A stretch of DNA of 64,000 bases from an uncultured Sulfitobacter sp. GTDB lineage: Bacteria > Pseudomonadota > Alphaproteobacteria > Rhodobacterales > Rhodobacteraceae. The notes beneath the pieces are model-generated. The model had not been told where the DNA came from, ran no database searches, and worked only from the letters and a program-made list of their open reading frames with translations. The stretch lies in assembly GCA_905182645.1 (NCBI GenBank), contig CAJJCJ010000001.1:1-64000 (forward strand), given 5' to 3'. Below are positions 1 to 64,000 of this stretch, one piece after another; the stretch's first letter is position 1, and every line of letters starts with the position of its first letter. A program made the translations under genes and the position numbers.

Positions 1-1
1 T

Positions 2-75
2 TGGAGGCGAGTACCGGAATCGAACCGGTCTACACGGATTTGCAATCCGCTGCATAACCTACCTGCCCACTCGCC
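2..75 (-). tRNA. tRNA-Cys (GCA)
   Basis: On the minus strand this stretch folds as a cloverleaf. The seven-base acceptor stem GGCGAGT pairs with ACTCGCC, the T-loop reads GGTTCGATTCC, and the anticodon loop contains GCA, which reads cysteine codons. The discriminator is T and the 3' CCA is encoded at 4-2. The total length of 74 nt is normal. It lies at the very edge of the window, so nothing can be said about what follows it downstream. Confidence 0.95.
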
Positions 76-200
76 ACCTTGGGGCGGGATATATGATCGA
101 ATGAACAGGCGCAAGATACCAAAATTGCCTATGGCCCGTTGCTGATCGCTTACGCATATGTCATGTAGATTATGTAGGATTCTGAGGGAGAGTTTCGCGC

Positions 201-854
201 GTGAAAGACTTTACAGCCCGCCGCACCATGATGGTTGATACCCAAGTTCGCCCGTCCGACGTTACAAAATTTCCCATTATCGACGCAATGCTGTCGGTTC
301 CTCGCGAGGCGTTTGTTCCTGTGGGCCTGCGCGAAGCTGCATATGTCGGTGAAAACCTCGCGCTCGGTGGTGGTCGTGTGATGATTGAGGCACGTACATT
401 GGGTAAAATTCTGGATGGCCTGATGATCGAACCAAACCATGTCGCGCTTGATTTGGGATGTGGCCTAGGTTACTCGACCGCCGTTTTGGCGCAGATGTGT
501 GATTTTGTCGTTGCGGTTGAAGACGACGATGCCCGCGCGACAATAGCCCAAGAAACATTGTCCGAACATGGCGTAGATAATGCTGCAGTCATGACAGGGC
601 CACTCGCCGCAGGGTCCGCAAAGTCGGGCCCATATGATATTATTACCGTGCAAGGTGCTGTCGAACAGGTACCTGCAGCATTGCTCGCGCAGTTGCGTGA
701 TGGTGGCCGTATCGCGTGCATCTTTGCCGAAGGGGCTTTGGGTGTCGTGCGCGTAGGACACAAGATCGATGGGATCGTGAATTGGCGATTTTTGTTTAAT
801 GCGGGTGCGCCTGTACTCGCCGGATTTGAAAAAGAAACTACTTTCGTATTGTGA
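201..854 (+). CDS. pcm: Protein-L-isoaspartate O-methyltransferase family protein
   Basis: This 217-aa protein is of the PCMT family, whose members transfer a methyl group from S-adenosylmethionine to isoaspartyl residues in aged cytosolic proteins. The SAM-binding motif I (LDLGCGLGYSTAVLAQ) sits near residue 83, in the usual Rossmann-fold position. The N-terminal DTQVRPSDV stretch is typical of the alphaproteobacterial branch, whose exact substrate is not established. The start is GTG, preceded by a GAGGGAG ribosome-binding site. A tolC gene follows 67 bp downstream and popZ after that. This order, with valS nearby, recurs in alphaproteobacteria and supports the assignment. Family assignment is secure; isoaspartyl repair activity is inferred. 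Confidence 0.88.
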   Translation: MKDFTARRTMMVDTQVRPSDVTKFPIIDAMLSVPREAFVPVGLREAAYVGENLALGGGRVMIEARTLGKILDGLMIEPNHVALDLGCGLGYSTAVLAQMCDFVVAVEDDDARATIAQETLSEHGVDNAAVMTGPLAAGSAKSGPYDIITVQGAVEQVPAALLAQLRDGGRIACIFAEGALGVVRVGHKIDGIVNWRFLFNAGAPVLAGFEKETTFVL

Positions 855-921
855 TTTAGTTGTTTGGCCTGAGTTGGGACCGGCGGATCGCAGAAAATGA
901 GTATGACGTGAAGGACGCACA

Positions 922-2280
922 ATGAAATTTCGCAAATGTTTGGTCGCTGTCGCCGCAATGATGACGCTGGTTGTGACAACGCCGGCACGGGCCGAAACGC
1001 TCGCGGACGCGCTGACCTACGCATACAACCATTCAGGTTTGCTTGATCAAAACCGTGCCTTGCTGCGCGCCGCAGACGAAGACGTCGCACAAGCGGTTGC
1101 AGCCACTAAAGCTGTCATCAGCTGGGCTGCAAATGCTGCGATTACTTCTCCACGGTCTGTAGGTGCCGACTTGATTGCGGCGACAGCCAGTATTTCTGGC
1201 CAACTGACCGTCTATGATAGCGGAGCGGGGCAGCTTGGTGTTGAGGCGCAAAAAGAGTTGGTCCTCGGGACCCGCCAATCGTTGCGCAGTATTGAGCAAA
1301 ATATTCTGTTGGGTGCTGTCAGTGCATACATGCAGGTCCGTGCCGATACCGGTTTCGTAGCGCTGCGCGAAAGCAACGTGCGCGTTATCATGCAAGAATT
1401 TCGAGCGGCACAAGATCGGTTTGACGTGGGCGAAGTCACCCGCACCGACGTAGCACTAGCCGAAGCGCGGCTGGCGGCAGCGCGTAGCTTACTTGCTTCC
1501 GCCCAAGGCAGCCTTGCCCGTTCTGGCGAAACATATCGCAACGCGATTGGCCGGTCTCCCAATGGGTTGCAGCCTGCTCAGCCGGCACCCGTATCTAAAA
1601 CGATCGCCGATGCCAAAGCCTATGCTGTGCGCAATCATCCGTCTATTCTAGAGGTCCAACATTCCGTACGTGCGGCAGAGCTGAACATTCGTCGCGGTGA
1701 GGCCGCTCTCATGCCCATTGTCACATTGGACGGTCAGCTTGGGGTCAATCAAGACGGCATTATTGGTCGGCAAGTTGGTGTCAATGTTCGCGGCCCGATT
1801 TATGCGGGCGGTGCATTGTCGTCGCAAGTACGCCAGTTGATGGCCCGCCGTGACGCAGCCCGTGCCCAGTTGCATATCGCCCGGCATAGTCTTGAGCAGC
1901 AAGTTGGTAGTGCCTACAGTTTTCTTGACGTAGCGCGCGCGTCTAGCGAAGCCATAAATCAGCAAATCCGCGCAGCGCGTGTTGCGTTCCGTGGCGTGCG
2001 TGAAGAGGCTACGTTGGGGGCACGCACCACGATTGATGTGCTGAACGCGGAACAGGAATTACTCAATGCTCAGGCTGATCTGATTGCCGCTCAATCTGAT
2101 GAAGTGATTGCCAGTTATCAAGTTCTGTCGACAATGGGCTTGTTGACGGCCGCGCACCTGCGTCTGCCGGTACAACAGTACGATCCCGCAGCCTATTACA
2201 ACCTTGTCAAAGACGCGCCTACGATTAGGTCTGATCAAGGCCAGGCCTTGGACCGCATTTTGCGTGCCATTGGTCAATAG
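922..2280 (+). CDS. tolC: TolC-family outer membrane efflux protein
   Basis: This 452-aa protein starts with a clear Sec signal peptide (MKFRKCLVAVAAMMTLVVTTPARA). It continues with the two-fold repeat of long alpha-helical segments rich in Ala, Gln, Leu and Arg that is characteristic of TolC/OprM trimeric outer-membrane channels. Segments such as ALAEARLAAARSLLASAQG and TIDVLNAEQELLNAQADLI are the conserved helices of each repeat. It would act as the outer-membrane exit duct for tripartite drug exporters or type I secretion systems. Its inner-membrane partners are not in this window. It lies between pcm and the popZ-like gene, probably in one transcription unit. Length matches the family. 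Confidence 0.92.
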   Translation: MKFRKCLVAVAAMMTLVVTTPARAETLADALTYAYNHSGLLDQNRALLRAADEDVAQAVAATKAVISWAANAAITSPRSVGADLIAATASISGQLTVYDSGAGQLGVEAQKELVLGTRQSLRSIEQNILLGAVSAYMQVRADTGFVALRESNVRVIMQEFRAAQDRFDVGEVTRTDVALAEARLAAARSLLASAQGSLARSGETYRNAIGRSPNGLQPAQPAPVSKTIADAKAYAVRNHPSILEVQHSVRAAELNIRRGEAALMPIVTLDGQLGVNQDGIIGRQVGVNVRGPIYAGGALSSQVRQLMARRDAARAQLHIARHSLEQQVGSAYSFLDVARASSEAINQQIRAARVAFRGVREEATLGARTTIDVLNAEQELLNAQADLIAAQSDEVIASYQVLSTMGLLTAAHLRLPVQQYDPAAYYNLVKDAPTIRSDQGQALDRILRAIGQ

Positions 2281-2355
2281 CGCAAACCTTAACGGATCGG
2301 TTGTTTGAAAACCCATCTCGGGTTAGATTGCAGTTGAGGCTAACGCAGGTAAAAA

Positions 2356-3216
2356 ATGTCCGACCCGGTCACTAACGTCGCAATCGAAGATGTGTTATCA
2401 GCTATCCGCCGGTTGGTCGCTGATGGTGAAGAGATCCGTGTGTCTGCTGTTTCTCCTGAAAATATTGATCCTGCGCCAATAATACATCCAGAACGTTTTG
2501 TGCTTACCGCTGCGTTGCGTGTTGCGGAAACGCCGACGGCGCAGACTGAAGAACAGATTGATCTGTCGCCCGAATCAGAAGCGCTAGCAGCGCAGTTTGT
2601 TGCGCCGGCACCTGAACCTCTGATTTTGCGCTCAATTGTAAAAATTGAAGAACCGCTTGTTCATGATGCGATGTCTGCGTTCGAGCGTGCCAGCCTAGAG
2701 GCTACCATTGCCGAACTTGAATCTGCTGTGACGGACGAACGTAATGAATGGGAACCGGACGGCAGCGAAACAACTGGACCCAGCGCGTTGGCTGAAGCGT
2801 TTGCTGATCTGGGTGACGATCTTGATGTTGATGACGTCATTGAACACAGCGATATCGAAGAGGTCCTCGAAGAAGACGCTGAATCCATCGCGGACGTGGT
2901 TACGCTACATGAAACGCGGCCAGAACCAGAGTTGACGTTTCGACATTCACCTTTGGACGATCCCGATGCAGATTTTGGCGACGACTTGCGGGAAGCCGAT
3001 GATGATGGCAGGCCAATCCCCGACGATCTCGATGAAAGCATTGCTGCTTATCTTGCAGGTGGCACCGCGATGGATGATGCCGATCTGCGCGCCATGATCG
3101 TTGATGTGGTCCGTCAGGAATTGCAGGGCGAAATGGGCGAACGGATCACGCGCAATGTGCGCAAGTTGGTCCGCCGCGAGATTAACAACGCCCTGACATC
3201 CAAATCCTTTAGCTAA
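2356..3216 (+). CDS. popZ: PopZ/DUF2497-like polar organizing protein
   Basis: I read this 286-aa protein as a PopZ-type cell-pole organizer. The N-terminal helix ([17 protein letters not shown], residues 10-26) matches the SIRRI helix of PopZ. A long, very acidic, low-complexity middle (about 45-235) corresponds to the disordered linker. The C-terminal 50 residues ([14 protein letters not shown], then a basic helix with VRKLVRREI) resemble the oligomerization helices. In Caulobacter PopZ anchors the chromosome origin through ParB and scaffolds polar proteins. The position after pcm and tolC and near valS is the usual alphaproteobacterial place for DUF2497. Sequence similarity is confined to the ends, so the function is inferred. 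Its stop overlaps the stop of the convergent cobQ. Confidence 0.65.
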
Positions 3217-4664
3217 ACTGGCCCTGCGAGGCCTAGAAGCGCATCGATATCCATATGTGTTTCCAGATGGTCAGCAAGTGCGTCTAACGTGTCCTCAACG
3301 CCTTGCGTGTAGTTGGTCAATGGCAGGCTGACATCAAGCTGTGCCAAGAATGCTGCGCGAAACGCATCTGCGCTGAACAAACCATGTAAGTAACATCCCA
3401 TGACACGTCCGTCAGCAGATGCGGCCCCTTCGCCGCGCCCATCAAGTGATAACCATGCGCGGTTGCAATCTGAACCCGACGTTTCCCCGATATGGATTTC
3501 ATAACCAGTCACGATGTCCCCGGTTGGTACATATGTCGCCGTGGATTGGGACAGTCGCTTCTGTGGTTTCATAACCGTCTCAATATCAAGCAAGCCAAGC
3601 CCATCGACACGTGCTGGTGCGCCCTCAATCCCGTCGTCGTCAATAATTCGTTTGCCAAGCATCTGATAGCCACCACAAATCCCCAGTACGCGACCACCAC
3701 GACGCACGTGGGCCGCTAGGTCGATATCCCAGCCTTGTGCGCGGAAATGAGCAAGATCGGCAATGGTGGACTTTGACCCGGGGATCAGGACCAAGTCTGC
3801 ATCACCGGGCAGGGGGCGGCCCGCTTCAATGATCTCAACGCTGACCTCGGGTGTGGCAGAAAGGGGGTCAAGATCGTCAAAGTTTGCGATCCGGTTCAGG
3901 CGTGGCACCGCGATCTTGATGGGGCCACCCTTGCGGCTGGCCACGTCCATCACATCCTCGGCGGGCAGTTTCCACGCGTCTGCGAACCACGGAATGATCC
4001 CAAGCGGGGTCCAGTTGGTTGCATTTTGGATTATAGTCATACCATCTGCAAATAAGGTTGGGTCACCGCGAAACTTATTGATTCCAAAGCCGCGAATGAG
4101 GGCGCAATCATCGCTCGGCAACACGGCATGGGTGCCCACGAGTTGCGCAATCACGCCGCCACGGTCGATGTCACCGATAAGGACAACGGGCACGTTCGCT
4201 GCTGACGCAAAACCCATGTTCGCAATGTCACCAGCGCGCAGGTTCACCTCGGCGGGGCTTCCTGCGCCTTCAATGATGATCAGATCGTAGCTGGCGGCAA
4301 GGCGGTTGAAGCTTTCCAGCACGGCAGGCAGCAACTTTTCCTTTTGCTTGCCGTAGTCACGGGCCTTCATCGTGGCAAAGCGTTTGCCGTGTACGATCAC
4401 CTGAGCGCCAACATCTGATTCGGGTTTCAGCAGGACAGGGTTCATATCCACGATTGGATCGAGCCCGCAGGCGAGGGCTTGAAGGGCTTGTGCACGGCCA
4501 ATTTCACCACCATCGGCTGTGACGGCCGCGTTGTTGGACATGTTCTGTGGCTTGAATGGGGCCACGGACATACCGCGCCGGACGCAAGCCCGTGCGATCC
4601 CAGCAACAAGCATGGATTTGCCGACATTCGAGCCGGCCCCTTGAATCATGATCGCCTTGGTCAT
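3213..4664 (-). CDS. cobQ: Cobyric acid synthase
   Basis: This 483-aa enzyme catalyses ATP- and glutamine-dependent amidation of four carboxyl groups on adenosylcobyrinic acid a,c-diamide during cobalamin synthesis. The N-terminal dethiobiotin-synthetase-like domain carries the P-loop GAGSNVGKS at residues 9-17. The C-terminal class I glutamine amidotransferase domain carries the nucleophile Cys in [10 protein letters not shown] and the His in GCYLHGLF. I chose the ATG at 4664 because [11 protein letters not shown] matches the family N-terminus, whereas the 18 extra codons upstream do not. No other cobalamin gene is in the window. The next plus-strand gene diverges 52 bp away and encodes a membrane protein that databases sometimes mislabel CobQ because of this neighbourhood. 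Confidence 0.96.
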
Positions 4665-4716
4665 CGCGTCCCCCCGCGCTAGATGTTTACGGGTGCCGCG
4701 CCGACAAGGGAAGATC

Positions 4717-5292
4717 ATGAATACACCAGCTCACATCATTTTTGGCATTGCAGCGTTTGGAAATCCTGACAGACGTGCAGTCACGACGGCGGCAATCGCA
4801 GGTGCTGTCATACCTGATTTATCGCTTTACCTGCTATCGGGCTGGGAACTGCTGATCAAAGGCACCTCGGCCACCTTCGTTTTTGGGCAGATGTATTATT
4901 CAGAAAGCTGGCAATCAATCTTTCGGATAGACAACTCATTTGTTCTTTGGGGGCTTTTACTTGTGGTTGGGTTGATGGCGCGTAGTGCGGTTCTAATTGC
5001 GCTTTGCAGCGCAGCTTTGATGCATCTGATATTGGATTTTCCGCTTCATAATGATGATGCGCGGGCGCACTTCTGGCCGCTGACCAATTGGAAATTCATC
5101 AGCCCTGTCAGTTATTGGGACCCCAAATACTATGGTCATATCGTTGGGCCAGTCGAAATCGGCCTTGCTCTGGTAGCAAGTGTTTACGCATGGTGTAAAT
5201 TTAGTGGACGTGTGATGCGCGGCATCATTGCAGTTTTGGCGTTGCTCGAAGTTGCGCCAATCGTCATCTTTGGCATTATGTTTAACGCATAA
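4717..5292 (+). CDS. Inner-membrane protein of the YdjM/metal-dependent hydrolase-like type
   Basis: This is a 191-aa integral membrane protein with about four hydrophobic segments. The N-terminal NTPAHIIFG, the [10 protein letters not shown] segment and the [21 protein letters not shown] segment carry the spaced His and Asp residues of the YdjM/DUF457-like family of predicted membrane-bound metal-dependent hydrolases. No substrate is known. ATG 4717 is preferred over the longer reading, whose first 23 residues are the antisense of the cobQ start. A strong inverted repeat follows immediately (5293-5324) and probably ends its transcript. It diverges from cobQ. Confidence 0.7.
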
Positions 5293-5326
5293 AAAACGCG
5301 GCCCAAACACAAGGGCCGCGTTTTAT
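5293..5326. terminator. Bidirectional rho-independent terminator
   Basis: A 12-bp perfect stem (AAAACGCGGCCC at 5293-5304 and GGGCCGCGTTTT at 5313-5324) flanks an 8-nt loop, with A and T runs on either side. It starts one base after the stop of the plus-strand membrane protein. It also lies 40 bp beyond the stop of the minus-strand gene at 5367-5690, so it can serve both. Confidence 0.85.
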
Positions 5327-5366
5327 AAATGCTGCGCCTAGTAGAGCGCAGTTAATATTTTGACGT

Positions 5367-5690
5367 TTAAGCGGCGCGGGCTTCTTGCTCGGCGGCATTG
5401 CGGCGTTCGCTTTCTTCACGTGACAGCGCCACAGAGGTGCGGACTCCCTTGCCCACGAAATCCATCAAGCCGCTTACAACGCGTTCGTTTGGGTCGATGC
5501 CTGCACAAGACAAAACTTCGCGGCCATCGCGTGAACGTGCCCAGCGTGCAATCTGCTCAGGGCCATTACCATATTTTTTGTCATCTGCAATTGCGTCGTC
5601 CAATGCAGCGAGCACAACAGCGGCGAACAATTTGCGAGCGCGGTTGCCCTGTTCGTTGTTAAAGGCTGTGCCGTCAACGAAATCTCTCAT
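5367..5690 (-). CDS. Small conserved Rhodobacterales protein (DUF6280-like)
   Basis: This 107-aa soluble protein begins MRDFVDGTAFNNEQGNRARK, has an Ala-rich amphipathic helix (FAAVVLAALDDAIADD), and ends in a charged helix. I recognise it as one of the small proteins conserved across Rhodobacterales and believe it carries the DUF6280 label; no function is known to me. The ATG at 5690 is preceded by AAAAGGACGCAAT, a good ribosome-binding site, so the 17 residues upstream in the open frame are left out. It is a single gene convergent with the membrane protein at 4717. Confidence 0.7.
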   Translation of the reverse strand: MRDFVDGTAFNNEQGNRARKLFAAVVLAALDDAIADDKKYGNGPEQIARWARSRDGREVLSCAGIDPNERVVSGLMDFVGKGVRTSVALSREESERRNAAEQEARAA

Positions 5691-5912
5691 ATTGCGTCCT
5701 TTTATTGCTCTTGTCATTCTGGCGTGACCTGCAATATGCAATATCCCATCCGATTCGGGGGGTCTCTTTTGGAATGGCAGCTATGCACTGAACGCATGGC
5801 TTCCGAAGTCCAAAAGGCACATTTGGTTACCTTGCCAGCTTTCCTCCACCAAGATATAGGTTTCAACAACGTTCTATCAATCTTTTGCCTTATTAATGAC
5901 ACGAAGTGAGCC

Positions 5913-6476
5913 ATGCCAAAAATCAACGGAAATGAAATTCGTCCCGGCAATGTGCTGGAACACGAGGGTGGCCTTTGGGGCGCCGTAAAAGTGGATCATG
6001 TTAAACCTGGTAAGGGTGGCGCATTCGCACAGGTCGAAATGAAGAATTTACGCGATGGGCGCAAGCTGAACCAACGCTTCCGATCTGCTGATAAAGTGGA
6101 ACGCGTTCGGCTGGACCAAAAGGACCAACAATTTCTTTTTGAAGTCGACGATATGCTGACGTTCATGGATACCGAAACCTATGAGCAGATTGCACTGCCC
6201 GCAGATATTCTTGGCGATCGTCGCCCATTTCTGCAAGACGGTATGATCGTAAAGATCGAATATCACGGCGATGACGCGTTGAACGTGTCTGTGCCGCTAA
6301 AAGTTATCTGCAAGGTCGCCGAGACTGAGCCTGTGGTCAAAGGTCAGACCGCCGCGAACAGCTTTAAACCTGCAACATTGGACAACGGCGTCCGCGTCAT
6401 GATCCCACCGTTTGTTGGCCAAGACGAAGACATTGTAGTGAATACTGAGGTCTTCGAATATGTTGAGCGTGCGTAA
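5913..6476 (+). CDS. efp: Translation elongation factor P
   Basis: This 187-aa EF-P relieves ribosomes stalled at polyproline stretches by binding next to the P-site tRNA. The KOW-like N-terminal domain holds the loop KPGKGGAF with the central lysine (about residue 34) that is modified or contacts the peptidyl-tRNA. Two OB-fold domains follow, the second ending in the conserved region [12 protein letters not shown]. Length is exactly typical. About 170 bp of promoter region without another gene precede it. An imperfect hairpin (CCAGTTT / AAACTGG, 6477-6497) follows the stop but lacks a T-run. Confidence 0.97.
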
Positions 6477-6538
6477 CCAGTTTCTGTAGAAAACTGGCGC
6501 CTCTGGTGGACATATTTATGTTCGGAGAAATAGCTAGG

Positions 6539-7273
6539 TCAGTCTGTAAGATGCAGGCTGGCCTTTTGCGTTGTCATCGCGCTCGTTCGGTCAAATCGCA
6601 AGTAGGCGATGCCTTGATTACCGTGCACGCTGTGTAAGGTACCGGCGAGTTTATCACCTGACATTATCGTGTCGCCGGTGGCTGCGTCTCCGTCAAAAAT
6701 TACGCGCCGCAGCCCTTTTTTCAGGGTCGACTTGTGCTTCATCCGTGCGACGATTTCTTGGCCGACAAAACAGCCCTTTTTGAAGTCTACACCGTTGATT
6801 GCTTCAAAGTTGGCTTCGAGAATGTAGGTGTCGGGGGTTAGATCAACGCCGGTTGATGGGATCAGGTTTGCGACCTCAATGGCTGGCCAGTCCACGGTGT
6901 GGTCACTGATGTCTTGATCGCCGTAGTGTCGCCAACCTAATGCCGAGTGGCGCGGATCATCGAGTGCGCCATCAGGGCGTGAGCCCGTCCCGCGTGATAC
7001 AATCAAAGCCGTTTCGATGATTTGGACGTCTGCACGCAGGCGGTACATCGATAGTCGTTGGAATAACGTCGCGCCCACACTGCTGTTGACGTCAACCAAT
7101 AAAGTGTTCGGCTTGCCGATCACAAAGAAGTCGGCGATGAATTTTCCTTGCGGTGTCAACAGCGCGGCATAGACAATTCCACCTTCAGCGCGGGTCACGT
7201 CGTTTGTGATTAGACCCTGCAAAAAATCCACACGATCGGTGCCGGTGATCGCCAGTACGGTGCGCATGTTCAT
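6539..7273 (-). CDS. ygfZ: Folate-binding YgfZ/CAF17-type protein for iron-sulfur cluster assembly
   Basis: This 244-aa protein is related to the T-protein of glycine cleavage. It carries the YgfZ/CAF17 signature KKGCFVGQEIVARM (about residues 165-178), whose Cys is invariant in the family. These proteins use tetrahydrofolate to help build or repair [4Fe-4S] clusters, for example in the MiaB-type radical-SAM enzymes. The ATG overlaps the stop of the upstream ABC transporter gene by 4 bp (ATGA), so the two are translationally coupled. A second ATG two codons in is an equally possible start. It is somewhat shorter than the E. coli protein, as is usual in alphaproteobacteria. Confidence 0.9.
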   Translation of the reverse strand: MNMRTVLAITGTDRVDFLQGLITNDVTRAEGGIVYAALLTPQGKFIADFFVIGKPNTLLVDVNSSVGATLFQRLSMYRLRADVQIIETALIVSRGTGSRPDGALDDPRHSALGWRHYGDQDISDHTVDWPAIEVANLIPSTGVDLTPDTYILEANFEAINGVDFKKGCFVGQEIVARMKHKSTLKKGLRRVIFDGDAATGDTIMSGDKLAGTLHSVHGNQGIAYLRFDRTSAMTTQKASLHLTD

Positions 7274-9051
7274 GATGTCTGTGCCTTTTCTTGGCTAAAT
7301 TGCAGAGCGTGCAAATCGGCGTAAATGCCACCGCCTGCAAGAAGCGTCGCGTGCATGCCCTCGTCAACGACAAGCCCTTGGTCCAACACGACGATTTTAT
7401 CGGCGTTCCGAATTGTCGACAGCCTATGCGCAATCACGAGGGTCGTCCGACCAGTTGAAAGTTTTTCGAGGGCTTTTTGCACGATTGATTCTGACTTGGT
7501 ATCGAGCGCGCTGGTCGCTTCATCAAGTAGCAGGATCGGGGTGTCGCGCAAAAGCGCACGGGCGATCGCAACCCTTTGTCGTTGTCCGCCAGATAGGTTT
7601 GAACCACGCGGCCCAGCAGGGCTATCAAGCCCGTTGGGCAATTGCTCTAGAAAGTCACTGACGTAGGCCGCATCGAGCGCTGATTTTAACTGTGCGTCAG
7701 ACACATCTGTTTGTCCCAATAGGATGTTCTCGCGCAGGGTTTCGTCGAACAACGCGGCATCTTGGGACACGACTGAGATGAGCCCACGCAAATCAGCGAG
7801 GCTAAGATCGCTGGTCTTGATACCATCAATTGTGACCGATCCGCCTATCGGATCCACAAGCCGCGTCAGCACATTAAAGACCGTGGATTTCCCTGCTCCG
7901 GATGCACCGACAAGCGCCGTCGTTTTTCCAGCTGCGGCTGTGAAGTTTGCGCCGCGTAGAACTGGTAGGTCCCCGTATGTTAAGGTGACATTTAGCAGGC
8001 TGACAGTTGGGGCTGATGTAGTGGGCGACACGGGGTTGGCAGGCGAGATAAGCGTGGGGCGTTCGTTGAGGACCAGTTGCAGCCGCTCAATGCTCGCGGC
8101 TGCCATTTGCCATTGTCCCGACATTAGGCCCAACTGCCGCAGCGGTTCAAACGCCAGTGACATTGCCGTAAAGAACGACATGAACTGCCCGACGGTTTTT
8201 TCGCCTGCGACGATTTCGGCGCCACCGAAGATGAGCACGCCAAAGAAGCCAACGCCTGTCATAATATCAATCAATGCTGGCACGGCAGCCTGACCTGTTG
8301 CTGCGCGGACTTCTGCGCTCACGCGCGCATCTGACAGGGCGTCATAGCGGTTGGATTGATAGGCCTCTAACGCGTTCAATTTAATGGCGTTAATCCCGTG
8401 AAATACTTCGTCGAGCCGCGTCGCCATGCGCCCCGCCAAATCGCGTGCATTGCCAGCTCGTTTGCGCACATAAGTCTGTGCCAACAGCGATGGTAAAACC
8501 AGAAACGGGATGCCTATCAGCGCGAGCGCAGTCCATTTCCAGTCAATTGACAGGGCAACTGAAAACAAAACGGTGACCGCAATCAGGTCACGCCCGATGC
8601 CTACAATGATCCCTGCCCAAATTTGATTTACAACGGTGACATCGCCTTGCACACGTTCGATCAGTTGACCAGGAGGATTGATCTGGTGATAGCCGCCGTC
8701 CAAAGTCATTAGATGCCGTAACAAATGGCTGCGCATGCCCGCTGCTGCGCGCTGGCTAACTTTCGTCATCAGGATTTTCTGGCCTGCCGCACTTACCGCA
8801 CGCACACAAAAAATCCCCATGATCCCAAGCCCAACCCACCAAAGCATGTCGGTTTCGCCTTGCACAAACACGTTGTCGAACATCGGCTGAATCATCCACG
8901 ACAGAAAACCCAGCATGGATCCTTCAATCGCCATAAACAGAAAAGCTGCCGCCAAAATTCCGCGATGTGGCTGTAAATAATCGCGCCAAAGCCAGCCGAA
9001 AAGTTGGCGTGCGTTCTGGGGTTTGGGCTGTGCTGTGCTGTTGCTCATCAT
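7270..9051 (-). CDS. MsbA-like ABC exporter, permease fused to ATPase
   Basis: This 593-aa half-transporter has six transmembrane helices in the first ~320 residues, followed by one nucleotide-binding domain. The domain contains Walker A (GASGAGKST), the Q-loop (VVSQDAALFDE), the signature LSGGQRQR, Walker B (ILLLDEATSALD) and the H-loop (VIAHRLST). As a homodimer it would export a hydrophobic substrate, by similarity a lipid or drug. True MsbA function in lipid A flipping cannot be told from sequence alone. It is the first gene of a two-gene unit with ygfZ. The start could be either of two adjacent ATGs (9051 or 9048). Confidence 0.92.
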   Translation of the reverse strand: MMSNSTAQPKPQNARQLFGWLWRDYLQPHRGILAAAFLFMAIEGSMLGFLSWMIQPMFDNVFVQGETDMLWWVGLGIMGIFCVRAVSAAGQKILMTKVSQRAAAGMRSHLLRHLMTLDGGYHQINPPGQLIERVQGDVTVVNQIWAGIIVGIGRDLIAVTVLFSVALSIDWKWTALALIGIPFLVLPSLLAQTYVRKRAGNARDLAGRMATRLDEVFHGINAIKLNALEAYQSNRYDALSDARVSAEVRAATGQAAVPALIDIMTGVGFFGVLIFGGAEIVAGEKTVGQFMSFFTAMSLAFEPLRQLGLMSGQWQMAAASIERLQLVLNERPTLISPANPVSPTTSAPTVSLLNVTLTYGDLPVLRGANFTAAAGKTTALVGASGAGKSTVFNVLTRLVDPIGGSVTIDGIKTSDLSLADLRGLISVVSQDAALFDETLRENILLGQTDVSDAQLKSALDAAYVSDFLEQLPNGLDSPAGPRGSNLSGGQRQRVAIARALLRDTPILLLDEATSALDTKSESIVQKALEKLSTGRTTLVIAHRLSTIRNADKIVVLDQGLVVDEGMHATLLAGGGIYADLHALQFSQEKAQTS

Positions 9052-9165
9052 GATGCCTTTTGTCTATCGGCAAATAGGTATCGGGCGCAAGGCGAGGCGA
9101 GGTTGACGCGGCTCTGCGTCCCGCTAATGTACTGATTTAACAGCTCAAATTTGAAAGCCTTGTTT

Positions 9166-10341
9166 ATGTCGCTTGCTAACGGTCGTTCATATCTTGCCAT
9201 TCCAGGGCCATCGGTGATCCCTGATGCGGTGTTGCGGGCTATGCATCGCGCGTCGCCCAATATTTACGAGGGCGAATTGCATGACCTAACGGATAGTCTG
9301 ATCCCCGATCTTAAAGCTGTGGCGATGACTGATCAGAATGTTGCGATTTATATCGGCAACGGGCACGCCGCATGGGAGGCCGCATTGGCCAATACCCTCA
9401 CTGCTGGTGACACTGTGTTAGTTCTTGCAACTGGTCGTTTCTGCATTGGCTGGGGTGAGATGGCCGCTGACATGGGGATCAAGGTGCAAACCATCGATTG
9501 TGGCGATGCCGCCCCGATTGATCTCGAACAGGTCGAAGGTGCTTTGCGCGCTGACACGGGCAGAAAGATCAAAGCGATATTGACCGTGCACGTTGATACA
9601 TCGACCAGTGTTAAGAATGACATCGCGGGTTTGCGCTGTGTTCTGGATGCCGCAGGTCATGATGCATTGTTGATGGCCGATTGCATCGCGTCACTGGGCT
9701 GTGATCAGTTTGAGATGGACGCGTGGGGCGTGGATGTCATGGTGTCGGCTTGCCAAAAGGGGTTGATGACGCCGGCAGGCATCAGCTTTGTCTGGTATAA
9801 TGCTAAGGCTGATGCTGTCCGCCCTGCGCGCGTCAGTCGCTATTGGGATTGGCGCGCGCGCACGGACCCTGATCAATACTTCCAATATTTTAACGGGACG
9901 GCTCCAACCCATCATCTGTATGGACTCCGTACCGCGTTGGATATGATTAAAGCCGAGGGGCTTGATGCAGTGTTCGCCCGCCATGAAACGCTTGCGCGCA
10001 CCGTCTGGGCTGCGCTTGACTGTTGGGCAACAGATGGCCCAATTGCCTTGAACATTGCAGACCCTGCCAATCGGTCACACGCGGTGACGTCTGTGGTTGC
10101 TGGATCGCCCAACGGCGATGCGCTGCGGCGTTGGTGTGAACATGAGGCGGGGCTGACGCTTGGAATTGGTCTTGGACGGTCGCCAGCGGATGCGTATTTT
10201 CGGATTGGTCATATGGGCCATGTGAACGCGCATATGATTATGGGCGTTTTGGGCACGATGCAGGCTGGTTTGATTGCATTGGATATCCAGCATGGGGCTG
10301 GTGCCTTGGATGCCGCGGCGCGCGTGATCGCAGCAGGCTAG
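9166..10341 (+). CDS. Class V PLP-dependent aminotransferase (alanine/serine-glyoxylate type)
   Basis: This 391-aa fold-type I aminotransferase belongs to the alanine- or serine-glyoxylate aminotransferase branch. IPGPSVIPDAVLRAMHR at the N-terminus is the family's substrate loop. The Asp of DCIASLG binds the pyridine nitrogen of PLP, and the Schiff-base lysine lies in SACQKGLMTPAGISF. Likely substrates are glyoxylate and alanine or serine. Purine-derived ureidoglycine transamination (PucG) is a related alternative. I chose ATG 9166 over the TTG at 9151 because SLANGRSYLAIPGPS matches family starts. The end overlaps the convergent aminotransferase gene by 4 bp. Confidence 0.85.
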   Translation: MSLANGRSYLAIPGPSVIPDAVLRAMHRASPNIYEGELHDLTDSLIPDLKAVAMTDQNVAIYIGNGHAAWEAALANTLTAGDTVLVLATGRFCIGWGEMAADMGIKVQTIDCGDAAPIDLEQVEGALRADTGRKIKAILTVHVDTSTSVKNDIAGLRCVLDAAGHDALLMADCIASLGCDQFEMDAWGVDVMVSACQKGLMTPAGISFVWYNAKADAVRPARVSRYWDWRARTDPDQYFQYFNGTAPTHHLYGLRTALDMIKAEGLDAVFARHETLARTVWAALDCWATDGPIALNIADPANRSHAVTSVVAGSPNGDALRRWCEHEAGLTLGIGLGRSPADAYFRIGHMGHVNAHMIMGVLGTMQAGLIALDIQHGAGALDAAARVIAAG

Positions 10342-11447
10342 GTTCGGGCGGATTTGAGCGCCTTTGGCAAAGCAACGGCAAATAAGGTAAGCGCCGCTGC
10401 CGGGCCACAGCTGACGCGGATGCAGCGGTTTTGCGGTGCGACAAATGGCATGCGGACAAAAACGCCGCGTTTGCCAAGTTCCGTCACAACTCGTTTGGCG
10501 AAGTCGCCGTCTTGGCCACAATCAATCGCCACAAAGTTGGCGGCGGATGGGATCGGGCAGAGCCGGTTTTCTAATGCGATGGCGGCGATTCTGTCGCGCG
10601 ATTTTTGCACGCGCGCTATAACGTCGCCAAGATAGGCTTCGTCGGCCAATGCCGCCAATGCGCCTGCTTGGCTCATCCGGTTCATACCAAAATGGTTGCG
10701 GACTTTATTGAATGCGTTGACCAGATCAGGGTGACCAACGGCATAACCGACCCGTGCACCGGCCATGCCATAGGCCTTGGAAAATGTGCGCATGCGGATG
10801 ACACGTGGATTATTGGGTGCGATGGCGGGCGCGGCATCTTCGGGCGCAAGCTCAATATAGGCCTCATCGAGGATCAGCAGGCAACCGTCAGGGACTGCCT
10901 CAATCATTCGCTCAATCTCTTGCGCTTTGTGGAAGGTGCCCATCGGGTTGTCGGGATTGGCGATGTAAATTAGCTTTGCGTCAGTTTCCTTTGCCTTGGC
11001 AATAAGGCGTGCAGGGTCCTCGCTGTCGCCTGCGTATGGCACCGTGTGCAATGTGCCGCCAAAACCCCTGACATGATAGTCAAACGTCGGATAGGCACCC
11101 GCGGATGTAACAACGCTGTCGCCTTCATCAACCATCAAACGCACGAGCAGTCCAAGAAGTCCGTCGATACCTTCGCCGACCATGATGCTGGCCGGATCGA
11201 TATCGTGATGCGATGCAAGGGCATTTCGCAGATCGTAGCTTTCTGGGTCGGCGTACATCCAAATATCGGGTGCCGTGTCTTGCATCGCTTTGATAGCCAA
11301 TGGAGACGGCCCAAAACCAGACTCGTTGGCCCCAAGGCGCGCGTCGAATAGGGTGCCACTTAAGCGTTCAATCGCCTCAGGTCCAACGAAAGGAACAGTG
11401 CTGGGCAAGGTCGTGGCGAGGTGGGTTAGGCGTAAATCATCAGTCAT
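10338..11447 (-). CDS. HisC-like class II PLP-dependent aminotransferase
   Basis: This 369-aa aminotransferase resembles histidinol-phosphate aminotransferase. It has the LGANESGFGPSP substrate loop near residue 38, IYIANPDNPMGT for PLP, and the catalytic lysine in RTFSKAYGMAGARVGYA. It could act in histidine synthesis or, as many second HisC copies do in alphaproteobacteria, on aromatic amino acids. No histidine genes are adjacent. It is convergent with the class V aminotransferase and divergent from the small Tat-leader gene. The intergenic region between these two contains a Fur/Irr-type palindrome. Confidence 0.85.
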   Translation of the reverse strand: MTDDLRLTHLATTLPSTVPFVGPEAIERLSGTLFDARLGANESGFGPSPLAIKAMQDTAPDIWMYADPESYDLRNALASHHDIDPASIMVGEGIDGLLGLLVRLMVDEGDSVVTSAGAYPTFDYHVRGFGGTLHTVPYAGDSEDPARLIAKAKETDAKLIYIANPDNPMGTFHKAQEIERMIEAVPDGCLLILDEAYIELAPEDAAPAIAPNNPRVIRMRTFSKAYGMAGARVGYAVGHPDLVNAFNKVRNHFGMNRMSQAGALAALADEAYLGDVIARVQKSRDRIAAIALENRLCPIPSAANFVAIDCGQDGDFAKRVVTELGKRGVFVRMPFVAPQNRCIRVSCGPAAALTLFAVALPKALKSART

Positions 11448-11501
11448 ACGGGCAGATAAGCGGCTGTGGTGCGGACTTGCAATAGGGCAAATCGTACCTA
11501 T

Positions 11502-11518
11502 TTGAGAATCATTCTCAA
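11502..11518. promoter_or_regulatory. Fur/Irr-type 17-bp palindrome
   Basis: TTGAGAATCATTCTCAA is a perfect palindrome around a central C. Its core TGAGAAT-C-ATTCTCA fits the 7-1-7 layout of Fur-family operators (TGATAATNATTATCA) with one change in each arm. It lies 17 bp before the ATG of the small Tat-leader gene and 55 bp before the minus-strand aminotransferase start. The regulator could be Fur, Mur or Irr; the sequence does not decide. Confidence 0.6.
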
Positions 11519-11534
11519 AGTAAGTGAGGGTGAT

Positions 11535-11693
11535 ATGGAATTGAGCAGGCGAGGATTTTTAGCAGCAACAGGTGTAGCCGCCGTTGTGCGTGTGGCCCCA
11601 ACAGTGGCCCGCCCCGGTGGACGGCGCATTTTGACGCTGGTGTATGATAAAGCGCTGGGCATGATGCGCGCGGTTGAACGCATCGTACACTAA
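11535..11693 (+). CDS. 52-aa Tat-signal small exported protein
   Basis: The peptide starts MELSRRGFLAATG, a textbook twin-arginine motif (SRRGFLA), followed by a hydrophobic stretch and a likely cleavage after a VA site near residue 25. What would be exported is only about 27 residues, with a basic amphipathic sequence (GRRILTLVYDKALGMMRAV). I do not know a function. GAGGGTGAT before the ATG is a usable ribosome-binding site. The gene has its own probable operator (11502-11518) and its own terminator (11718-11750), which argues that it is real despite its size. Folding before export is normal for Tat, so such a short cargo is odd. Confidence 0.7.
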   Translation: MELSRRGFLAATGVAAVVRVAPTVARPGGRRILTLVYDKALGMMRAVERIVH

Positions 11694-11717
11694 GCTAACC
11701 GGATTAAAATATGGGCG

Positions 11718-11750
11718 GGCGGCCTCGTGTGAGCAGGCCGTCCTTTTTTG
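11718..11750 (+). terminator. Rho-independent terminator of the small Tat gene
   Basis: The stem GGCGGCCT (11718-11725) pairs with AGGCCGTC (11735-11742), with one G-T pair and a 9-nt loop, followed by a T-run (11744-11749). It lies between the small gene and the convergent end of valS and may also stop the valS transcript. Confidence 0.8.
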
Positions 11751-11752
11751 TT

Positions 11753-14700
11753 TTAGCCAAGTTCCGCAAGGCGGGCGATGGCTGCTTTGATCTGATTTTC
11801 TTCTTCTTCGCGCAGACGCAGGTTTTCTTGCGTCTCAGCCAAGACCTCTGCGGGGGCGGAGGCTGCGAATTTGGGGTTTTTCAGACGACCGCGCAGGCCA
11901 CCGAGTTCTTTACCCAGTTTCTGCATCGCTTTTTCAAGTCGTGTTATTTCCGCGTCGACGTCGATCAGCCCTTCGAGCGGCAGGCCAAAGGTCCCACCTT
12001 GCATTGGGATTGTCACGCAACCCTTTGGAAGTGCGTCAATTTTTGACAGACTTTCAACGCGCGCAAGCCGTTGGATTAACACATGGTTGTTGTCCCATGC
12101 AGCTTGACCTTTGACATCCAGATCGGTGAATACCAGCGGGACTTTTGCACCTGCTGGCACGTGGACTTGGGCGCGGTTGGACCGGACTGTGTCGATCAGG
12201 TTGATCACCCAGTTCATTTCCGAGTCGGCGTCCGCATCGACCAGATCGGCCCCGTAAGTGGGCCAATCAGCGTGGACCAGCATTTTGGCGCGCGTGTCGG
12301 CAAAGCCCCAAAGTTCCTCGGTGATGAATGGCATGATCGGGTGCAGCATGATCAGGGCTTGGTCGAGAACCCAGCGCAGTGTGGCTTGAGTTTCCAGTTT
12401 GGCAGCCTCGTCTGTGCCTTGCAAGATCGGCTTGGAGAATTCCAGGTACCAGTCGCAAACCTTTCCCCATGTGAACGCATAAAGCGTGTTGGCCGCGTCG
12501 TTGAAACGGTAGGTGTCGAGGGCCGCATCCACGGCTTCACGTGTCTTGCCGACCTCGCCGATGATCCATTTGTTCAGCGTCTGCGTGACTTTAGGGCAGG
12601 CCGTGTCGCCCACATTCGGGATCTCATAATGTTCTGCAAAGCTGAACGCGTTCCAAAGCTTGGTGCCAAAGTTGCGGTAGCCTTTGATCCGATCCTCGCT
12701 GATTTTCAGCACGCCACCAAGGGCCGCCATTTGCGCGTTGGAGAACCGCAAAGCATCGGCCCCGAATTCGTCGATCATGTCGAGCGGGTCGATGACGTTG
12801 CCCTTGGTCTTGGACATCTTGTCGCCTTTGGCGTCGCGGACCAATTGGTGCAGGTACACGGTGTGAAACGGGTCTTTTTCCAAAACGGCTTGGCCCATCA
12901 TCATCATGCGGGCGACCCAGAAGAACAGGATGTCTTGGCCTGTAATCAGCACGTCACCGGGGAAGTATTTCATCGCGTCGTTGTCTTCGGGCCAGCCAAG
13001 CGTGCCGAATGGCCAAAGGCCGGAGGAGAACCATGTGTCGAGGACGTCAGGGTCGCGCCCAATCTTTATGAGGTTTTGGGCAGGTATTACTCTATAGTTT
13101 CTAGTTCGTTGAAGCTCTTCTAGCTTTTCGTCACCAAGTCCGCCGCCACCAATTTGATCGGTATCAGCTATGTATTCTTCAATATTCTCTGCCCAACTTG
13201 CGACTTCGGAATAATAGTTAAGTGCGGCTTCTTTAGCCTCGGAAAAATTGCTACCGCAAAAATACTGATCTTCCGAATGATCCAAATTACCATCAGGCCC
13301 AATAGTAGGCCCATACCAAACCGGAATCTGGTGACCCCACCACAGCTGACGCGAGATGCACCAAGGCTCAATATTGTCGAGCCAGTGGAAATACACTTTT
13401 TCGCCGGATTCGGGCATGATCTTGGTACGGCCTTCCCGCACGGCGTCCAATGCGGGCTGCACGATTTGGGCGGTGTCGACGAACCATTGGTCGGTCAGGG
13501 CAGGCTCTATCACCACCTTGGACCGGTCGCCAAACGGCTGCATGATTTTCTTGGCTTCAACAAATGGTACTGTCTCGGTGACTTCGATTTTTTCGCCGTC
13601 GTCGTTCTTTTCCTTGCGCGCGACGTCGTGCATCACGGCGAGGCCTTCGGCGGTGATCGTGTCGATGACCAACTTGCGGGCGTCGAACCGATCTAGCCCG
13701 CGGTATTCTTCGGGGACCATGTTCATCGCGGCGATCATCGCCTCGTTAAATGTCGCGTCGCCGTTGGCAATGGCTTGGGCTATGGCGGCTTCTTCCACGT
13801 ATGGTTTGCCATCGGCGCGCATCGCACCTTTTGTGTCCATAAGCGCGTACATCGGCAGGTTGGCCCGCTTGGCGACTTCATAGTCGTTAAAGTCGTGCGC
13901 GCCTGTGATTTTCACGGCACCGGACCCGAAGGCCATATCAGGGTAGGAGTCGGTGATGATCGGGATCAGGCGGCGTTGCGCTTTAGGTCCCACAGGAATT
14001 TCGCACAGCGTGCCCACGATAGACGCATAGCGTTCGTCGTCTTTGTGCACGGCCACAGCGCCATCACCCAGCATGGTTTCTGGGCGTGTTGTGGCGATGG
14101 CGATGTAGTCGCGTGTCTCGCGCAGGGTCACATTGCCGTCTTCGTCTTTTTCGACATATTCGTAGGTGGCGCCATCCGCGAGCGGATATTTGAAGTGCCA
14201 CATGTGGCCGTCGACTTCAATGTTCTCAACCTCAAGATCAGAAATCGCGGTTTCAAAATGCGGGTCCCAGTTCACGAGGCGCTTCCCACGGTAAATTTTG
14301 CCGTCGTTGTACAGCTTGACGAACACTTGCAGCACAGCGTCGTGGAAGTTGCCGTCTTTTTCCGTGGCAGGGGCCGAGGCCGCACCGGACATGGTGAACG
14401 CTGATCGTGACCAGTCCATGCTGTCGCCCAAACGGCGGGCTTGTTGTTCGATCATGCCACCTTTGGCAGCTTTCCAATCCCACACCTTTTTAAGGAATTT
14501 CTCGCGGCCCAGTTCAACCCGCTTGGGCTGTCCCGTGGCGGCCAGTTCCTTTTCGACCATCAGCTGGGTGGCGATGCCTGCGTGATCCAGACCCGGCTGC
14601 CAAAGGGTGTCAAACCCTTGCATGCGTTTCCAACGGATCAAGATATCCATCAGCGTGTGGTTGAACGCGTGACCCACATGCAGGTGGCCTGTGACATTTG

Positions 14701-14836
14701 GCGGCGGCAACATGATGCAATAAGTGGACGCGCCATCGCGGGCGTTGGCCCCTGCCTTAAATGCACCAGCAGTTTCCCACATGTCATAGATGCGGGGTTC
14801 TGCGGTGCCTGAATGAAACGTTTTGTCCATCGCCAT
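11753..14836 (-). CDS. valS: Valyl-tRNA synthetase
   Basis: This 1027-aa class I synthetase charges tRNA-Val and edits misacylated threonine. The HIGH box appears as HVGH (about residue 53) and the KMSKS box as KMSKT. The CP1 editing domain lies between, and the C-terminal coiled-coil arm (LRLREEEENQIKAAIARLAEL) is present. Length is slightly above the usual alphaproteobacterial length. The segment from about residue 505 to 589 (13,070-13,320), between HQIPVWY and DPDVLDTWFSSG, is visibly AT-richer with different codon choice from the rest of the gene. It contains unusual Tyr, Asn and Ser-rich sequence, which suggests a recombined patch. Long open frames on the opposite strand here are shadows. 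Confidence 0.98.
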   Translation of the reverse strand: MAMDKTFHSGTAEPRIYDMWETAGAFKAGANARDGASTYCIMLPPPNVTGHLHVGHAFNHTLMDILIRWKRMQGFDTLWQPGLDHAGIATQLMVEKELAATGQPKRVELGREKFLKKVWDWKAAKGGMIEQQARRLGDSMDWSRSAFTMSGAASAPATEKDGNFHDAVLQVFVKLYNDGKIYRGKRLVNWDPHFETAISDLEVENIEVDGHMWHFKYPLADGATYEYVEKDEDGNVTLRETRDYIAIATTRPETMLGDGAVAVHKDDERYASIVGTLCEIPVGPKAQRRLIPIITDSYPDMAFGSGAVKITGAHDFNDYEVAKRANLPMYALMDTKGAMRADGKPYVEEAAIAQAIANGDATFNEAMIAAMNMVPEEYRGLDRFDARKLVIDTITAEGLAVMHDVARKEKNDDGEKIEVTETVPFVEAKKIMQPFGDRSKVVIEPALTDQWFVDTAQIVQPALDAVREGRTKIMPESGEKVYFHWLDNIEPWCISRQLWWGHQIPVWYGPTIGPDGNLDHSEDQYFCGSNFSEAKEAALNYYSEVASWAENIEEYIADTDQIGGGGLGDEKLEELQRTRNYRVIPAQNLIKIGRDPDVLDTWFSSGLWPFGTLGWPEDNDAMKYFPGDVLITGQDILFFWVARMMMMGQAVLEKDPFHTVYLHQLVRDAKGDKMSKTKGNVIDPLDMIDEFGADALRFSNAQMAALGGVLKISEDRIKGYRNFGTKLWNAFSFAEHYEIPNVGDTACPKVTQTLNKWIIGEVGKTREAVDAALDTYRFNDAANTLYAFTWGKVCDWYLEFSKPILQGTDEAAKLETQATLRWVLDQALIMLHPIMPFITEELWGFADTRAKMLVHADWPTYGADLVDADADSEMNWVINLIDTVRSNRAQVHVPAGAKVPLVFTDLDVKGQAAWDNNHVLIQRLARVESLSKIDALPKGCVTIPMQGGTFGLPLEGLIDVDAEITRLEKAMQKLGKELGGLRGRLKNPKFAASAPAEVLAETQENLRLREEEENQIKAAIARLAELG

Positions 14837-14979
14837 TGTCTTGCGGTCCTTATCTAGTTGAAATGGTCATACCGAAACTGATCAGAGGCTAAAAGGGTTC
14901 AATGCACCTAAGATGCAGGCGAACGGTCGCAGAGGGCAAATTGACCCGTCTTTGCACAGATTTAGCTGATTAGTGGGAT

Positions 14980-15576
14980 CTAGCCAGATGTCAAAAGTTC
15001 CCGTGCCCCCGTCCGAATGACGGCTGGGTCATAGGGTTCGCGTGCGAAGATTTCGCGGACGCGGTCGGCGAAATGCGATAGCGGCAAGGTATCATAGGCT
15101 GGATCAAACGACGATTGGTCCCAGCGTTCGCAGAATTGTGCACAGTCATCGAAATAGGCGTGGCCCGCATACGCTTGGCGTTTCTCGGGGTTTGCGCCGA
15201 CGTGTTCGCCGTAATAGATCATTTGAAAATCACCATGCTTTTCCACAACCCACGCCACTTGTTCGCGCACAAACGGGCGCAGGACGGCGGCGGCGTATTC
15301 GTCGTGGTTATAGGGGGCATATATGTCGCCAATGTCGTGCAAAAGGGCAGCGACAATCCAGTCGGTGTCGGCCCCGTCGTGTTCGGCGCGTGTGGCGGTT
15401 TGCAACGAATGGCCAAGCCGTGTGACTTGGTAGCCCGACAGCCCCTTGTCGAGATCAACCAGCGCTTCCAAAAGGCGATCAGCGGTGCCTTTGGTATATG
15501 CCACCTCGTGTTCGGTTAAGAAATCATAATCGGCTTTGTCGCCATCTTTCATGGCGGTGAATTTGACGCGGTCCAT
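14980..15576 (-). CDS. HD-domain protein (phosphohydrolase or PhnZ-like superfamily)
   Basis: This 198-aa cytosolic protein carries an HD domain: the first His in RLGHSLQ, then the metal-binding pair in AALLHDIGDIY and further His and Asp residues downstream (YNHDEYA, EKHGDFQ, FADRVREIF). The LGHSLQTATRA arrangement resembles the PhnZ/TmpB group of mixed-valent diiron oxygenases. The glutamate that marks those oxygenases before the first His is replaced by Tyr here, so a phosphohydrolase-type reaction is at least as likely. ATG 15576 is used because the preceding 22 codons have no family look and run into the divergent gene's promoter. The gene diverges from the molybdenum hydroxylase at 15708. 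Confidence 0.72.
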   Translation of the reverse strand: MDRVKFTAMKDGDKADYDFLTEHEVAYTKGTADRLLEALVDLDKGLSGYQVTRLGHSLQTATRAEHDGADTDWIVAALLHDIGDIYAPYNHDEYAAAVLRPFVREQVAWVVEKHGDFQMIYYGEHVGANPEKRQAYAGHAYFDDCAQFCERWDQSSFDPAYDTLPLSHFADRVREIFAREPYDPAVIRTGARELLTSG

Positions 15577-15707
15577 TTTGGCAGCCTTTTCGGGTTCACT
15601 GATTGATAACCTGATTGGTAGACCCATGTTGGCAAATGGCAAACCCCCTCTGGACAGTGCAGCCTGTCCGGTTAGGGTCTAATTGTCATTTAAGCTGGAG
15701 AAAACGT

Positions 15708-17993
15708 TTGGAAAAGTTCGGAAAAAGCCAACCTGTGAAACGGTTTGAGGATCAGCGGTTTTTGACGGGCGCTGGGCAATATGTGGATGATATTGTGCCA
15801 GATGGGGCGCTGGTTGCGTTTTTTCTGCGCTCGAACGCGGCGCATGGTTTAATTGCATCGCTGGACTTGGAAGTCGCGCGCGCGATGCCAGGGGTGGCGT
15901 TGGTTGTCGGTGCGGTTGATTTGGAACTTGCTGGCGTTAAAATGGGCCTTGCTGGCTCTACAGTGAAAAATCGCGATGGGACGCGCGGTGCGGCCCCTGT
16001 TCGCCCGATGTTGGCCCAGACCCATGTGCGTCACGTCGGCGAAGCCGTTGTGATGATTGTCGCTGATACAATGGACCACGCGCGTGATGCAGCAGAGGTG
16101 ATCGACCTCGATATCGATGATCAGCCGGTTTATGTTGATCTTGCAATTGGTGGAGAGGCGATCCATCCAGAGGCCCCAAAGAACCATGCGTTTGATTGGG
16201 CTTTGGGTGATCTGGATGCTGTGCAGACCGCAATTGATACGGCGGCACATGTTATTCGTGTTGATGTGCCCGACAACCGGATCATCTGCAACGCGATGGA
16301 GCCACGCGGCTGTTTTGCCGAACTTACAAATGGGCGCCTGCATGTTGCTGTGAATGGGCAAGGCGTTTGGGCTCCCAAAGAGGACCTGATGCACCACTTT
16401 GGGCTGACGAGTGATGAGGTCCGCGTGACCAACCCCGATGTCGGAGGCGGCTTTGGTATGAAGGCGATGCGTTATCCTGAAACATTTTGCGTTGCCCACG
16501 CTGCCCGTGTTCTGGACCGCCCTGTGCGCTGGATGTCCGATCGAACAGAAGCCATGTTGACCGACAATGCGGGGCGCGACCTGCTGACCACGGCAACGCT
16601 GGCGTTTGACGCGGATCACCGGATTGTTGCGTATCACGTGGATACGGTGGCGAATATGGGTGCCTATAATTCGCAGTTTGCCCAAGGTATTCAGACCGAA
16701 TTGTTTTCCAAGGTTCTAACCGGCGTTTACGACATGCCAGTTGCGGCTATGCAGGTTCAGGGCGTCTACACGAATACAACGCCAGTTGATGCTTACCGTG
16801 GGGCTGGCCGTCCTGAGGCGATGTTTGTGTTGGAACGCGCGATGGATCAAGCAGCCCGCGACTTGGGCGTCGACGGATTTGTGCTGCGTCGCAAAAACTT
16901 TATTACGCCGAGCCAGTTCCCGTATACGACTGTGGCTGGCGTCGCCTATGACGTTGGCGAATTTTCTGCGCTGTTGGATGTGGCAATGGCAGGCGCAGAT
17001 GTTGCTGGTTTTGATGCTCGCCGCGCACAGCCGGACGGGAAACTACGTGGCATTGGACTGTCGTTTTATATCGAAAGTATTCTTGGTGACCCAACAGAGA
17101 CGTCACGGATTGTGTTCGAAAATGACCATGCGGCGATCTATGTCGGGACGCAATCAAACGGACAGGGGCATGAAACCGTCTATGCGCAATTTCTATCAGA
17201 TCAGACGGGCATTCCAGTGGATCATATCCGCGTGGTGCAAGGTGACAGTGACCTGATTCCTATCGGTGGTGGGACAGGTGGGTCGCGATCCGTGACGGTG
17301 CAGAACACTGCAACTCTGTCGACCGTAGATGCGATTGTGACAAGTTTTTCCGCATTTTTGGCCAAAGCTGAAGGTGTTTCGGTTAAGGATGTGCAATTCG
17401 ACCATGAACAGTTTCGCGTCGCGGGATCAAACCTAACACCGACAATGGTCGAGGTTGCTGACATGATCCGGCAGGCCAAACAGGTAGATCTTTTGGATCA
17501 ATCCGCCACGATTAAACTGGACAGCCGCAGCTTTCCCAACGGGGCCCATATTGCAGAGGTCGAAGTGGACCCAGACACAGGCGTTGTTGAAATTGTGAAA
17601 TATACGGTGGTCGATGATTTCGGCAATTTGATCAATCCGATGCTGGTCGAGGGGCAAGTCCACGGCGGTGTTGTGCAAGGGCTAGGGCAAGCATTAACCG
17701 AGCGCGTGGTATATGACGAAGATGGCCAGTTGTTGACCGCGACCTTCATGGATTATGCGATGCCACGCGCGGACGATATGCCGATGATCGACTTTTCGAC
17801 GCGCGGCACCGCGTCTTTATATAACCCGATGGGCATGAAAGGCTGTGGCGAGGCCGGAACGGTGGGCGCGCTTGCGGCGATCACTAATGCAATGACCGAT
17901 GCGCTATGGGACGCGGGCGTGCGAAACGCGCATATGCCGTTCACGCCACATCGCGTTTGGCAAATGCTAAAGGATGCTCGTGCAGCTGCTTGA
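15708..17993 (+). CDS. Xanthine dehydrogenase-family molybdopterin-binding subunit (form II CoxL-like), orphan
   Basis: This 761-aa molybdenum hydroxylase large subunit would bind the molybdopterin cytosine dinucleotide and hydroxylate an aldehyde or heterocycle. It has an AYRGAGRPEA motif, as in form II CoxL-like enzymes, not the AYXCSFR motif of true CO dehydrogenase. The catalytic glutamate lies in the C-terminal GCGEAGTVG. The start is taken as TTG 15708 because GGAG lies 7 bp upstream and EKFGKSQPVKRFEDQRFL matches the family; the upstream ATG frame extends into the divergent promoter. No [2Fe-2S] or FAD subunit is adjacent, so partners must be elsewhere. The last 20 bp overlap the next gene. 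Confidence 0.85.
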   Translation: MEKFGKSQPVKRFEDQRFLTGAGQYVDDIVPDGALVAFFLRSNAAHGLIASLDLEVARAMPGVALVVGAVDLELAGVKMGLAGSTVKNRDGTRGAAPVRPMLAQTHVRHVGEAVVMIVADTMDHARDAAEVIDLDIDDQPVYVDLAIGGEAIHPEAPKNHAFDWALGDLDAVQTAIDTAAHVIRVDVPDNRIICNAMEPRGCFAELTNGRLHVAVNGQGVWAPKEDLMHHFGLTSDEVRVTNPDVGGGFGMKAMRYPETFCVAHAARVLDRPVRWMSDRTEAMLTDNAGRDLLTTATLAFDADHRIVAYHVDTVANMGAYNSQFAQGIQTELFSKVLTGVYDMPVAAMQVQGVYTNTTPVDAYRGAGRPEAMFVLERAMDQAARDLGVDGFVLRRKNFITPSQFPYTTVAGVAYDVGEFSALLDVAMAGADVAGFDARRAQPDGKLRGIGLSFYIESILGDPTETSRIVFENDHAAIYVGTQSNGQGHETVYAQFLSDQTGIPVDHIRVVQGDSDLIPIGGGTGGSRSVTVQNTATLSTVDAIVTSFSAFLAKAEGVSVKDVQFDHEQFRVAGSNLTPTMVEVADMIRQAKQVDLLDQSATIKLDSRSFPNGAHIAEVEVDPDTGVVEIVKYTVVDDFGNLINPMLVEGQVHGGVVQGLGQALTERVVYDEDGQLLTATFMDYAMPRADDMPMIDFSTRGTASLYNPMGMKGCGEAGTVGALAAITNAMTDALWDAGVRNAHMPFTPHRVWQMLKDARAAA

Positions 17994-18999
17994 TTGGATA
18001 TTTGGACTTTTTGGTCGCCGTGCGCGCACTGAAGACACCGTCGCGCGCAAGCGAGGTGTAGCGACACATGTAATCATTCTTGATGGAACAATGTCATCAC
18101 TGGAAACAGGTCACGAGACCAACGCGGGCTTAGCATTTCAGCTTTTGCAAGAAGCGGGCCAACAGGCCAACCTTAATGTTTATTACGAGGCAGGCATACA
18201 ATGGCGAGATTGGTCTGGTACGTGGGGTGTTATGACGGGCAAGGGTATCAACCGCCAAATTGAACGGGCATACGGTGTGCTTGCGTCTCGTTATAACTTT
18301 GGTGACCGGATCATCTTGATCGGATATTCGCGTGGCGCCTATGCAGTGCGATCGCTTGCGGGGGTGATCGACCATGTTGGTCTGTTGAAAGCTGAACATG
18401 CCACCGAGCGCAATGTTCGCCAAGCTTACCGACACTATAAATCCGGCGCGCACTCATATGCGATGAGGCAGTTTATCAAACGCTTTTCTCATGATGACGT
18501 ACAGATTGAAGCGGTGGCTGTCTGGGACACGGTTAAGGCGCTGGGCCTGCGGATGCCGATTGTTTGGCGCTGGGCGCAGGCGCAGCATGCCTATCACAAT
18601 CACCGGCTTGGCGATCATGTGCGTAACGGGTTTCACGCGCTGGCATTGCATGAAACCCGTGAGGCCTATGCGCCCGTCATGTGGGAAGCGCCGCCCGATT
18701 GGGAGGGTCATATTGAACAGGTCTGGTTTCGGGGTACGCATGGCGATGTGGGTGGCCAAGTTGTGGAGTTCCCAGCCGCAAGGCCGTTGGCAAATATTCC
18801 GCTTGTTTGGATGCTGACAAAATTGGAAGCCTGCAATCTTGAACTGCCGGACGGCTGGATAGACAGATTTCCGCAAAACCCGGATGCCTCGTCGATTGGC
18901 AGATGGCGTGGATGGAGCAAGCTTTTCCTATCTCGCCGTCGTCGCATTATGCTGACGGATCCATCAGAAAGCGTTCATCCGACCGCGATGCCAGACTAG
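17974..18999 (+). CDS. DUF2235 alpha/beta-hydrolase domain protein
   Basis: This 341-aa protein matches the DUF2235 family. VIILDGTMSS near residue 31 is the oxyanion segment, IGYSRGAYAVRSLAG supplies the GxSxG nucleophile serine, and FRGTHGDVGGQ carries the family's His-Asp site near the C-terminus. Some DUF2235 proteins are type VI secretion phospholipase effectors (Tle1). No secretion or immunity gene is nearby here and there is no signal peptide, so an intracellular lipase or esterase is more likely. It overlaps the preceding molybdenum hydroxylase gene by 20 bp and converges with the thioesterase gene, overlapping it by 4 bp. Confidence 0.82.
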   Translation: MLVQLLDWIFGLFGRRARTEDTVARKRGVATHVIILDGTMSSLETGHETNAGLAFQLLQEAGQQANLNVYYEAGIQWRDWSGTWGVMTGKGINRQIERAYGVLASRYNFGDRIILIGYSRGAYAVRSLAGVIDHVGLLKAEHATERNVRQAYRHYKSGAHSYAMRQFIKRFSHDDVQIEAVAVWDTVKALGLRMPIVWRWAQAQHAYHNHRLGDHVRNGFHALALHETREAYAPVMWEAPPDWEGHIEQVWFRGTHGDVGGQVVEFPAARPLANIPLVWMLTKLEACNLELPDGWIDRFPQNPDASSIGRWRGWSKLFLSRRRRIMLTDPSESVHPTAMPD

Positions 19000-19472
19000 C
19001 CTTTCATGATCAAACAGGTCGTTGTGCCCGTCGCATAAAGCTTACCATCGTCGGCGCCACGAATTTCGCCGTGGGACACACAGGTTGTCCGACCAGCATG
19101 ATCGACAATGCCGGTGGCAAGGATCTCCATGCCGAGCGGAATGCCACCGGTTAAATTCACCTTATATTCCAGAGTGGTATAGACTGACCCTTTGGGCACG
19201 GTTGTCATGACGGCGCAAGCCATACAGCTATCAAGCACGGCGCCATACCAGCCGCCATGCACGCCGCCTAGCGGGTTGGTGTGCGCGAATTCTGGCGTGC
19301 CCCGAAACACAACGCGGCCTTGTTCAACCTGATCAATTTGGTAATTGAGCAACCCTGAAATCGGCGGGCCTGCGATTTCACCTCGCAACATCGCTTGCAT
19401 GAAGTCTAAGCCGGACATCAACAACACTGTGTCGCGGTCTGGCAGTTCGGCGGGTGATTTGGCTGTAAACAT
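18996..19472 (-). CDS. PaaI-family hotdog thioesterase
   Basis: This 158-aa single hotdog-domain protein has the PaaI signature GGVHGGWYGAVLDSCMACAV (about residues 72-91). The Asp and the following helix form the acyl-CoA thioesterase site, and the dimer strand is YTTLEYKVNLTGGI. It probably hydrolyses small or aromatic acyl-CoA thioesters; the substrate is unknown. It lies 18 bp upstream of nothing else on this strand apart from metF, whose start is at 20357, so the two are separate genes reading the same way with metF first. Confidence 0.88.
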   Translation of the reverse strand: MFTAKSPAELPDRDTVLLMSGLDFMQAMLRGEIAGPPISGLLNYQIDQVEQGRVVFRGTPEFAHTNPLGGVHGGWYGAVLDSCMACAVMTTVPKGSVYTTLEYKVNLTGGIPLGMEILATGIVDHAGRTTCVSHGEIRGADDGKLYATGTTTCLIMKG

Positions 19473-19490
19473 GCCCTTATTTTTGCGGCT

Positions 19491-20357
19491 TTAGGCCACG
19501 TTTTGCAAGGACCGTTTGGGCGCAAATCCCAGTGCATTGCAAACATCGCGGGTCAGTTCGGCCCGATTGAGTGTATAGAAATGCAAATGATCCACCCCGC
19601 CACAGATCAAATCATCACAAAGCTCGGCCGCGACCGCAGTGGCGAGCAATGTTTCGGTCCCGTCGCGGGTCGCATTGGTGAACGCATCGCGGATGACCTG
19701 TGGAATGGCTGTCCCACAGTGCGCCGCAAATTTTTGCACCCCTGACCAGTTTTCAATGGGTAGGATGCCCGGCACAATTGGTGCAATGATACCTGCGTCC
19801 GCGCATGAATCGCGGAACCGGAAAAACGTATCCGCCTCGAAAAAGAACTGCGTGATGGCCCCTTTTGCCCCCGCGTCGAACTTACGTTTCAGGAATGCGA
19901 TGTCAGCGGCCGTGTTTTCGGCTTCTGGGTGGGTTTCAGGATATGCTCCGACGTGGATGTTAAACAGTCCTGTGTCTGCAAGACCCGTTATCAATTCGAT
20001 GGAATCTTGAAATCCATCAGCGTGTGCCGTGAATTTCGCCTGTCCTTTGGGGGCATCGCCACGCAGGGCCACGATGTCGCGCAAACCTGCTTTTGCGTAG
20101 CTATCGGCAATTTGTAGGGTTTCATCGCGGCTGGCATCTACACAGGTCAAATGCCCTGCCACGCGCAACCCAGTTTGCTGATGTAACGTTTGCACGGCTT
20201 CGTGGGTTAATTTTCGGGTTGCCCCACCAGCGCCGTAGGTCACGGATATGAACTTTGGGTCTAATGGTGCAAGGGTTTGCACAGCGTCCCACAGCCGGAA
20301 TGAGCCAGGCAGATCTTTGGGTGGGAAAAATTCGAACGACAGGGCAGGGTGGGTCAT
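19491..20357 (-). CDS. metF: Methylenetetrahydrofolate reductase
   Basis: This 288-aa FAD-dependent (beta/alpha)8-barrel enzyme reduces 5,10-methylene-THF to 5-methyl-THF for methionine synthesis. SFEFFPPKD at residues 7-15 contains the catalytic Glu, FISVTYGAGG lies in the folate/FAD site, and AITQFFFEADTFFRFRD is the conserved second half motif. ATG 20357 is preceded by AAAGGA at good spacing; the 12 codons upstream are excluded. It is divergent from a LysR regulator of MetR type, and a MetR-box-like sequence lies between them, which suggests control by homocysteine. Confidence 0.95.
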   Translation of the reverse strand: MTHPALSFEFFPPKDLPGSFRLWDAVQTLAPLDPKFISVTYGAGGATRKLTHEAVQTLHQQTGLRVAGHLTCVDASRDETLQIADSYAKAGLRDIVALRGDAPKGQAKFTAHADGFQDSIELITGLADTGLFNIHVGAYPETHPEAENTAADIAFLKRKFDAGAKGAITQFFFEADTFFRFRDSCADAGIIAPIVPGILPIENWSGVQKFAAHCGTAIPQVIRDAFTNATRDGTETLLATAVAAELCDDLICGGVDHLHFYTLNRAELTRDVCNALGFAPKRSLQNVA

Positions 20358-20404
20358 GGCGGCGGTCCTTTGTGAGTTGCCCTCTTGTTTCATGGCGCTT
20401 CTTG

Positions 20405-20417
20405 TGAAACAAATTCA
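20405..20417. promoter_or_regulatory. MetR-box-like operator
   Basis: TGAA-N5-TTCA (TGAAACAAATTCA) matches the MetR consensus exactly. It sits in the 93-bp gap between metF and the divergent LysR gene. A second, overlapping inverted repeat GTTTCA...TGAAAC begins at 20389, so there may be two sites, as MetR targets often have. Confidence 0.6.
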
Positions 20418-20450
20418 TTAATTTCAGTTTTATTATGCGGACCATTCATA

Positions 20451-21356
20451 ATGCGGATCGAATTTCGGCACCTACGCACGATTAAGGCCATTCATGACAC
20501 TGGCGGATTGGCTCGCGCCGCGGACCTGCTGCATATGACCCAATCTGCGCTGAGCCATCAGATCAAAGGCATCGAGGATCAGGCTGGTGTCGCGTTATTT
20601 GCACGCCGCACCAAACCGCTGCGCCTGTCGGCTGCGGGGATTAAGATGTTGGCAGCGGCTGAGAAAATCCTCCCTCAAATGGCCGCGCTAGAGGCTGATT
20701 TCGCTGGCCTTTTGTCGGGTAAGGCGGGCCGCATGCATATCGCGATCGAATGTCATGCATGTTTTGAATGGCTATTTCCGGTATTGGAACAATTTCGCAA
20801 GGCGTGGCCCGAGGTCGATGTGGATATCCGCCCCGGATTGGCGTTTGACGCGCTGCCTGCATTGCGCCGCGAGGAAGTTGATTTGGTCGTGTCGTCGGAC
20901 CCAGAGGATTTGACCGAGACTAATTTCACTCCATTATTCGACTATGAACCCGTCTTTGTGGCCGCAGCTACGCATCCGCTGGCAAAAAAGACCGTGATCG
21001 AGGCTGAAGATTTTCGCGATCAAACGCTGATCACATATCCGGTGGACCGCGCCCGATTGGATGTGTTTTCCCAGCTTTTGATACCTGCAAAGGTCGAACC
21101 GGTAGCCGTTCGCCAAGTGGAACTGACAGCTGTTATTTTGTTGTTGGTTGCATCGAACCGTGGTGTCGCGGTGCTGCCCGATTGGGTGGTCAACCAGATC
21201 AAATATAACGCCGATTACGTGACCCGCCCGTTGACTAAGGGCGGTCTGACCCGCCGCCTATTTGCCGCCACGCGCACCGAAGATACTCAGCGCCCGTTTG
21301 TTGCCCATCTGATCCGGCTCGCACGACAAGAAGCCGTCCGCATGCAACGTGCCTGA
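20451..21356 (+). CDS. metR: LysR-family regulator, MetR-like
   Basis: This 301-aa LysR-type regulator has an N-terminal winged helix-turn-helix (LRTIKAIHDTGGLARAADLL then TQSALSHQIKGIED). The effector domain is the MetR form, with HACFEWLFPVLEQFRKAWP as its typical start. MetR binds homocysteine and activates methionine genes. Divergent placement from metF with the box between them strongly supports this role. ATG 20451 is chosen because MRIEFRHLRTI is the normal MetR-like start; upstream in-frame codons overlap the operator. Confidence 0.88.
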   Translation: MRIEFRHLRTIKAIHDTGGLARAADLLHMTQSALSHQIKGIEDQAGVALFARRTKPLRLSAAGIKMLAAAEKILPQMAALEADFAGLLSGKAGRMHIAIECHACFEWLFPVLEQFRKAWPEVDVDIRPGLAFDALPALRREEVDLVVSSDPEDLTETNFTPLFDYEPVFVAAATHPLAKKTVIEAEDFRDQTLITYPVDRARLDVFSQLLIPAKVEPVAVRQVELTAVILLLVASNRGVAVLPDWVVNQIKYNADYVTRPLTKGGLTRRLFAATRTEDTQRPFVAHLIRLARQEAVRMQRA

Positions 21357-21426
21357 TGCCCCTTGTTTGCCCGCGCACATAGGCCTATAGCGGCGTTTTA
21401 CACATGAACCTTCCGGAGGCCCTCGC

Positions 21427-22224
21427 ATGGCTGGTAGCGCAAATCTAAACGTGATGATGAAAACCGCCCGCAAAACAGGGCGTGCGTTGCTTAAGGATTT
21501 TACCGAAGTTGAGAACCTTCAGGTGTCGACAAAGGGCCCCGGTGATTTTGTGAGCCGTGCCGACAAGCAGGCCGAAGCCACCATCCGCGAAGATTTGCTT
21601 TATGCGCGCCCGTCATATGGGTTTCTTGGCGAAGAAGGCAAAGAGATTGACGGCGAAGACCCAACCCGTCGTTGGATCGTTGACCCTCTTGATGGCACGA
21701 CCAACTTTTTGCACGGATTGCCGCATTGGGCTGTGTCCATCGCGTTGGAACATAAAGGCCAGATTGTTGCGGGCGTCATCTATGACCCTGTGAAAGACGA
21801 AATGTTTTGGGCTGAAAAAGGTGGCGGTGCTTGGCTGAACGAAAGCCGTATCCGTGCATCTGTGCGTCACCGCTTGATCGAAAGCATTTTTTCAACGGGT
21901 CTGCCGTTTGCGGGCCGTGCTGATTTGCCTGACACGTTGCAAGACTTGGCGCGTCTGCTGCCAGCTTGTGCCGGTGTACGCCGTTTTGGGGCTGCGTCGC
22001 TTGATCTGGCATACGTCGCCGCGGGTCGTTATGAAGGGTTCTGGGAACGCAATTTGCATTCCTGGGATATGGCTGCTGGCCTGATCATCGCGCGTGAAGC
22101 AGGCTGCATCGTCGAGCCGCTGAACTCGAGTGGCGATATCTTGACAGACGGTGACGTCATCATCGCCAACGAGCCAATCTTTGATACATTCGCCAAAGTG
22201 ATCCGCAAAAAGCCTAGCGCTTAA
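21427..22224 (+). CDS. suhB: Inositol monophosphatase family protein
   Basis: This 265-aa Mg2+-dependent phosphatase has the family's metal sites: GEEGKEIDGED (first Glu), WIVDPLDGTTNFLHGLPH (the signature) and the C-terminal WDMAAGLIIAREAGC. It hydrolyses inositol monophosphates in vitro. In bacteria SuhB also acts on ribosome maturation and transcription antitermination, and that may be its main job. It has a good CCGGAGG site before the ATG. Its end overlaps the convergent rhomboid gene by 11 bp. Confidence 0.93.
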   Translation: MAGSANLNVMMKTARKTGRALLKDFTEVENLQVSTKGPGDFVSRADKQAEATIREDLLYARPSYGFLGEEGKEIDGEDPTRRWIVDPLDGTTNFLHGLPHWAVSIALEHKGQIVAGVIYDPVKDEMFWAEKGGGAWLNESRIRASVRHRLIESIFSTGLPFAGRADLPDTLQDLARLLPACAGVRRFGAASLDLAYVAAGRYEGFWERNLHSWDMAAGLIIAREAGCIVEPLNSSGDILTDGDVIIANEPIFDTFAKVIRKKPSA

Positions 22225-22945
22225 TCACTGGAAAACGCGATGAGTACGTGGCGTCTGGGTGCGCCGGATGGAAATCCGTTTGCACCCACCAGCCGCCCGA
22301 GCCAAGCCGTAGCCACAGCGGAATCGTCAGCACAAACCCGACGATAAACCCACCCGCATGCGCCCAATAGGCGACACCTCCGTCAGATATGTCAGTGCTG
22401 ATCCCGCTGAATAATTGAATGGCAAACCACAGCCCCAGCATTACCCACGCGGGGATCGGGAGGATGCGGATGAACACAATCAAAAAGATAAAAATATCGA
22501 CCTTTGCCTTGGGGAACAGCAGTAAATAGCCGCCCATAACCCCAGCGATGGCACCAGAGGCCCCGACAAGCGGAATAGGCGTGTACAGGTCGAAGAAAAC
22601 ATGGACCAGACCAGCGCCAACGCCACTGGCGATATAGAAGATCAGGAACCAGATCGGTCCCATCTTGTCTTCAAGATTGTCGCCAAAAACCCATAAAAAC
22701 AGCATATTACCTGCAAGGTGCATTAATCCTGCGTGCAAGAACATCGAAGTGATCAACGTAATATAGTTTTCGCCAGCCGAGATCCGCGCGGGGATGAGTG
22801 CATAGTCGTAATAGAACTGTGACAACATTTGATCTGTTGTCAGGATCAAATAACCCGCCAGAAAAATCAGAATATTTAGCGCCATCAATGTGTAAGTTAC
22901 ATATGGCGTGGATTGGGAAGGGTTATGATCGCGAATGGGTAACAT
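22214..22945 (-). CDS. Rhomboid-family intramembrane serine protease
   Basis: This 243-aa membrane protein has six hydrophobic segments. The catalytic serine is in VGASGAIAGVMGGYL and the histidine in WAHAGGFIVGF. HLAGNMLFLWVFGDNLED is the conserved first active-site helix. It cleaves substrate proteins within the membrane; the substrate is unknown. The open frame reaches further upstream, but ATG 22945 gives the normal rhomboid N-terminus (LPIRDHNPSQSTPYVTY) and avoids overlap with putA, whose stop is at 22986. Confidence 0.9.
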   Translation of the reverse strand: MLPIRDHNPSQSTPYVTYTLMALNILIFLAGYLILTTDQMLSQFYYDYALIPARISAGENYITLITSMFLHAGLMHLAGNMLFLWVFGDNLEDKMGPIWFLIFYIASGVGAGLVHVFFDLYTPIPLVGASGAIAGVMGGYLLLFPKAKVDIFIFLIVFIRILPIPAWVMLGLWFAIQLFSGISTDISDGGVAYWAHAGGFIVGFVLTIPLWLRLGSGGWWVQTDFHPAHPDATYSSRFPVIKR

Positions 22946-22985
22946 AGGGGCGACGTTTGCTGCTCCGCCCCCGATTGTCAACTGT

Positions 22986-25900
22986 TCACGCGTTGCCAAC
23001 TTCCGCCAACAAGGCGGCGTTACCGCCTGCTGCCGTCGTGTCGATGCACACATGACGTTCATGCAATACGTAGGCGACATCTGGCCTCGCTGTGATTAAC
23101 GCGGTGATCGGGCCTTGGCGTTTGGTCAGGGCTTGTTCGATCATGCGGCCTGTATCTGCATCGCCCCACCAAATGACGCCAGCCAATATGTGCAGGTCGG
23201 TCAAGATTTCGGGCGGTACAGTGCCGTCAGCTGCGATGCCGAGGCCGCCTAAGTCGTTGACGGCTTTGATCTGGGCTTGGGATGTTTCATGCCCCGGTCC
23301 CATGCACAAAATTGGTCCGCGCGGCGCCATGCTATGCCGATTAGATTCGCCTGTTGGGCCGGGCAGATCCGTTGGTGTGCTTGCGGCAGGAAGCGGTGCG
23401 GACAGACGTTTTGTCAAATCAGCGATGTCAGCGATATGGTCCCAGCATTGTGTCGTTGTCGCTGGCGTGGGTGCAGTAAAGCGCGGCAGATAATGTGGAC
23501 CACCCGCCTTTGGACCAGTGCCCGACATGCCCTCGCCGCCAAACGGTTGACTGCCAACAACCGCGCCAATTTGGTCACGATTGACATAGATGTTGCCCGC
23601 GTGAATTTGCTCAACAACAGCCTGCACACGGTCGTCAATTCGTGTATGGAGCCCGAACGTCAACCCGTATCCAGTTGCGTTAATATCCGCGATGACGTGG
23701 TCAATCTCAGTTGATTTGAATGTGGCGACGTGCAGGATAGGACCAAAAATTTCGCGGGTCATATCGGCAATCCCGTTCACTTTGACCACGGTTGGTGCGA
23801 TGAATGTACCTTCGGTGGGGGCCGCGATTTCAAACAACAACCGTCCGTCGAGTTTGGCATCTGCGATGTGATCGGCAATGGTATTGCGCGCAGCTGCATC
23901 GATGACGGGGCCAAGATCAGTGGACAGATGCCAAGGGTCGCCGACCGTCAGTTCGGACATCGCGCCGTAGAGCATGTGCAGCAGTTTGTCGGCGATGTCC
24001 TCTTGTACGTACAAGCACCGCAAGGCCGAGCAGCGCTGACCAGCGGACCGGAACGCCCCGTTGACGATATCGCGCACCGCGTGTTCAGGCAGGGCGGTGC
24101 TGTCGACGATCATCGCGTTCAACCCGCCAGTTTCCGCGATGAACGGCGTGCCGGGAGTGCAATGATCGGCCATCGTGGCACGGATTTTCAACGCGGTCGC
24201 GGTCGAGCCAGTGAACGCCACACCATTGATCCGGGCATCTGAGGTCAGTGCCGCGCCGACGCCGCCGTCACCGGGCAAAAGTTGCAGCACGGACACTGGC
24301 ACACCGGCCGCATGCATCAATTGCACCGCGCGTGCGGCAATGATTGGCGTCTGTTCCGCAGGTTTTGCTATGACCGCGTTGCCTGCGGCCAATGCCGCCG
24401 CGATTTGACCGCTGAAGATCGCGAGCGGGAAATTCCACGGGCTGATGCAAGTCCAAACGCCGCGCGGGGTGGTGTCTGATTGGGCTTGGGCGGCGTAATA
24501 GCGCAGGAAATCCACCGCTTCACGTAATTCGGAAACTGCGTCGGGTAGGCCCTTTCCAGCCTCGCGTGCAAGGATTGCGAACAGTTCCGACGCATGCGCC
24601 TCGTAAGCATCAGCGACCTTGTTTAGGACCGCTGCCCGATCGTTGCTAGGCGCATCCCAAGGGGTCGCGTCGGTCAGCGCAGCGGCGATGATGTCAGGCG
24701 TGGCAGGCTGCACGTGACCGACAAGATCGTCAAGCTTGGCAGGGTTGGCAATTGGTTTTCGTGTGGCCTTCACAAATTTATGCGGCGAAAAAGTCAACGG
24801 CTGTGCGGTAAATTGCTGAATGGTAAATGGTGCACGGGCTTGATCAATGGCATCCAATGTCGGTTGGTGGGTCAAGTCAAAGCCCTTAGAATTTGTCCGT
24901 TCAGGTTGAAATATGTCGGTTCCAACTGGCAAGATAATGCCATTTGATGCCATCTCGAACGGGTCTTCGGCAACTGTTTCAGGGCTGACCTCCTCGTCGA
25001 CGATCTGGTTCACAAAACTAGAGTTCGCGCCGTTCTCTAAAAGACGACGGACGAGATAAGCGAGCAGGTCTTCATGTGCGCCAACAGGGGCATAGATACG
25101 ACAGCGGGTGCCTTCGGCCTTCAAGACGATCTTGTGCAAGGCTTCGCCCATGCCGTGCAGCCGCTGGAATTCGTAATCCGCAGTCGTGCAATTTTGCAGG
25201 TTTGCAATGTCTAGAATAGCGGCGACAGTGTGCGCGTTATGGGTCGCAAATTGCGGATAGATCCAGTCGGTCATGCCGAGCAGTTTGCGGGCGTTGCTGA
25301 TGTAGCTGATATCTGTGTGTGCCTTTTGCGTGAACACTGGAAAGCCCGCCATGCCTTCGACTTGGGCGCGTTTGATCTCGGCGTCCCAATAGGCGCCTTT
25401 GACCAAGCGGACCATGATCTTGCGATCAAGTTTTGTGGCCACAGCATGCAAGTGGTCGATGACCAATGACGCCCGCTGTCCATAGGCCTGCACGACAACC
25501 CCGAATCCGTCCCAGCCGCGCAGGGCTGGCTCCGACAAGACGGCCTCGATCACATCAAGCGATAGCGACAGGCGGTCGGCCTCTTCGGCGTCGATGTTGA
25601 ATCCCATGTCTGCGGATTTCGCGAGGATGGCGAGCGCGCGCACACGCGGCACCAATTCTTCCATAACGCGGGCCTCTTGGGCGACCTCATAGCGGGCGTG
25701 CAGGGCGGACAGTTTGACCGAGATGCCGGGGTTTTCTGCAACGGACCCGTTGGTGCAATGCCGTGCGATGTTGGAAATCGCACGGCTGTATGACAGATGA
25801 TAAGCGCGGGCATCGGCGTCGGTGCGGGCGGCCTCGCCCAACATGTCGTAGGAATAGGTGAACCCTTTGGCTTGCATCCCTTCGGCGCGTTTCATGGCCT

Positions 25901-26438
25901 TATGAATGTCTTCACCCAACACAAACTGACGGCCCATTTCACGCATGGCACGGCCAACGGCAGTCCGAATGACAGGCTCACCCAAACGTTTGACCGCCCC
26001 GCGCAAGTGCCGTGTGATACCTGGCTTGTCGTCGTCTAGAACGCGCCCTGTCAGCATCAACGCCCATGTGGACGCATTGACCAATGATGAGGCGGAACGA
26101 CCCAAATGCTTGCCCCAATCAGATGGCGCGATCTTATCTTCAATCAACGCATCGATGGTATCGGCGTCGGGGACCCTTAACAGTGCTTCGGCCAAACACA
26201 TCAGCGCGATGCCTTCGTCAGTGGATAGACCGTACTCTGCAAGGAAGACCTCCATCAGCCCCGGTTCTGCGTTATTGCGGATTTGGCGAACCAGATCAGC
26301 GCCTCTGGCACTGATCCGCGCACGATCTGAGTCCGATAAATTGGCTGCGCTCCGCAAATTCGCAACTGTGCTGTGTTCTGGGGCGTAGATTGCCGCATCG
26401 ATTTGGGTGCGCAGGGAAGAGGAGGTATCGCGGGTCAT
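22986..26438 (-). CDS. putA: Bifunctional proline dehydrogenase / P5C dehydrogenase
   Basis: This 1150-aa enzyme oxidises proline to glutamate in two steps with substrate channelling. The first half is the FAD-dependent proline dehydrogenase barrel (KLSALHARYEVAQE, FGVVVQAYGQRA, MVRLVKGAYWDAEIKRAQ). The second half is the NAD-dependent aldehyde dehydrogenase with the Glu in FIAETGGLNAM and the Cys in AGQRCSALRCLYV. There is no ribbon-helix-helix domain at the N-terminus, so it is not a self-repressor. Control probably comes from the divergent Lrp-type gene. ATG 26438 follows TTGGAGAAA; the 78 codons upstream in the open frame lie in the promoter and the divergent gene. Confidence 0.97.
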   Translation of the reverse strand: MTRDTSSSLRTQIDAAIYAPEHSTVANLRSAANLSDSDRARISARGADLVRQIRNNAEPGLMEVFLAEYGLSTDEGIALMCLAEALLRVPDADTIDALIEDKIAPSDWGKHLGRSASSLVNASTWALMLTGRVLDDDKPGITRHLRGAVKRLGEPVIRTAVGRAMREMGRQFVLGEDIHKAMKRAEGMQAKGFTYSYDMLGEAARTDADARAYHLSYSRAISNIARHCTNGSVAENPGISVKLSALHARYEVAQEARVMEELVPRVRALAILAKSADMGFNIDAEEADRLSLSLDVIEAVLSEPALRGWDGFGVVVQAYGQRASLVIDHLHAVATKLDRKIMVRLVKGAYWDAEIKRAQVEGMAGFPVFTQKAHTDISYISNARKLLGMTDWIYPQFATHNAHTVAAILDIANLQNCTTADYEFQRLHGMGEALHKIVLKAEGTRCRIYAPVGAHEDLLAYLVRRLLENGANSSFVNQIVDEEVSPETVAEDPFEMASNGIILPVGTDIFQPERTNSKGFDLTHQPTLDAIDQARAPFTIQQFTAQPLTFSPHKFVKATRKPIANPAKLDDLVGHVQPATPDIIAAALTDATPWDAPSNDRAAVLNKVADAYEAHASELFAILAREAGKGLPDAVSELREAVDFLRYYAAQAQSDTTPRGVWTCISPWNFPLAIFSGQIAAALAAGNAVIAKPAEQTPIIAARAVQLMHAAGVPVSVLQLLPGDGGVGAALTSDARINGVAFTGSTATALKIRATMADHCTPGTPFIAETGGLNAMIVDSTALPEHAVRDIVNGAFRSAGQRCSALRCLYVQEDIADKLLHMLYGAMSELTVGDPWHLSTDLGPVIDAAARNTIADHIADAKLDGRLLFEIAAPTEGTFIAPTVVKVNGIADMTREIFGPILHVATFKSTEIDHVIADINATGYGLTFGLHTRIDDRVQAVVEQIHAGNIYVNRDQIGAVVGSQPFGGEGMSGTGPKAGGPHYLPRFTAPTPATTTQCWDHIADIADLTKRLSAPLPAASTPTDLPGPTGESNRHSMAPRGPILCMGPGHETSQAQIKAVNDLGGLGIAADGTVPPEILTDLHILAGVIWWGDADTGRMIEQALTKRQGPITALITARPDVAYVLHERHVCIDTTAAGGNAALLAEVGNA

Positions 26439-26546
26439 GGTGTTTCTCCAATATGTGATTTGGCCTAGGATACCCTGTTGCGGTAAGTTATTTCGACCGC
26501 TATCTAGTGATTCAGAAACCCGTTTGACTGAAATGAGGGCAATTAC

Positions 26547-27044
26547 ATGACCGAACAGACTGCACCCATCGACGGCTTTGATCGTAAGATTCTGGATGTC
26601 CTGGCCGTCGAGGGGCGGATCAGCGTGACGGAGCTTGCGCGCCGTATCGGATTGTCTAAATCGCCGACCCAAGCACGGTTAAAACGGCTAGAGGATCGCG
26701 GTGTGATCCGTGGGTATCGCGCATTATACGATCCGATCCGGTTGGACCGCGATCATGTTGCTTTCGTTGAGGTCAAGTTGACTGACACCCGAGAGAGCGC
26801 ATTGGCCGCGTTCAACGTGGCGGTGATGAAAATTGTTGAGATTGAACAATGTCATTTGATCGCGGGTGATTTCGACTATCTGCTAAAGGTGCGTACCGCT
26901 GGGATGTCAGGGTATCGCGCTGTTTTAGCAGAAAAAATTTCTACACTTCCACATGTCGCCAATACGTCAACTTATGTTGCCATGCAGGCCGTGAAAGAAG
27001 AGGGGCTTGCGCCCAAGGCCCCCAGTGCTGCGGATGTGATTTGA
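26547..27044 (+). CDS. putR: Lrp/AsnC-family regulator of putA
   Basis: This 165-aa protein has an N-terminal helix-turn-helix (VTELARRIGLSKSPTQARLKRLED is the recognition part) and a C-terminal RAM domain for amino-acid binding and oligomerisation (MKIVEIEQCHLIAGDFDYLLKV). In alphaproteobacteria a divergent Lrp-type gene next to putA (PutR) activates putA in response to proline and represses itself. The 108-bp intergenic region fits that arrangement. Identity as PutR is inferred from position. Confidence 0.88.
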   Translation: MTEQTAPIDGFDRKILDVLAVEGRISVTELARRIGLSKSPTQARLKRLEDRGVIRGYRALYDPIRLDRDHVAFVEVKLTDTRESALAAFNVAVMKIVEIEQCHLIAGDFDYLLKVRTAGMSGYRAVLAEKISTLPHVANTSTYVAMQAVKEEGLAPKAPSAADVI

Positions 27045-27099
27045 CCTGACGGCAGTTTGATACACATTATGGGGTATAAAATAGTTTATCTCTTTTGCG

Positions 27100-27615
27100 G
27101 TGATTTCCGCGCCTGCCGTCGCTGATCCATGTCCTGTCGGACCAGATCATGCGGCGCGTCTTGATCAGATAATTTTTGAGCTTGGCCGTGCAAATGGTCA
27201 TCAAGCAGCGCGGCCTTTGTCGCAGGAACTATGGGAATTGTGGCTAGATGCGCCTGTCTCGACCGCTCAAGCTATATTAGATGAAGGGATGACGCAGCGC
27301 GAAAGCTTTGATTTTCTCGGGGCGCGCACCACGCTTGACGGGTTGGTTGCATACTGCCCTAACTATGCCGAAGGTTATAATCAGCGGGCTTTTGCGAGCT
27401 TTCTGCAACGTGATTACGACGCCGCGTTGCTTGATCTGAACAAAGCGCTTGAGATCATGCCAAACCATATTGCCGCATTGTCGGGGAAGGGACTGACCCT
27501 GATGGGAATGGGCCGCAATGATGAAGGCCAAGAGGCGTTGCGCGGGGCGCTTTCGCTGAACCCGTGGTTGTCCGAGCATGCATTGATCAGAGAACCTGCC
27601 GGAACCGATATCTAA
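27100..27615 (+). CDS. TPR-repeat protein with a damaged or misplaced signal peptide
   Basis: This is a protein of about 171 aa with tetratricopeptide repeats, the clearest being YAEGYNQRAFASFLQRDYDAALLDLNKAL and the following ALSGKGLTLMGMGRNDEGQEAL unit. It is related to periplasmic or lipoprotein TPR proteins common in Rhodobacterales. From the GTG at 27100 it begins ISAPAVADPCPVG, which looks like the end of a Sec signal peptide. The codons just upstream continue that hydrophobic look (FISFAV) until an in-frame TAG at 27082. An ATG at 27069 opens another frame. A one-base change could restore a full signal peptide, so the gene may be frameshifted at its start. Function unknown. Confidence 0.65.
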   Translation: MISAPAVADPCPVGPDHAARLDQIIFELGRANGHQAARPLSQELWELWLDAPVSTAQAILDEGMTQRESFDFLGARTTLDGLVAYCPNYAEGYNQRAFASFLQRDYDAALLDLNKALEIMPNHIAALSGKGLTLMGMGRNDEGQEALRGALSLNPWLSEHALIREPAGTDI

Positions 27616-27802
27616 CATATTGCACCACATCGCCCGCGCGCATAGACGTAAACGTGCGCCTCCGCCGTGGAATGGTTGACGCAGGAACTTAAAATCCTTG
27701 CGTCTGTTCTGCAATATGCATACGGAACAAGGCGTTGCGTAGACGAGGCGGTTTCTTGGCCTGTTATTGGCCTGGAACCGAATTTTGAAGACAACGCCAG
27801 AT

Positions 27803-27888
27803 GCGGGCGTGGTGGAATGGTAGACACACCAGACTTAAAATCTGTTGGGCGAAAGCCCGTGGGGGTTCGAGTCCCCCCGCCCGCACCA
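27803..27888 (+). tRNA. tRNA-Leu (UAA)
   Basis: This 86-nt class II tRNA has the acceptor stem GCGGGCG pairing with CGCCCGC and a long variable arm (TTGGGCGAAAGCCCGT). The T-loop is GGTTCGAGTCC and the anticodon loop CTTAAAA has TAA at 27836-27838. The 3' CCA is encoded. I saw no partial copy of its 3' end elsewhere in the window, so there is no evidence that it serves as an integration site here. Confidence 0.95.
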
Positions 27889-28476
27889 TAACTTGGCTAA
27901 AATTCCCATAAAGACATAGATAATAATTTATTATCGCCGTTACGAGAACGTTTTACGGGGACGTTTTGGGGAACTTCTTGTGATTTGCTGGCGTTCCTGT
28001 GAGGGTCTACTCAGCACTGCTTCGGCAAGCATCTTCCGTGACATGCCGCGCATAGATTGCTTTGTGACAACTCGGGCTGGTTCCTCAAGAAGCGTGCCAG
28101 TATGGTTCTTTGGAAAGCGTCGAAAACACACTAAAGGCGTCAATAACTGATAAACTTCTTTGTGGAAGTGTCCCGAGAGTCCGTACATATCTACACATAG
28201 AAGCGACGGCATATGGCAGTTGTAGCGGAGTAAACTACGCCAGTTTGTGTCCTTGGGGTTACTCGTTGGCGGGAGAGATGATGGGCTTCGGAAAAAGCTG
28301 ACTAACGCCAACCATAGTGGTCGCACTTAGTGTAATTGCTGCATGAAGTTTACATTTATATCCTAGCGAGCTACCTTTAAAAAAATACTTTCACTAGAGT
28401 TACTGCAGTGTACAAGATTATCCATTCGTTCGTGTCATAAAGATATTAGCGTTGGCAAATAACAAGAGGATGGACG
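27889..28476. other. Gene-poor AT-rich stretch after tRNA-Leu
   Basis: No gene can be supported in these 588 bp. An open frame of 128 codons on the minus strand (27940-28326) has no recognisable domain, a mixed composition and no clear ribosome-binding site. It may be a decayed gene or chance. The last 100 bp are AT-rich and probably hold the promoter of the small membrane protein that follows. Confidence 0.5.
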
Positions 28477-28773
28477 ATGAGACAACAAATCGTATACGGA
28501 TGGAATTTCATATTTAATGCTGAGGTAAGTCCGCTTCGACACATTTCAGATGTTGCGGTAAGACATTATGTTTTGCAAGCACTTGCGCTCATGTGGGCTG
28601 TGTGTTTTGCCATTGCAATCGGAAGCTATACCGTACTGGCAATCAGTGTCATTGGTCATGCGGCCCTAATAGCCGCAGCGGCAATTACAGTAGCAACTTA
28701 TACTGCTGCTGCAAAAAAGCCTACGCTATTTGCCCGTGGATCAGGTCGTGGCAGTGATGGCGAACACGATTAG
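28477..28773 (+). CDS. Small two-helix membrane protein
   Basis: This 98-aa protein has two hydrophobic helices (about 35-55 and 58-77). The N-terminal region NFIFNAEVSPLRHISDVAVRH reads like a conserved family of small roseobacter membrane proteins that I recognise only as hypothetical. AAGAGGATGGACG before the ATG is a good ribosome-binding site. It is a single gene with no operon partner. No function can be assigned. Confidence 0.65.
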   Translation: MRQQIVYGWNFIFNAEVSPLRHISDVAVRHYVLQALALMWAVCFAIAIGSYTVLAISVIGHAALIAAAAITVATYTAAAKKPTLFARGSGRGSDGEHD

Positions 28774-28874
28774 GCTTTAGGCCATGACGATATGCAGCAC
28801 ATAATATGTCCCACTTTACAACTTCCGCATAGTCACCAGCACTATACGCCCTTGAGCCAATGAGGCAGTCGGCT

Positions 28875-29351
28875 ATGAAAGTTTTATTTTCTGCGGCGGT
28901 TTTAGTCTTTTTTTCGACAGGTGGAGCAATTGCTTGCCCTGACTTTAACGCGTCTGCAGGTGAGGCGTATCGCGCTTCTGGTAGAGAGTTGCATGAGACC
29001 ATAGCGTTCAATGTTCGCGCTGGGGGCAATAACTACATCTGGAATTGCTCAAATGTTAAGCCGGGCACCGATACGGGTGCAGGTTATTTCCCAACGGCCC
29101 CTGATTTTTCATTCCAGCTAAGTGGTATGGGCGGGTACCGGCTTGATTTGTGGGTCGTCAGCGATTGCGATTCTGCCCTATTGATCAATACGTCGTCTGC
29201 AAGCTGGTATTACGATGATGATGACAATGGAAACCTTGATCCCAAGATTGTTTTAACACGCCCAGTCGATGGCCGGATTGACGTCTGGATTGGAACATTT
29301 GATGGCACCTACTGCGATGCCCAGCTTCAGCTCGAGACTTTTGAAAAGTAG
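28875..29351 (+). CDS. Secreted protein with a PPC-like beta-sandwich
   Basis: This 158-aa protein has a Sec signal peptide (MKVLFSAAVLVFFSTGGAIA) and one globular domain. Its motifs DLWVVSDCDSALLIN, then YDDDDNGNLDPKIVL and GRIDVWIGTFDG, fit the bacterial pre-peptidase C-terminal (PPC) type domain, in which an Asp-rich turn often binds calcium. Four Cys residues could form disulfides in the periplasm. It stands alone, with no protease gene attached, so a stand-alone adhesive or binding role is possible. ATG 28875 is chosen because the signal peptide begins there. Confidence 0.7.
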   Translation: MKVLFSAAVLVFFSTGGAIACPDFNASAGEAYRASGRELHETIAFNVRAGGNNYIWNCSNVKPGTDTGAGYFPTAPDFSFQLSGMGGYRLDLWVVSDCDSALLINTSSASWYYDDDDNGNLDPKIVLTRPVDGRIDVWIGTFDGTYCDAQLQLETFEK

Positions 29352-29662
29352 GTAATATCAGTAAGGACTTGCCTTCATTATTCGCCCGGCCGAGGCTCCG
29401 CTTTGGCGGCGGGAACCGCAAGCGGCGTCAATGTGGATTTCATTCCTCCCTTTAGCGCCGCCAATGGATGCACCTAAACCATGCGTTTGATCGAAGCCTC
29501 TTGCGAATTTGATCGTATGATTTGCGCTTAGTCGTGTTTGCGTAGACATCATCAAAGCTGTTATTGTGATAGACATGTCTGTTTGCCTGCCGCTAACCTG
29601 ATCGCAGTGCGCGCACCTGACATAGGCTTGTTGCACGTCACATCCCAGAAGGGCGAATTGGT
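29352..29662. other. Intergenic stretch before hyuA
   Basis: No gene or RNA can be supported in these 311 bp. It presumably holds the promoter of the hyu operon. I could not pick out a convincing -35/-10 pair or operator. Confidence 0.4.
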
Positions 29663-31750
29663 ATGACACAAGCGATGGTACGCGTGGGCGTAGATATTGG
29701 CGGTACGTTTACAGACGTAGCACTGGCATACGCTGGTGGCCTTACGACATGTAAAGTGCTGACCAATTATACAGAACCTGAAACGGCCATTCTTGAAGGT
29801 ATCGCTATTGCTGCCGCCCAAGCGGGGGTGCCTGTGTCAGATATTGGGCAGGTTATTCACGGCACGACCCTTGTGACCAATGCGCTGATCCAACGGCGTG
29901 GTGCGAAGGTTGCGTTTATTACGACCCAAGGGTTCCGCGATGTTATTGAGATGCGTTCAGAAAACAGGTTTGAACAATACGATCTGAATTTGACACTGCC
30001 CGTGCCGATGGTCCCGCGCCAAGATCGATTGACACTAAACGAACGAATGGATCACGCGGGTCATGTACTTCAACCGCTTGATCCAGTTGAAACCGATGCC
30101 ATGGTCGCGACAATTTTGGCGGGCGACTATGATGCTGTCGCCATTGGCTTGATGCATTCTTACGCAAATAACGCCCACGAGATGCAGATGGCTGATGCCC
30201 TGCGTGCCGCAGCTCCAGATCTTTCGATCTCGGTGTCATCAGTCATTTCACCGCAAATGCGCGAGCTGCCTCGGTTTAATACTGTAATAGCGAATGCCTA
30301 TGTACAGCCTCAAGTGGCCCGTTATCTTGGGCGGTTGATTGATCGATTGCTGGGTGTAGGCGTGACTGGTCTTGTGTTTATGATGCATTCGGGTGGCGGG
30401 TTGATATCGGTCAAAACTGCGGTAGATCAACCTGTACGCCTGTTGGAATCTGGCCCTGCGGGTGGTGCAATATACGCCGCTGATTTCGCCCGCGCCCAAG
30501 GCATCGACCAAGCGTTATCGTTTGATATGGGTGGCACCACTGCCAAGATTTGCTTGATTGAAGGTGGCCGCCCGAAAACAGCTAACACGTTTGAGGTCGC
30601 GCGCACCTACCGGTTCAAAAAGGGCTCTGGCATGACGGTGTCGACGCCCGTGGTGGAAATGGTCGAGATCGGCGCTGGAGGCGGGTCGATCGCGTCAATC
30701 GACAGCTTGGGCCGCATTCAAGTTGGTCCGCAATCCGCTGGATCAGAGCCGGGGCCTGCATGTTACGGTCAAGGCGGCTCCGCGCCGACGGTCACAGATG
30801 CGAACTTGCTGCTTGGCCGCTTAGACCCTGCTAATTTTGCAGGTGGGACAATTCCGCTGATTGTGGCCGCCGCGACGGGCGCTGTCACAGCGGATTTGGC
30901 CCGACCATTGCAGACCACGACGCAAGAGGCTGCCTTTGGCGTGACCGAAATGGTTGACGAAAACATGGCCAATGCGGCGCGTGTTCACACGGTTGAAAAT
31001 GGGCGCGATATTGAACGGTTTACAATGATTGGCTTTGGTGGCGGTGCGCCGCTTCATGCCTGTCGATTGGGCGAAAAGCTTGGGATCAAGGATATTATCA
31101 TTCCACCCGGTGCTGGCGTCGGTTCGGCGATTGGGTTTCTCAAGGCGCCGTTTAGCTATGAGGCGACGAAAGGGTTGTTTCAGCGGCTGTCGGATTTCGA
31201 TGCAACCGCGATTAACGCGGCCTTGCTGGCATTGCGCGCTGAGGCCACGGCGTTTGTCGCCGCCGGCGCGGACGCAGCCCCGACGTCGACACGGTTGACC
31301 GCCTATATGCGGTATTCGGGTCAGGGCTGGGAAATTCCTGTGCCGTTGGCATTTGACACATTCACCGATGCGGACGCGGCGATGATCTTGGCCGCGTTTG
31401 ACGAAAACTACCGGACATTGTTTGGCCGCACGATTGATGGGCTCGGCGTGGAGATTACCAATTGGTCGCTTGTTGTGGCCTCTGATGTGCCGCCGCCGGC
31501 CGCCGTGACCCGCCGCACAGATGGCGCATTGATCGCAGCGGACCGGACCCGTAAGTTCTTTGATGCCGGACTGCGTAAAATGGTTGATGCATCCGAAGTG
31601 ACCCGCGCTGCGATGACCGCTGGCCAGATGATTGATGGTCCTGCGGTCATTGTCGAAGATGAGACCACAACAATCGTCACATCCGCTTACCGCGCTATTG
31701 GTCAAGATGATGGCAGCCTGCTTTTGACCCGAAAGGAGGGCGCAGCATGA
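29663..31750 (+). CDS. hyuA: Hydantoinase/oxoprolinase family protein, subunit A
   Basis: This 695-aa ATP-dependent subunit starts VRVGVDIGGTFTDVAL, the actin-like ATPase phosphate-1 motif of HyuA, and continues with VIHGTTLVTNALIQRRG and SFDMGGTTAKICLIEGG. Together with HyuB it would hydrolyse a cyclic amide such as 5-oxoproline or N-methylhydantoin at the expense of ATP. Some relatives are acetone or acetophenone carboxylases, but those have extra subunits not seen here. It overlaps hyuB by 4 bp. A neighbouring FAD oxidase and TctABC transporter suggest import and oxidation of the same compound. Confidence 0.92.
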   Translation: MTQAMVRVGVDIGGTFTDVALAYAGGLTTCKVLTNYTEPETAILEGIAIAAAQAGVPVSDIGQVIHGTTLVTNALIQRRGAKVAFITTQGFRDVIEMRSENRFEQYDLNLTLPVPMVPRQDRLTLNERMDHAGHVLQPLDPVETDAMVATILAGDYDAVAIGLMHSYANNAHEMQMADALRAAAPDLSISVSSVISPQMRELPRFNTVIANAYVQPQVARYLGRLIDRLLGVGVTGLVFMMHSGGGLISVKTAVDQPVRLLESGPAGGAIYAADFARAQGIDQALSFDMGGTTAKICLIEGGRPKTANTFEVARTYRFKKGSGMTVSTPVVEMVEIGAGGGSIASIDSLGRIQVGPQSAGSEPGPACYGQGGSAPTVTDANLLLGRLDPANFAGGTIPLIVAAATGAVTADLARPLQTTTQEAAFGVTEMVDENMANAARVHTVENGRDIERFTMIGFGGGAPLHACRLGEKLGIKDIIIPPGAGVGSAIGFLKAPFSYEATKGLFQRLSDFDATAINAALLALRAEATAFVAAGADAAPTSTRLTAYMRYSGQGWEIPVPLAFDTFTDADAAMILAAFDENYRTLFGRTIDGLGVEITNWSLVVASDVPPPAAVTRRTDGALIAADRTRKFFDAGLRKMVDASEVTRAAMTAGQMIDGPAVIVEDETTTIVTSAYRAIGQDDGSLLLTRKEGAA

Positions 31751-33402
31751 CCGTGTCCACAATAGACTACCAGATCATGTGGAACCGCCTGATTGCGGTT
31801 GTTGAAGAACAAGCGACCACGCTTATCCGCACCGCATTTTCGACGTCGGTGCGCGAAGCAGGTGATTTGTCGGCAGGCTTGTTTGATGCGCGCGGTCGCA
31901 TGATCGCGCAGGCTGTCACAGGCACGCCCGGCCACGTGAACGCAATGGCAGAAAGCGTGTCCCATTTCATGCGTGAAATCGGCCCTGACGATATATTTGA
32001 GGATGATGTTTACATCACCAACGACCCTTGGATGGGCACAGGGCATTTGCACGATATCACAGTTGTGTCGCCGTCATTTCGCGCCGGACAACTGATCGGA
32101 TTTTTTGCCTGCACAGCGCATGTGGTCGACATCGGTGGGCGCGGCTTTGGCCCTGATGCATCCGAGGTGTACGAAGAGGGTCTTTTGATCCCGATCATGA
32201 AATTTGCGACCCGCGGCGAAGTGTCTAAGGACCTTATCGGCATGGTTCGCGCTAATGTGCGAGAACCTGTGCAAGTTGTGGGCGATATGTATTCGCTCGC
32301 GGCCTGCAATGCGGCAGGCGACCGTCGCTTGCACACAATGATGACCGAATTTGCGATTGTTGATTTGGTGGGGCTGTCGGATTTCATTATCGACACCAGT
32401 CGGGCGGCGACCCATGCGGCGATTGCCGGTGTGCCGGATGGCAGTTATGCCAATCAAATGACGGTCGACGGCTATGATGCGCCGGTGCTTATGGCGATCA
32501 CGCTTGATGTTGCTGGTGATCGGATCAAGGCGGATTTTGCAGGGACGTCCGGCATGAGCACGTTTGGGGTGAATGTCCCGGAGGTCTATACCCGCGCCTA
32601 TGCCTGCTACGGTTTGAAATGCGCAATTGCGCCGGAGGTTCCCAACAATACCGGTTCGTTAGAACCGTTTGAAATTACGGCGCCCGATGGGTGCATCTTG
32701 GCTGCGCGCAGGCCTGCACCCGTTTCGGTCCGGCATGTCTTGGGGCATTTGATACCTGACGTGGTGTTTGGCGCGCTTCATCAGGCGATGCCTGCAACTG
32801 TGCCTGCGGAAGGCTCTAGCGCGCTGTGGAATGTGCAAATATCGGGTCGCCCCTGTGATCCCGACAGTGGATTGCCCAGCGCCGAAGTTCTGACATTTAA
32901 TTCTGGCGGCACGGGCGCGCGGCCTAATTTTGATGGCTTATCTGCAACTGCGTTTCCATCGGGCGTATCCACCATGAGCGTTGAGGCCACGGAACACGTC
33001 GGCCCCGTGACGATCTGGCGCAAGGAACTGCGGTCAGGGTCGGGCGGGGCGGGTACGACGCGCGGCGGATTCGGGCAGATCATCGAAATCGAGCCGCGCG
33101 CTGGCTATGATTTCTATTTCAACGCGATGTTTGACCGTGTCGATCACCCCGCACGTGGCCGCGAAGGTGGTGGTGCCGGTGAAGCTGGGCGGGTCGCACT
33201 GGCGGATGGGACAAAGCTGCGCAGTAAAGGCCGTCAATTGATCAAATCCGGACAGCGTTTGCGTCTCAGCTTGCCCGGTGGCGGCGGATACGGTGACCCC
33301 GCAAATCGCGCGCCTGCGCTTGTGGCTGCAGACTTAGCCGCAGGTCTGATCAGCTCGCAAGATGCCAAGGCCGACTATGGCTACGGTGCCGACGATGACT
33401 AA
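31747..33402 (+). CDS. hyuB: Hydantoinase B/oxoprolinase family protein
   Basis: This 551-aa partner of HyuA carries the family segments TLIRTAFSTSVREAGDLSAG, YITNDPWMGTGHLHDITV and GGGGYGDP near the C-terminus. It forms the hydrolytic half of the ATP-dependent cyclic amidase. The ATG lies inside the last codons of hyuA (ATGA overlap), and the stop overlaps the start of the FAD oxidoreductase by 8 bp, so the three are one translationally coupled unit. Confidence 0.93.
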   Translation: MTVSTIDYQIMWNRLIAVVEEQATTLIRTAFSTSVREAGDLSAGLFDARGRMIAQAVTGTPGHVNAMAESVSHFMREIGPDDIFEDDVYITNDPWMGTGHLHDITVVSPSFRAGQLIGFFACTAHVVDIGGRGFGPDASEVYEEGLLIPIMKFATRGEVSKDLIGMVRANVREPVQVVGDMYSLAACNAAGDRRLHTMMTEFAIVDLVGLSDFIIDTSRAATHAAIAGVPDGSYANQMTVDGYDAPVLMAITLDVAGDRIKADFAGTSGMSTFGVNVPEVYTRAYACYGLKCAIAPEVPNNTGSLEPFEITAPDGCILAARRPAPVSVRHVLGHLIPDVVFGALHQAMPATVPAEGSSALWNVQISGRPCDPDSGLPSAEVLTFNSGGTGARPNFDGLSATAFPSGVSTMSVEATEHVGPVTIWRKELRSGSGGAGTTRGGFGQIIEIEPRAGYDFYFNAMFDRVDHPARGREGGGAGEAGRVALADGTKLRSKGRQLIKSGQRLRLSLPGGGGYGDPANRAPALVAADLAAGLISSQDAKADYGYGADDD

Positions 33403-34639
33403 AGTGATCGTCGTTGTCGGTGCGGGCATCGTTGGTGTGGCGAGCGCAATTTGGTTGCGGCGCGCAGGACATGATGTGACGCTGATCGATAAAGGCGCGC
33501 CGGGTATGGGGGCGTCTTACGGCAATGCAGGATTGCTGGCGCAGTGGGCTGTCGTGCCGGTCACGACGCCAAAGCTTTGGCGTGATGCGCCGCGCTATTT
33601 GATGGATCCAAACAGCCCGCTTTTTGTGAAATGGGGGCATGTGCCGCGCATGTTGCCGTGGCTGGCGCAATATATGCGCAACGCGACCGATAAGCGGACG
33701 CGCCAGATCGTCAGCTCACTTAGCCCGTTATTGCTTGATGCTGTTGATCAGCACAGATCGTTGATCCAAGGCACCTCTGTTGAAAACTGGGTCCGGGACA
33801 GCAAGATGACCTTTGTCTACCGCAACCGTGCGGGCTTTGATGCCGATGCCTATGGCTGGCGGATGAAGGCGATTGTGGGCATGACGCCGACCGTGATCAC
33901 AGGCGACGTGGTGCAAGAAATTGAGCCGATCCTCAGCGCCGATCACCGCTGTATAGCCGTTTTGGAAGGGCAGGGTCATGTCACTGATCCGGGGAAGTAT
34001 GTCGCGTCGCTAGCACAGTATTTCGAGACGCTCGGCGGTCGCGTTGTATGTGCTGAGGTCCGGGATTTGCAAAAAGGACCGGATGGGCAGATCATATGTG
34101 TGCAAACCGATCAGGATCATTTTGACTGCGATGCGGCTGTGATTACGGCGGGTATTTGGTCCAAGGAATTGACCCGTAAACTGGGCTTGCGCATCCCGCT
34201 GGAGGCCGAGCGCGGCTATCATGTGATCTTTGAAAACCCCACCGAAACGCCGTACAATCCAATGATGATGGTTGATGGCAAATTTGGTGTGAACGCGATG
34301 GATATGGGCCTGCGCTGCGCGGGGACTGTGGAATTGGGCGACCATCATACAGGGCCAAGTACCGCCCCAATTGCATTGCTGAAAAAGCATGCAGCGGCCG
34401 CGTTTCCGCGCATGTCATTTAGTGGCACGCAGGAATGGATGGGCTTCCGCCCCTCGACGCCAGATAGCATGCCATTAATTGGGGAGCTTGGGTCGAGCGG
34501 AATTTTCGTGGGTTTTGGTCATCAACATATCGGACTGACTGCGGGCCCTAAAACCGGACGCATTCTGGCACAAATGATTAGCGGACAGCATCCAAACATA
34601 GACCTGTCCACTTTTGATCCAGCCCGTTTTAGCCGCTGA
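33395..34639 (+). CDS. FAD-dependent amino-acid/amine oxidoreductase (DAO family)
   Basis: This 414-aa flavoenzyme has the Rossmann motif VVVGAGIVGVASAIWLRRAG at its N-terminus, the DAO-family core (CDAAVITAGIWSKELTRKLG) and a C-terminal FAD site (GIFVGFGHQHIGLTAGPKTG). It resembles D-amino-acid dehydrogenase (DadA) and related deaminases. With HyuAB it may oxidise the amino acid released by ring opening of an imported lactam or hydantoin. ATG 33395 is favoured because TKVIVVVGAG begins the fold; it overlaps the hyuB stop. The TctA gene converges one base after its stop. Confidence 0.88.
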   Translation: MTKVIVVVGAGIVGVASAIWLRRAGHDVTLIDKGAPGMGASYGNAGLLAQWAVVPVTTPKLWRDAPRYLMDPNSPLFVKWGHVPRMLPWLAQYMRNATDKRTRQIVSSLSPLLLDAVDQHRSLIQGTSVENWVRDSKMTFVYRNRAGFDADAYGWRMKAIVGMTPTVITGDVVQEIEPILSADHRCIAVLEGQGHVTDPGKYVASLAQYFETLGGRVVCAEVRDLQKGPDGQIICVQTDQDHFDCDAAVITAGIWSKELTRKLGLRIPLEAERGYHVIFENPTETPYNPMMMVDGKFGVNAMDMGLRCAGTVELGDHHTGPSTAPIALLKKHAAAAFPRMSFSGTQEWMGFRPSTPDSMPLIGELGSSGIFVGFGHQHIGLTAGPKTGRILAQMISGQHPNIDLSTFDPARFSR

Positions 34640-36154
34640 TCAATCGCCGTCGGCGACGCCTGCTTGGTTGATCCTTGCACGGCGCGCACGGTAACTTGGC
34701 AGCACAATCAGGATCGCGGCGATAACCAACAATCCCATCGTCATTGGACGTTCCCAGATAAACGCGATGCCATCATATAACTGCATCGACCGCGAGAAGT
34801 TATCTTCCAACATGCCACCCAAAATGAACCCAATAAGCAGCGGTGCCAGCGGATAATCCGCGAACTTTAGCGCCGTCGCACAGATGCCAAATCCGACAAG
34901 GATCAACAGCTCTGTGGCGTTGTTTTGCCCAATATAGGCCCCCATCAGGGTAAAGAATAGAATGAACGGTATTAGATAGTTGCGCGGCACCATGAGCACC
35001 TTGGCGATGTAAGGGATCAAGGGAAGGTTCAAGACGAGCAACACCAGATTTCCGATATACATCGAGATGATAACCGCCCAGAAAATCTGCGGCTCATCAA
35101 TCATCAGGCGCGGGCCGGGTGTGACGTTCAGCGCGATCAATGCGCCCAACAAAATCGCCGTTGTGCCAGACCCTGGAATGCCAAGCGTCAACAGCGGCAC
35201 AAACGATCCGGTACAGGCAGCGTTGTTCGCGGTCTCGGGGGCTGCGAGCCCTTTGATGGAACCTTTGCCAAATTGGTCTTGTTCTTCTTTTGTGGCGATG
35301 TTGCGCTCAACCGCGTAGCCCAAGAAGCTGGCGATAGTCGCACCCGCACCTGGCAGCACGCCGATGAAGAAACCTTGCAGCGATTGCCGCCCAATAACGG
35401 GTGCAATGGCCCATGCTTCGGCGCGGGTGATGCGCATGTCTTTGATGTCACCTGACCCGCTATCTTTCATTTCGCGCGGTTTGAGCACAAGGAAAAGCGC
35501 CTCAGGTAACGCAAACATCGCCATCGCCAGCGTGATAAACCCGAACCCTGATTGCAGGTCCATAATGCCCATGGTGAACCGTGGCAGATTGAACAGTGCG
35601 CCTTCGCCGACGGTCGCCATGATCAATCCTAGTGTGGTCATCATGATTGCCTTGGCGACTTGGCCAGTGCCAGCAAACGCTGCGATGGCTGATAACCCCA
35701 CGACCATCAGCGCGAAGTATTCCGCCGAATGGAACAGCAATGCGACCGACGACAGCATTGGCGCAAAGATCATCAACAGGATCGCCCCAATTGTCCCGCC
35801 GCAGAAACTTGCGATGGCCGCGATGGTCAGTGCCTTGCCCGCTTTGCCTTGTTGGGTCATTGGGTAGCCGTCAAAGCTGGTGGCAACGGTACCCGCGACA
35901 CCGGGTGCATTAAGCAGGATAGACGATGTAGAGCCGCCAAAAATCGCGCCGTAATAGACACCCGCAAGCAAGATAAGCGCCGCAGACGGGTCGCCCATCG
36001 AGATTGCGACTGGGATCATGATCGCGATTATCGACATTGGCCCAAGACCTGGCAACATGCCGATGAACGTGCCGATCAAGCAACCGCCAATGACAACGAG
36101 AATCATCTTAAGTGACAGGGCCGTTTGCAGACCAATAAGCATTCCTTCAAGCAT
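34640..36154 (-). CDS. tctA: Tripartite tricarboxylate transporter permease, large subunit
   Basis: This 504-aa membrane protein has about 11-12 hydrophobic segments and the TctA hallmark GMLPGLGPMSIIAIMIP near residue 32, repeated in the second half (GVLPGAGATIASFLGYA). It forms the main sodium- or proton-driven channel with TctB and takes substrate from TctC. The cargo of this family is usually a di- or tricarboxylate; the exact one is unknown. It follows tctB by 3 bp. The order tctC-tctB-tctA on the minus strand is standard. Confidence 0.95.
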   Translation of the reverse strand: MLEGMLIGLQTALSLKMILVVIGGCLIGTFIGMLPGLGPMSIIAIMIPVAISMGDPSAALILLAGVYYGAIFGGSTSSILLNAPGVAGTVATSFDGYPMTQQGKAGKALTIAAIASFCGGTIGAILLMIFAPMLSSVALLFHSAEYFALMVVGLSAIAAFAGTGQVAKAIMMTTLGLIMATVGEGALFNLPRFTMGIMDLQSGFGFITLAMAMFALPEALFLVLKPREMKDSGSGDIKDMRITRAEAWAIAPVIGRQSLQGFFIGVLPGAGATIASFLGYAVERNIATKEEQDQFGKGSIKGLAAPETANNAACTGSFVPLLTLGIPGSGTTAILLGALIALNVTPGPRLMIDEPQIFWAVIISMYIGNLVLLVLNLPLIPYIAKVLMVPRNYLIPFILFFTLMGAYIGQNNATELLILVGFGICATALKFADYPLAPLLIGFILGGMLEDNFSRSMQLYDGIAFIWERPMTMGLLVIAAILIVLPSYRARRARINQAGVADGD

Positions 36155-36157
36155 CGA

Positions 36158-36649
36158 TCAGCCCCCCAACCCAAGTAAAAAGCCCGGCAGAGGGCGCATG
36201 TAAATTTCCAACACTTGGGACACCAGATACCAAACCGAGAACGCGGCGATCACCCCGACGGGGATCATCACATGCAATTTGCGCTCTCCCAAGATAAACG
36301 CACCGATAATCAGAAAGCCCGATGTCGCGACCAAAAACCCAAAGGGGCGCAATGTTAGTGCGTAGATAACCATGAGGGCCAGCAGCGCGATTGCTTGGCC
36401 AAGCTTGTATTCGTGCAGCCGTCGGTAATCGATGTCGCCCATTTTGACGTTGGATTTTTCCAGACCAAACAGGGTGACTAATGCGGCACCTGCGCCCAAC
36501 ACCGACAATGCCTTTGGGAATGTGCTGGGCCAAATCGGATTGCGCTGCATAAACGGCGCAAGGCCTGCGTCCATGGTGAACCACGCCGCATAGCCGTAGG
36601 CCAGACAGATGCCGAGCAATATAAGTGCGATCCAACGATCAAGCGCCAT
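36158..36649 (-). CDS. tctB: Tripartite tricarboxylate transporter small membrane subunit
   Basis: This 163-aa protein has four hydrophobic segments, as usual for TctB (for example IALILLGICLAYGYAAWFTM at the N-terminus). TctB subunits are poorly conserved, so the assignment rests on size, topology and position between tctC and tctA. A plausible ribosome-binding site (GGAGGG) precedes the ATG. It is translated with tctA. Confidence 0.9.
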   Translation of the reverse strand: MALDRWIALILLGICLAYGYAAWFTMDAGLAPFMQRNPIWPSTFPKALSVLGAGAALVTLFGLEKSNVKMGDIDYRRLHEYKLGQAIALLALMVIYALTLRPFGFLVATSGFLIIGAFILGERKLHVMIPVGVIAAFSVWYLVSQVLEIYMRPLPGFLLGLGG

Positions 36650-36726
36650 GACGCAATCCCCTCCAAGAGTTTATGAAACGGGGCAGCGCAGTCTCCTGCG
36701 CCGCCCCGTCGCGAAACCCTTGGCTT

Positions 36727-37716
36727 TTACAGGAAGCCGAGTTTTTTCATCAGATCGCCAATCACAGTTTCTTGGGCTTCCAAGAATGTGCGGAAATCAT
36801 CGCCGGAGTTGTGGATGTTGACCCAGCCGTTACGGGCGCGGACAGTTTCCCATTCTGGAGTGTCGTACATCTGCGCGAGCGCTGCCTGATACTGTGCGGT
36901 CTTTTCAGCCGACAGACCCGGTGCGCCAAAGAAGCCGCGCCAGTTCACAAACTCAATGTTGATGCCTTGCTCGTTCATCGTCATCGCATCAGGGGCCGCT
37001 GCAATGCGCTCTGGTGATGTAACGCCGATGATTTTGACTTCGCCTGCATTTGCCAGATCAACCGCTTCTGAGAAACCAGTCGACAGGGCTGCGATTTCAC
37101 CCGACAGCAGGGCTGCCATGGCTTTGCCGCCAGCATCGTATGGAATGTATTTTACATCCAGCGCGTCTTTGCCAGCTGCTTCCATTGTCATGGCTGCAAC
37201 GAGGTGGTCCATGCCACCCGGAACAGAGCCACCGCCGATAGCTGTGGCAGATGAGTCAGCGTCATAGGCTGTGACCAGATCGGCCATGGAATTCAACGGG
37301 CTGTCTTTGCCGACAACGATGGCTGCATAGTCACCGATTGTGCCTGCGACCAATGTGAGGTCACGGAAGCTTTGTGGAAATACGCCAGTCAAAGACCGGA
37401 TCACGATTGGGGTCGAGTTGACCATCAACGTGCCTTCGTTGCTTTCTGCGTTCTCGATCATGTACGCAATTGCAACACCGCCGCCACCGCCGGACATGTT
37501 TTCATAAGATGCAGACCCAACGAGACCTGCGTTGGTCAGGGCTTCGCCTGTACCACGCGCAGTGCCGTCCCAGCCGCCGCCAGCGCCGCCCGGAATGATA
37601 AAGTGGATGCTGTCCACGACTTGGTGTCCATCAGCAAATGCCGCTGGTGCGCCCAAAGTCATTGTAGCAACTGCTGCGCTCATCAGGGCACGACGGCCCA
37701 GTTTCAAAGTTGTCAT
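36727..37716 (-). CDS. tctC: Tripartite tricarboxylate transporter periplasmic binding protein
   Basis: This 329-aa TctC/Bug-type binding protein has a signal peptide with a twin-arginine-like GRRALMSA and cleavage near AAFADG. The mature part carries IHFIIPGGAGGGWDGTARG, the loop that grips the carboxylate of the ligand through water and main-chain contacts. ATG 37716 is preceded by GGAGGAATTACA, which decides the start. It lies 77 bp upstream of tctB and is the first gene of tctCBA. It diverges from the two-component system at 37824, a common arrangement for citrate- or glutarate-like uptake. Confidence 0.93.
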   Translation of the reverse strand: MTTLKLGRRALMSAAVATMTLGAPAAFADGHQVVDSIHFIIPGGAGGGWDGTARGTGEALTNAGLVGSASYENMSGGGGGVAIAYMIENAESNEGTLMVNSTPIVIRSLTGVFPQSFRDLTLVAGTIGDYAAIVVGKDSPLNSMADLVTAYDADSSATAIGGGSVPGGMDHLVAAMTMEAAGKDALDVKYIPYDAGGKAMAALLSGEIAALSTGFSEAVDLANAGEVKIIGVTSPERIAAAPDAMTMNEQGINIEFVNWRGFFGAPGLSAEKTAQYQAALAQMYDTPEWETVRARNGWVNIHNSGDDFRTFLEAQETVIGDLMKKLGFL

Positions 37717-37782
37717 TGTAATTCCTCCCATTTGACAACCGCCCGCAGTGCGGGTCAGTTAGAAATAAGCAACCACGGCAAC

Positions 37783-37800
37783 CTGACATAAACCTGTCAT
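37783..37800 (+). promoter_or_regulatory. Pho-box-like direct repeat before tctD
   Basis: CTGACAT-AAAC-CTGTCAT is a 7-4-7 direct repeat with an 11-bp period. It matches the PhoB consensus CTGTCAT-N4-CTGTCAT at 13 of 14 positions. It is on the same strand as tctD, 23 bp before its ATG, so it would act at about -35 of that gene. Because TctD is itself a PhoB/OmpR-type protein, this may be its own site rather than a phosphate-response site. Confidence 0.55.
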
Positions 37801-37823
37801 GCGAAAAATTAGGCTCATCCTTC

Positions 37824-38489
37824 ATGAAATTCCTACTGATCGAAGATAACTATGATCTGGCTCAGGCCATCTGCGCGCGCATGCAGTTGGACGGGCATGT
37901 TATTGATCATGCTGGTACAATTGCCGATGCGATTGCGTTTTCAGACAGTGGTGAATACGATCTTATCTTGCTTGATGTGATGCTGCCGGACGGTGACGGA
38001 CGCGACTTTTTGCGCAGGCATCGCGCCGGAAAAGGCGTGACCCCGATCATTGTTTTGACCGCCCGCAGTCAGGTGTCAGACAGAATCAGCCTGCTGGATT
38101 TGGGCGCGGACGACTATGTGACCAAACCCTTTGATCATGCCGAACTTGAGGCCCGCTGCCGCGCTGTTTTGCGCCGCAATGCAGGGTCCGCGCAGACAGT
38201 GGTCCGTATGGGCGACGTCGCCTTTGACCCCGTCGCGGGGGTTCTAACTGTTGGGGAAACCTTGGTTAGTTTGCGAAACAAAGAGTTGCGTTTGCTCGAG
38301 GTTTTGTTCAACGCACCCGGCCAAATTTTCCCTAAGCAAAAGCTGGTGGATCGGCTATTTTCATATGACGACGATGTGTCCGAGAACGCGATCGAGGTTT
38401 ATATCGGCCGCCTGCGCAAGCACCTTGAAGGGTCACAATTGCAAATTTCTACGCACCGCGGCCTTGGCTACAGATTAGATCATGACTGA
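37824..38489 (+). CDS. tctD: OmpR/PhoB-family response regulator (TctD-like)
   Basis: This 221-aa response regulator has a receiver domain with the phosphorylatable Asp in YDLILLDVMLPDGDG (about residue 51) and the conserved Lys in VTKPFD. A PhoB-type winged-helix effector (RNKELRLLEVLFNAPGQIF, then AIEVYIGRLRKHL) follows. It overlaps the kinase gene by 8 bp. Divergent placement from tctCBA indicates that it turns on the transporter when the cognate ligand is sensed. A direct repeat suitable for a dimer of this family lies just upstream. Confidence 0.92.
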   Translation: MKFLLIEDNYDLAQAICARMQLDGHVIDHAGTIADAIAFSDSGEYDLILLDVMLPDGDGRDFLRRHRAGKGVTPIIVLTARSQVSDRISLLDLGADDYVTKPFDHAELEARCRAVLRRNAGSAQTVVRMGDVAFDPVAGVLTVGETLVSLRNKELRLLEVLFNAPGQIFPKQKLVDRLFSYDDDVSENAIEVYIGRLRKHLEGSQLQISTHRGLGYRLDHD

Positions 38490-39849
38490 AGCTGTCCGCG
38501 TCTCTGGGTCGCTGCGCAACCGCTTGGCAACGACGCTTATTGGCGGCGCTGCTGTGCTCGCGATCTTGCTGTTTTTCGTGGTACGTAGCTATGCGGCGCA
38601 AATTGCGCAACAAGGCCAAGACAGCATTTTGGGCGCGTCGGTCACGTCAATATTGGATGCGGCCAACGTCAGAGACGGGCGGATCGAGGTCGATTTCCCC
38701 TATGCATCATTTTCGATGCTTGGCACAGAGTCTGACGACCGCATTTTTTATGCGATTTACCAAGATGACCAACTATTGTCGGGCTATGACGGCCTGCCTG
38801 CCGTTGATCCGAAAGTTGGTGGTGACAGCAGTTATCGGACAGCTGAATTTCAAGACACGCCTGTCCGGCTTGCAGCGGCTTCGCGCATGTTGGTTGGTGC
38901 CGATCTGCGCACGCAATTGACGGTATCAGTGGCCCAAACCCAAGACAGCCTGTCAGGAACGCTGAATCGGATTTCGCGCAACGTCGCGATCTTTGGCACT
39001 GGGTTTTTCCTGTTGGTTGTACTGCTTGCATTCTGGGCGACATCAGCGGCGATTGGTCCTTTGGCGCGCCTGACCACATCGGTGGCGCGGCGCGGTCCGC
39101 AAGATTTGCGCCCCGTTGTCAGTCCGGTTCCGTCAGAAATGGTGCCACTTGTGACATCGTTGAACAGCCTTATGGCGCGGCTAGATCAGTCGCTTGGCCG
39201 CAGCGAGGATTTTATCGCCGAAGCAGCCCACCGCGTTCGCACACCGCTGGCGACGGTCCGGTCCCACGCCGAGGCCACGTTGCAGCGTGTTGACCGCGAG
39301 GAAAACCGCCAAGCTATGCGCGCCATGATCCGCGCGATTGACGAAAGCAGCCGTGCGGCGGGTCAGCTGCTTGATCACGCGATGATCACGTTTAGGGCAG
39401 ACCATCTTGATCGCCAAGACCTTGATTTGGTGGATCTAGTACAGGACCTTGCGGTGCGGCTGGGACCAATCGCTGACATGCGCGATGTGGATCTGCATGT
39501 TGATGCACCCAACGCGGTTCCTATCACAGGTGACGCGATTTTGCTACAAAATGCGATCCGCAATATTGTCGATAATGCGCTTAAATACGCGCCCCGCGAA
39601 AGCGTCGTGCACATCGACGTCACCACATCGCCAAGCCCGCGCGTGACTGTGTGCGACGAAGGACCGGGGTTCCCCATCGGTGAAATCGGTGGCCTGTCGT
39701 ATCGATTTGCGCGCGGTAGCAACGCTGATGGAATCATCGGATCAGGGCTTGGCCTGACGATTGCCCAAGATGTGGCCACAGCACATGGCGGTGCGCTCAC
39801 ACTTGGCAATCACCCAAAGGGGGGCGCATGCGTTATATTTTCGTTCTAA
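38482..39849 (+). CDS. tctE: Sensor histidine kinase (TctE-like)
   Basis: This 455-aa membrane kinase has an N-terminal transmembrane helix (about 16-34) and a periplasmic domain of about 140 residues. A second helix (FGTGFFLLVVLLAFWATSA) and a linker lead to the phospho-acceptor His in EAAHRVRTPLATV. The ATPase domain contains the N-box NAIRNIVDNALKYAP, DEGPGFP and GSGLGLTIA. It is preceded and followed by overlapping genes, so the three form one unit. The periplasmic domain resembles the TctE sensor that detects tricarboxylates with or without a binding protein. Confidence 0.92.
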   Translation: MTEAVRVSGSLRNRLATTLIGGAAVLAILLFFVVRSYAAQIAQQGQDSILGASVTSILDAANVRDGRIEVDFPYASFSMLGTESDDRIFYAIYQDDQLLSGYDGLPAVDPKVGGDSSYRTAEFQDTPVRLAAASRMLVGADLRTQLTVSVAQTQDSLSGTLNRISRNVAIFGTGFFLLVVLLAFWATSAAIGPLARLTTSVARRGPQDLRPVVSPVPSEMVPLVTSLNSLMARLDQSLGRSEDFIAEAAHRVRTPLATVRSHAEATLQRVDREENRQAMRAMIRAIDESSRAAGQLLDHAMITFRADHLDRQDLDLVDLVQDLAVRLGPIADMRDVDLHVDAPNAVPITGDAILLQNAIRNIVDNALKYAPRESVVHIDVTTSPSPRVTVCDEGPGFPIGEIGGLSYRFARGSNADGIIGSGLGLTIAQDVATAHGGALTLGNHPKGGACVIFSF

Positions 39850-40823
39850 TCGCGGCGCTTTGGGCGCAAATGGCGGCGGCCCAAGATTGGGAGGACCGGC
39901 GGGAGTTTGGTGGGGCTCAATCGGTGCAAACTTTGCGGATATTGTCCAACACCGACACACGGTTTTTTGTGCCGATCATCGATAGCTTTTTGGCGGTGCG
40001 CCCTGATGTCGCGGTGACATATCTGGTGACAGGGTCAGCCGATCTTTACGATGTGTTTCGCGCGGACCCCGAGGATTTTGACATCGTGATATCAAGCGCG
40101 ATGGATTTGCAATTCAAGCTGGCCAATGACGGCTTTGCCTTGACTGTTGAAGGAACCGGTCATCCGGATTGGGCGCAGTGGCGCCGCAGCTTGTTTGCGT
40201 TCAGCACCGAACCTGCGGCAATTGCGGTGAACCGCGCTGCATTTGACGGTGTTGCGCTGCCCGCGTCTCGCCAAGAATTGATCCAAGCCCTGCGTGCCCG
40301 CCCCGAAGTATTCCGTGGCCGTATCGGGACCTATGATGTGCGCCAATCTGGACTAGGCTATCTGTTTGCCACGCAAGATGCGCGGGCCTCCGAGACCTAC
40401 TGGCGCCTGACCGAAGTCATGGGCGCGCTTGATGCACGACTGTACTGTTGTTCGGGGGCGATGTTTGACGACTTGGCCACCGGAAAAATCGCCGTCGCAT
40501 ATAATGTGTTGGGCAGCTATGCGTCGGCGCGCAAAGATGCGGTTGCCCAGATCGAGGTCATCTTGCCATCAGATTTCCCGACCACAATGATGCGCACTGC
40601 GTTCGTGTCCCGCGGCACCGCATTGCCTGAGCTGGGCCGCGCATTCATCCGCCACTTGACAGATCTGCAATCTGATCCGGTGCGCGCCGCAACATTCCCA
40701 CTGTCTGCATTGGATCAAAGTGGCCAACCTACCATCACGCTTGATCCAGCGCTGATGACCTATTTGGACAGCCTAAAGCGGCGCACATTTCTGCAAGAAT
40801 GGGAAAGTGCGATCATTCAGTAA
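39828..40823 (+). CDS. Periplasmic substrate-binding protein linked to the two-component system
   Basis: This 331-aa protein has a signal peptide ending in AQMAAAQ and belongs to the class II/AfuA-like ABC solute-binding group, judged from LRILSNTDTRFFVPIIDSF, a DFDIVISSAMDLQFKL segment and LPSDFPTTMMRTAFV. It overlaps the kinase gene by 22 bp and no ABC permease or ATPase follows. I infer that it is a signalling component that presents a ligand to the kinase, as PgtC does for PgtB. The ligand is unknown. It may alternatively serve a transporter encoded elsewhere. Confidence 0.8.
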   Translation: MRYIFVLIAALWAQMAAAQDWEDRREFGGAQSVQTLRILSNTDTRFFVPIIDSFLAVRPDVAVTYLVTGSADLYDVFRADPEDFDIVISSAMDLQFKLANDGFALTVEGTGHPDWAQWRRSLFAFSTEPAAIAVNRAAFDGVALPASRQELIQALRARPEVFRGRIGTYDVRQSGLGYLFATQDARASETYWRLTEVMGALDARLYCCSGAMFDDLATGKIAVAYNVLGSYASARKDAVAQIEVILPSDFPTTMMRTAFVSRGTALPELGRAFIRHLTDLQSDPVRAATFPLSALDQSGQPTITLDPALMTYLDSLKRRTFLQEWESAIIQ

Positions 40824-40891
40824 CGCCCCCATTGTGTTTCGCGAAAAATTTTGAACAATTGGTCGCAACAGTTGTTTAAAAGGGGGTCAAC

Positions 40892-41764
40892 ATGACCAAA
40901 ATCGCATTTCTTGGCTTGGGTGTAATGGGCTATCCGATGGCAGGCCACCTGCAGGCAGCAGGTCACGACGTCACCGTGTATAACCGGACAGCCAGCAAAG
41001 CCGATGCCTGGGTGGCTGCGCATGGCGGCGCGTCTGCGCCAACACCGCACGAGGCTGCAATCGGCGCGGAGTTGGTGATGGCTTGCGTCGGCAATGACGA
41101 CGATCTGCGCGGCGTCTGCCTTGGGCCGGATGGCGCGTTTGACGGCATGCAGTCTGGCAGCATATTTGTGGATCACACGACGGTGTCTGCGGCCGTGACC
41201 CGGGCGCTTTATGATGCGGCGGCGGTACGCGAGGTGTCGTTTGTGGATGCGCCGATTTCTGGCGGCCAAGCGGGTGCGGAAAACGCCCAACTTTCGGTGA
41301 TGTGTGGCGGAGATCAAGCGGCCTACGATCGGGCCGAGACAGTGATTGATGTCTATGCCAAGCTTTGCCGCCGGATTGGCGACAGCGGGGCTGGCCAGAT
41401 GACCAAGATGTGCAACCAGATTGCCATTGCCGGACTGGTGCAGGGCCTGTCAGAAGCGCTGCACTTTGCCGAGAAGGCCGGCCTTGATGGGGCTGCGGTG
41501 GTTGAGGTTATTAGCCAAGGGGCTGCGGGCAGCTGGCAGATGTCCAATCGGTATCAGACCATGCTGGCTGACGAATTTGAACACGGGTTTGCAGTGGATT
41601 GGATGCGCAAAGATTTGGGAATTTGTTTGGATGCGGCTGATGAAAATGGCGCAAGTTTGCCGGTTACAGCGCTGATTGATCAATTCTATAAGGACATCCA
41701 AAAGATGGGTGGCAGCCGCTGGGATACGTCGTCGCTGATCAAGCGGCTTCAGTCTATGGGCTAA
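40892..41764 (+). CDS. NAD(P)-dependent 3-hydroxyisobutyrate dehydrogenase-family reductase
   Basis: This 290-aa beta-hydroxyacid dehydrogenase has the N-terminal Rossmann motif [16 protein letters not shown] and the substrate motif [19 protein letters not shown]. The catalytic Lys lies in [14 protein letters not shown]. The family includes 3-hydroxyisobutyrate dehydrogenase, tartronate semialdehyde reductase and 6-phosphogluconate dehydrogenase-like enzymes; the substrate cannot be fixed from sequence. It stands alone with an AAGGGGGT site before the ATG and converges with aroQ, overlapping its stop by 4 bp. Confidence 0.88.
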
Positions 41765-42195
41765 ACCAACGTTGCTATATGGCGCAGGGCGAATGCATAG
41801 CCCTGCGTCCCACAGCCTGCGATGACCGCATTGGCGCGGGCTGATACGAACGAGTGGTGGCGAAATTCTTCGCGGGCGTGAATGTTCGTTATGTGTACCT
41901 CGATCACGGCACCATCAAACGCATTCAGTGCGTCCAAGATCGCGATGGACGTATGGGAATATGCACCCGGATTGATCAAAATGCCGACGCAGGTTTCGCG
42001 GGCCGCATGGATCATATCAACCAAGGTGCCTTCTGAATTTGACTGATCCATCTGAACTGTCAGACCAAGATCGGTGCTGATGCCAGTGAGCATGGTTTGC
42101 ACATCGGCCAATGTTTCGGACCCGTATTTCGCAGGCTCGCGTTTGCCCAAAAGGTTCAGGTTCGGCCCGTTCAGGACAAGGATGTTTTTGGTCAT
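41761..42195 (-). CDS. aroQ: Type II 3-dehydroquinate dehydratase
   Basis: This 144-aa dodecameric enzyme of the shikimate pathway removes water from 3-dehydroquinate. [18 protein letters not shown] is its N-terminal motif, the catalytic Tyr is in AKYGSETL, the mobile loop follows, and the conserved His is in [20 protein letters not shown] 42195 (MTKNILV) is taken as the start because codons further upstream are not family-like. Length is normal. It is a single gene. Confidence 0.96.
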
Positions 42196-42485
42196 TGGAT
42201 CGTCCATCGCTGCAAGTTCGCTGTCTTTCTAGGCCCCATTACCCTGTTGTAGCAATGGGGGGCGTAAAAAATAGCTGTTGGTGTAGCTTGGCAGTTGCAT
42301 CAACGCGGTGCGCAACGCTTCGCCCGTGTGGGTGATAATTTCATAATAGCTAAAACCAAGTATAAGCATCGCCTTTGTTAGGATTCATTACTGTTACGGT
42401 TAATTTAAATGGCAGCACTCAGTTAATAGAACGTCACGCTGATGTGACTTTACTTCTTTCCAGCCGTATTGACTGCGTGTGTTGT
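42196..42485. other. Intergenic stretch between aroQ and the IS region
   Basis: Nothing recognisable as a gene or RNA was seen in these ~290 bp beyond the presumed aroQ promoter. The right half is AT-rich and directly precedes the left inverted repeat of the IS3-family remnant. Confidence 0.4.
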
Positions 42486-42519
42486 TGAGCAGCCCCACTT
42501 GAGTGGTCCAATTTGAAAG

Positions 42520-42813
42520 TTAGTGCATGACTGGCCTTTGGTCCACCGGGATGGTGGCTTCCGGCGCAGGCGGGCGATAGCCCAATGCACTGTGTGGTCG
42601 TTTCGTGTTGTAGTGGTTCCTCCAGCGTTCGATGATTATTTGAGCTTCGCGTAGTGAGTAGAATATCTCGCCGTTGAGCAATTCATCTCGCATTCGCCCG
42701 TTGAAGCTTTCGCAATATCCGTTCTCCCAGGGCGATCCCGGCTCAATGTAAGCCGTCTTTGCTCCTACGGCTCTGATCCAGTCTCTGAGCGCCTCGGCGA
42801 TAAACTCGGTTCC
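42520..42813 (-). pseudogene. IS3-family transposase OrfB, C-terminal fragment
   Basis: The minus-strand reading begins GTEFIAEALRDWIRAVGAK and includes YIEPGSPWENGYCESFNGRM with the third catalytic Glu. It ends with RPHSALGYRPPAP and a stop at 42520. The upstream part of the integrase core, which should lead with SDN, lies on the far side of the IS110-family element at about 44445-44490. Confidence 0.85.
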
Positions 42814-42843
42814 GTAACACCTTCGGAATGATGTTGATCAAAA

Positions 42844-42894
42844 GGCTATGATCGCCTGCGCAGCCCTCATATAGCGCAGCAGGTGGTCATAGCC
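42844..42894 (+). ncRNA. Hairpin in the left non-coding end of the IS110-family element
   Basis: GGCTATGA (42844-42851) pairs with TCATAGCC (42887-42894), and an inner stem CCTGC pairs with GCAGG (42879-42883). This gives a 51-nt two-part hairpin about 57 bp before the transposase ATG. It could belong to a bridge-type guide RNA or to a leader that limits transposase expression. No homology search was possible. Confidence 0.35.
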
Positions 42895-42950
42895 GGGTCT
42901 CAGGTCTCTACAGTGGTTTTGCACAAACCACACAGCAAGGGAGACCGACT

Positions 42951-44183
42951 ATGACCGTGATTGCAATTACACAGAACACACCTGTTTTGGTGGCTATCGA
43001 CATCGCCAAAGCGCGGCATGAAGTTTTGATAGCTGTTCCGGGCAAGAAGCGCCGCCGTCGCTTAACTGTTTTAAACGAACTTGCTGATTTCACCCGCCTC
43101 ATCACCGCGTTAAAGGACTACGGTCGCCCAGTGCGCGCAGCTTTTGAAGCAACTGGGAACTACCACCGCGCCTTGGCGTATCATCTGGCGACCGCAGGTT
43201 TTGAAGTGAAGCTGGTATCGTCAGTTGCTTTGGCGCGCACGCGGGAAGCTCTCCACAATAGTTGGGACAAAAACGATCCCAAGGACGCTCAGGTCATCCT
43301 CCACATGATGGAGATTGGGAATGAGCAGTTTTACCATGACCCGCTGGTGCGTGGGACAAATGACATTCAGGAATTATCCAAGACCCACGATATCGTTTCC
43401 AAATCGAAGACCGAGTTGTGGCATCGGATTCTGACGCATTATCTGCCGCTGTATTTTCCAGAAGCTGATCGTTTCCATCGCAGTTCACGCAGCGACTGGT
43501 TCTTTGCTTTCCTTGAACGCTATCCGTCACCACACTTTATCTCAGCCATGAGCAAGGACGCATTTACCGCTGACGCTTGGGACGTTGTGGGCCGAAAGGT
43601 CGCAAAAGAACGTTTGCTTGCAGATATTTATGAGACCTCCAAAGTATCAGTGGGGTTACCAGTTGCCCTAGATTCTGACGCTATCAGTATGTTCCGCTTG
43701 GTTCTTGGAGAAGGCCGCAGTCTCATTGCGCAACGCAATCAAATCGAAGCTCGCGCCGTCGCGCTTCTCAAAGATTTGCCTGACTATCAGTTGCTGACAT
43801 CAATACCTGGGATTGGCCCGATCAACGCCCTGACCATCCTCGCAGAAGCTGGCGACTTGCGCCGCTTTGGACACCACCGGCAATTTCTGAAGTTCTGCGG
43901 TATGGACCTGGCGACCATCCAGTCCGGCACATTCCGTGGCCAAACTAAGTTGTCAAAATACGGGAACGCCCGCTTGCGCCGTACCCTGTGGATGGCCGGT
44001 CAGGTTGCCATTCTCCAACGTACCAACAGCTTCCGGGATAAGTTCGAGCGCTACATCTCCAAGGACCGACAAAACACCCATTTGCGCCGAAAGGCATATA
44101 CCGCAATAGCCGCCAAAATGGCCCGTACTGTTCACGGGATCATCAAAAACGGCGAACCCTATCGCCCCTTCTTTGAGGGGTGA
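42951..44183 (+). CDS. IS110-family transposase
   Basis: This 410-aa DEDD-type transposase appears intact. The N-terminal RuvC-like domain starts LVAIDIAKARHEV, with the first Asp, and continues with AAFEATGNYHRAL and the NDPKDAQVIL motif. The C-terminal Tnp_20 domain has LTSIPGIGPINALTILAEAG and the conserved serine region near MDLATIQSGTFRGQ. AAGGGAGACCGACT precedes the ATG. It is the only complete transposase of the left IS cluster. Confidence 0.93.
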   Translation: MTVIAITQNTPVLVAIDIAKARHEVLIAVPGKKRRRRLTVLNELADFTRLITALKDYGRPVRAAFEATGNYHRALAYHLATAGFEVKLVSSVALARTREALHNSWDKNDPKDAQVILHMMEIGNEQFYHDPLVRGTNDIQELSKTHDIVSKSKTELWHRILTHYLPLYFPEADRFHRSSRSDWFFAFLERYPSPHFISAMSKDAFTADAWDVVGRKVAKERLLADIYETSKVSVGLPVALDSDAISMFRLVLGEGRSLIAQRNQIEARAVALLKDLPDYQLLTSIPGIGPINALTILAEAGDLRRFGHHRQFLKFCGMDLATIQSGTFRGQTKLSKYGNARLRRTLWMAGQVAILQRTNSFRDKFERYISKDRQNTHLRRKAYTAIAAKMARTVHGIIKNGEPYRPFFEG

Positions 44184-44444
44184 TCGATCGCAGAAGGACC
44201 TTTCTCTGTAAGGGCCGTGGAGGCAGGCAACTGACCTCGTAGATAATGTTTAGGCCTTCTGTGTTAGCGACCCGATGATCTCGTCTTAAGGACGGTGAGA
44301 GCCGCAAAAGCGTACTCTGTGTTTGTTATGGGAGAGACTGTCGTTGACCAAAAAGCCGAACTAAGCCATACTTTGAACGTGTTGAGACGCCTCGACACGA
44401 CAATGACCTGATGCCAAATCAGCCAAATATTCCGCGCATAGGAC

Positions 44445-44722
44445 GTTGTCCGAGACGATGTAGACGGGAATACCGCGTAAAATAAACAGGTCCGATACTG
44501 CTTGGCGAAGACGCTCGTCCTCTTTCTGTAACCGCTTCAGTTCCTTGAGTTGTTCTGTGCCCATTCCGCCGTACTTCTTCTTCCAACGGTAATAGGTTTG
44601 TTCAGTCACACTGATCTGACGGATCGCGTCAATTCAGGGCATACCTTGCCCCATTAGAACTTCAACCTGCCGTAACTTCACGACAATCTCTTCGGGCTTG
44701 GGTCTCTTAATCGCCATTCTTG
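44445..44722 (-). pseudogene. IS3-family OrfA with stop and deletion, fused to a short OrfB piece
   Basis: From about 44722 downward the minus strand reads AIKRPKPEEIVVKLRQVEVL, then a TGA stop at about 44634. It resumes with ISVTEQTYYRWKKKYGGMG up to QAVSDL, where it joins directly to the OrfB segment ILRGIPVYIVSDN. That jump removes most of OrfA's tail and OrfB's first half. It stops where the IS110-family element was inserted. Confidence 0.8.
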
Positions 44723-44773
44723 GTCCTCCGCTTTCCTAACTATAGGGGCGGACCACTTCAAAGGGGAGGCTCA

Positions 44774-44971
44774 GACTTGCCGTCATCCAACAGTAAAAGC
44801 GCATTTGCCCGCCGTGCAACGCCATGATCCTCCCGCTGTCGCTTCACACACGCCAGAAGTTCGCGGCGGTCCTCAAGGGAAAGAAAATTTGAACGGTTCA
44901 TGTGAGAACATGAATCAATTTTCTCCTAAACGTCAACATGCTCTTCGGGTACTCAACGACTCCAAGTATAG
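44774..44971 (-). mobile_element. IS630-family element, 5'-end remnant (left boundary of island)
   Basis: From the ATG at 44901 the minus strand reads MNRSNFLSLEDRRELLACV and continues with a helix-turn-helix-type segment, EDHGVARRANALLLLDDGKS. This is the N-terminus of an IS630-family transposase, cut off at 44773 by the IS3-family end. Its non-coding tip runs to about 44971 (CTATACTTGG read on the minus strand). The stretch 44859-44971 is repeated, inverted, at 57487-57593. Confidence 0.7.
44859..44971. repeat. Inverted repeat copy 1 (IS630-family tip)
   Basis: About 110 bp match 57487-57593 in inverse orientation with scattered substitutions. The two copies face each other across 12.5 kb and mark both ends of the catabolic island. 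They are 5' ends of the same IS630-type element, so the shared open frames seen in them on the other strand are not genes. Confidence 0.85.
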
Positions 44972-45001
44972 TTTACATATTAGCTGCAATGGCCAAATTT
45001 T

Positions 45002-46039
45002 CTAAGCGTTGAGCATTCTTCGTTGCTCTGGCATCCCCATGGAAGCAAGAATCGGTTGCGCAGTTTCGGCAGCTTTGAATTCCGGTTTCGTGTTCAAGCC
45101 CCTCCAGTTTGCGAGTAGGAGGCTCTGTGCCGTTGCACCCCCGAGGGTCGTTCCAGGGCCCAAAACGATGAACATATCAGGCATGAACTCCAAGGCAGCA
45201 GTTCGGATCGCTTTTGTAAAATCGAACGTTTCAACAACTTGGTGACCAAGTGTATATTCATAAAGTGCGGTTAGATTGCTCGCTTTTGGATTCCAAATGG
45301 CACCGCGGCCGTCTATGAGCGGCAATTCTGGCTGTAAGAACAGACTTTCTGAAAGATCGTCGCGGCCTTTTGCAGCGACAGAAAGTTGTAGTTTGCTGTG
45401 GAAAGCGGCATGGTTTGGCAGTCTCATAGGATAGCGTTCCTGAAGGCGAGGCATCTCTGCCTCGAATGCGCTCAGGCCTGCTTCGTTACCTGCAAGAACA
45501 AACATTCCACCTAAATTGATGGAAATCGACAGTACCATGTCTTTTCGCCCGTCGATCTCTTGGATCTTGGATCCAATAGCGTTGCGTTGCTGTTGAACGG
45601 GAGCCCATTCATCATCAACAAAGGGGTATATCAATTGTCCTCCAATGAGCGACTCTTGCATTAGAGAGCCCATTGTATTGACGATTTCAAGCCCGCCCAT
45701 TGGATCCAAAGCACCAGCGCAGGCGAGGGCGGTGTACCAGCCCATGGAGTTGCCGGTCACTGCCAGAATGTCGATTTCATTGCGGTCAATGGACAGAAAG
45801 TCGCAATATGAACAAGCGTAGATCAATGGCGAGGCGTTGTCGCCGCGCGTGTGGGTCGCGCCAGAAAAACGCGCGGCGCTATCGAGCTCCGTCACCGTTT
45901 TTTGATTTTGACTGCTGCGATACCCATCAAATTTCTTGATGAGGCCCGCGTTGTTTGCATGCAATTTCGCCAAATACCCAAGTTCTGTTCTATTATATGT
46001 TCCGCGACCGGGCGCAACTACAATGGCAGTTTTCTTCAT
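45002..46039 (-). CDS. FabD-like acyltransferase (malonyl-CoA:ACP transacylase family)
   Basis: This 345-aa protein has the acyltransferase nucleophile motif AVTGNSMGWYTALACAG (GxSxG with Ser about residue 99) and the catalytic His in LPNHAAFHSKLQ. The late segment VLGPGTTLGGATAQSL resembles the FabD C-terminal region. It differs clearly from housekeeping FabD and has no acyl carrier protein nearby. Its ATG overlaps the E1 stop (ATGA), so the two are coupled. I infer a role in moving an acyl group made by the E1 enzyme, but the acceptor is unknown. Its stop is 30 bp from the IS630 tip. Confidence 0.75.
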   Translation of the reverse strand: MKKTAIVVAPGRGTYNRTELGYLAKLHANNAGLIKKFDGYRSSQNQKTVTELDSAARFSGATHTRGDNASPLIYACSYCDFLSIDRNEIDILAVTGNSMGWYTALACAGALDPMGGLEIVNTMGSLMQESLIGGQLIYPFVDDEWAPVQQQRNAIGSKIQEIDGRKDMVLSISINLGGMFVLAGNEAGLSAFEAEMPRLQERYPMRLPNHAAFHSKLQLSVAAKGRDDLSESLFLQPELPLIDGRGAIWNPKASNLTALYEYTLGHQVVETFDFTKAIRTAALEFMPDMFIVLGPGTTLGGATAQSLLLANWRGLNTKPEFKAAETAQPILASMGMPEQRRMLNA

Positions 46040-48219
46040 TTTTGTTCCCACAACTTTTTTGCGGCCTCTGTTATGGACAGTCTCGATGGCATCGTTGACG
46101 CATAAGACGGGCCGGTTGGGATGAAGCTATCTTCTGCGGCGATGCGTGAGTGTGGCAAATCTGTACGTTCAGACAACAGTGCCATCAGGGCTTCGGACTG
46201 GCCGCCAGTACCACGACATTCATCAACGATCAGTACTTTTTTGGCACCATCCAATGCCGAAAGAATATTGCCAACGGGTAAGGGGGCTAACCAGCGAAGA
46301 TCAATAATGCGGCATTCAATGCCTTGAGCTTTCAGATCAACTGCGGCCTGCGTCGAGAGGTAGCGCCCGTTGCCATAGGTTAGGATTGCTAATGGCCCTG
46401 TGCCATCAACGCCGACTTCCCCGAGTGGTATACTGCGATCTGGAGACGGATAAACTGATGTCCATTTGTTGTCTTTGTCCTCCAATAGGTCACGCACATG
46501 ATAAAGGGCGATAGGTTCGATCACTACAACGACACGTTGTTCTTCTCTTGCTAGGCGCACACATTCGCGTAGCATCATCGCGGCCTCGTCACCACGTGAC
46601 GGGCAAGCGATCACAATCCCAGGGATATCCCGAAGAACCGCTAATGAGTTGTCGTTGTGGAAATGCCCACCAAAACCTTTCTGATATCCAAGCCCGGCAA
46701 TCCGTAAAACCATGGGATTGGTGAATTGGCCATTTGAGAAAAACGAAAGTGTTGCGGCTTCGCCTCGAAGTTGGTCTTCGGCATTATGAAGGTATGCCAA
46801 AAATTGGATCTCTGGCATCGGAATAAAACCGTTGTGCGCAAGGCCAATTGCGAGGCCCAGAACGGATTGTTCGTCGAGAAGTGTGTCTATCACCCGGTCA
46901 GGACCAAACCTGTCTGACAGTTTTTGTGTTACCCCGTATACGCCGCCCTTATGCCCGACATCCTCACCCATCATGACAACTTCTTGATGTTGCTGCATCA
47001 GGTCGGTTAACGCCCAATTCAGAAGTCGCGACATTGGCTGTTGCTTGTCTATCTGCTTGTAGTCTGATCCAAAGATGTTTGATCGATCAACATCGGACGG
47101 ACCGTTGGTGGCCTGACAATCGCGGGCTGGGGGCACAATGGCAGCCATGACTTCACTCGCTTTTGTGAGTCGTGGGCGATTTACGACTTCTTTCGCGATA
47201 CGCAGGCATTGGTCTTCTGCATTTTGATAAATCCTGAGGATTTGCCTTTGGGTCAGTATGTCTTTCCCGAGCAGAAGGGCCGCAGAATGTATAAGCGGGT
47301 CGTCGTCTTCCCACTTCTCAAAGATGAATTTTTTCAGATAAGTTTGCTGCATATCTGATCCTGCGTGGCCGTAAAGCCGCACAAGGCTAAGGTGCAGAAA
47401 GGCTGGCTTTTTACGATACCTTACGAAGTCGGCGGCTTCACGAGCTACACGGTAAGTGTCATAAATGTCCAAGCCGTTTGCATGAAAGTACTTTAGCCCG
47501 GGTTTTGCTTCGAAATTTGCGGCAATCCAACCTTTTGGGGTCTGCGTAGATATGCCGATGCCATTGTCTTCACAAACAAATAGCAGCGGAAGGGGCACCG
47601 ACTGAAAGGACGTCCAGCAGGCTGAGTTGATTGCACCCTGTGCCGTCGAATGATTTGCAGAGGCGTCGCCAAAAGAGCACATCACGATCGAGTCATCGTT
47701 CAGGACACGGTGTTCCGGTGACATCCTTTTTGCCAAGGGGACAGAATATGCGGCACCAACTGCTTTTGGCAAATGACTCGCTATCGTCGAAGTTTGGGGC
47801 GGAATGTTCAGGGCCCTTGAGCCCAATACCTTATGCCGTCCACCCGATATGGGATCTTCCTTTGCTGTGGAAAAACTCAACAGCATGTCCCATGCAGGCG
47901 TTACACTGGGGACTTGCGATGAGCGCATCGTTTGAAATGCACCATCTCGGTAGTGCAAAAACGCAATGTCATCTGGTCGTAGGGCTGAAGCGATTGCTGC
48001 CATCCCTTCGTGCCCTGATGATCCAATAGTGTAGAACCCTTGTCCTTCCGATTGCATTTTTCGCGAGCGCCTGTCCAGATTTCTGGACAGGCACTGCGCC
48101 CGGAAGATAGCGACTGCGTCTTCTGGGTTGAGCGGGCCATTGGTGACTTGAATTTCAGGGAGATCCCCAGCGGCCAGCCTCGTTCGAAACGCTTTGTCTA
48201 CGACGTCTGCTCGGTCCAT
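46036..48219 (-). CDS. Fused alpha-beta E1 of a 2-oxoacid dehydrogenase
   Basis: This 727-aa thiamin-diphosphate enzyme joins an E1-alpha-like half and an E1-beta-like half of the branched-chain/pyruvate dehydrogenase type. The alpha half (1 to ~380) has the ThDP motif CSFGDASANH...N and the SSGHEGMAAIASAL segment. The beta half (~395-727) has VVMMGEDVGHKGGVYGVTQ, LLDEQSVLGLAIGLAHNG and the E1-beta C-terminal fold. It should decarboxylate a 2-oxoacid and hand the acyl group to a lipoyl E2. No E2 or E3 gene is in this window, so it must use shared ones. It lies 9 bp after the acyl-CoA dehydrogenase gene. With glutaryl-CoA dehydrogenase-like chemistry next to it, 2-oxoadipate is a candidate substrate (inference). 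Confidence 0.85.
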   Translation of the reverse strand: MDRADVVDKAFRTRLAAGDLPEIQVTNGPLNPEDAVAIFRAQCLSRNLDRRSRKMQSEGQGFYTIGSSGHEGMAAIASALRPDDIAFLHYRDGAFQTMRSSQVPSVTPAWDMLLSFSTAKEDPISGGRHKVLGSRALNIPPQTSTIASHLPKAVGAAYSVPLAKRMSPEHRVLNDDSIVMCSFGDASANHSTAQGAINSACWTSFQSVPLPLLFVCEDNGIGISTQTPKGWIAANFEAKPGLKYFHANGLDIYDTYRVAREAADFVRYRKKPAFLHLSLVRLYGHAGSDMQQTYLKKFIFEKWEDDDPLIHSAALLLGKDILTQRQILRIYQNAEDQCLRIAKEVVNRPRLTKASEVMAAIVPPARDCQATNGPSDVDRSNIFGSDYKQIDKQQPMSRLLNWALTDLMQQHQEVVMMGEDVGHKGGVYGVTQKLSDRFGPDRVIDTLLDEQSVLGLAIGLAHNGFIPMPEIQFLAYLHNAEDQLRGEAATLSFFSNGQFTNPMVLRIAGLGYQKGFGGHFHNDNSLAVLRDIPGIVIACPSRGDEAAMMLRECVRLAREEQRVVVVIEPIALYHVRDLLEDKDNKWTSVYPSPDRSIPLGEVGVDGTGPLAILTYGNGRYLSTQAAVDLKAQGIECRIIDLRWLAPLPVGNILSALDGAKKVLIVDECRGTGGQSEALMALLSERTDLPHSRIAAEDSFIPTGPSYASTMPSRLSITEAAKKLWEQK

Positions 48220-48228
48220 ATTTTGTTC

Positions 48229-49437
48229 CTATGCAAACGCTTGCAAGCCAGTTTGTGCACGGCCGAGGATTAAAGCATGAACGTCATGCGTGCCTTCATA
48301 TGTGTTTACCGTTTCCAAATTGATCATGTGGCGAATAACCCCAAATTCTAGGCTAATTCCATTGCCGCCGTGCATATCACGTGCATGACGAGCGATTTCC
48401 AACGCTTTGCCACAATTATTTCGCTTGATGAGTGAGATCATTTCTGGCGCGGCGTGGGCTTCGTCCATCAATCTGCCAACCCTTAGCGCAGCCTGAAGTC
48501 CAAGTGCTATCTCTGTTTGTATGTTCGCGAGCTTGAGTTGAAACAACTGTGTCTGGGCGAGTGGTTTGTTGAACTGCCTCCTATCCAAGCCATATTGCCG
48601 GGAAGAGAACCAACAGTCCTCAGCAGCCCCCATAACGCCCCATGCAATGCCGAAACGAGCACGGTTAAGACAACCAAATGGACCTTTTAGGCCCTCGATG
48701 TTTGGTAAAAGTGCATCTTCGCCTACCTCGACGTTTTGCATTACAATTTCTCCAGTTACAGAAGCTCTTAGGCTTAACTTTTTTTCAATTTTCGGAGTGC
48801 TAAGGCCAGCCGTTCCTTTCTCAAGTACAAAACCTTTGATTTTCCCTTGGTGTGCTTCCGATTTAGCCCAAACGACAAACACGTCTGCAATAGGCGAATT
48901 GCTGATCCATGTCTTTGAGCCGTTGAGGCGGTAGCCTGACTCAGTTTTCAGGGCAGTTGTTGTCATGCCGCTGGGATCTGATCCTGCATCTGGCTCAGTC
49001 AGACCAAAACAGCCGATAAATTCACCTGTTGCCAATTTTGGCAAGTATTTGCGCCGTTGTTCTTCGGTGCCGTAGGCGTAAATCGGATACATGACGAGAC
49101 TGGATTGAACTGACATCATCGACCGGTAGCCGCTATCGACCCGTTCTACTTCGCGCGCAACTAACCCATAAGCGACATAGCTTGCGCCGAGACCTCCATA
49201 TTCCTCTGGAATCGTTGTCCCAAGAAATCCCATTTCACCCATTTCACGAAATATTTCTGGGTCGGTCTCCTCCTCAGAAAACGCCTTTAGGATTCGTGGC
49301 ACAAGTTTTTCCTGCGCAAATGCGTGTGCCGAATCTTTTATCATCTTTTCTTCGTCATGAAGCTGGTTTTCTAATAGAAATGGGTCTTCCCAATTGAATG
49401 AAGATAAGGCTGGGGCACTTTGTGGGCTTAGTTCCAT
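48229..49437 (-). CDS. Acyl-CoA dehydrogenase, glutaryl-CoA dehydrogenase-like
   Basis: This 402-aa flavoenzyme has [35 protein letters not shown] and the catalytic glutamate in [21 protein letters not shown], all typical of glutaryl-CoA dehydrogenases. The FNWEDPF segment near the N-terminus is also characteristic of that group. It would oxidatively decarboxylate glutaryl-CoA to crotonyl-CoA, passing electrons to ETF. The start at 49437 was preferred because upstream codons cross the intergenic operator. It leads the minus-strand operon acd-E1-fabD-like and diverges from the preA operon. Confidence 0.87.
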
Positions 49438-49474
49438 GAGGGGCTCCGAAAAAGAAGAAATGAAGTATTGATAA

Positions 49475-49491
49475 AGGGACGTATACTCCCT
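49475..49491. promoter_or_regulatory. Putative MarR operator, site 1
   Basis: AGGGACGTATACTCCCT is a near-palindrome (AGGGA.GTA and TACTCCCT with one extra base). It lies between the two divergent operons, 38 bp from the acyl-CoA dehydrogenase start. It shares TATACTCCCTA with the site at 53461 and TATACT(A)CCC with the perfect palindrome in front of the marR gene. Confidence 0.5.
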
Positions 49492-49593
49492 ATAGTTCTT
49501 TGTCAAAGGGAAATGAGTTCTGAGAGTCGGCCTTGATATTTAAGGCGATTGGAACTGACCGACCTAAACAAAGCAGTTTGTACAAGGAAAACA

Positions 49594-50937
49594 ATGATGG
49601 CCGATATGAGTGTGGACTTCTGTGGAGTGAAGTTCAAAAACCCGGTGATCATAGCATCACTTGAAACCACCAACAGCCCTGATTTGATTAAGCAGTGTTT
49701 CGACTACGGCGCATCTGGTGCCATTATTAAGACACTGACGGACATCGAAGACATGGCGCGCTTGACGCAAAATTCCAAATACTGCGTGATGAATTCGAAA
49801 GGAGACATCATTCGCGGTAAGGCTGCGCGAGACTTCGTTTTTTACAGCCGTTCAGGTTATTCAAGTACTTACTATAAAGATTGGATTCCTGATCTTATCG
49901 ATACCCAGAAATACGCAGCGGAGCGTGGTGCGCACTTAATCGGGAGCGCTGGCGCGAAAGATGTGAATGGGTGGAAAGACATTTGTCGGACAATTGAAGA
50001 TTGTGGCCTGCCGATGGTCGAGTTGAATTTTGGATGTCCACACCCGGCAATGATGCCCGGCGTCCATGGTGGCTCGATGATTGGTCAAGAGCCGGAAATT
50101 GCTTTTGAGGTTACGCGCCAAGTTTGTGAATCCGTCGATATTCCCGTTGTCGTCAAGCTGACACCAGACCAGTCGAAGCCATTGGAAATTGCTTCCGCCG
50201 CAAAGGAGGCAGGAGCCGCTGCCGTTACGGCGATCAACCGTTATACTGGGTTTGTTGTAGACATCGAGACAGGCCAGCCGCGTATTGGTGGGCCGGCTGG
50301 CATCGGTGGGACTTGGGTTAAGCCGTTGTCTCTTCGCTGGGTCCACCGCATCCACGAAGAACTTGGCATCCCAATTACAGGGTCTAACGGCGTCTTTGAT
50401 CACAAAGACTTAGTCGAATTTATCATGGCTGGTGCAAGTCTTGTTCAGGTTGGTTCTGTCCTGATGGTGAAGGGCGTTAAGTGGTTGCCAAAAATGATCG
50501 ATGGGCTTGAACAGTTCATGGATGACAAGGGTTATAAGACCGTCGACGACATGATCGGGATCGCTTCTAAGCGTTCAGTGAAAGACTATTCGGAACAGTT
50601 TTCGAAGAACCGCATCCACGCAGTTGTCAATGAAGACACTTGTAAGAATCCGACTTGCAACGTGTGTATCCAAGTCTGTTTCTACGAAGCTTTATCACAA
50701 AACCCTGATGGCAAAATCGATGTTCATTTCGATAAATGCATTGGTTGCGAATTGTGTTTGGACGTTTGTCCATTCGATTCAATCGAAATGAATGAGACCT
50801 CACCCAAGCAGTTGGACGAAGGATTTTTCAATATCCCTGACGCTGTATTCGAGCAGGACAAGTTCTTAACCAACAGGAACAACATGGAGACCATTCGACT
50901 TAACAACCCGAAATTTGCAGACGAACCAGCTGAATAA
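49594..50937 (+). CDS. preA: PreA-like dihydropyrimidine/pyridone reductase with two [4Fe-4S] sites
   Basis: This 447-aa protein has an FMN-binding DHODH-type barrel (from VDFCGVKFKNPVI) with the catalytic Cys in ELNFGCPHPAM and the phosphate-binding GITGSNGVFD/QVGSVLM segments. A C-terminal bacterial ferredoxin module follows with two clusters (CKNPTCNVCIQVC and CIGCELCLDVCPF). PreA subunits reduce the 5,6-double bond of uracil with electrons from NADH via PreT. No PreT is present; a ferredoxin and a ferredoxin reductase lie downstream instead. The substrate may be a pyridone or other lactam (inference). The start at ATG 49594 follows AAGGAAAACA. Confidence 0.8.
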   Translation: MMADMSVDFCGVKFKNPVIIASLETTNSPDLIKQCFDYGASGAIIKTLTDIEDMARLTQNSKYCVMNSKGDIIRGKAARDFVFYSRSGYSSTYYKDWIPDLIDTQKYAAERGAHLIGSAGAKDVNGWKDICRTIEDCGLPMVELNFGCPHPAMMPGVHGGSMIGQEPEIAFEVTRQVCESVDIPVVVKLTPDQSKPLEIASAAKEAGAAAVTAINRYTGFVVDIETGQPRIGGPAGIGGTWVKPLSLRWVHRIHEELGIPITGSNGVFDHKDLVEFIMAGASLVQVGSVLMVKGVKWLPKMIDGLEQFMDDKGYKTVDDMIGIASKRSVKDYSEQFSKNRIHAVVNEDTCKNPTCNVCIQVCFYEALSQNPDGKIDVHFDKCIGCELCLDVCPFDSIEMNETSPKQLDEGFFNIPDAVFEQDKFLTNRNNMETIRLNNPKFADEPAE

Positions 50938-50947
50938 GGAGAAGAAC

Positions 50948-51325
50948 ATGGCGATAAACAAAGAACACCGAGAATTCTATCAACTCGATATGGAAGGCGA
51001 TTGGGTAACTCCCAAAGGCTATCCGTCTGGGATCAAGCAGAAAATTCTGTCTGGTCATCTTGATATGGAAAACCGGCAAGGTGGATGGACACGGTTGCTG
51101 AAATTCGACCCAGGTACCTATACCACTGTCCCTTTCGAGCATGACTATTGGGAAGAGGTGCTAGTGCTCACTGGTGATATGTGGGTGGGCAACGAAGGCA
51201 CCGAAGGCGGCGAACGTTTTGGTCCATTCACATATTGCGTTCGCCCCCCGCATGTAGCGCACGGACCCTTCCGCACGGAAGAAGGCTGTCTGTTAGTTGA
51301 AATGCACTACTACGACCCTCAGTAA
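50948..51325 (+). CDS. Cupin-domain protein (ChrR-like)
   Basis: This 125-aa single-cupin protein has metal-ligand residues in FEHDYWEEVLVLTGDMWV (His, Glu) and in RPPHVAHGPFRTEEG (His). It resembles the C-terminal cupin of ChrR-type proteins. The function could be binding or isomerising an intermediate of the ring-cleavage route. AAGGAGAAGAAC precedes the ATG at 50948. A terminator-like hairpin follows (51334-51369), so the genes from amidase onward may be transcribed at another level. Confidence 0.75.
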   Translation: MAINKEHREFYQLDMEGDWVTPKGYPSGIKQKILSGHLDMENRQGGWTRLLKFDPGTYTTVPFEHDYWEEVLVLTGDMWVGNEGTEGGERFGPFTYCVRPPHVAHGPFRTEEGCLLVEMHYYDPQ

Positions 51326-51333
51326 CTCTCCCA

Positions 51334-51369
51334 GGGTCGCGGCAAGAACTGTCGCGGCCCGAACTTTTT
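51334..51369 (+). terminator. Terminator-like hairpin inside the operon
   Basis: GGGTCGCGGC (51334-51343) and GTCGCGGCCC (51351-51360) form a 10-bp stem with two G-T pairs and a 7-nt loop, followed by CGAACTTTTT. It lies between the cupin gene and the amidase start and may partly end or attenuate transcription. Confidence 0.6.
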
Positions 51370-51381
51370 CAGGCGTTGAAC

Positions 51382-52728
51382 ATGATCCAAAATCTCACAG
51401 ACTTGTCTCGTAAATTGCAAAGCGGAGCCCTTACTAGTCGTGCACTAGTTGAGGAATGTTTTGAAGGAATCTCTTCTTCCGGTCCTCACGGCGAGAATGC
51501 CTTTCTTAGTCAATATAAAAAGAAAGCGCGGCAAACCGCGAGTTGGATCGATCAAGGACGTAAGAGCGGAATGGTATTGCCAACACATGCCGGTATTCCG
51601 ATCGCCGTTAAGGATCTGTTCGACGTTGCAGGTGAGGTAACACGGGCGGGTTCAAGAGTTTTGGATGACCGACCTGCAGCAGAAAAAAACGCTGAGATTA
51701 TCGACCGTCTTCAGGCAGCTGGCTTCATCATTATCGGCAAAAATAACATGACCGAGTTTGCCTATTCGGGACTAGGTGTAAACGCGCATTTTGGAACGCC
51801 GCTTAACCCACATGATGTAAATGTTCCCCGTGTGCCTGGGGGCTCGTCATCAGGGGCTGGGGTCAGTGTATCGCGCGCGTTGGTGCCTGCGGCTATCGGC
51901 ACAGACACGGGTGGATCTTGTCGTATCCCAGCAGCATTTTGCGGCATAATCGGCTTTAAACCCACATCTACACGGGTCCCTAAGACTGGGGCTATCCCAT
52001 TATCTAAAACATTGGACTGTGTGGGGCCATTTACCACGAGCGTTTCTTGCGCGGCTGTTCTAGATTCGATCTTGTCCGGCGGGGCAGGAGATGATGTTGA
52101 ATCATTTCCTGAAGGTGGAGTGCGGATTGGTGTGCTGGATGGTTACGTCACGGAACACATGGATGATCAAGTTGGCGAGGCATATGAGCGCGTTTTGACT
52201 CGCTTGTCTCAACGTGGAGTGAGGTTGACGCCAGTCAGCATTCCACAACTTGCTGAGTTACCAGAAATTAACAGCAAAGGCGGATTTGTGGGCGCTGATG
52301 CCTATGCATGGCACAAAGAACTCTTAGAAACACGGTTAGATCATTACGACCCGTGGGTGCGAGCTCGTTTCGAAGCAGGCAAATCACAGTCGGCCGCAGA
52401 TTACATCGAACTAGGCGAAAAACGCCGCCGCTTGCGTGCGTTAGTAGCCCAAAAACAAATGTTGTTCGATGCCCTAATCTTGCCGACGGTTCAAATTGTC
52501 GCCCCAACACTAGCAGAGCTAGAAGAAACTGAAAAATCAAATGCCATCAATCTACTATGCCTGCGCAATACCGCAGTAGGAAACTTTCTTGATGTGCCCG
52601 CTGTTTCAATACCGTGCCATGAGATGGGCGATTTGCCCGTCGGCGCGATGTTGTTCGGAATGACCGGTGATGATCGCAGGTTACTATCAATCGCCCGTGG
52701 ATTGGAGCAGGTCATTCGTGGCCGCTAA
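51382..52728 (+). CDS. Amidase-signature family hydrolase
   Basis: This 448-aa amidase has the Ser-cisSer-Lys triad: Lys in IAVKDLFDVAG (about residue 75), the cis-Ser in VPGGSSSGAGVSVS, and the nucleophile Ser in GTDTGGSCRIPAAFCG. It resembles AtzE/GatA-type enzymes that cleave amides, ureas or lactam-like bonds. In this operon it would be the natural candidate to open the reduced ring (inference). ATG 51382 is used; a TTG two codons upstream is possible. DUF2848 follows closely, a recurrent neighbour of amidases. Confidence 0.88.
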   Translation: MIQNLTDLSRKLQSGALTSRALVEECFEGISSSGPHGENAFLSQYKKKARQTASWIDQGRKSGMVLPTHAGIPIAVKDLFDVAGEVTRAGSRVLDDRPAAEKNAEIIDRLQAAGFIIIGKNNMTEFAYSGLGVNAHFGTPLNPHDVNVPRVPGGSSSGAGVSVSRALVPAAIGTDTGGSCRIPAAFCGIIGFKPTSTRVPKTGAIPLSKTLDCVGPFTTSVSCAAVLDSILSGGAGDDVESFPEGGVRIGVLDGYVTEHMDDQVGEAYERVLTRLSQRGVRLTPVSIPQLAELPEINSKGGFVGADAYAWHKELLETRLDHYDPWVRARFEAGKSQSAADYIELGEKRRRLRALVAQKQMLFDALILPTVQIVAPTLAELEETEKSNAINLLCLRNTAVGNFLDVPAVSIPCHEMGDLPVGAMLFGMTGDDRRLLSIARGLEQVIRGR

Positions 52729-52742
52729 TAATAGGAAAAAAA

Positions 52743-53441
52743 ATGCCAGCACATATTAAGATCAACGCTAAGTTTGTGTCCCAAACAGGTGAGAGCCACC
52801 ATGAGATTATTATCACCCGCGCCATCGTTGGCGGCTGGACAGGCCGTGACAAAGATGCATTGCAGCATCATATAGATGAATTGGCCAAGATCGGCGTCAC
52901 GGCCCCAGAAAAGACCCCCATGTTTTATCGTGTAGGTGTTTCAAGATTGAGTACCGCCGATGCAATTGAAGTGATCGGTGACGGATCAAGTGGTGAAGTT
53001 GAATATGTGCTGGTGCGGTTCGAGGGTCGCATCTGGGTTGGCGCGGCGTCGGATCACACGGACCGAGTCTACGAGCACATGGGAATTACTGTGGCAAAAC
53101 AACTGTGTGATAAGCCCATTGCTACTGAATTTTGGCCGTTGGACGAAGTAGAGGGCCATTGGGACAAAATAAAAATCCGCTCTTTCATTCAGGAAAATGG
53201 CAAGGAAGTACTATATCAAGACGGAAATGTAGCTGGTTTGCTCTCACCGCCGGAACTATTGGCGTACCTTCGAGAAGAGGGCGAGGATCTACGCGACGGC
53301 GACTTACTGTTTGGCGGGACATGCGGAGCGATCGGTGATGTCCGATATAGCCCATCGTTTCGTATGGAATTGATCGATCCAGTGCTTAACCGTAGAATTA
53401 TCCACTCCTATGAAGTTATTCCGGTTCCAATCAAAGGGTAG
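52743..53441 (+). CDS. DUF2848 protein (fumarylacetoacetase-fold related)
   Basis: This 232-aa protein matches DUF2848, including GGWTGRDKDALQHHIDELAKIGV, FYRVGVSRLS and GGTCGAIGDVRYSPSF. The family is thought to share the FAH (fumarylacetoacetate hydrolase) fold and is found in catabolic clusters, with no proven reaction. A role in C-C or C-N cleavage of a ring-opened acid is inferred from position only. It follows the amidase by 14 bp. Confidence 0.8.
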   Translation: MPAHIKINAKFVSQTGESHHEIIITRAIVGGWTGRDKDALQHHIDELAKIGVTAPEKTPMFYRVGVSRLSTADAIEVIGDGSSGEVEYVLVRFEGRIWVGAASDHTDRVYEHMGITVAKQLCDKPIATEFWPLDEVEGHWDKIKIRSFIQENGKEVLYQDGNVAGLLSPPELLAYLREEGEDLRDGDLLFGGTCGAIGDVRYSPSFRMELIDPVLNRRIIHSYEVIPVPIKG

Positions 53442-53460
53442 TCTTTTCATTTCAGATAAA

Positions 53461-53476
53461 ACGAAGTATACTCCCT
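53461..53476. promoter_or_regulatory. Putative MarR operator, site 2
   Basis: ACGAAGTATACTCCCT contains the perfect core AGTATACT and shares TATACTCCCTA with site 1. It ends 16 bp before the ATG of the ferredoxin gene, in a 51-bp gap inside an otherwise tight operon. The TATACT could instead be a -10 box of an internal promoter. Confidence 0.45.
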
Positions 53477-53492
53477 AAATGGAGAATGAATC

Positions 53493-54029
53493 ATGACCTT
53501 TATTGTCACTGAAAATTGCATCAACTGTAAATTCCAAGACTGCGTTGCGGTGTGCCCTGTTGATTGCTTCTATGAAGGTGAGAATTTTCTCGTCATTCAT
53601 CCGGAGGAATGTATCGATTGCGGAGTCTGCGAGCCAGAATGCCCTGCTGACGCGATCAAACCCGACACTGACTCAGGTTTAGATGAATGGTTGGCGGTGA
53701 ATACGAAGTATGCTGAAATTTGGCCAAACATCGATGAAATTGGAAATGTGCCAAAGGACGCCGAGGACTGGAACGGCAAGCCAAACAAAGCGCATTTACT
53801 TATCACGGGTGAAGAGTCGCCAGAGATCCATTCTCAAAAACCAATCTATGATGCTGGTGATGCGCCGGAAGGCGGGGTTACTGGATCGAGTTATGAAGTC
53901 GAAGGCGCGCGTATCGTCGGACAAGGGATCGAAGACGGGGATACCGTTGCTTTGACGCCCCGCGAACCGTATCCCAGCGACGGTACAGAGATAGACGGGT
54001 TGCGCATCGCGTCCGGCGACGAAGCGTAG
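53493..54029 (+). CDS. fdxA: FdxA-like ferredoxin with a C-terminal extension
   Basis: The first ~112 residues are Fdx[18 protein letters not shown] and [16 protein letters not shown] carry the ligands of one [3Fe-4S] and one [4Fe-4S] cluster, and [19 protein letters not shown] is the usual tail. A 65-residue acidic extension follows that standard FdxA lacks (for example [15 protein letters not shown] and [12 protein letters not shown]). It may dock to a specific partner, such as the PreA-like reductase. The protein should carry electrons between the ferredoxin reductase downstream and the ring reductase. Confidence 0.87.
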
Positions 54030-54067
54030 AATTCAGCACGTTTGTCCTGCCTTAAAAGGAGAAGATT

Positions 54068-54865
54068 ATGACCGCAGCATCGAAGGAAGTGGCGCAATTG
54101 CCGGGTGGACAAACAGTTCTGAGCGTTAAACATTGGGATGATCATTTGTTTTCGTTTCGCTTATCGCGCCCTGCGAGCTTTCGTTTCCGCTCAGGCGAAT
54201 TTGTGATGATTGGCCTGCCAGGTGAAAATGGAAAGCCACTTCTTCGGGCTTATTCCATTGCTTCACCGTTCTGGGATGAGGAGTTGGAATTCTATTCCAT
54301 CAAAGTTCAAGACGGACCTTTGACCTCAAAATTGCAAAAAATCCAACCCGGTGATCAGGTGATAGTTAAGATAAAATCTACTGGTACGCTTGTGATTGAT
54401 GCGCTGCTCCCGGGGAAGCGGCTGTGGATGTTGTCGACCGGAACCGGCGTCGCACCTTTTGCCAGCTTGATGAGAGAACCGGAGTCCTACGAAAAATTTG
54501 ATAGGGTCATTCTTACGCAAACCTGTCGCATGAAAAGCGAGTTGGCGTACGGTGTCGATTTAGAAAAAAGATTGATGGAAGACCCTCTGGTCGGTGAAGA
54601 AGCTCAGGGCAAATTTATCCGTTACGCCACGACAACGCGCGAGCAGTCGGAGCGAATGGGTAGGATCACAGATCTGATAAATTCTGGAAAATTGTTTGAT
54701 GACCTTGGCCTGCCGGAATTGGATCCTGAATTCGACCGGGTGATGATTTGCGGCTCCATGGGTCTGAACATGGACATCAAAGAAATTCTTGAAGCGCGTG
54801 GCTTCACAGAAGGAGCGAACAGTAGACCCGGCGAGTATGTCATCGAACGCGCATTCGTTGACTAG
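54068..54865 (+). CDS. fpr: Ferredoxin-NADP+ reductase
   Basis: This 265-aa bacterial-type FNR has an FAD domain (PLLRAYSIASPFWDEE) and an NADP domain (LSTGTGVAPFASLMREPE). The C-terminus YVIERAFVD closes the flavin site, as in class I bacterial reductases. It should move electrons from NADPH to the FdxA-like ferredoxin encoded just before it. AAAAGGAGAAGATT precedes the ATG. Confidence 0.94.
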   Translation: MTAASKEVAQLPGGQTVLSVKHWDDHLFSFRLSRPASFRFRSGEFVMIGLPGENGKPLLRAYSIASPFWDEELEFYSIKVQDGPLTSKLQKIQPGDQVIVKIKSTGTLVIDALLPGKRLWMLSTGTGVAPFASLMREPESYEKFDRVILTQTCRMKSELAYGVDLEKRLMEDPLVGEEAQGKFIRYATTTREQSERMGRITDLINSGKLFDDLGLPELDPEFDRVMICGSMGLNMDIKEILEARGFTEGANSRPGEYVIERAFVD

Positions 54866-54904
54866 AGGCCATGAACTCGCTTTTAACGGTTTGGGTCTAA
54901 TATT

Positions 54905-55789
54905 ATGATATTGGCACCGATTAAGACTGTAGGCGTGATTGGGGCCGGCCCAATGGGCAACGGGATTGCGCAATGTTTCGCGACCGCAGGCTACGAAGTC
55001 ACTTTAAACGACATTTCAAAAGACGCGCTGGATAGAGCCGCGGCGACGATAGAGAAAAACTTGTACCGTATGGTGGCAAGGAGTAAAGTCGGACCAGAGG
55101 AGATGGAATGCTCTTTGCAAAATATTTCGCTTACCAATGAAATTGACAGCGTGGGCGGCTGCGATCTTGTGATTGAGGCGGCGACGGAAAATGAAGAGGT
55201 AAAGAGCCAAATATTCGATGCTCTTGGCCAATCGCTTGAACCTCATACGATCTTGGCCACCAATACGTCGTCTATTTCTATGACTAGATTGGCCCGCCGC
55301 ACGGATCGATCAGAGAAATTCATGGGGGTGCACTTTATGAATCTGGTTCCAGTCATTAAATTGGTTGAACTTATTCACGGAATTGCGACATCTAAAGATA
55401 CTTTTGAATCGATGTCTTTTACCATAAAACAGCTTGGCAAGACGATTGCTACTGCAGAGGATTTCCCTGTATTCATCGTAAACCGCTTGCTGATTTCAAT
55501 GATAAATGAATCGGTTTATGCCCTGTACGAGGGGGTTGGCGGAGTGGCGAGCATAGACTCCTCCCTAAAGTTGGGAGCCAATCTCCCGATGGGACCTCTT
55601 GAACTAGGTGACTTTATTGGTCCTGATACTTGCCTGGCGATCATGACAACGCTGCACAATGGTTTCTCGGACACAAAATATAGACCTTGCCCTCTCTTGG
55701 TAAAATACGTCGAAGCCGGCTGGTTGGGTCGAAAATCGGGTCGCGGATTTTATGATTACAGCAGCGAAAAACCAGTTCCCACACGATGA
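54905..55789 (+). CDS. hbd: 3-hydroxyacyl-CoA dehydrogenase (3-hydroxybutyryl-CoA type)
   Basis: This 294-aa enzyme has the NAD motif [21 protein letters not shown] and the catalytic His-Glu region [19 protein letters not shown]. The C-terminal domain ends with [14 protein letters not shown]. It oxidises 3-hydroxybutyryl-CoA to acetoacetyl-CoA or does the reverse. Following a glutaryl-CoA dehydrogenase-type enzyme, this is the expected later step once crotonyl-CoA has been hydrated; no enoyl-CoA hydratase is in the island. It precedes etfB by 14 bp. Confidence 0.92.
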
Positions 55790-55803
55790 TTGGAGATATC
55801 CGA

Positions 55804-56561
55804 ATGAAAGCACTTGTACCCATCAAGCGCGTGATTGATTACAACTTGAAAGTTTGCGTCAAGGCGGACGGTAGCGGCGTCGACCTTGCTAACGTAAAGA
55901 TGTCAATGAACCCTTTTGACGAGATTGCTGTCGAAGAAGCCATTTGCCTATAAGAAGCCAAAAAAGTCGACGAAGTCATCGTCGTATCAATTGGGGTAAG
56001 GCAGTCTCAGGAAACTTTGCGCACCGCGCTTGCGATGGGCGCTGATCGCGCGATTTTGGTGGTCGCGACTGATGACATTCACACTGATATTGAACCATTG
56101 GCGGTAGCCAAAATTCTCAAGGCGATTGTTGACGAAGAGAAACCGGGAAACGTTCTTGCAGGCAAACAGGTGATCAACAATGACATGAACGCGACGGGTC
56201 AAATGCTTTTGGCGCTAATGGGCTGGAGGCAGGGCACTTTAGCTTCCAAATTAGAGATTGTCGGCGGCGATGCTATCGTGACACGTGAAGTCGATGGCGG
56301 TCTGCAGACCATCCAGGTGAAAATGCCCGCCATCATTACGGTTGACCTACGGTTAAATGAGCCGCGATATGCGTCATTGCCCAACATAATGAAGGCCAAG
56401 AAGAAAATAATGGATGAGAAAACTGCCGCTGATTATGGCGTCGACGTCACACACGCCTTAAAGTTGTAAAAACAGTCGAGCCTGTCAATCGAAAGGCCGG
56501 CGAAATTGTTGGTTCATTCGATGAGCTTGTCGCAAAACTTAAAGAAGTGGGAGCTGTATAA
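55804..56561 (+). pseudogene. etfB: etfB, electron transfer flavoprotein beta subunit, with a stop and a frameshift
   Basis: The reading frame starts [17 protein letters not shown] and continues as normal EtfB, but codon 50 is TAA (55951-55953) where a Lys is expected ([14 protein letters not shown]). It resumes in the same frame through [26 protein letters not shown]. At about 56462 one base is missing after ALKL. Adding a G restores [19 protein letters not shown] and the usual end just before etfA. Two lesions make a functional product unlikely. It would have paired with EtfA to take electrons from the acyl-CoA dehydrogenase. Confidence 0.92.
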
Positions 56562-57505
56562 TGGCCGTTCTTCTTCTCGCTGAGGTCACTGACGGTGTTT
56601 TGGCACTGGATGCCACGGCAAAAGCTGTCACAGCTGCTACAAAGGTGGGTGATGTAACCGCACTGTGTTGTGGTGGTAGTGCCGCCGCCGCCGGTAGTGC
56701 CGCCGCTAATATTTCCGGGGTGTCCAAGGTACTTGTTGCCGAAGATATTTCTCTGAGTCACCGCATGGCAGAATCAACTGCCGCATTGATCGTATCATTG
56801 GCAAATGACTATGAGCATATCGTGGCTCCTGCCACTACCGATGCTAAAAACGTTATGCCTCGCGTTGCAGCATTAGTGGATTCAATGATGAACTCGGACG
56901 TATCCGGAATTGTCGATGGCAATACGTTCGAACGCCCTATTTATGCTGGAAATGCCGTTCAAATAGTTAGGTCTTCGGATTCAATAAAAGTTGTTACTAT
57001 ACGAACATCTACGTTTGATGCCGCTGGGGATGGTGGTTTGGCCGGCATAGAGACAGTTCCGGCTGCAGCTAGCCTTGGTTTGTCATTGTGGCTCGAAGAC
57101 AAGGTTGCTGCAAGTGACCGCCCCTAGCTGACTTCATCTGGTGTGGTTATCTCCGGCGGTCGTGGCGTTGGGTCTGAAGACGACTTCAAAATTGTCGAAG
57201 CGCTGGCCGACAAGCTGGGTGGAGCCGTCGGTGCATCACGAGCAGCGGTGGATGCGGGTCTTGCACCAAACGACTGGCAGGTTGGTCAGACAGGTAAAGT
57301 AGTCGCCCCAGATCTTTACGTAGCGGTCGGTATTTCTGGTGCTATCCAGCACTTGGCGGGTATGAAGGATAGTAAGATAATTGTAGCTATAAACAAAGAC
57401 GAAGAGGCACCAATTTTTCAGGTAGCAGATTATGGCCTTGTTGCTGATCTTTTCGATGTAGTGCCAGAACTAATTGAAAAATTGTACTATACTGGGGGTC
57501 GTTGA
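56561..57505 (+). pseudogene. etfA: etfA, electron transfer flavoprotein alpha subunit, with a stop and an IS-altered end
   Basis: The frame begins MAVLLLAEVTDGVLALDATA. It reads EtfA to KVAASDRP, where TAG (57125-57127) replaces the expected Glu, and then continues as Etf[46 protein letters not shown] and the FAD-binding end. After ELIEKL the last codons come from the IS630 tip (YYTGGR, then stop at 57505), so the IS end also changed the C-terminus. It is most likely non-functional. Confidence 0.92.
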
Positions 57506-57593
57506 GTACCCGAAGAGCATGTTGAAGTTTAGGAGAAAATTGATTTATGTTCTCATATAAATCGTTCAAATTTTCTGTCCCTTGAGGACCACC
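57487..57593 (+). repeat. Inverted repeat copy 2 (IS630-family 5' end, right boundary of island)
   Basis: This is the inverse copy of 44859-44971. On the plus strand it reads tip CTATACTGGGGGTCG..., then the transposase start region with ATA in place of ATG (INRSNFLSLED). It is cut off at about 57593 by the next IS3-family element. The tip lies at the very 3' end of etfA. Confidence 0.85.
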
Positions 57594-57606
57594 ATCTATT
57601 GATGGG

Positions 57607-57735
57607 ATGGCTGGCGTGTTCTCAGACAAGGTCAAAAAGGCTGAGAACAAAGACGGCGAGATCAAAGAGCTTCACGCCAAGATCGGCCAGCTTGGCGGTG
57701 GAAAATGATTTTTTGTCACAAGGGCTAAAGCGATG
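57607..57735 (+). pseudogene. IS3-family OrfA tail with a frameshift
   Basis: The frame from 57607 reads DGEIKELHAKIGQL as in IS3 OrfA. An extra G at about 57693 moves the expected AVENDFLSQGLKR into the next frame. In that frame it ends at TGA overlapping the OrfB start, as in functional IS3 elements. The N-terminal helix-turn-helix is missing. Confidence 0.7.
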
Positions 57736-58587
57736 AGCCCGTCTGAACGCCGCGAGATGATCCGTAAAGAGAACACAGACTTGAGCCTGACGCGCCAATG
57801 TAAGCTGCTCAAGATCAGCCGTTCCTCGATCTATTACACGCCAGTCGGCTTTGATCAGGCGACGATTGATCTGATGCATGAGATTGATCGGATATTTACG
57901 AAGTATCCGTTCTTTGGCAGCCGTCAGATTGCGGCTTATCTTCCCCAGTCAGGGTTCTCGGCAGGGCGACACCGTGTGCGTCGCCTGATGGGCATCATGG
58001 GATTACAGGCCATCTACAAAGGGCCAAACACCAGCAAGAAGCACCCTGAGCACCGCATTTATCCATACCTGCTAAGAAAGCTGCCAATCACGCGGCCCAA
58101 TCAGGTTTGGTGCAGCGACATCACCTACATCCCAGTCAAAAACGGCTTTCTGTATCTGGTGGCGATCATGGATTGGGCGACGCGCAAAGTGCTGACTTGG
58201 CGGCTCTCAAATACGCTGGATGCTAGTTTCTGTGTTGAGGCGCTGGAGGAGGCTATTTCCAAATACGGCAAGCCAGAGATCATGAACACCGATCAGGGCA
58301 GCCAATATACAGGCTCCGGCTGGATCACAACTTTGACTGAAGCCAAAATCAAAATCTCAATGGATGGCAGGGGCCGCTATCTGGACAACATCTTTATCGA
58401 ACGCCTGTGGCGGTCGTTGAAACAGGAGGCCATCTATCTGCATGAAATCACCGACGGTTTCCAAGCGAAACGGATCATCGATGACTGGATTGGATTTTAC
58501 AATTCTGAGCGCCCTCACACCGCCCTTGATAAACGGACACCGGACATCGCATACTTCACCCACGCGCAGATACGAAAAGCGGCATGA
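57733..58587 (+). CDS. IS3-family transposase OrfB
   Basis: This 284-aa integrase-core protein has the three catalytic acids: Asp in VWCSDITYIPV, Asp in IMNTDQGSQYTG and Glu in NIFIERLWRSLK. An HTH_21 region precedes them (GSRQIAAYLPQSGFSAGRHRVRRLM). The open frame is intact, but productive transposition needs the OrfAB fusion and OrfA is damaged here. Confidence 0.93.
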   Translation: MSPSERREMIRKENTDLSLTRQCKLLKISRSSIYYTPVGFDQATIDLMHEIDRIFTKYPFFGSRQIAAYLPQSGFSAGRHRVRRLMGIMGLQAIYKGPNTSKKHPEHRIYPYLLRKLPITRPNQVWCSDITYIPVKNGFLYLVAIMDWATRKVLTWRLSNTLDASFCVEALEEAISKYGKPEIMNTDQGSQYTGSGWITTLTEAKIKISMDGRGRYLDNIFIERLWRSLKQEAIYLHEITDGFQAKRIIDDWIGFYNSERPHTALDKRTPDIAYFTHAQIRKAA

Positions 58588-58683
58588 ACAGAAACCTGTT
58601 ACATCTTAGCCAAGCCGCAAAACTTTCCTAAAAAGCAGGACCACTTCAAACCGAGTGTCTAAAATTCTTGTCAATTCGTCTTT

Positions 58684-58708
58684 AAGCCCCGCCTCTGGCG
58701 GGGCTTTG
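58684..58708 (+). terminator. Rho-independent terminator-like hairpin
   Basis: AAGCCCCGCC (58684-58693) pairs with GGCGGGGCTT (58697-58706) with a 3-nt loop, then a short T-run. It follows the IS3-family right end by about 35 bp. It may be the original terminator of a gene now lost, for example the etf operon before the IS insertions. Confidence 0.65.
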
Positions 58709-58850
58709 GTGAGTGCTAATCCAAATATAAGTCCAGGCCTGAGCCGCTTTGGTCTTCTTATGGCCAGGGCCAACATTTCAACCGACGTTTCACGGAACGC
58801 TCACAGACTTTGTGGTAGGTAGGCGTTTGAATCATGAACTATTTTTGTGC

Positions 58851-58874
58851 AAAAAACCCGCCGTGAGGCGGGCT
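58851..58874 (-). terminator. Terminator of the molybdenum hydroxylase operon
   Basis: Read on the minus strand, AGCCCGCC-TCAC-GGCGGGTTTTTT forms a tight GC stem followed by six T. It lies 37 bp beyond the stop of the small-subunit gene. Confidence 0.85.
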
Positions 58875-58910
58875 AGTTTGGGAGGTAATTCATAGTTCTT
58901 TATGTCGGAT

Positions 58911-60053
58911 CTAACTTCGCCTACGTTTGATGAATGATTTTATTACTGCCCACCCTAAAGAAATGACACCAATTTTGTGTGAGGTCGAGACAGTTCCGCC
59001 AGACAGTACTGCATTGCAATTAGAAATGAATTTTTCTAACAAAAAGTCGACAAAACCAGTCACCAGTTCAGGCCTATTAAACTGCGCTAGCATCCCTTGT
59101 ATCTGGAAATGGAATGTAACCCCCACATTTGTGAAACAGGTAGTTCCGTTTGGAGTGAGAACGTAACGGAGTTCACCTTTTACGTTGGACTGTCCGCCAT
59201 TGTCAGCACCTTGACCCAATAAAGTACCAGTGTGATCGGTTTCGTTAGCTTCGAAAGTCCCAGATCCGCCGAATTTTGCTTTGATAGGTCCAAATGCGAT
59301 TGCAACTTCGCCTTCGAATGCGGATCCATCCTGCTCAGTCAGGCTGGCTCCTGGTACACATGCCGCTACCGCTCTTATATCAGAAAACAGGGTCCAAACA
59401 TTACCGAGCGGATGGGGAAGGGCGATCGACCGCTCTACAACAGTCCAGTTCCCTTCAGCTCTCACAGAACCTCGTGGATGCTGAGCGGCCTGAGCGGGAG
59501 CGTTACCAAATTTGGGTTCAAAAGGCGTGAAACTGGGTCTCACCCCACGTTTTTTTTGGGCCAGTTTGGGAGGCGCAATACCTTCCATTTCCAATTGGCT
59601 CGCGACGTCTATAATCGCCTGAACGATGCCCTGATAACCTGTGCATCGACATAAATTTCCACTTAATTCGTGTCGGATAGTTGCTTCTGATGGTGAGGCA
59701 AACCGATTCAGAATGTCATGCGACGTGGCCAACATCCCAGGTGTGCAGAATCCGCATTGCAAGGCATGATGTCGTGAAAACGCCTCACGGATTTTGATCA
59801 TAACAGGATCCCCTGCGTAGCCTTCGATAGTCTCGATTTGTGCGCCGTCGATGGAATTGGCAAATGTGATGCAGGAACGCGTAGGTTTGCCATCAACTAT
59901 AACGGTGCATGCACCGCAAACACCCTGTTCGCATCCCAGATGAGTGCCGGTCAAATCCAGATGGTCGCGCAAAACTTCGGCCAATTGGGTTCTGTCCGTT
60001 ACCTGAACTTGATGGGTTTCACCATTCACGGTTAAAGTTAGGTTCTTATTCAT
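58911..60053 (-). CDS. [2Fe-2S] subunit fused to a CoxG/SRPBCC domain
   Basis: This 380-aa protein joins two parts. Residues 1-~160 are a xanthine-dehydrogenase small subunit with a plant-type cluster (LGCEQGVCGACTVIVDG) and a second cluster (QCGFCTPGM and LCRCTGYQ). Residues ~200-345 are a CoxG-type SRPBCC domain (SIALPHPLGNVWTLFSDIRA, VPGASLTEQDGSAFEGEVAI), ending with a possible membrane-anchoring helix (GVISLGWAVIKSF) and a basic tail. CoxG anchors CO dehydrogenase to the membrane in Oligotropha, so the fusion may bring this enzyme to the membrane. Its ATG overlaps the end of the FAD-subunit gene. Confidence 0.88.
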   Translation of the reverse strand: MNKNLTLTVNGETHQVQVTDRTQLAEVLRDHLDLTGTHLGCEQGVCGACTVIVDGKPTRSCITFANSIDGAQIETIEGYAGDPVMIKIREAFSRHHALQCGFCTPGMLATSHDILNRFASPSEATIRHELSGNLCRCTGYQGIVQAIIDVASQLEMEGIAPPKLAQKKRGVRPSFTPFEPKFGNAPAQAAQHPRGSVRAEGNWTVVERSIALPHPLGNVWTLFSDIRAVAACVPGASLTEQDGSAFEGEVAIAFGPIKAKFGGSGTFEANETDHTGTLLGQGADNGGQSNVKGELRYVLTPNGTTCFTNVGVTFHFQIQGMLAQFNRPELVTGFVDFLLEKFISNCNAVLSGGTVSTSHKIGVISLGWAVIKSFIKRRRS

Positions 60054-60879
60054 TTGCCAACGCCCCCTTAACGCAACGTTGCAACGCGATGGCGAAGAGG
60101 TGGTTCTTTACTTGATCTAGGTCAGGAGAGTGCAGTTTTAGCTCAGCCTTGATAATATCAAGTGTGGGTATGTTACCTGTTTGTGCTAGTTCTTTAGCGA
60201 GGTGGTTCAGGACCAACGGGGCTCCTGAACCTGCTCCAAGTACAATCCTTGAGTACTGCTTTGTTGGATCAGCCACCCAGGCAACAATCGCGTCCGCGAA
60301 CTCGCCAACTTTGCGGCAAATCTTGTAGTACCCCCAAACTGTCTTGTCTGAATATTTTGGAACGAGGACGGAAGTCAAAATTTCACCTGGCTCGAGTGTT
60401 GTCCGATATGCGCCCTGCATGAATTCTACCATCGGTGTCTTTCTGGTGTCTTTTCCGACAGATGTTATGATAAGCGTTGCGTTTAGTGCGGTCATTGCCG
60501 TCACCCAATCCGCAGCTGGATCGGCGTGGCATAGACTGCCGCCTAATGTTCCTTTGTTCCGGATAGCTCGATAAGCGATCCCTGATGCTACATAGGGCAT
60601 CATCCCGCAACTTGGGTCAGGCGTTTTCCCATCTTCTATCTCGGCATGCCGTGTAGCGGCGCCAAAAGCGACGAACGCTTGGGTCTGTGTGATTTTGCGT
60701 AATGCCGGTGTTTGGGCAACGTCCACTAACCTGTCTGGGCGCGCCAAGCGCAAATTCAGCATTGGGCCCAATGATTGTCCACCTGCGATGATCTTGGTGT
60801 CTCCATCATTCTGGCTCAGAATTCCAGCGGCTGACGCGATATCCGCGGAAATACACAGTTCAAATGCTACAGGTTTCAA
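60046..60879 (-). CDS. FAD-binding medium subunit of a molybdenum hydroxylase
   Basis: This 277-aa CoxM-type subunit has the FAD-binding segments IIAGGQSLGPMLNLRLARP and GTLGGSLCHADPAADW, and it shares the CO-dehydrogenase flavoprotein C-terminal domain. It carries electrons from the [2Fe-2S] subunit to the acceptor. Both ends overlap neighbouring genes (ATGA with the large subunit upstream; 8 bp with the small subunit downstream), so the operon is large-medium-small. Confidence 0.92.
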   Translation of the reverse strand: MKPVAFELCISADIASAAGILSQNDGDTKIIAGGQSLGPMLNLRLARPDRLVDVAQTPALRKITQTQAFVAFGAATRHAEIEDGKTPDPSCGMMPYVASGIAYRAIRNKGTLGGSLCHADPAADWVTAMTALNATLIITSVGKDTRKTPMVEFMQGAYRTTLEPGEILTSVLVPKYSDKTVWGYYKICRKVGEFADAIVAWVADPTKQYSRIVLGAGSGAPLVLNHLAKELAQTGNIPTLDIIKAELKLHSPDLDQVKNHLFAIALQRCVKGALANE

Positions 60880-63221
60880 GTGATTTCCCTTTCAGCCTCG
60901 GCGCCAGCCAACAATGCGCTTAGAATCTTGTGAGGCGTTGCCGGAAGTTCGTTGATTTCTATTTTTTGAGGTTGCAGCGCGTCGTTGATCGCATTCAAGA
61001 TTGCCCCCCCCGGCGCAATTGCGGCACCCTCGCCAACGCCTTTGATGCCATGCCTTGTGTATGGGGACAAAGTTTCCTTATGAGACAATCTAAAGTGCGG
61101 TAGTTCTGCTGGACCGGGTAGAATATAATCTGCAAGCGTTGAGGTCAGCGGTTGCCCATTAGCATCATAGAGAGCTTCTTCAAATAATGCAGTGCCGATT
61201 CCCTGCGCAGCGCCACCGTAAGTCTGGCCTTCAAGAATTAGCGGGTTTACGCGCTTGCCGCAATCTTCGAAAACGACGTAGTCTTGTACATCGACCTTGC
61301 CGGTGTCTTTATCTACCTCAACAATAGCGGCGTGCGTGGCATAAGTGAAAACGCCCGTATCAATATCAGGCTTGTAACCTTCCGTAACCTCTAACCCAGC
61401 AGTATCGACATCGTCTGGCAATTGATCTGGACGCAGATACCAGGCCTTGGCGATCGAGGAAAAGCTCACGCTTGCGTGCCCATTATAGGCACGTGCATTC
61501 TTGAGTTGGATATCAGTCGGTTCACATTGCAGCAAATGCGCGGCGTGAATCTTGATGCGTCCCGAGAGGGCTTCCGCTGCTTTCGAAACTGCGCCACCTG
61601 CCATCACCATTCCGCGTGAAGCATAGGCTCCGGTGGAATAAGGCGTCATGCCAGTGTCACCCATAACCACATTTATGCTCTTAATGTCGACCGTCAGCCA
61701 CTCACTGGCCATTTGGGCAATAGTAGTCTCGAGACCCTGTCCAAAACTGTGATTGCCGGAACGTACTTCAACAGAACCAGACGGCGTTAGTTTTACCATC
61801 GCTTGTTCGTATCCTGGGACAAGCGGCAAGCCCCATGCGGCAAAGACTTTGGTACCGTGCGCAGATTGTTCCGTAAATGTTGAGAATCCGATGCCAAGAC
61901 TCCGCCCCTCTTTACGAGCTTTTGCTTGCCTGATTCGAAAGCCCTTTAGGTTGACAGCTTTTTCGGCCTGAACAACACTGTCTGGATAATCGCCACTATC
62001 GTAGAATTTACCGGTCACAGTAGTATAAGGCATCAAGGAACCTGCGATGAGATTTTCCTTGCGTACATCCGCCGGCTCGCGGCCAACCGCGCGAGCAATT
62101 GCATCAATAGTCAGCTCCATTGCGAAGCAAACACCTGGACGGGCCACTCCTCTATATGGGGTGAAGGACGGCTTGTTGGTTGCCACCGAATAAGTGTTAC
62201 ATCGATATCCCTTGATATCATAAGGGCCTGGGAGGTTGCCGCCGGCTTGAGCGGCTTCTAGACAGGCCGTAAAAGGCCAGACCGAATAAGCACCCACATC
62301 GACTGTGATGTCCGCATCCAAACCCAACAATTTGCCATTATTATCTGCGTAGGCAGTTATCTTGTAGTGATGTTGGCGTGTGTTGGCACCTGCAACAAGA
62401 TGTTCACGTCGATCTTCCGTCCACCGAATCGGGCGTCCTGTTTTTTTGGCCACCCATGACACTGTCAGCTCTTCGGGTTGCAAAACGCATTTATAACCAA
62501 AGCCACCACCAACGTCTGGGGCTATAACTCGGACCTGGCCTTGATCCATTTGCAGGAACTCGGAAATTCCGGTTCGGATTAGATGAGGAACTTGAGTCGA
62601 AGTATAAACCACCAGTTGATTTGAACGCTCGTCCCAATAGCTGAGTGTTCCTTTTCCCTCCATCGGGTTCATGCATTGACGCGCCGTTTTGTATTCTCGC
62701 TCGATAACAACTGTAGCGTCACGTTTTGCGGTTTCAATATCTCCTTCAAATGATGTCTCAACAAATAGATTGTCGCCCCAGTCCTCGTGCAATAGCTCAG
62801 ATTGAGGTTCGCGGGCTTTCAATGCATCGATGACCGCGGGTAAAGGATCGATGTCCAAAATAACTTGTTCAGCAATATCCTCGGCCTCCGCGCGGGTCGG
62901 AGCAATGCAAATTGCGATGCACTCGCCAACATATCTAACTTTGTCGCGTGCGAGCGAATGAAAATCTGAAGGCTTGTAACCAGGAAGTGACGATTCAGCG
63001 CGTATTGGTAAGACGTCGTGCAGATCATCAGCTATAAAAACTTGAGAGGAATACGCGGATGGTTTTTGAACTGAGCGGATGCGACCATGGGCGATTGGGC
63101 TGCGTACATAGGCCGCCTCCCAAAGCTTCGGGAATTTCAAATCACCGACGAACTTAGCCTGACCATGCAACAAGCGACGGTCTTCTTTTCTCTGAACTCT
63201 TGCGCCGATTCCTGTGGACAC
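60876..63221 (-). CDS. Molybdopterin-binding large subunit of a xanthine-dehydrogenase-family hydroxylase
   Basis: This 781-aa large subunit starts GIGARVQRKEDRRLLHGQAKF and has VIAPDVGGGFGYKCVLQPEE. The active-site loop is PYRGVARPG, a variant of AYRGAGR, and the catalytic Glu is in GVGEGAAIAPGG near the end. It hydroxylates a carbon next to nitrogen or an aldehyde using water. The loop rules out true CO dehydrogenase. In this context I infer hydroxylation of a pyridine carboxylate to a pyridone. It is the first gene of the three-gene operon and diverges from marR. Confidence 0.9.
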   Translation of the reverse strand: MSTGIGARVQRKEDRRLLHGQAKFVGDLKFPKLWEAAYVRSPIAHGRIRSVQKPSAYSSQVFIADDLHDVLPIRAESSLPGYKPSDFHSLARDKVRYVGECIAICIAPTRAEAEDIAEQVILDIDPLPAVIDALKAREPQSELLHEDWGDNLFVETSFEGDIETAKRDATVVIEREYKTARQCMNPMEGKGTLSYWDERSNQLVVYTSTQVPHLIRTGISEFLQMDQGQVRVIAPDVGGGFGYKCVLQPEELTVSWVAKKTGRPIRWTEDRREHLVAGANTRQHHYKITAYADNNGKLLGLDADITVDVGAYSVWPFTACLEAAQAGGNLPGPYDIKGYRCNTYSVATNKPSFTPYRGVARPGVCFAMELTIDAIARAVGREPADVRKENLIAGSLMPYTTVTGKFYDSGDYPDSVVQAEKAVNLKGFRIRQAKARKEGRSLGIGFSTFTEQSAHGTKVFAAWGLPLVPGYEQAMVKLTPSGSVEVRSGNHSFGQGLETTIAQMASEWLTVDIKSINVVMGDTGMTPYSTGAYASRGMVMAGGAVSKAAEALSGRIKIHAAHLLQCEPTDIQLKNARAYNGHASVSFSSIAKAWYLRPDQLPDDVDTAGLEVTEGYKPDIDTGVFTYATHAAIVEVDKDTGKVDVQDYVVFEDCGKRVNPLILEGQTYGGAAQGIGTALFEEALYDANGQPLTSTLADYILPGPAELPHFRLSHKETLSPYTRHGIKGVGEGAAIAPGGAILNAINDALQPQKIEINELPATPHKILSALLAGAEAEREIT

Positions 63222-63306
63222 TCTGACATTCCTCCAAAATTCATCTACGACATAGCTGTAGGGTACTTTGACAACTCATTGCTTCGGCGGTATAATGCGC
63301 TAAATA

Positions 63307-63324
63307 CAAGTAGTATACTACCCA
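63307..63324. promoter_or_regulatory. Putative MarR operator, site 3 (perfect palindrome)
   Basis: GTAGTATACTAC (63310-63321) is a perfect 12-bp palindrome in the 169-bp gap between the molybdenum hydroxylase operon and marR. With its flank it shares TATACT(A)CCC with sites 1 and 2. A weaker related sequence (TTAGTATATAG) lies around 63350. Size and location fit an autoregulatory MarR operator. Confidence 0.6.
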
Positions 63325-63390
63325 TTTTTTTCAATCTTAATCTTAATCTGTTAGTATATAGAAACCGAACGATTAACTACATGGGTATCA

Positions 63391-63915
63391 ATGGAAAAAG
63401 ACGTAAAAATTGCCGACCTTTTAGAAAAAAATAAAAGACCAGGAAAAGTTCGTAGCAGAAAGTACCGTGAATTATGGTCTCGTCCAGGATACCTTGTGCG
63501 TCGCCTACATCAAATTCACGTTGGTTTATTTACGGAGGAATGCGGGGATGAGGACATAACTCCAGTCCAATTTGGGATGCTCTCAGCTTTGGATAACGAC
63601 GAGGAAATGGACCAACTTACTCTTTCAACCGCAGTTGGTGTTGACCGTGTAAGCGGGGCTGATGTGATTCGCCGATTGGAGCGTCGAGGCTTGCTAGAAA
63701 GGAACTCGTCCGAAAAGGACAAGCGCGCAAAATTAATTAAGATTACCGATGCGGGGAAGATGTATGTAAATCAAGTCAGCCCATTAATGGCTAGAGCTCA
63801 GGCAAAACTTGTAGAACCGCTTACTGCCGATGAACGCGAGGAATTTCTTCGCTTAATCAAGAAGTTGGTGGATGCAAATAATAAATCTAGTCGAGCCCCA
63901 ATGGGATCAGCTTAG
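63391..63915 (+). CDS. MarR-family transcriptional regulator
   Basis: This 174-aa protein has the MarR winged helix-turn-helix: ITPVQFGMLSALDN, then LSTAVGVDRVSGADVIRRLERRG as recognition helix and LIKITDAGKMYVNQ as wing, with dimerisation helices at both ends. It probably represses the divergent molybdenum hydroxylase operon until a small aromatic acid binds. The picolinate cluster of Alcaligenes is controlled by a MarR protein (PicR), a parallel known from the literature. The GC content is lower than that of its neighbours, consistent with acquired DNA. Confidence 0.9.
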   Translation: MEKDVKIADLLEKNKRPGKVRSRKYRELWSRPGYLVRRLHQIHVGLFTEECGDEDITPVQFGMLSALDNDEEMDQLTLSTAVGVDRVSGADVIRRLERRGLLERNSSEKDKRAKLIKITDAGKMYVNQVSPLMARAQAKLVEPLTADEREEFLRLIKKLVDANNKSSRAPMGSA

Positions 63916-64000
63916 TGGAAACTTAGGTTGGACGTGTTGTCATTTCAAGTTTGGGTAGGGCGGGGCGCGAGAAAAGGATTTACCTATTCCATAAAGGGTA

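Follow-up and report, generated by a model that had tools for sequence, protein, structure and literature searches.

A candidate reductive branch of picolinate catabolism on an IS-bracketed gene island of an uncultured Sulfitobacter

Results

Organization of the island

The genes described here lie in the right part of the window (the whole 64,000-nt stretch of DNA that was analysed) and belong to an island bracketed by two direct copies of a 1419-bp insertion sequence that are 99.7% identical and, by eye, of IS110 type, one at 42935..44353 (plus strand, transposase ORF 42951-44183) and the other at 69993-71411 of the same contig, outside the window. The preliminary description had placed the island at 45002..63915; its gene set is found there, but the end at 63915 does not hold, because a LivHMGFK-type ABC transporter (64111-68606) and the right IS copy lie beyond it and the island extends to about 71.4 kb. 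The G+C content is 0.491 within the island versus 0.548 and 0.544 outside, and the gene stretch between the IS copies appears to be mobile.

The left part encodes, on the minus strand, an acyltransferase-like partner of E1 (45002..46051; FabD/MdcH-like, below cut-offs), a fused alpha-beta 2-oxoacid dehydrogenase E1 (46036..48219), putatively a 2-oxoadipate dehydrogenase E1 from its family matches and its linkage to the next gene, and a glutaryl-CoA dehydrogenase (GCDH; 48229..49506) assigned from matches to solved structures. The plus strand then carries a PreA-like FMN/4Fe-4S reductase (49597..50937, in an ORF that opens at 49549), the candidate 6-hydroxypicolinate reductase; a ChrR-type cupin (50948..51325; Pfam); an amidase-signature hydrolase of the PRK07056 subfamily (51376..52728), the candidate lactam hydrolase; a DUF2848 protein (52743..53441) with a predicted FAH-like fold, possibly a 2-oxo/2-enamino acid tautomerase or hydrolase; an FdxA-type ferredoxin with a C-terminal extension (53493..54029), which exceeds the FdxA_Protbact cut-off and would be the electron donor of the reductase; a ferredoxin-NADP+ reductase-like (FNR-like) protein (54068..54865; PRK10926, below cut-off); and a 3-hydroxybutyryl-CoA dehydrogenase (54905..55789) exceeding the PRK07530 cut-off. 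These are followed on the same strand by two broken genes, etfB (55804..56475, in-frame stops) and etfA (56561..57508, one in-frame stop), and, between etfA and the hydroxylase genes, by a remnant of an IS3-type transposase OrfB named by eye (57733..58587). The PicA-like molybdenum hydroxylase is encoded on the minus strand by a small 2Fe-2S subunit fused to a CoxG domain (58911..60053), a medium FAD subunit (60046..60879) and a large molybdopterin subunit (60876..63221), together the proposed picolinate 6-hydroxylase, and a PicR-like MarR-family regulator (63391..63915, plus strand) lies next to it.

The molybdenum hydroxylase, PreA-like protein, extended FdxA, FNR, amidase, DUF2848 protein, E1, GCDH-like enzyme and 3-hydroxybutyryl-CoA dehydrogenase listed in the preliminary description were all found; the ETF listed with them is present as genes, yet both are interrupted. 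The acyltransferase-like gene, the cupin, the IS3-type remnant and the MarR regulator are additions to that description. With the cupin set aside, no oxygenase was recognised in the island gene set.

The PreA-like reductase

The reductase combines a DHOD-type FMN domain with a C-terminal 4Fe-4S domain and keeps the catalytic Cys and Lys; the catalytic Cys671 of DPD is retained in 68 of the 72 reductases compared. The position of DPD Thr737 is occupied by Arg in 72/72 of them and that of Glu611 is never Glu, whereas Glu611 and Thr737, which we take to be the uracil-binding residues, are kept in 25/25 PreA homologues from relatives taken as canonical. The island reductase reaches 247.7 bits with the NCBIfam PreA model, below the cut-off of 335, and a second PreA homologue of the genome, on contig C15, keeps the uracil-contact residues. 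No PreT-like or dihydropyrimidinase-like protein was detected with Pfam among the 14 island proteins scanned. Since the nearest named family is the pyrimidine PreA, the function of the reductase is easily misread. A precedent for ferredoxin-driven reduction is the ferredoxin-dependent PydAc, as presented in excerpts of PMC7332683.

Conservation and ring-opening genes

A pattern scan yielded 71 loci of relatives with the island-type PreA-like reductase, in stretches of 3-21 kb, in which the molybdenum hydroxylase (41/71) and the MarR regulator (51/71) are often visible as well. The PreA, cupin, amidase, DUF2848, FdxA and FNR genes and the three hydroxylase genes occur together in 12 loci (L033-L043 and L045), and because of this recurrence the set is not a product of chance. 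E1 is present in just 4 of the 71 loci. According to the record titles, carriers include Defluviimonas denitrificans, Sheuella amnicola and Zwartia hollandica.

The predicted amide openers that follow PreA are of two unrelated types. Cupin, amidase and DUF2848 genes are found after PreA in 21/71 loci, the cupin being restricted to loci that also have the amidase, and in 31/71 HyuAB occupies this slot in place of the amidase. A further 14 loci have no ring-opener of either type adjoining PreA, and in 13 of these no molybdenum hydroxylase of this kind is seen in the stretch either, which counts against the reading proposed below. The predicted structure of DUF2848 resembles FAH-family enzymes; among the papers searched, none names this family. 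RidA-family genes occur in 7/71 PreA loci, and their presence would be expected, as a 2-imino acid would form.

Relationship with pic-type clusters

On a plasmid of Paracoccus seriniphilus, whose cluster, like the other plasmid ones, is called pic here by gene content and not from tested strains, the same block of hydroxylase, MarR and ABC-transporter genes is linked to genes of the pic type (oxidative picolinate breakdown). The nine-gene block shows equal gene order and 48-75% identity, with 62-75% for the Liv-type transporter, 72% for the hydroxylase large subunit, which nests with the pic-cluster enzymes, and 61% for the MarR regulator, which groups with its counterpart with a support of 99. 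Nesting in the MarR tree is seen for P. seriniphilus only, and the Burkholderiales pic MarRs do not interleave. The same hydroxylase family is found in pic-type clusters of two Variovorax, one Burkholderia and three Caballeronia, though PicG was not detected in the two Variovorax stretches. The best solved match of the large subunit is quinoline 2-oxidoreductase.

In the hydroxylase tree (41 rows of a 72-row set, LG+G4, with pic and PreA-linked groups defined by gene content), the pic enzymes nest at three places among the PreA-linked ones and 8 hydroxylases of other operons separate at 100/100. Constraining either group to a single clade was rejected by the AU test, with p 6e-10 for the pic and p 2e-30 for the PreA-linked rows. 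The hydroxylases of L176 and L177 fall on the PicA-like side, yet neither module is nearby, so enzymes of the PicA-like family may also act on other substrates.

PicB3, B4, C, D, E, F and G were found neither in the PreA loci (0/71, stretches of 3-21 kb) nor in positions 1-84000 of the contig; PreA, amidase, cupin, HyuAB, DUF2848, FdxA, FNR, E1, GCDH and RidA were found in none of the pic loci (0/7, 18-31 kb). The oxidative and reductive downstream modules exclude each other within the stretches examined. PicC was also not found in the host genome, which is 84% complete, with a query that does recover it in 2/7 other genomes. The branch point of the two routes is probably 6-hydroxypicolinate. 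Excerpts of PMC10142695 place the oxidative pic pathway in Alcaligenes faecalis JQ135 and Bordetella bronchiseptica RB50, and a title cited there describes PicR as MarR-type.

E1 and the lower pathway

The best solved match of the GCDH is 4w9u (deposited as an acyl-CoA dehydrogenase), followed by the GCDHs 3gnc (E 8e-179), 3eom and 1sir (E 1.6e-161), and a second GCDH copy is located on contig C8. E1 accompanies GCDH in the island, L037, L041 and L042. It also adjoins GCDH, with no PreA in 19 kb, in two of the four other E1 loci (G212 and G072), and this adjacency in two further genomes supports 2-oxoadipate as the likely intermediate. As for the remaining two, both GCDH and the acyltransferase-like gene are missing from G251, though its contig leaves room, and the contig of G278 ends at E1. 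The acyltransferase-like gene adjoins E1 also in G072, G278, L037, L041, L042 and L102. Judging from the GCDH linkage and the fold family, E1 would act on 2-oxoadipate. Five loci of Rhodobacterales type that include some 10 kb of upstream sequence (L035, L036, L039, L040 and L045) have no E1, so that, given its low overall frequency, the lower pathway may be a different one or be encoded at another site. The 3-hydroxybutyryl-CoA dehydrogenase had no match in the stretches of the 71 relatives, and an uninterrupted ETF-alpha frame is present on contig C6. With E1 so infrequent and the local ETF genes broken, the lower pathway is less certain.

Discussion

The most probable function of the island is to catabolise picolinate by a reductive branch, a reading to which we give roughly two chances in three. 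Gene content, conservation, hydroxylase exchange, module exclusion, active-site changes and E1-GCDH linkage are read from the sequence; from them we infer every substrate, the bond reduced, the order of the steps and the lower pathway. Picolinate would be imported by the Liv-type ABC transporter and converted by the PicA-like molybdenum hydroxylase to 6-hydroxypicolinate, the intermediate common to the oxidative pic pathway, where the routes would part, with the PreA-family reductase in place of PicB monooxygenation. Electrons would flow from NADPH through FNR and the dedicated ferredoxin to the reductase, and one ring C=C would be reduced. Opening of the lactam would fall to the amidase, assisted by the cupin and by the DUF2848 protein with its predicted FAH-like fold, or to HyuAB in many Betaproteobacteria, and the opened product would lose ammonia to yield 2-oxoadipate. 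The fused E1, with host E2/E3, would then form glutaryl-CoA, which would be taken to acetoacetyl-CoA by GCDH, a hydratase whose gene lies outside the island, and 3-hydroxybutyryl-CoA dehydrogenase. Picolinate had been suggested as substrate in the preliminary description and gains support from the shared hydroxylase-regulator-transporter block and the interleaving hydroxylase trees; the order it put forward (hydroxylation, reduction, lactam opening, 2-oxoadipate, glutaryl-CoA) is likewise supported, as it would fit the module swap, the reductase residues, RidA and the E1-GCDH adjacency.

An N-methylated or substituted picolinate (homarine, pyridine dicarboxylate or quinaldate) could pass through hydroxylation, reduction and lactam hydrolysis by the same three enzymes, methylamine instead of ammonia being released from homarine. 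This would suit a subgroup of PreA proteins, about 50% identical, whose genes adjoin betaine transporters and RidA (BCCT in L097, L101 and L103 and an OpuAC receptor in L102, families confirmed for L101 and L102), and a UbiD decarboxylase and second molybdenum hydroxylase near two clusters (L060 and L088). We nevertheless regard it as unlikely for the island, whose transporter is of the Liv type common to the P. seriniphilus cluster and among whose proteins none was recognised as acting on methylamine or in demethylation.

The bond reduced deserves separate attention. When DHOD acts on orotate, the hydride goes to the carbon bearing the carboxylate; a similar placement here would reduce C2=C3 and would not give 2-oxoadipate directly, which counts against the proposed order. 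With the hydroxylation unchanged, ring opening would then give a 2-amino-hexenedioate, and E1 and GCDH would belong to a neighbouring route, in keeping with the DHOD-type FMN domain, its Cys and Lys kept, and with the few loci that have E1. This alternative seems quite improbable in view of the pairing of E1 with GCDH in the island and three other loci, the occurrence of RidA, and the lack of an aminotransferase, by eye, among the families common to at least five loci.

A reductive nicotinate pathway of the Azorhizobium/Eubacterium barkeri type, from 6-hydroxynicotinate via tetrahydro-oxonicotinate to glutarate, would likewise run through a hydroxylase, a reductase and then glutarate chemistry. 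Excerpts of PMC3511419 describe the pathway of E. barkeri and A. caulinodans as reductive and a homologue of the E. barkeri 6-hydroxynicotinate reductase as its marker. The scan of island proteins by family profiles revealed no reductase of a second type, the hydroxylase groups with the pic enzymes and that pathway has no evident use for a 2-oxoacid E1, so that a nicotinate-like substrate, which the preliminary description had allowed, is now disfavoured and very unlikely. That the genes simply serve pyrimidine or purine catabolism, with a PreA that has diverged, is scarcely credible, because the reductase, though homologous to PreA, has other residues at the uracil contacts that the C15 homologue keeps, and the Pfam scan of 14 island proteins found no PreT-like or dihydropyrimidinase-like partner.

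Returning to picolinate, the wider proposal, which we also favour if with somewhat less assurance, is that Rhodobacterales and many Betaproteobacteria have a complete picolinate pathway that does without ring-cleaving oxygenases and branches from the oxidative one at 6-hydroxypicolinate, its key enzyme being a new PreA-family ferredoxin-dependent 6-hydroxypicolinate reductase. Oxidative and reductive modules would have switched repeatedly on one hydroxylase, and two unrelated lactam openers would perform the same step. The genetic picolinate route already known oxidises the ring with oxygen; here the ring would be reduced and hydrolysed instead. Candidate genes for reductive pyridine-ring breakdown can thus be set beside the oxidative route, and naming the branch point allows direct testing in the named carriers. 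If true, the PreA/DPD family would reach beyond pyrimidines, DUF2848 would acquire a functional setting, and modules would be swapped downstream of a shared intermediate.

Comparison with known systems

The island resembles the oxidative pic pathway in its PicA-like three-subunit hydroxylase and perhaps in its MarR-family regulator, and the P. seriniphilus pic-type cluster also in its ABC transporter block, but it has a reductase and a lactam hydrolase where PicB-G would stand. Its reductase shares with PreA/DPD (PreAT, PydAc) the DHOD-type FMN and 4Fe-4S domains and the catalytic Cys and Lys, and differs in the altered uracil-contact residues, with Arg at DPD 737; unlike in PreAT, FdxA and FNR replace PreT, and no pyrimidine genes were recognised nearby. 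The HyuA/HyuB hydantoinase-oxoprolinase family takes the ring-opener slot in the loci mentioned above, whereas the island's own proteins include the amidase and no HyuAB. As in the reductive nicotinate pathway, the proposed route would hydroxylate, reduce the pyridone, hydrolyse and finish near glutarate/glutaryl-CoA; unlike that pathway, the island has what appears to be another reductase type, a hydroxylase of the pic kind and a 2-oxoacid E1, which would be expected only for a 2-carboxylate.

Gene content and limits of the island

Every gene class that the preliminary description had listed for positions 45002–63915 was found there. The minus strand encodes an acyltransferase-like protein, a fused alpha-beta 2-oxoacid dehydrogenase E1 and a glutaryl-CoA dehydrogenase (GCDH), and the plus strand a PreA-like reductase, a cupin, an amidase, a DUF2848 protein, an FdxA-type ferredoxin, an FNR-like reductase, a 3-hydroxybutyryl-CoA dehydrogenase and etfBA. 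Beyond a remnant named by eye as IS3-type lie three hydroxylase genes (minus strand) and then a MarR regulator (plus strand). The ETF assignment stands as far as the presence of etfB and etfA is concerned (55804–57508), but both genes are interrupted by in-frame stops. An ETF-alpha frame free of interruptions is located on contig C6 of the same genome, which also contains a second GCDH (contig C8, 75% identity) and in which PF00198, an E2 family, matched twice. ETF genes matching those of the island sit at the equivalent place in two of the retrieved loci (L041 and L043).

The MarR gene is followed, outside the window, by five genes of a branched-chain-type ABC transporter (64111–68606), whose receptor family was identified. 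The whole island plus this transporter is enclosed by an IS element present in two direct copies of 1419 bp (42935–44353 and 69993–71411; of IS110 type by eye), which are 99.7% identical. The G+C content between them is 0.491, against 0.548 upstream and 0.544 downstream. The IS-bracketed stretch looks like a composite mobile element. In 98 relatives the PreA-like protein found matches of just 31–40% identity.

Past the right IS copy (71644–75230), further transposase-like fragments and a gene remnant were seen by eye, suggesting that the region right of the island is a hot spot for mobile elements. Outside the island, ORF translations read by eye at 29663–37731 revealed a HyuA/HyuB-like pair and, after it, a gene resembling amino-acid oxidases and a transporter of the tripartite tricarboxylate type, and 15741–17987 encodes a further molybdenum-hydroxylase large subunit with 30% identity to the PicA-like protein of Paracoccus seriniphilus.

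Active site of the PreA-like reductase

The reductase aligns with dihydropyrimidine dehydrogenase (DPD) across both domains. The positions that we take to provide substrate contacts and catalysis in DPD were compared in 72 island-type proteins (one from the window, 71 from the retrieved loci), in DPD itself and in 25 PreA homologues that come from the own genome or from relatives. Residues Cys671 (the catalytic cysteine; 68/72), Asn668 (72/72), Asn736 (67/72) and Lys574 (71/72; DPD numbering) are kept in the island-type proteins, three of the four sequences that lack the cysteine being those of L097, L101 and L103. The position of Thr737 is occupied by Arg in all 72 island-type proteins and by Thr in all 25 PreA homologues, and that of Glu611 is Glu in none of the former and in every one of the latter. 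The state of Asn609 depends on the alignment, due to an adjoining insertion. An invariant Arg at a substrate-contact position would suit a carboxylated pyridone. A pyrimidine or purine operon was rejected, since the uracil contacts are replaced and a PreA homologue that keeps them is encoded elsewhere in the genome. Reduction of uracil by a PreA homologue with ferredoxin, described in PMC7332683, is a precedent that makes the pairing of FdxA and FNR with the reductase plausible.

Relatives of the island

A pattern scan with a two-sequence profile, run on a collection of 84,980 species, yielded at least 75 loci with a PreA-like reductase. Four weak or partial ones (L104–L107) were left out, and the 71 retained (L033–L103) show best-segment identities of 48–88%. 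By record title or taxonomy they comprise 38 Betaproteobacteria (25 Burkholderiales), 23 Alphaproteobacteria (12 Rhodobacterales), 3 Gammaproteobacteria, 2 Desulfuromonadales, 1 planctomycete title and 4 unplaced records. Seven MAG contigs (L041, L070, L074, L083, L084, L085 and L094) bear titles (Blastopirellula, Bordetella parapertussis, Candidatus Methylopumilus) that clash with the kinship of their genes, and look mislabelled or misbinned. A scan of viral contigs found no relatives; with the PreA-like protein as query, 181 plasmid records matched, all below 60% identity, and among the 40 listed those with a name were called PreA or dihydropyrimidine dehydrogenase.

The gene set proves to be conserved: PreA, cupin, amidase, DUF2848, FdxA, FNR and the three hydroxylase genes occur together in 12 loci (L033–L043 and L045), 10 of which also include MarR within the retrieved stretch. 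Over the 71 loci, the hydroxylase is present in 41 and MarR in 51. The gene straight after PreA is HyuA in 31 loci, cupin/amidase in 21 and neither in 14, with no room to tell in the remaining 5. DUF2848 accompanies 19 of the 21 amidase-group loci, and neither it nor the cupin was found in any of the 31 HyuA-group loci. The HyuA and HyuB of L068 are hydantoinase/oxoprolinase proteins according to Pfam; thus, two unrelated types of amide-opening machine come after the reductase.

Two loci (L060, 13660–15057; L088, near 10618) have a second molybdenum hydroxylase and a UbiD-family decarboxylase close to PreA-cupin-amidase; by way of these, a pyridine dicarboxylate might enter the pathway.

Proposed lower pathway

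The fused E1 is rare, being detected in 5 of 289 genomes at E 1e-100 with the own genome counted. It adjoins GCDH in two of the four other genomes (G212 and G072; 78% and 73%, respectively), where the 19 kb retrieved contain no PreA, and the acyltransferase-like protein in two (G072 and G278). Neither lies by E1 in G251, though its contig has room, and the contig of G278 stops at E1. In G212 and G072, E1-GCDH possibly forms a 2-oxoadipate dehydrogenase unit of general use that lacks an E2 of its own; a gene of LysR type (by eye) is also beside it in both. Among the PreA loci, E1 was seen in L037, L041, L042 and L102 only, and none was found within about 10 kb upstream in L035, L036, L039, L040 and L045. 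The proposed conversion of 2-oxoadipate to glutaryl-CoA is supported by the E1-GCDH linkage, but linkage does not amount to proof.

RidA-family genes, expected where a 2-imino acid is released, occur in 7 of the 71 loci. The predicted structure of DUF2848 (pLDDT 84.6) resembles FAH-family enzymes such as Cg1458 and FAHD1 (TM ~0.55, rmsd 5–7 Å), whose substrates are 2-oxo or enol acids.

Link to pic-type clusters

Plasmid p420573 of P. seriniphilus was the top plasmid record for the hydroxylase and MarR queries alike. It shares nine genes with the island (three hydroxylase subunits, MarR and five ABC genes) in the same order and at 48–75% identity. Next to this block lie genes for a maleate isomerase, an alpha/beta hydrolase, a leucyl-aminopeptidase-like protein, an isochorismatase-family protein, a PF04909 amidohydrolase and a Rieske oxygenase. 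This is the content reported for the oxidative picolinate (pic) cluster, with PicG, E, D, F, C and B next to PicA (PMC10142695), and the plasmid genes are accordingly read as pic-type. The amidohydrolase is similar to solved aromatic-acid decarboxylases, as expected of PicC. We presume the identity of the single proteins taken as PicB, D, E and F, none of which was named by an NCBIfam model. A pic-type set is also present in Variovorax paradoxus, one of its genes carrying the annotation 2,5-dihydroxypyridine 5,6-dioxygenase. Judged by similarity, a second Variovorax, Burkholderia arboris and three Caballeronia records have it too; PicG was not found in either Variovorax stretch.

PicB3, B4, C, D, E, F and G had no match in the 71 PreA stretches (3–21 kb), nor in contig positions 1–84000, at 35% identity over half the length, and a search of the window's genome (84% complete) for PicC found none. 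Conversely, the 7 pic stretches gave no match to PreA, amidase, cupin, DUF2848, HyuAB, FdxA, FNR or RidA, nor to E1, the acyltransferase-like protein, GCDH or 3-hydroxybutyryl-CoA dehydrogenase. The modules thus exclude each other in the stretches examined, one hydroxylase family feeding either the oxidative or the reductive one.

Hydroxylase and MarR trees

A first large-subunit tree comprised 39 PreA-linked rows (38 of the 71 loci and the window), 7 pic rows and 6 from other operons; in the other 33 loci the subunit was missing, too short or below 45% identity. The pic rows fell in three places among the PreA-linked ones. As a control, 385 genomes of the same class (inferred as Alphaproteobacteria) were searched with the large subunit, giving 44 places besides the own one, of which 20 (no more than one from each genome, and none below 50% identity) were fetched with flanks and added. 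Eleven group with other operons. Five (L171–L175) are neighbours of P. seriniphilus and of the PreA rows of Rhodobacterales type; all five carry PicB3-like (72–74%) and PicB4-like (51–60%) genes, and PicC was found in two of the five genomes. L176 and L177, on the PicA-like side, have neither module nearby, and L185 and L190 form long branches at its edge. The PreA-like protein was found in none of the 7 tested genomes (E 1e-30).

In a careful tree (41 of the 72 rows, LG+G4) the separation from other-operon hydroxylases has 100/100 support, and a single clade was rejected both for the pic rows (p 6e-10) and for the PreA-linked rows (p 2e-30). The MarR tree, with many weak joins, agrees in part only: P. 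seriniphilus lies inside the Rhodobacterales-type rows (99), and the Burkholderiales pic MarRs do not.

Probable substrate of the proposed reductive branch

Homarine catabolism, raised by betaine transporters beside a distant PreA subgroup, was set aside as the main reading. In that subgroup (L097, L101, L102 and L103, with L099; 47–52% identity), PreA lacks the catalytic cysteine and accompanies RidA and a BCCT betaine transporter in L097, L101 and L103, the last two with an aldehyde-ferredoxin-oxidoreductase-family protein in addition, and in L102 PreA occurs together with E1, FdxA/FNR, RidA and a betaine receptor of the OpuAC family. The substrate may be a betaine, for example homarine. Nicotinate is disfavoured by the hydroxylase tree and by E1.

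Picolinate as the island's substrate is now much better supported than when first proposed. Among the open-access matches listed, no paper was found on reductive picolinate catabolism, a PreA-like picolinate enzyme or DUF2848, which does not imply absence from print. The natural branch point of the two modules is probably 6-hydroxypicolinate. The chemistry beyond it is a proposal, for a reductive branch attached to a hydroxylase of known type.
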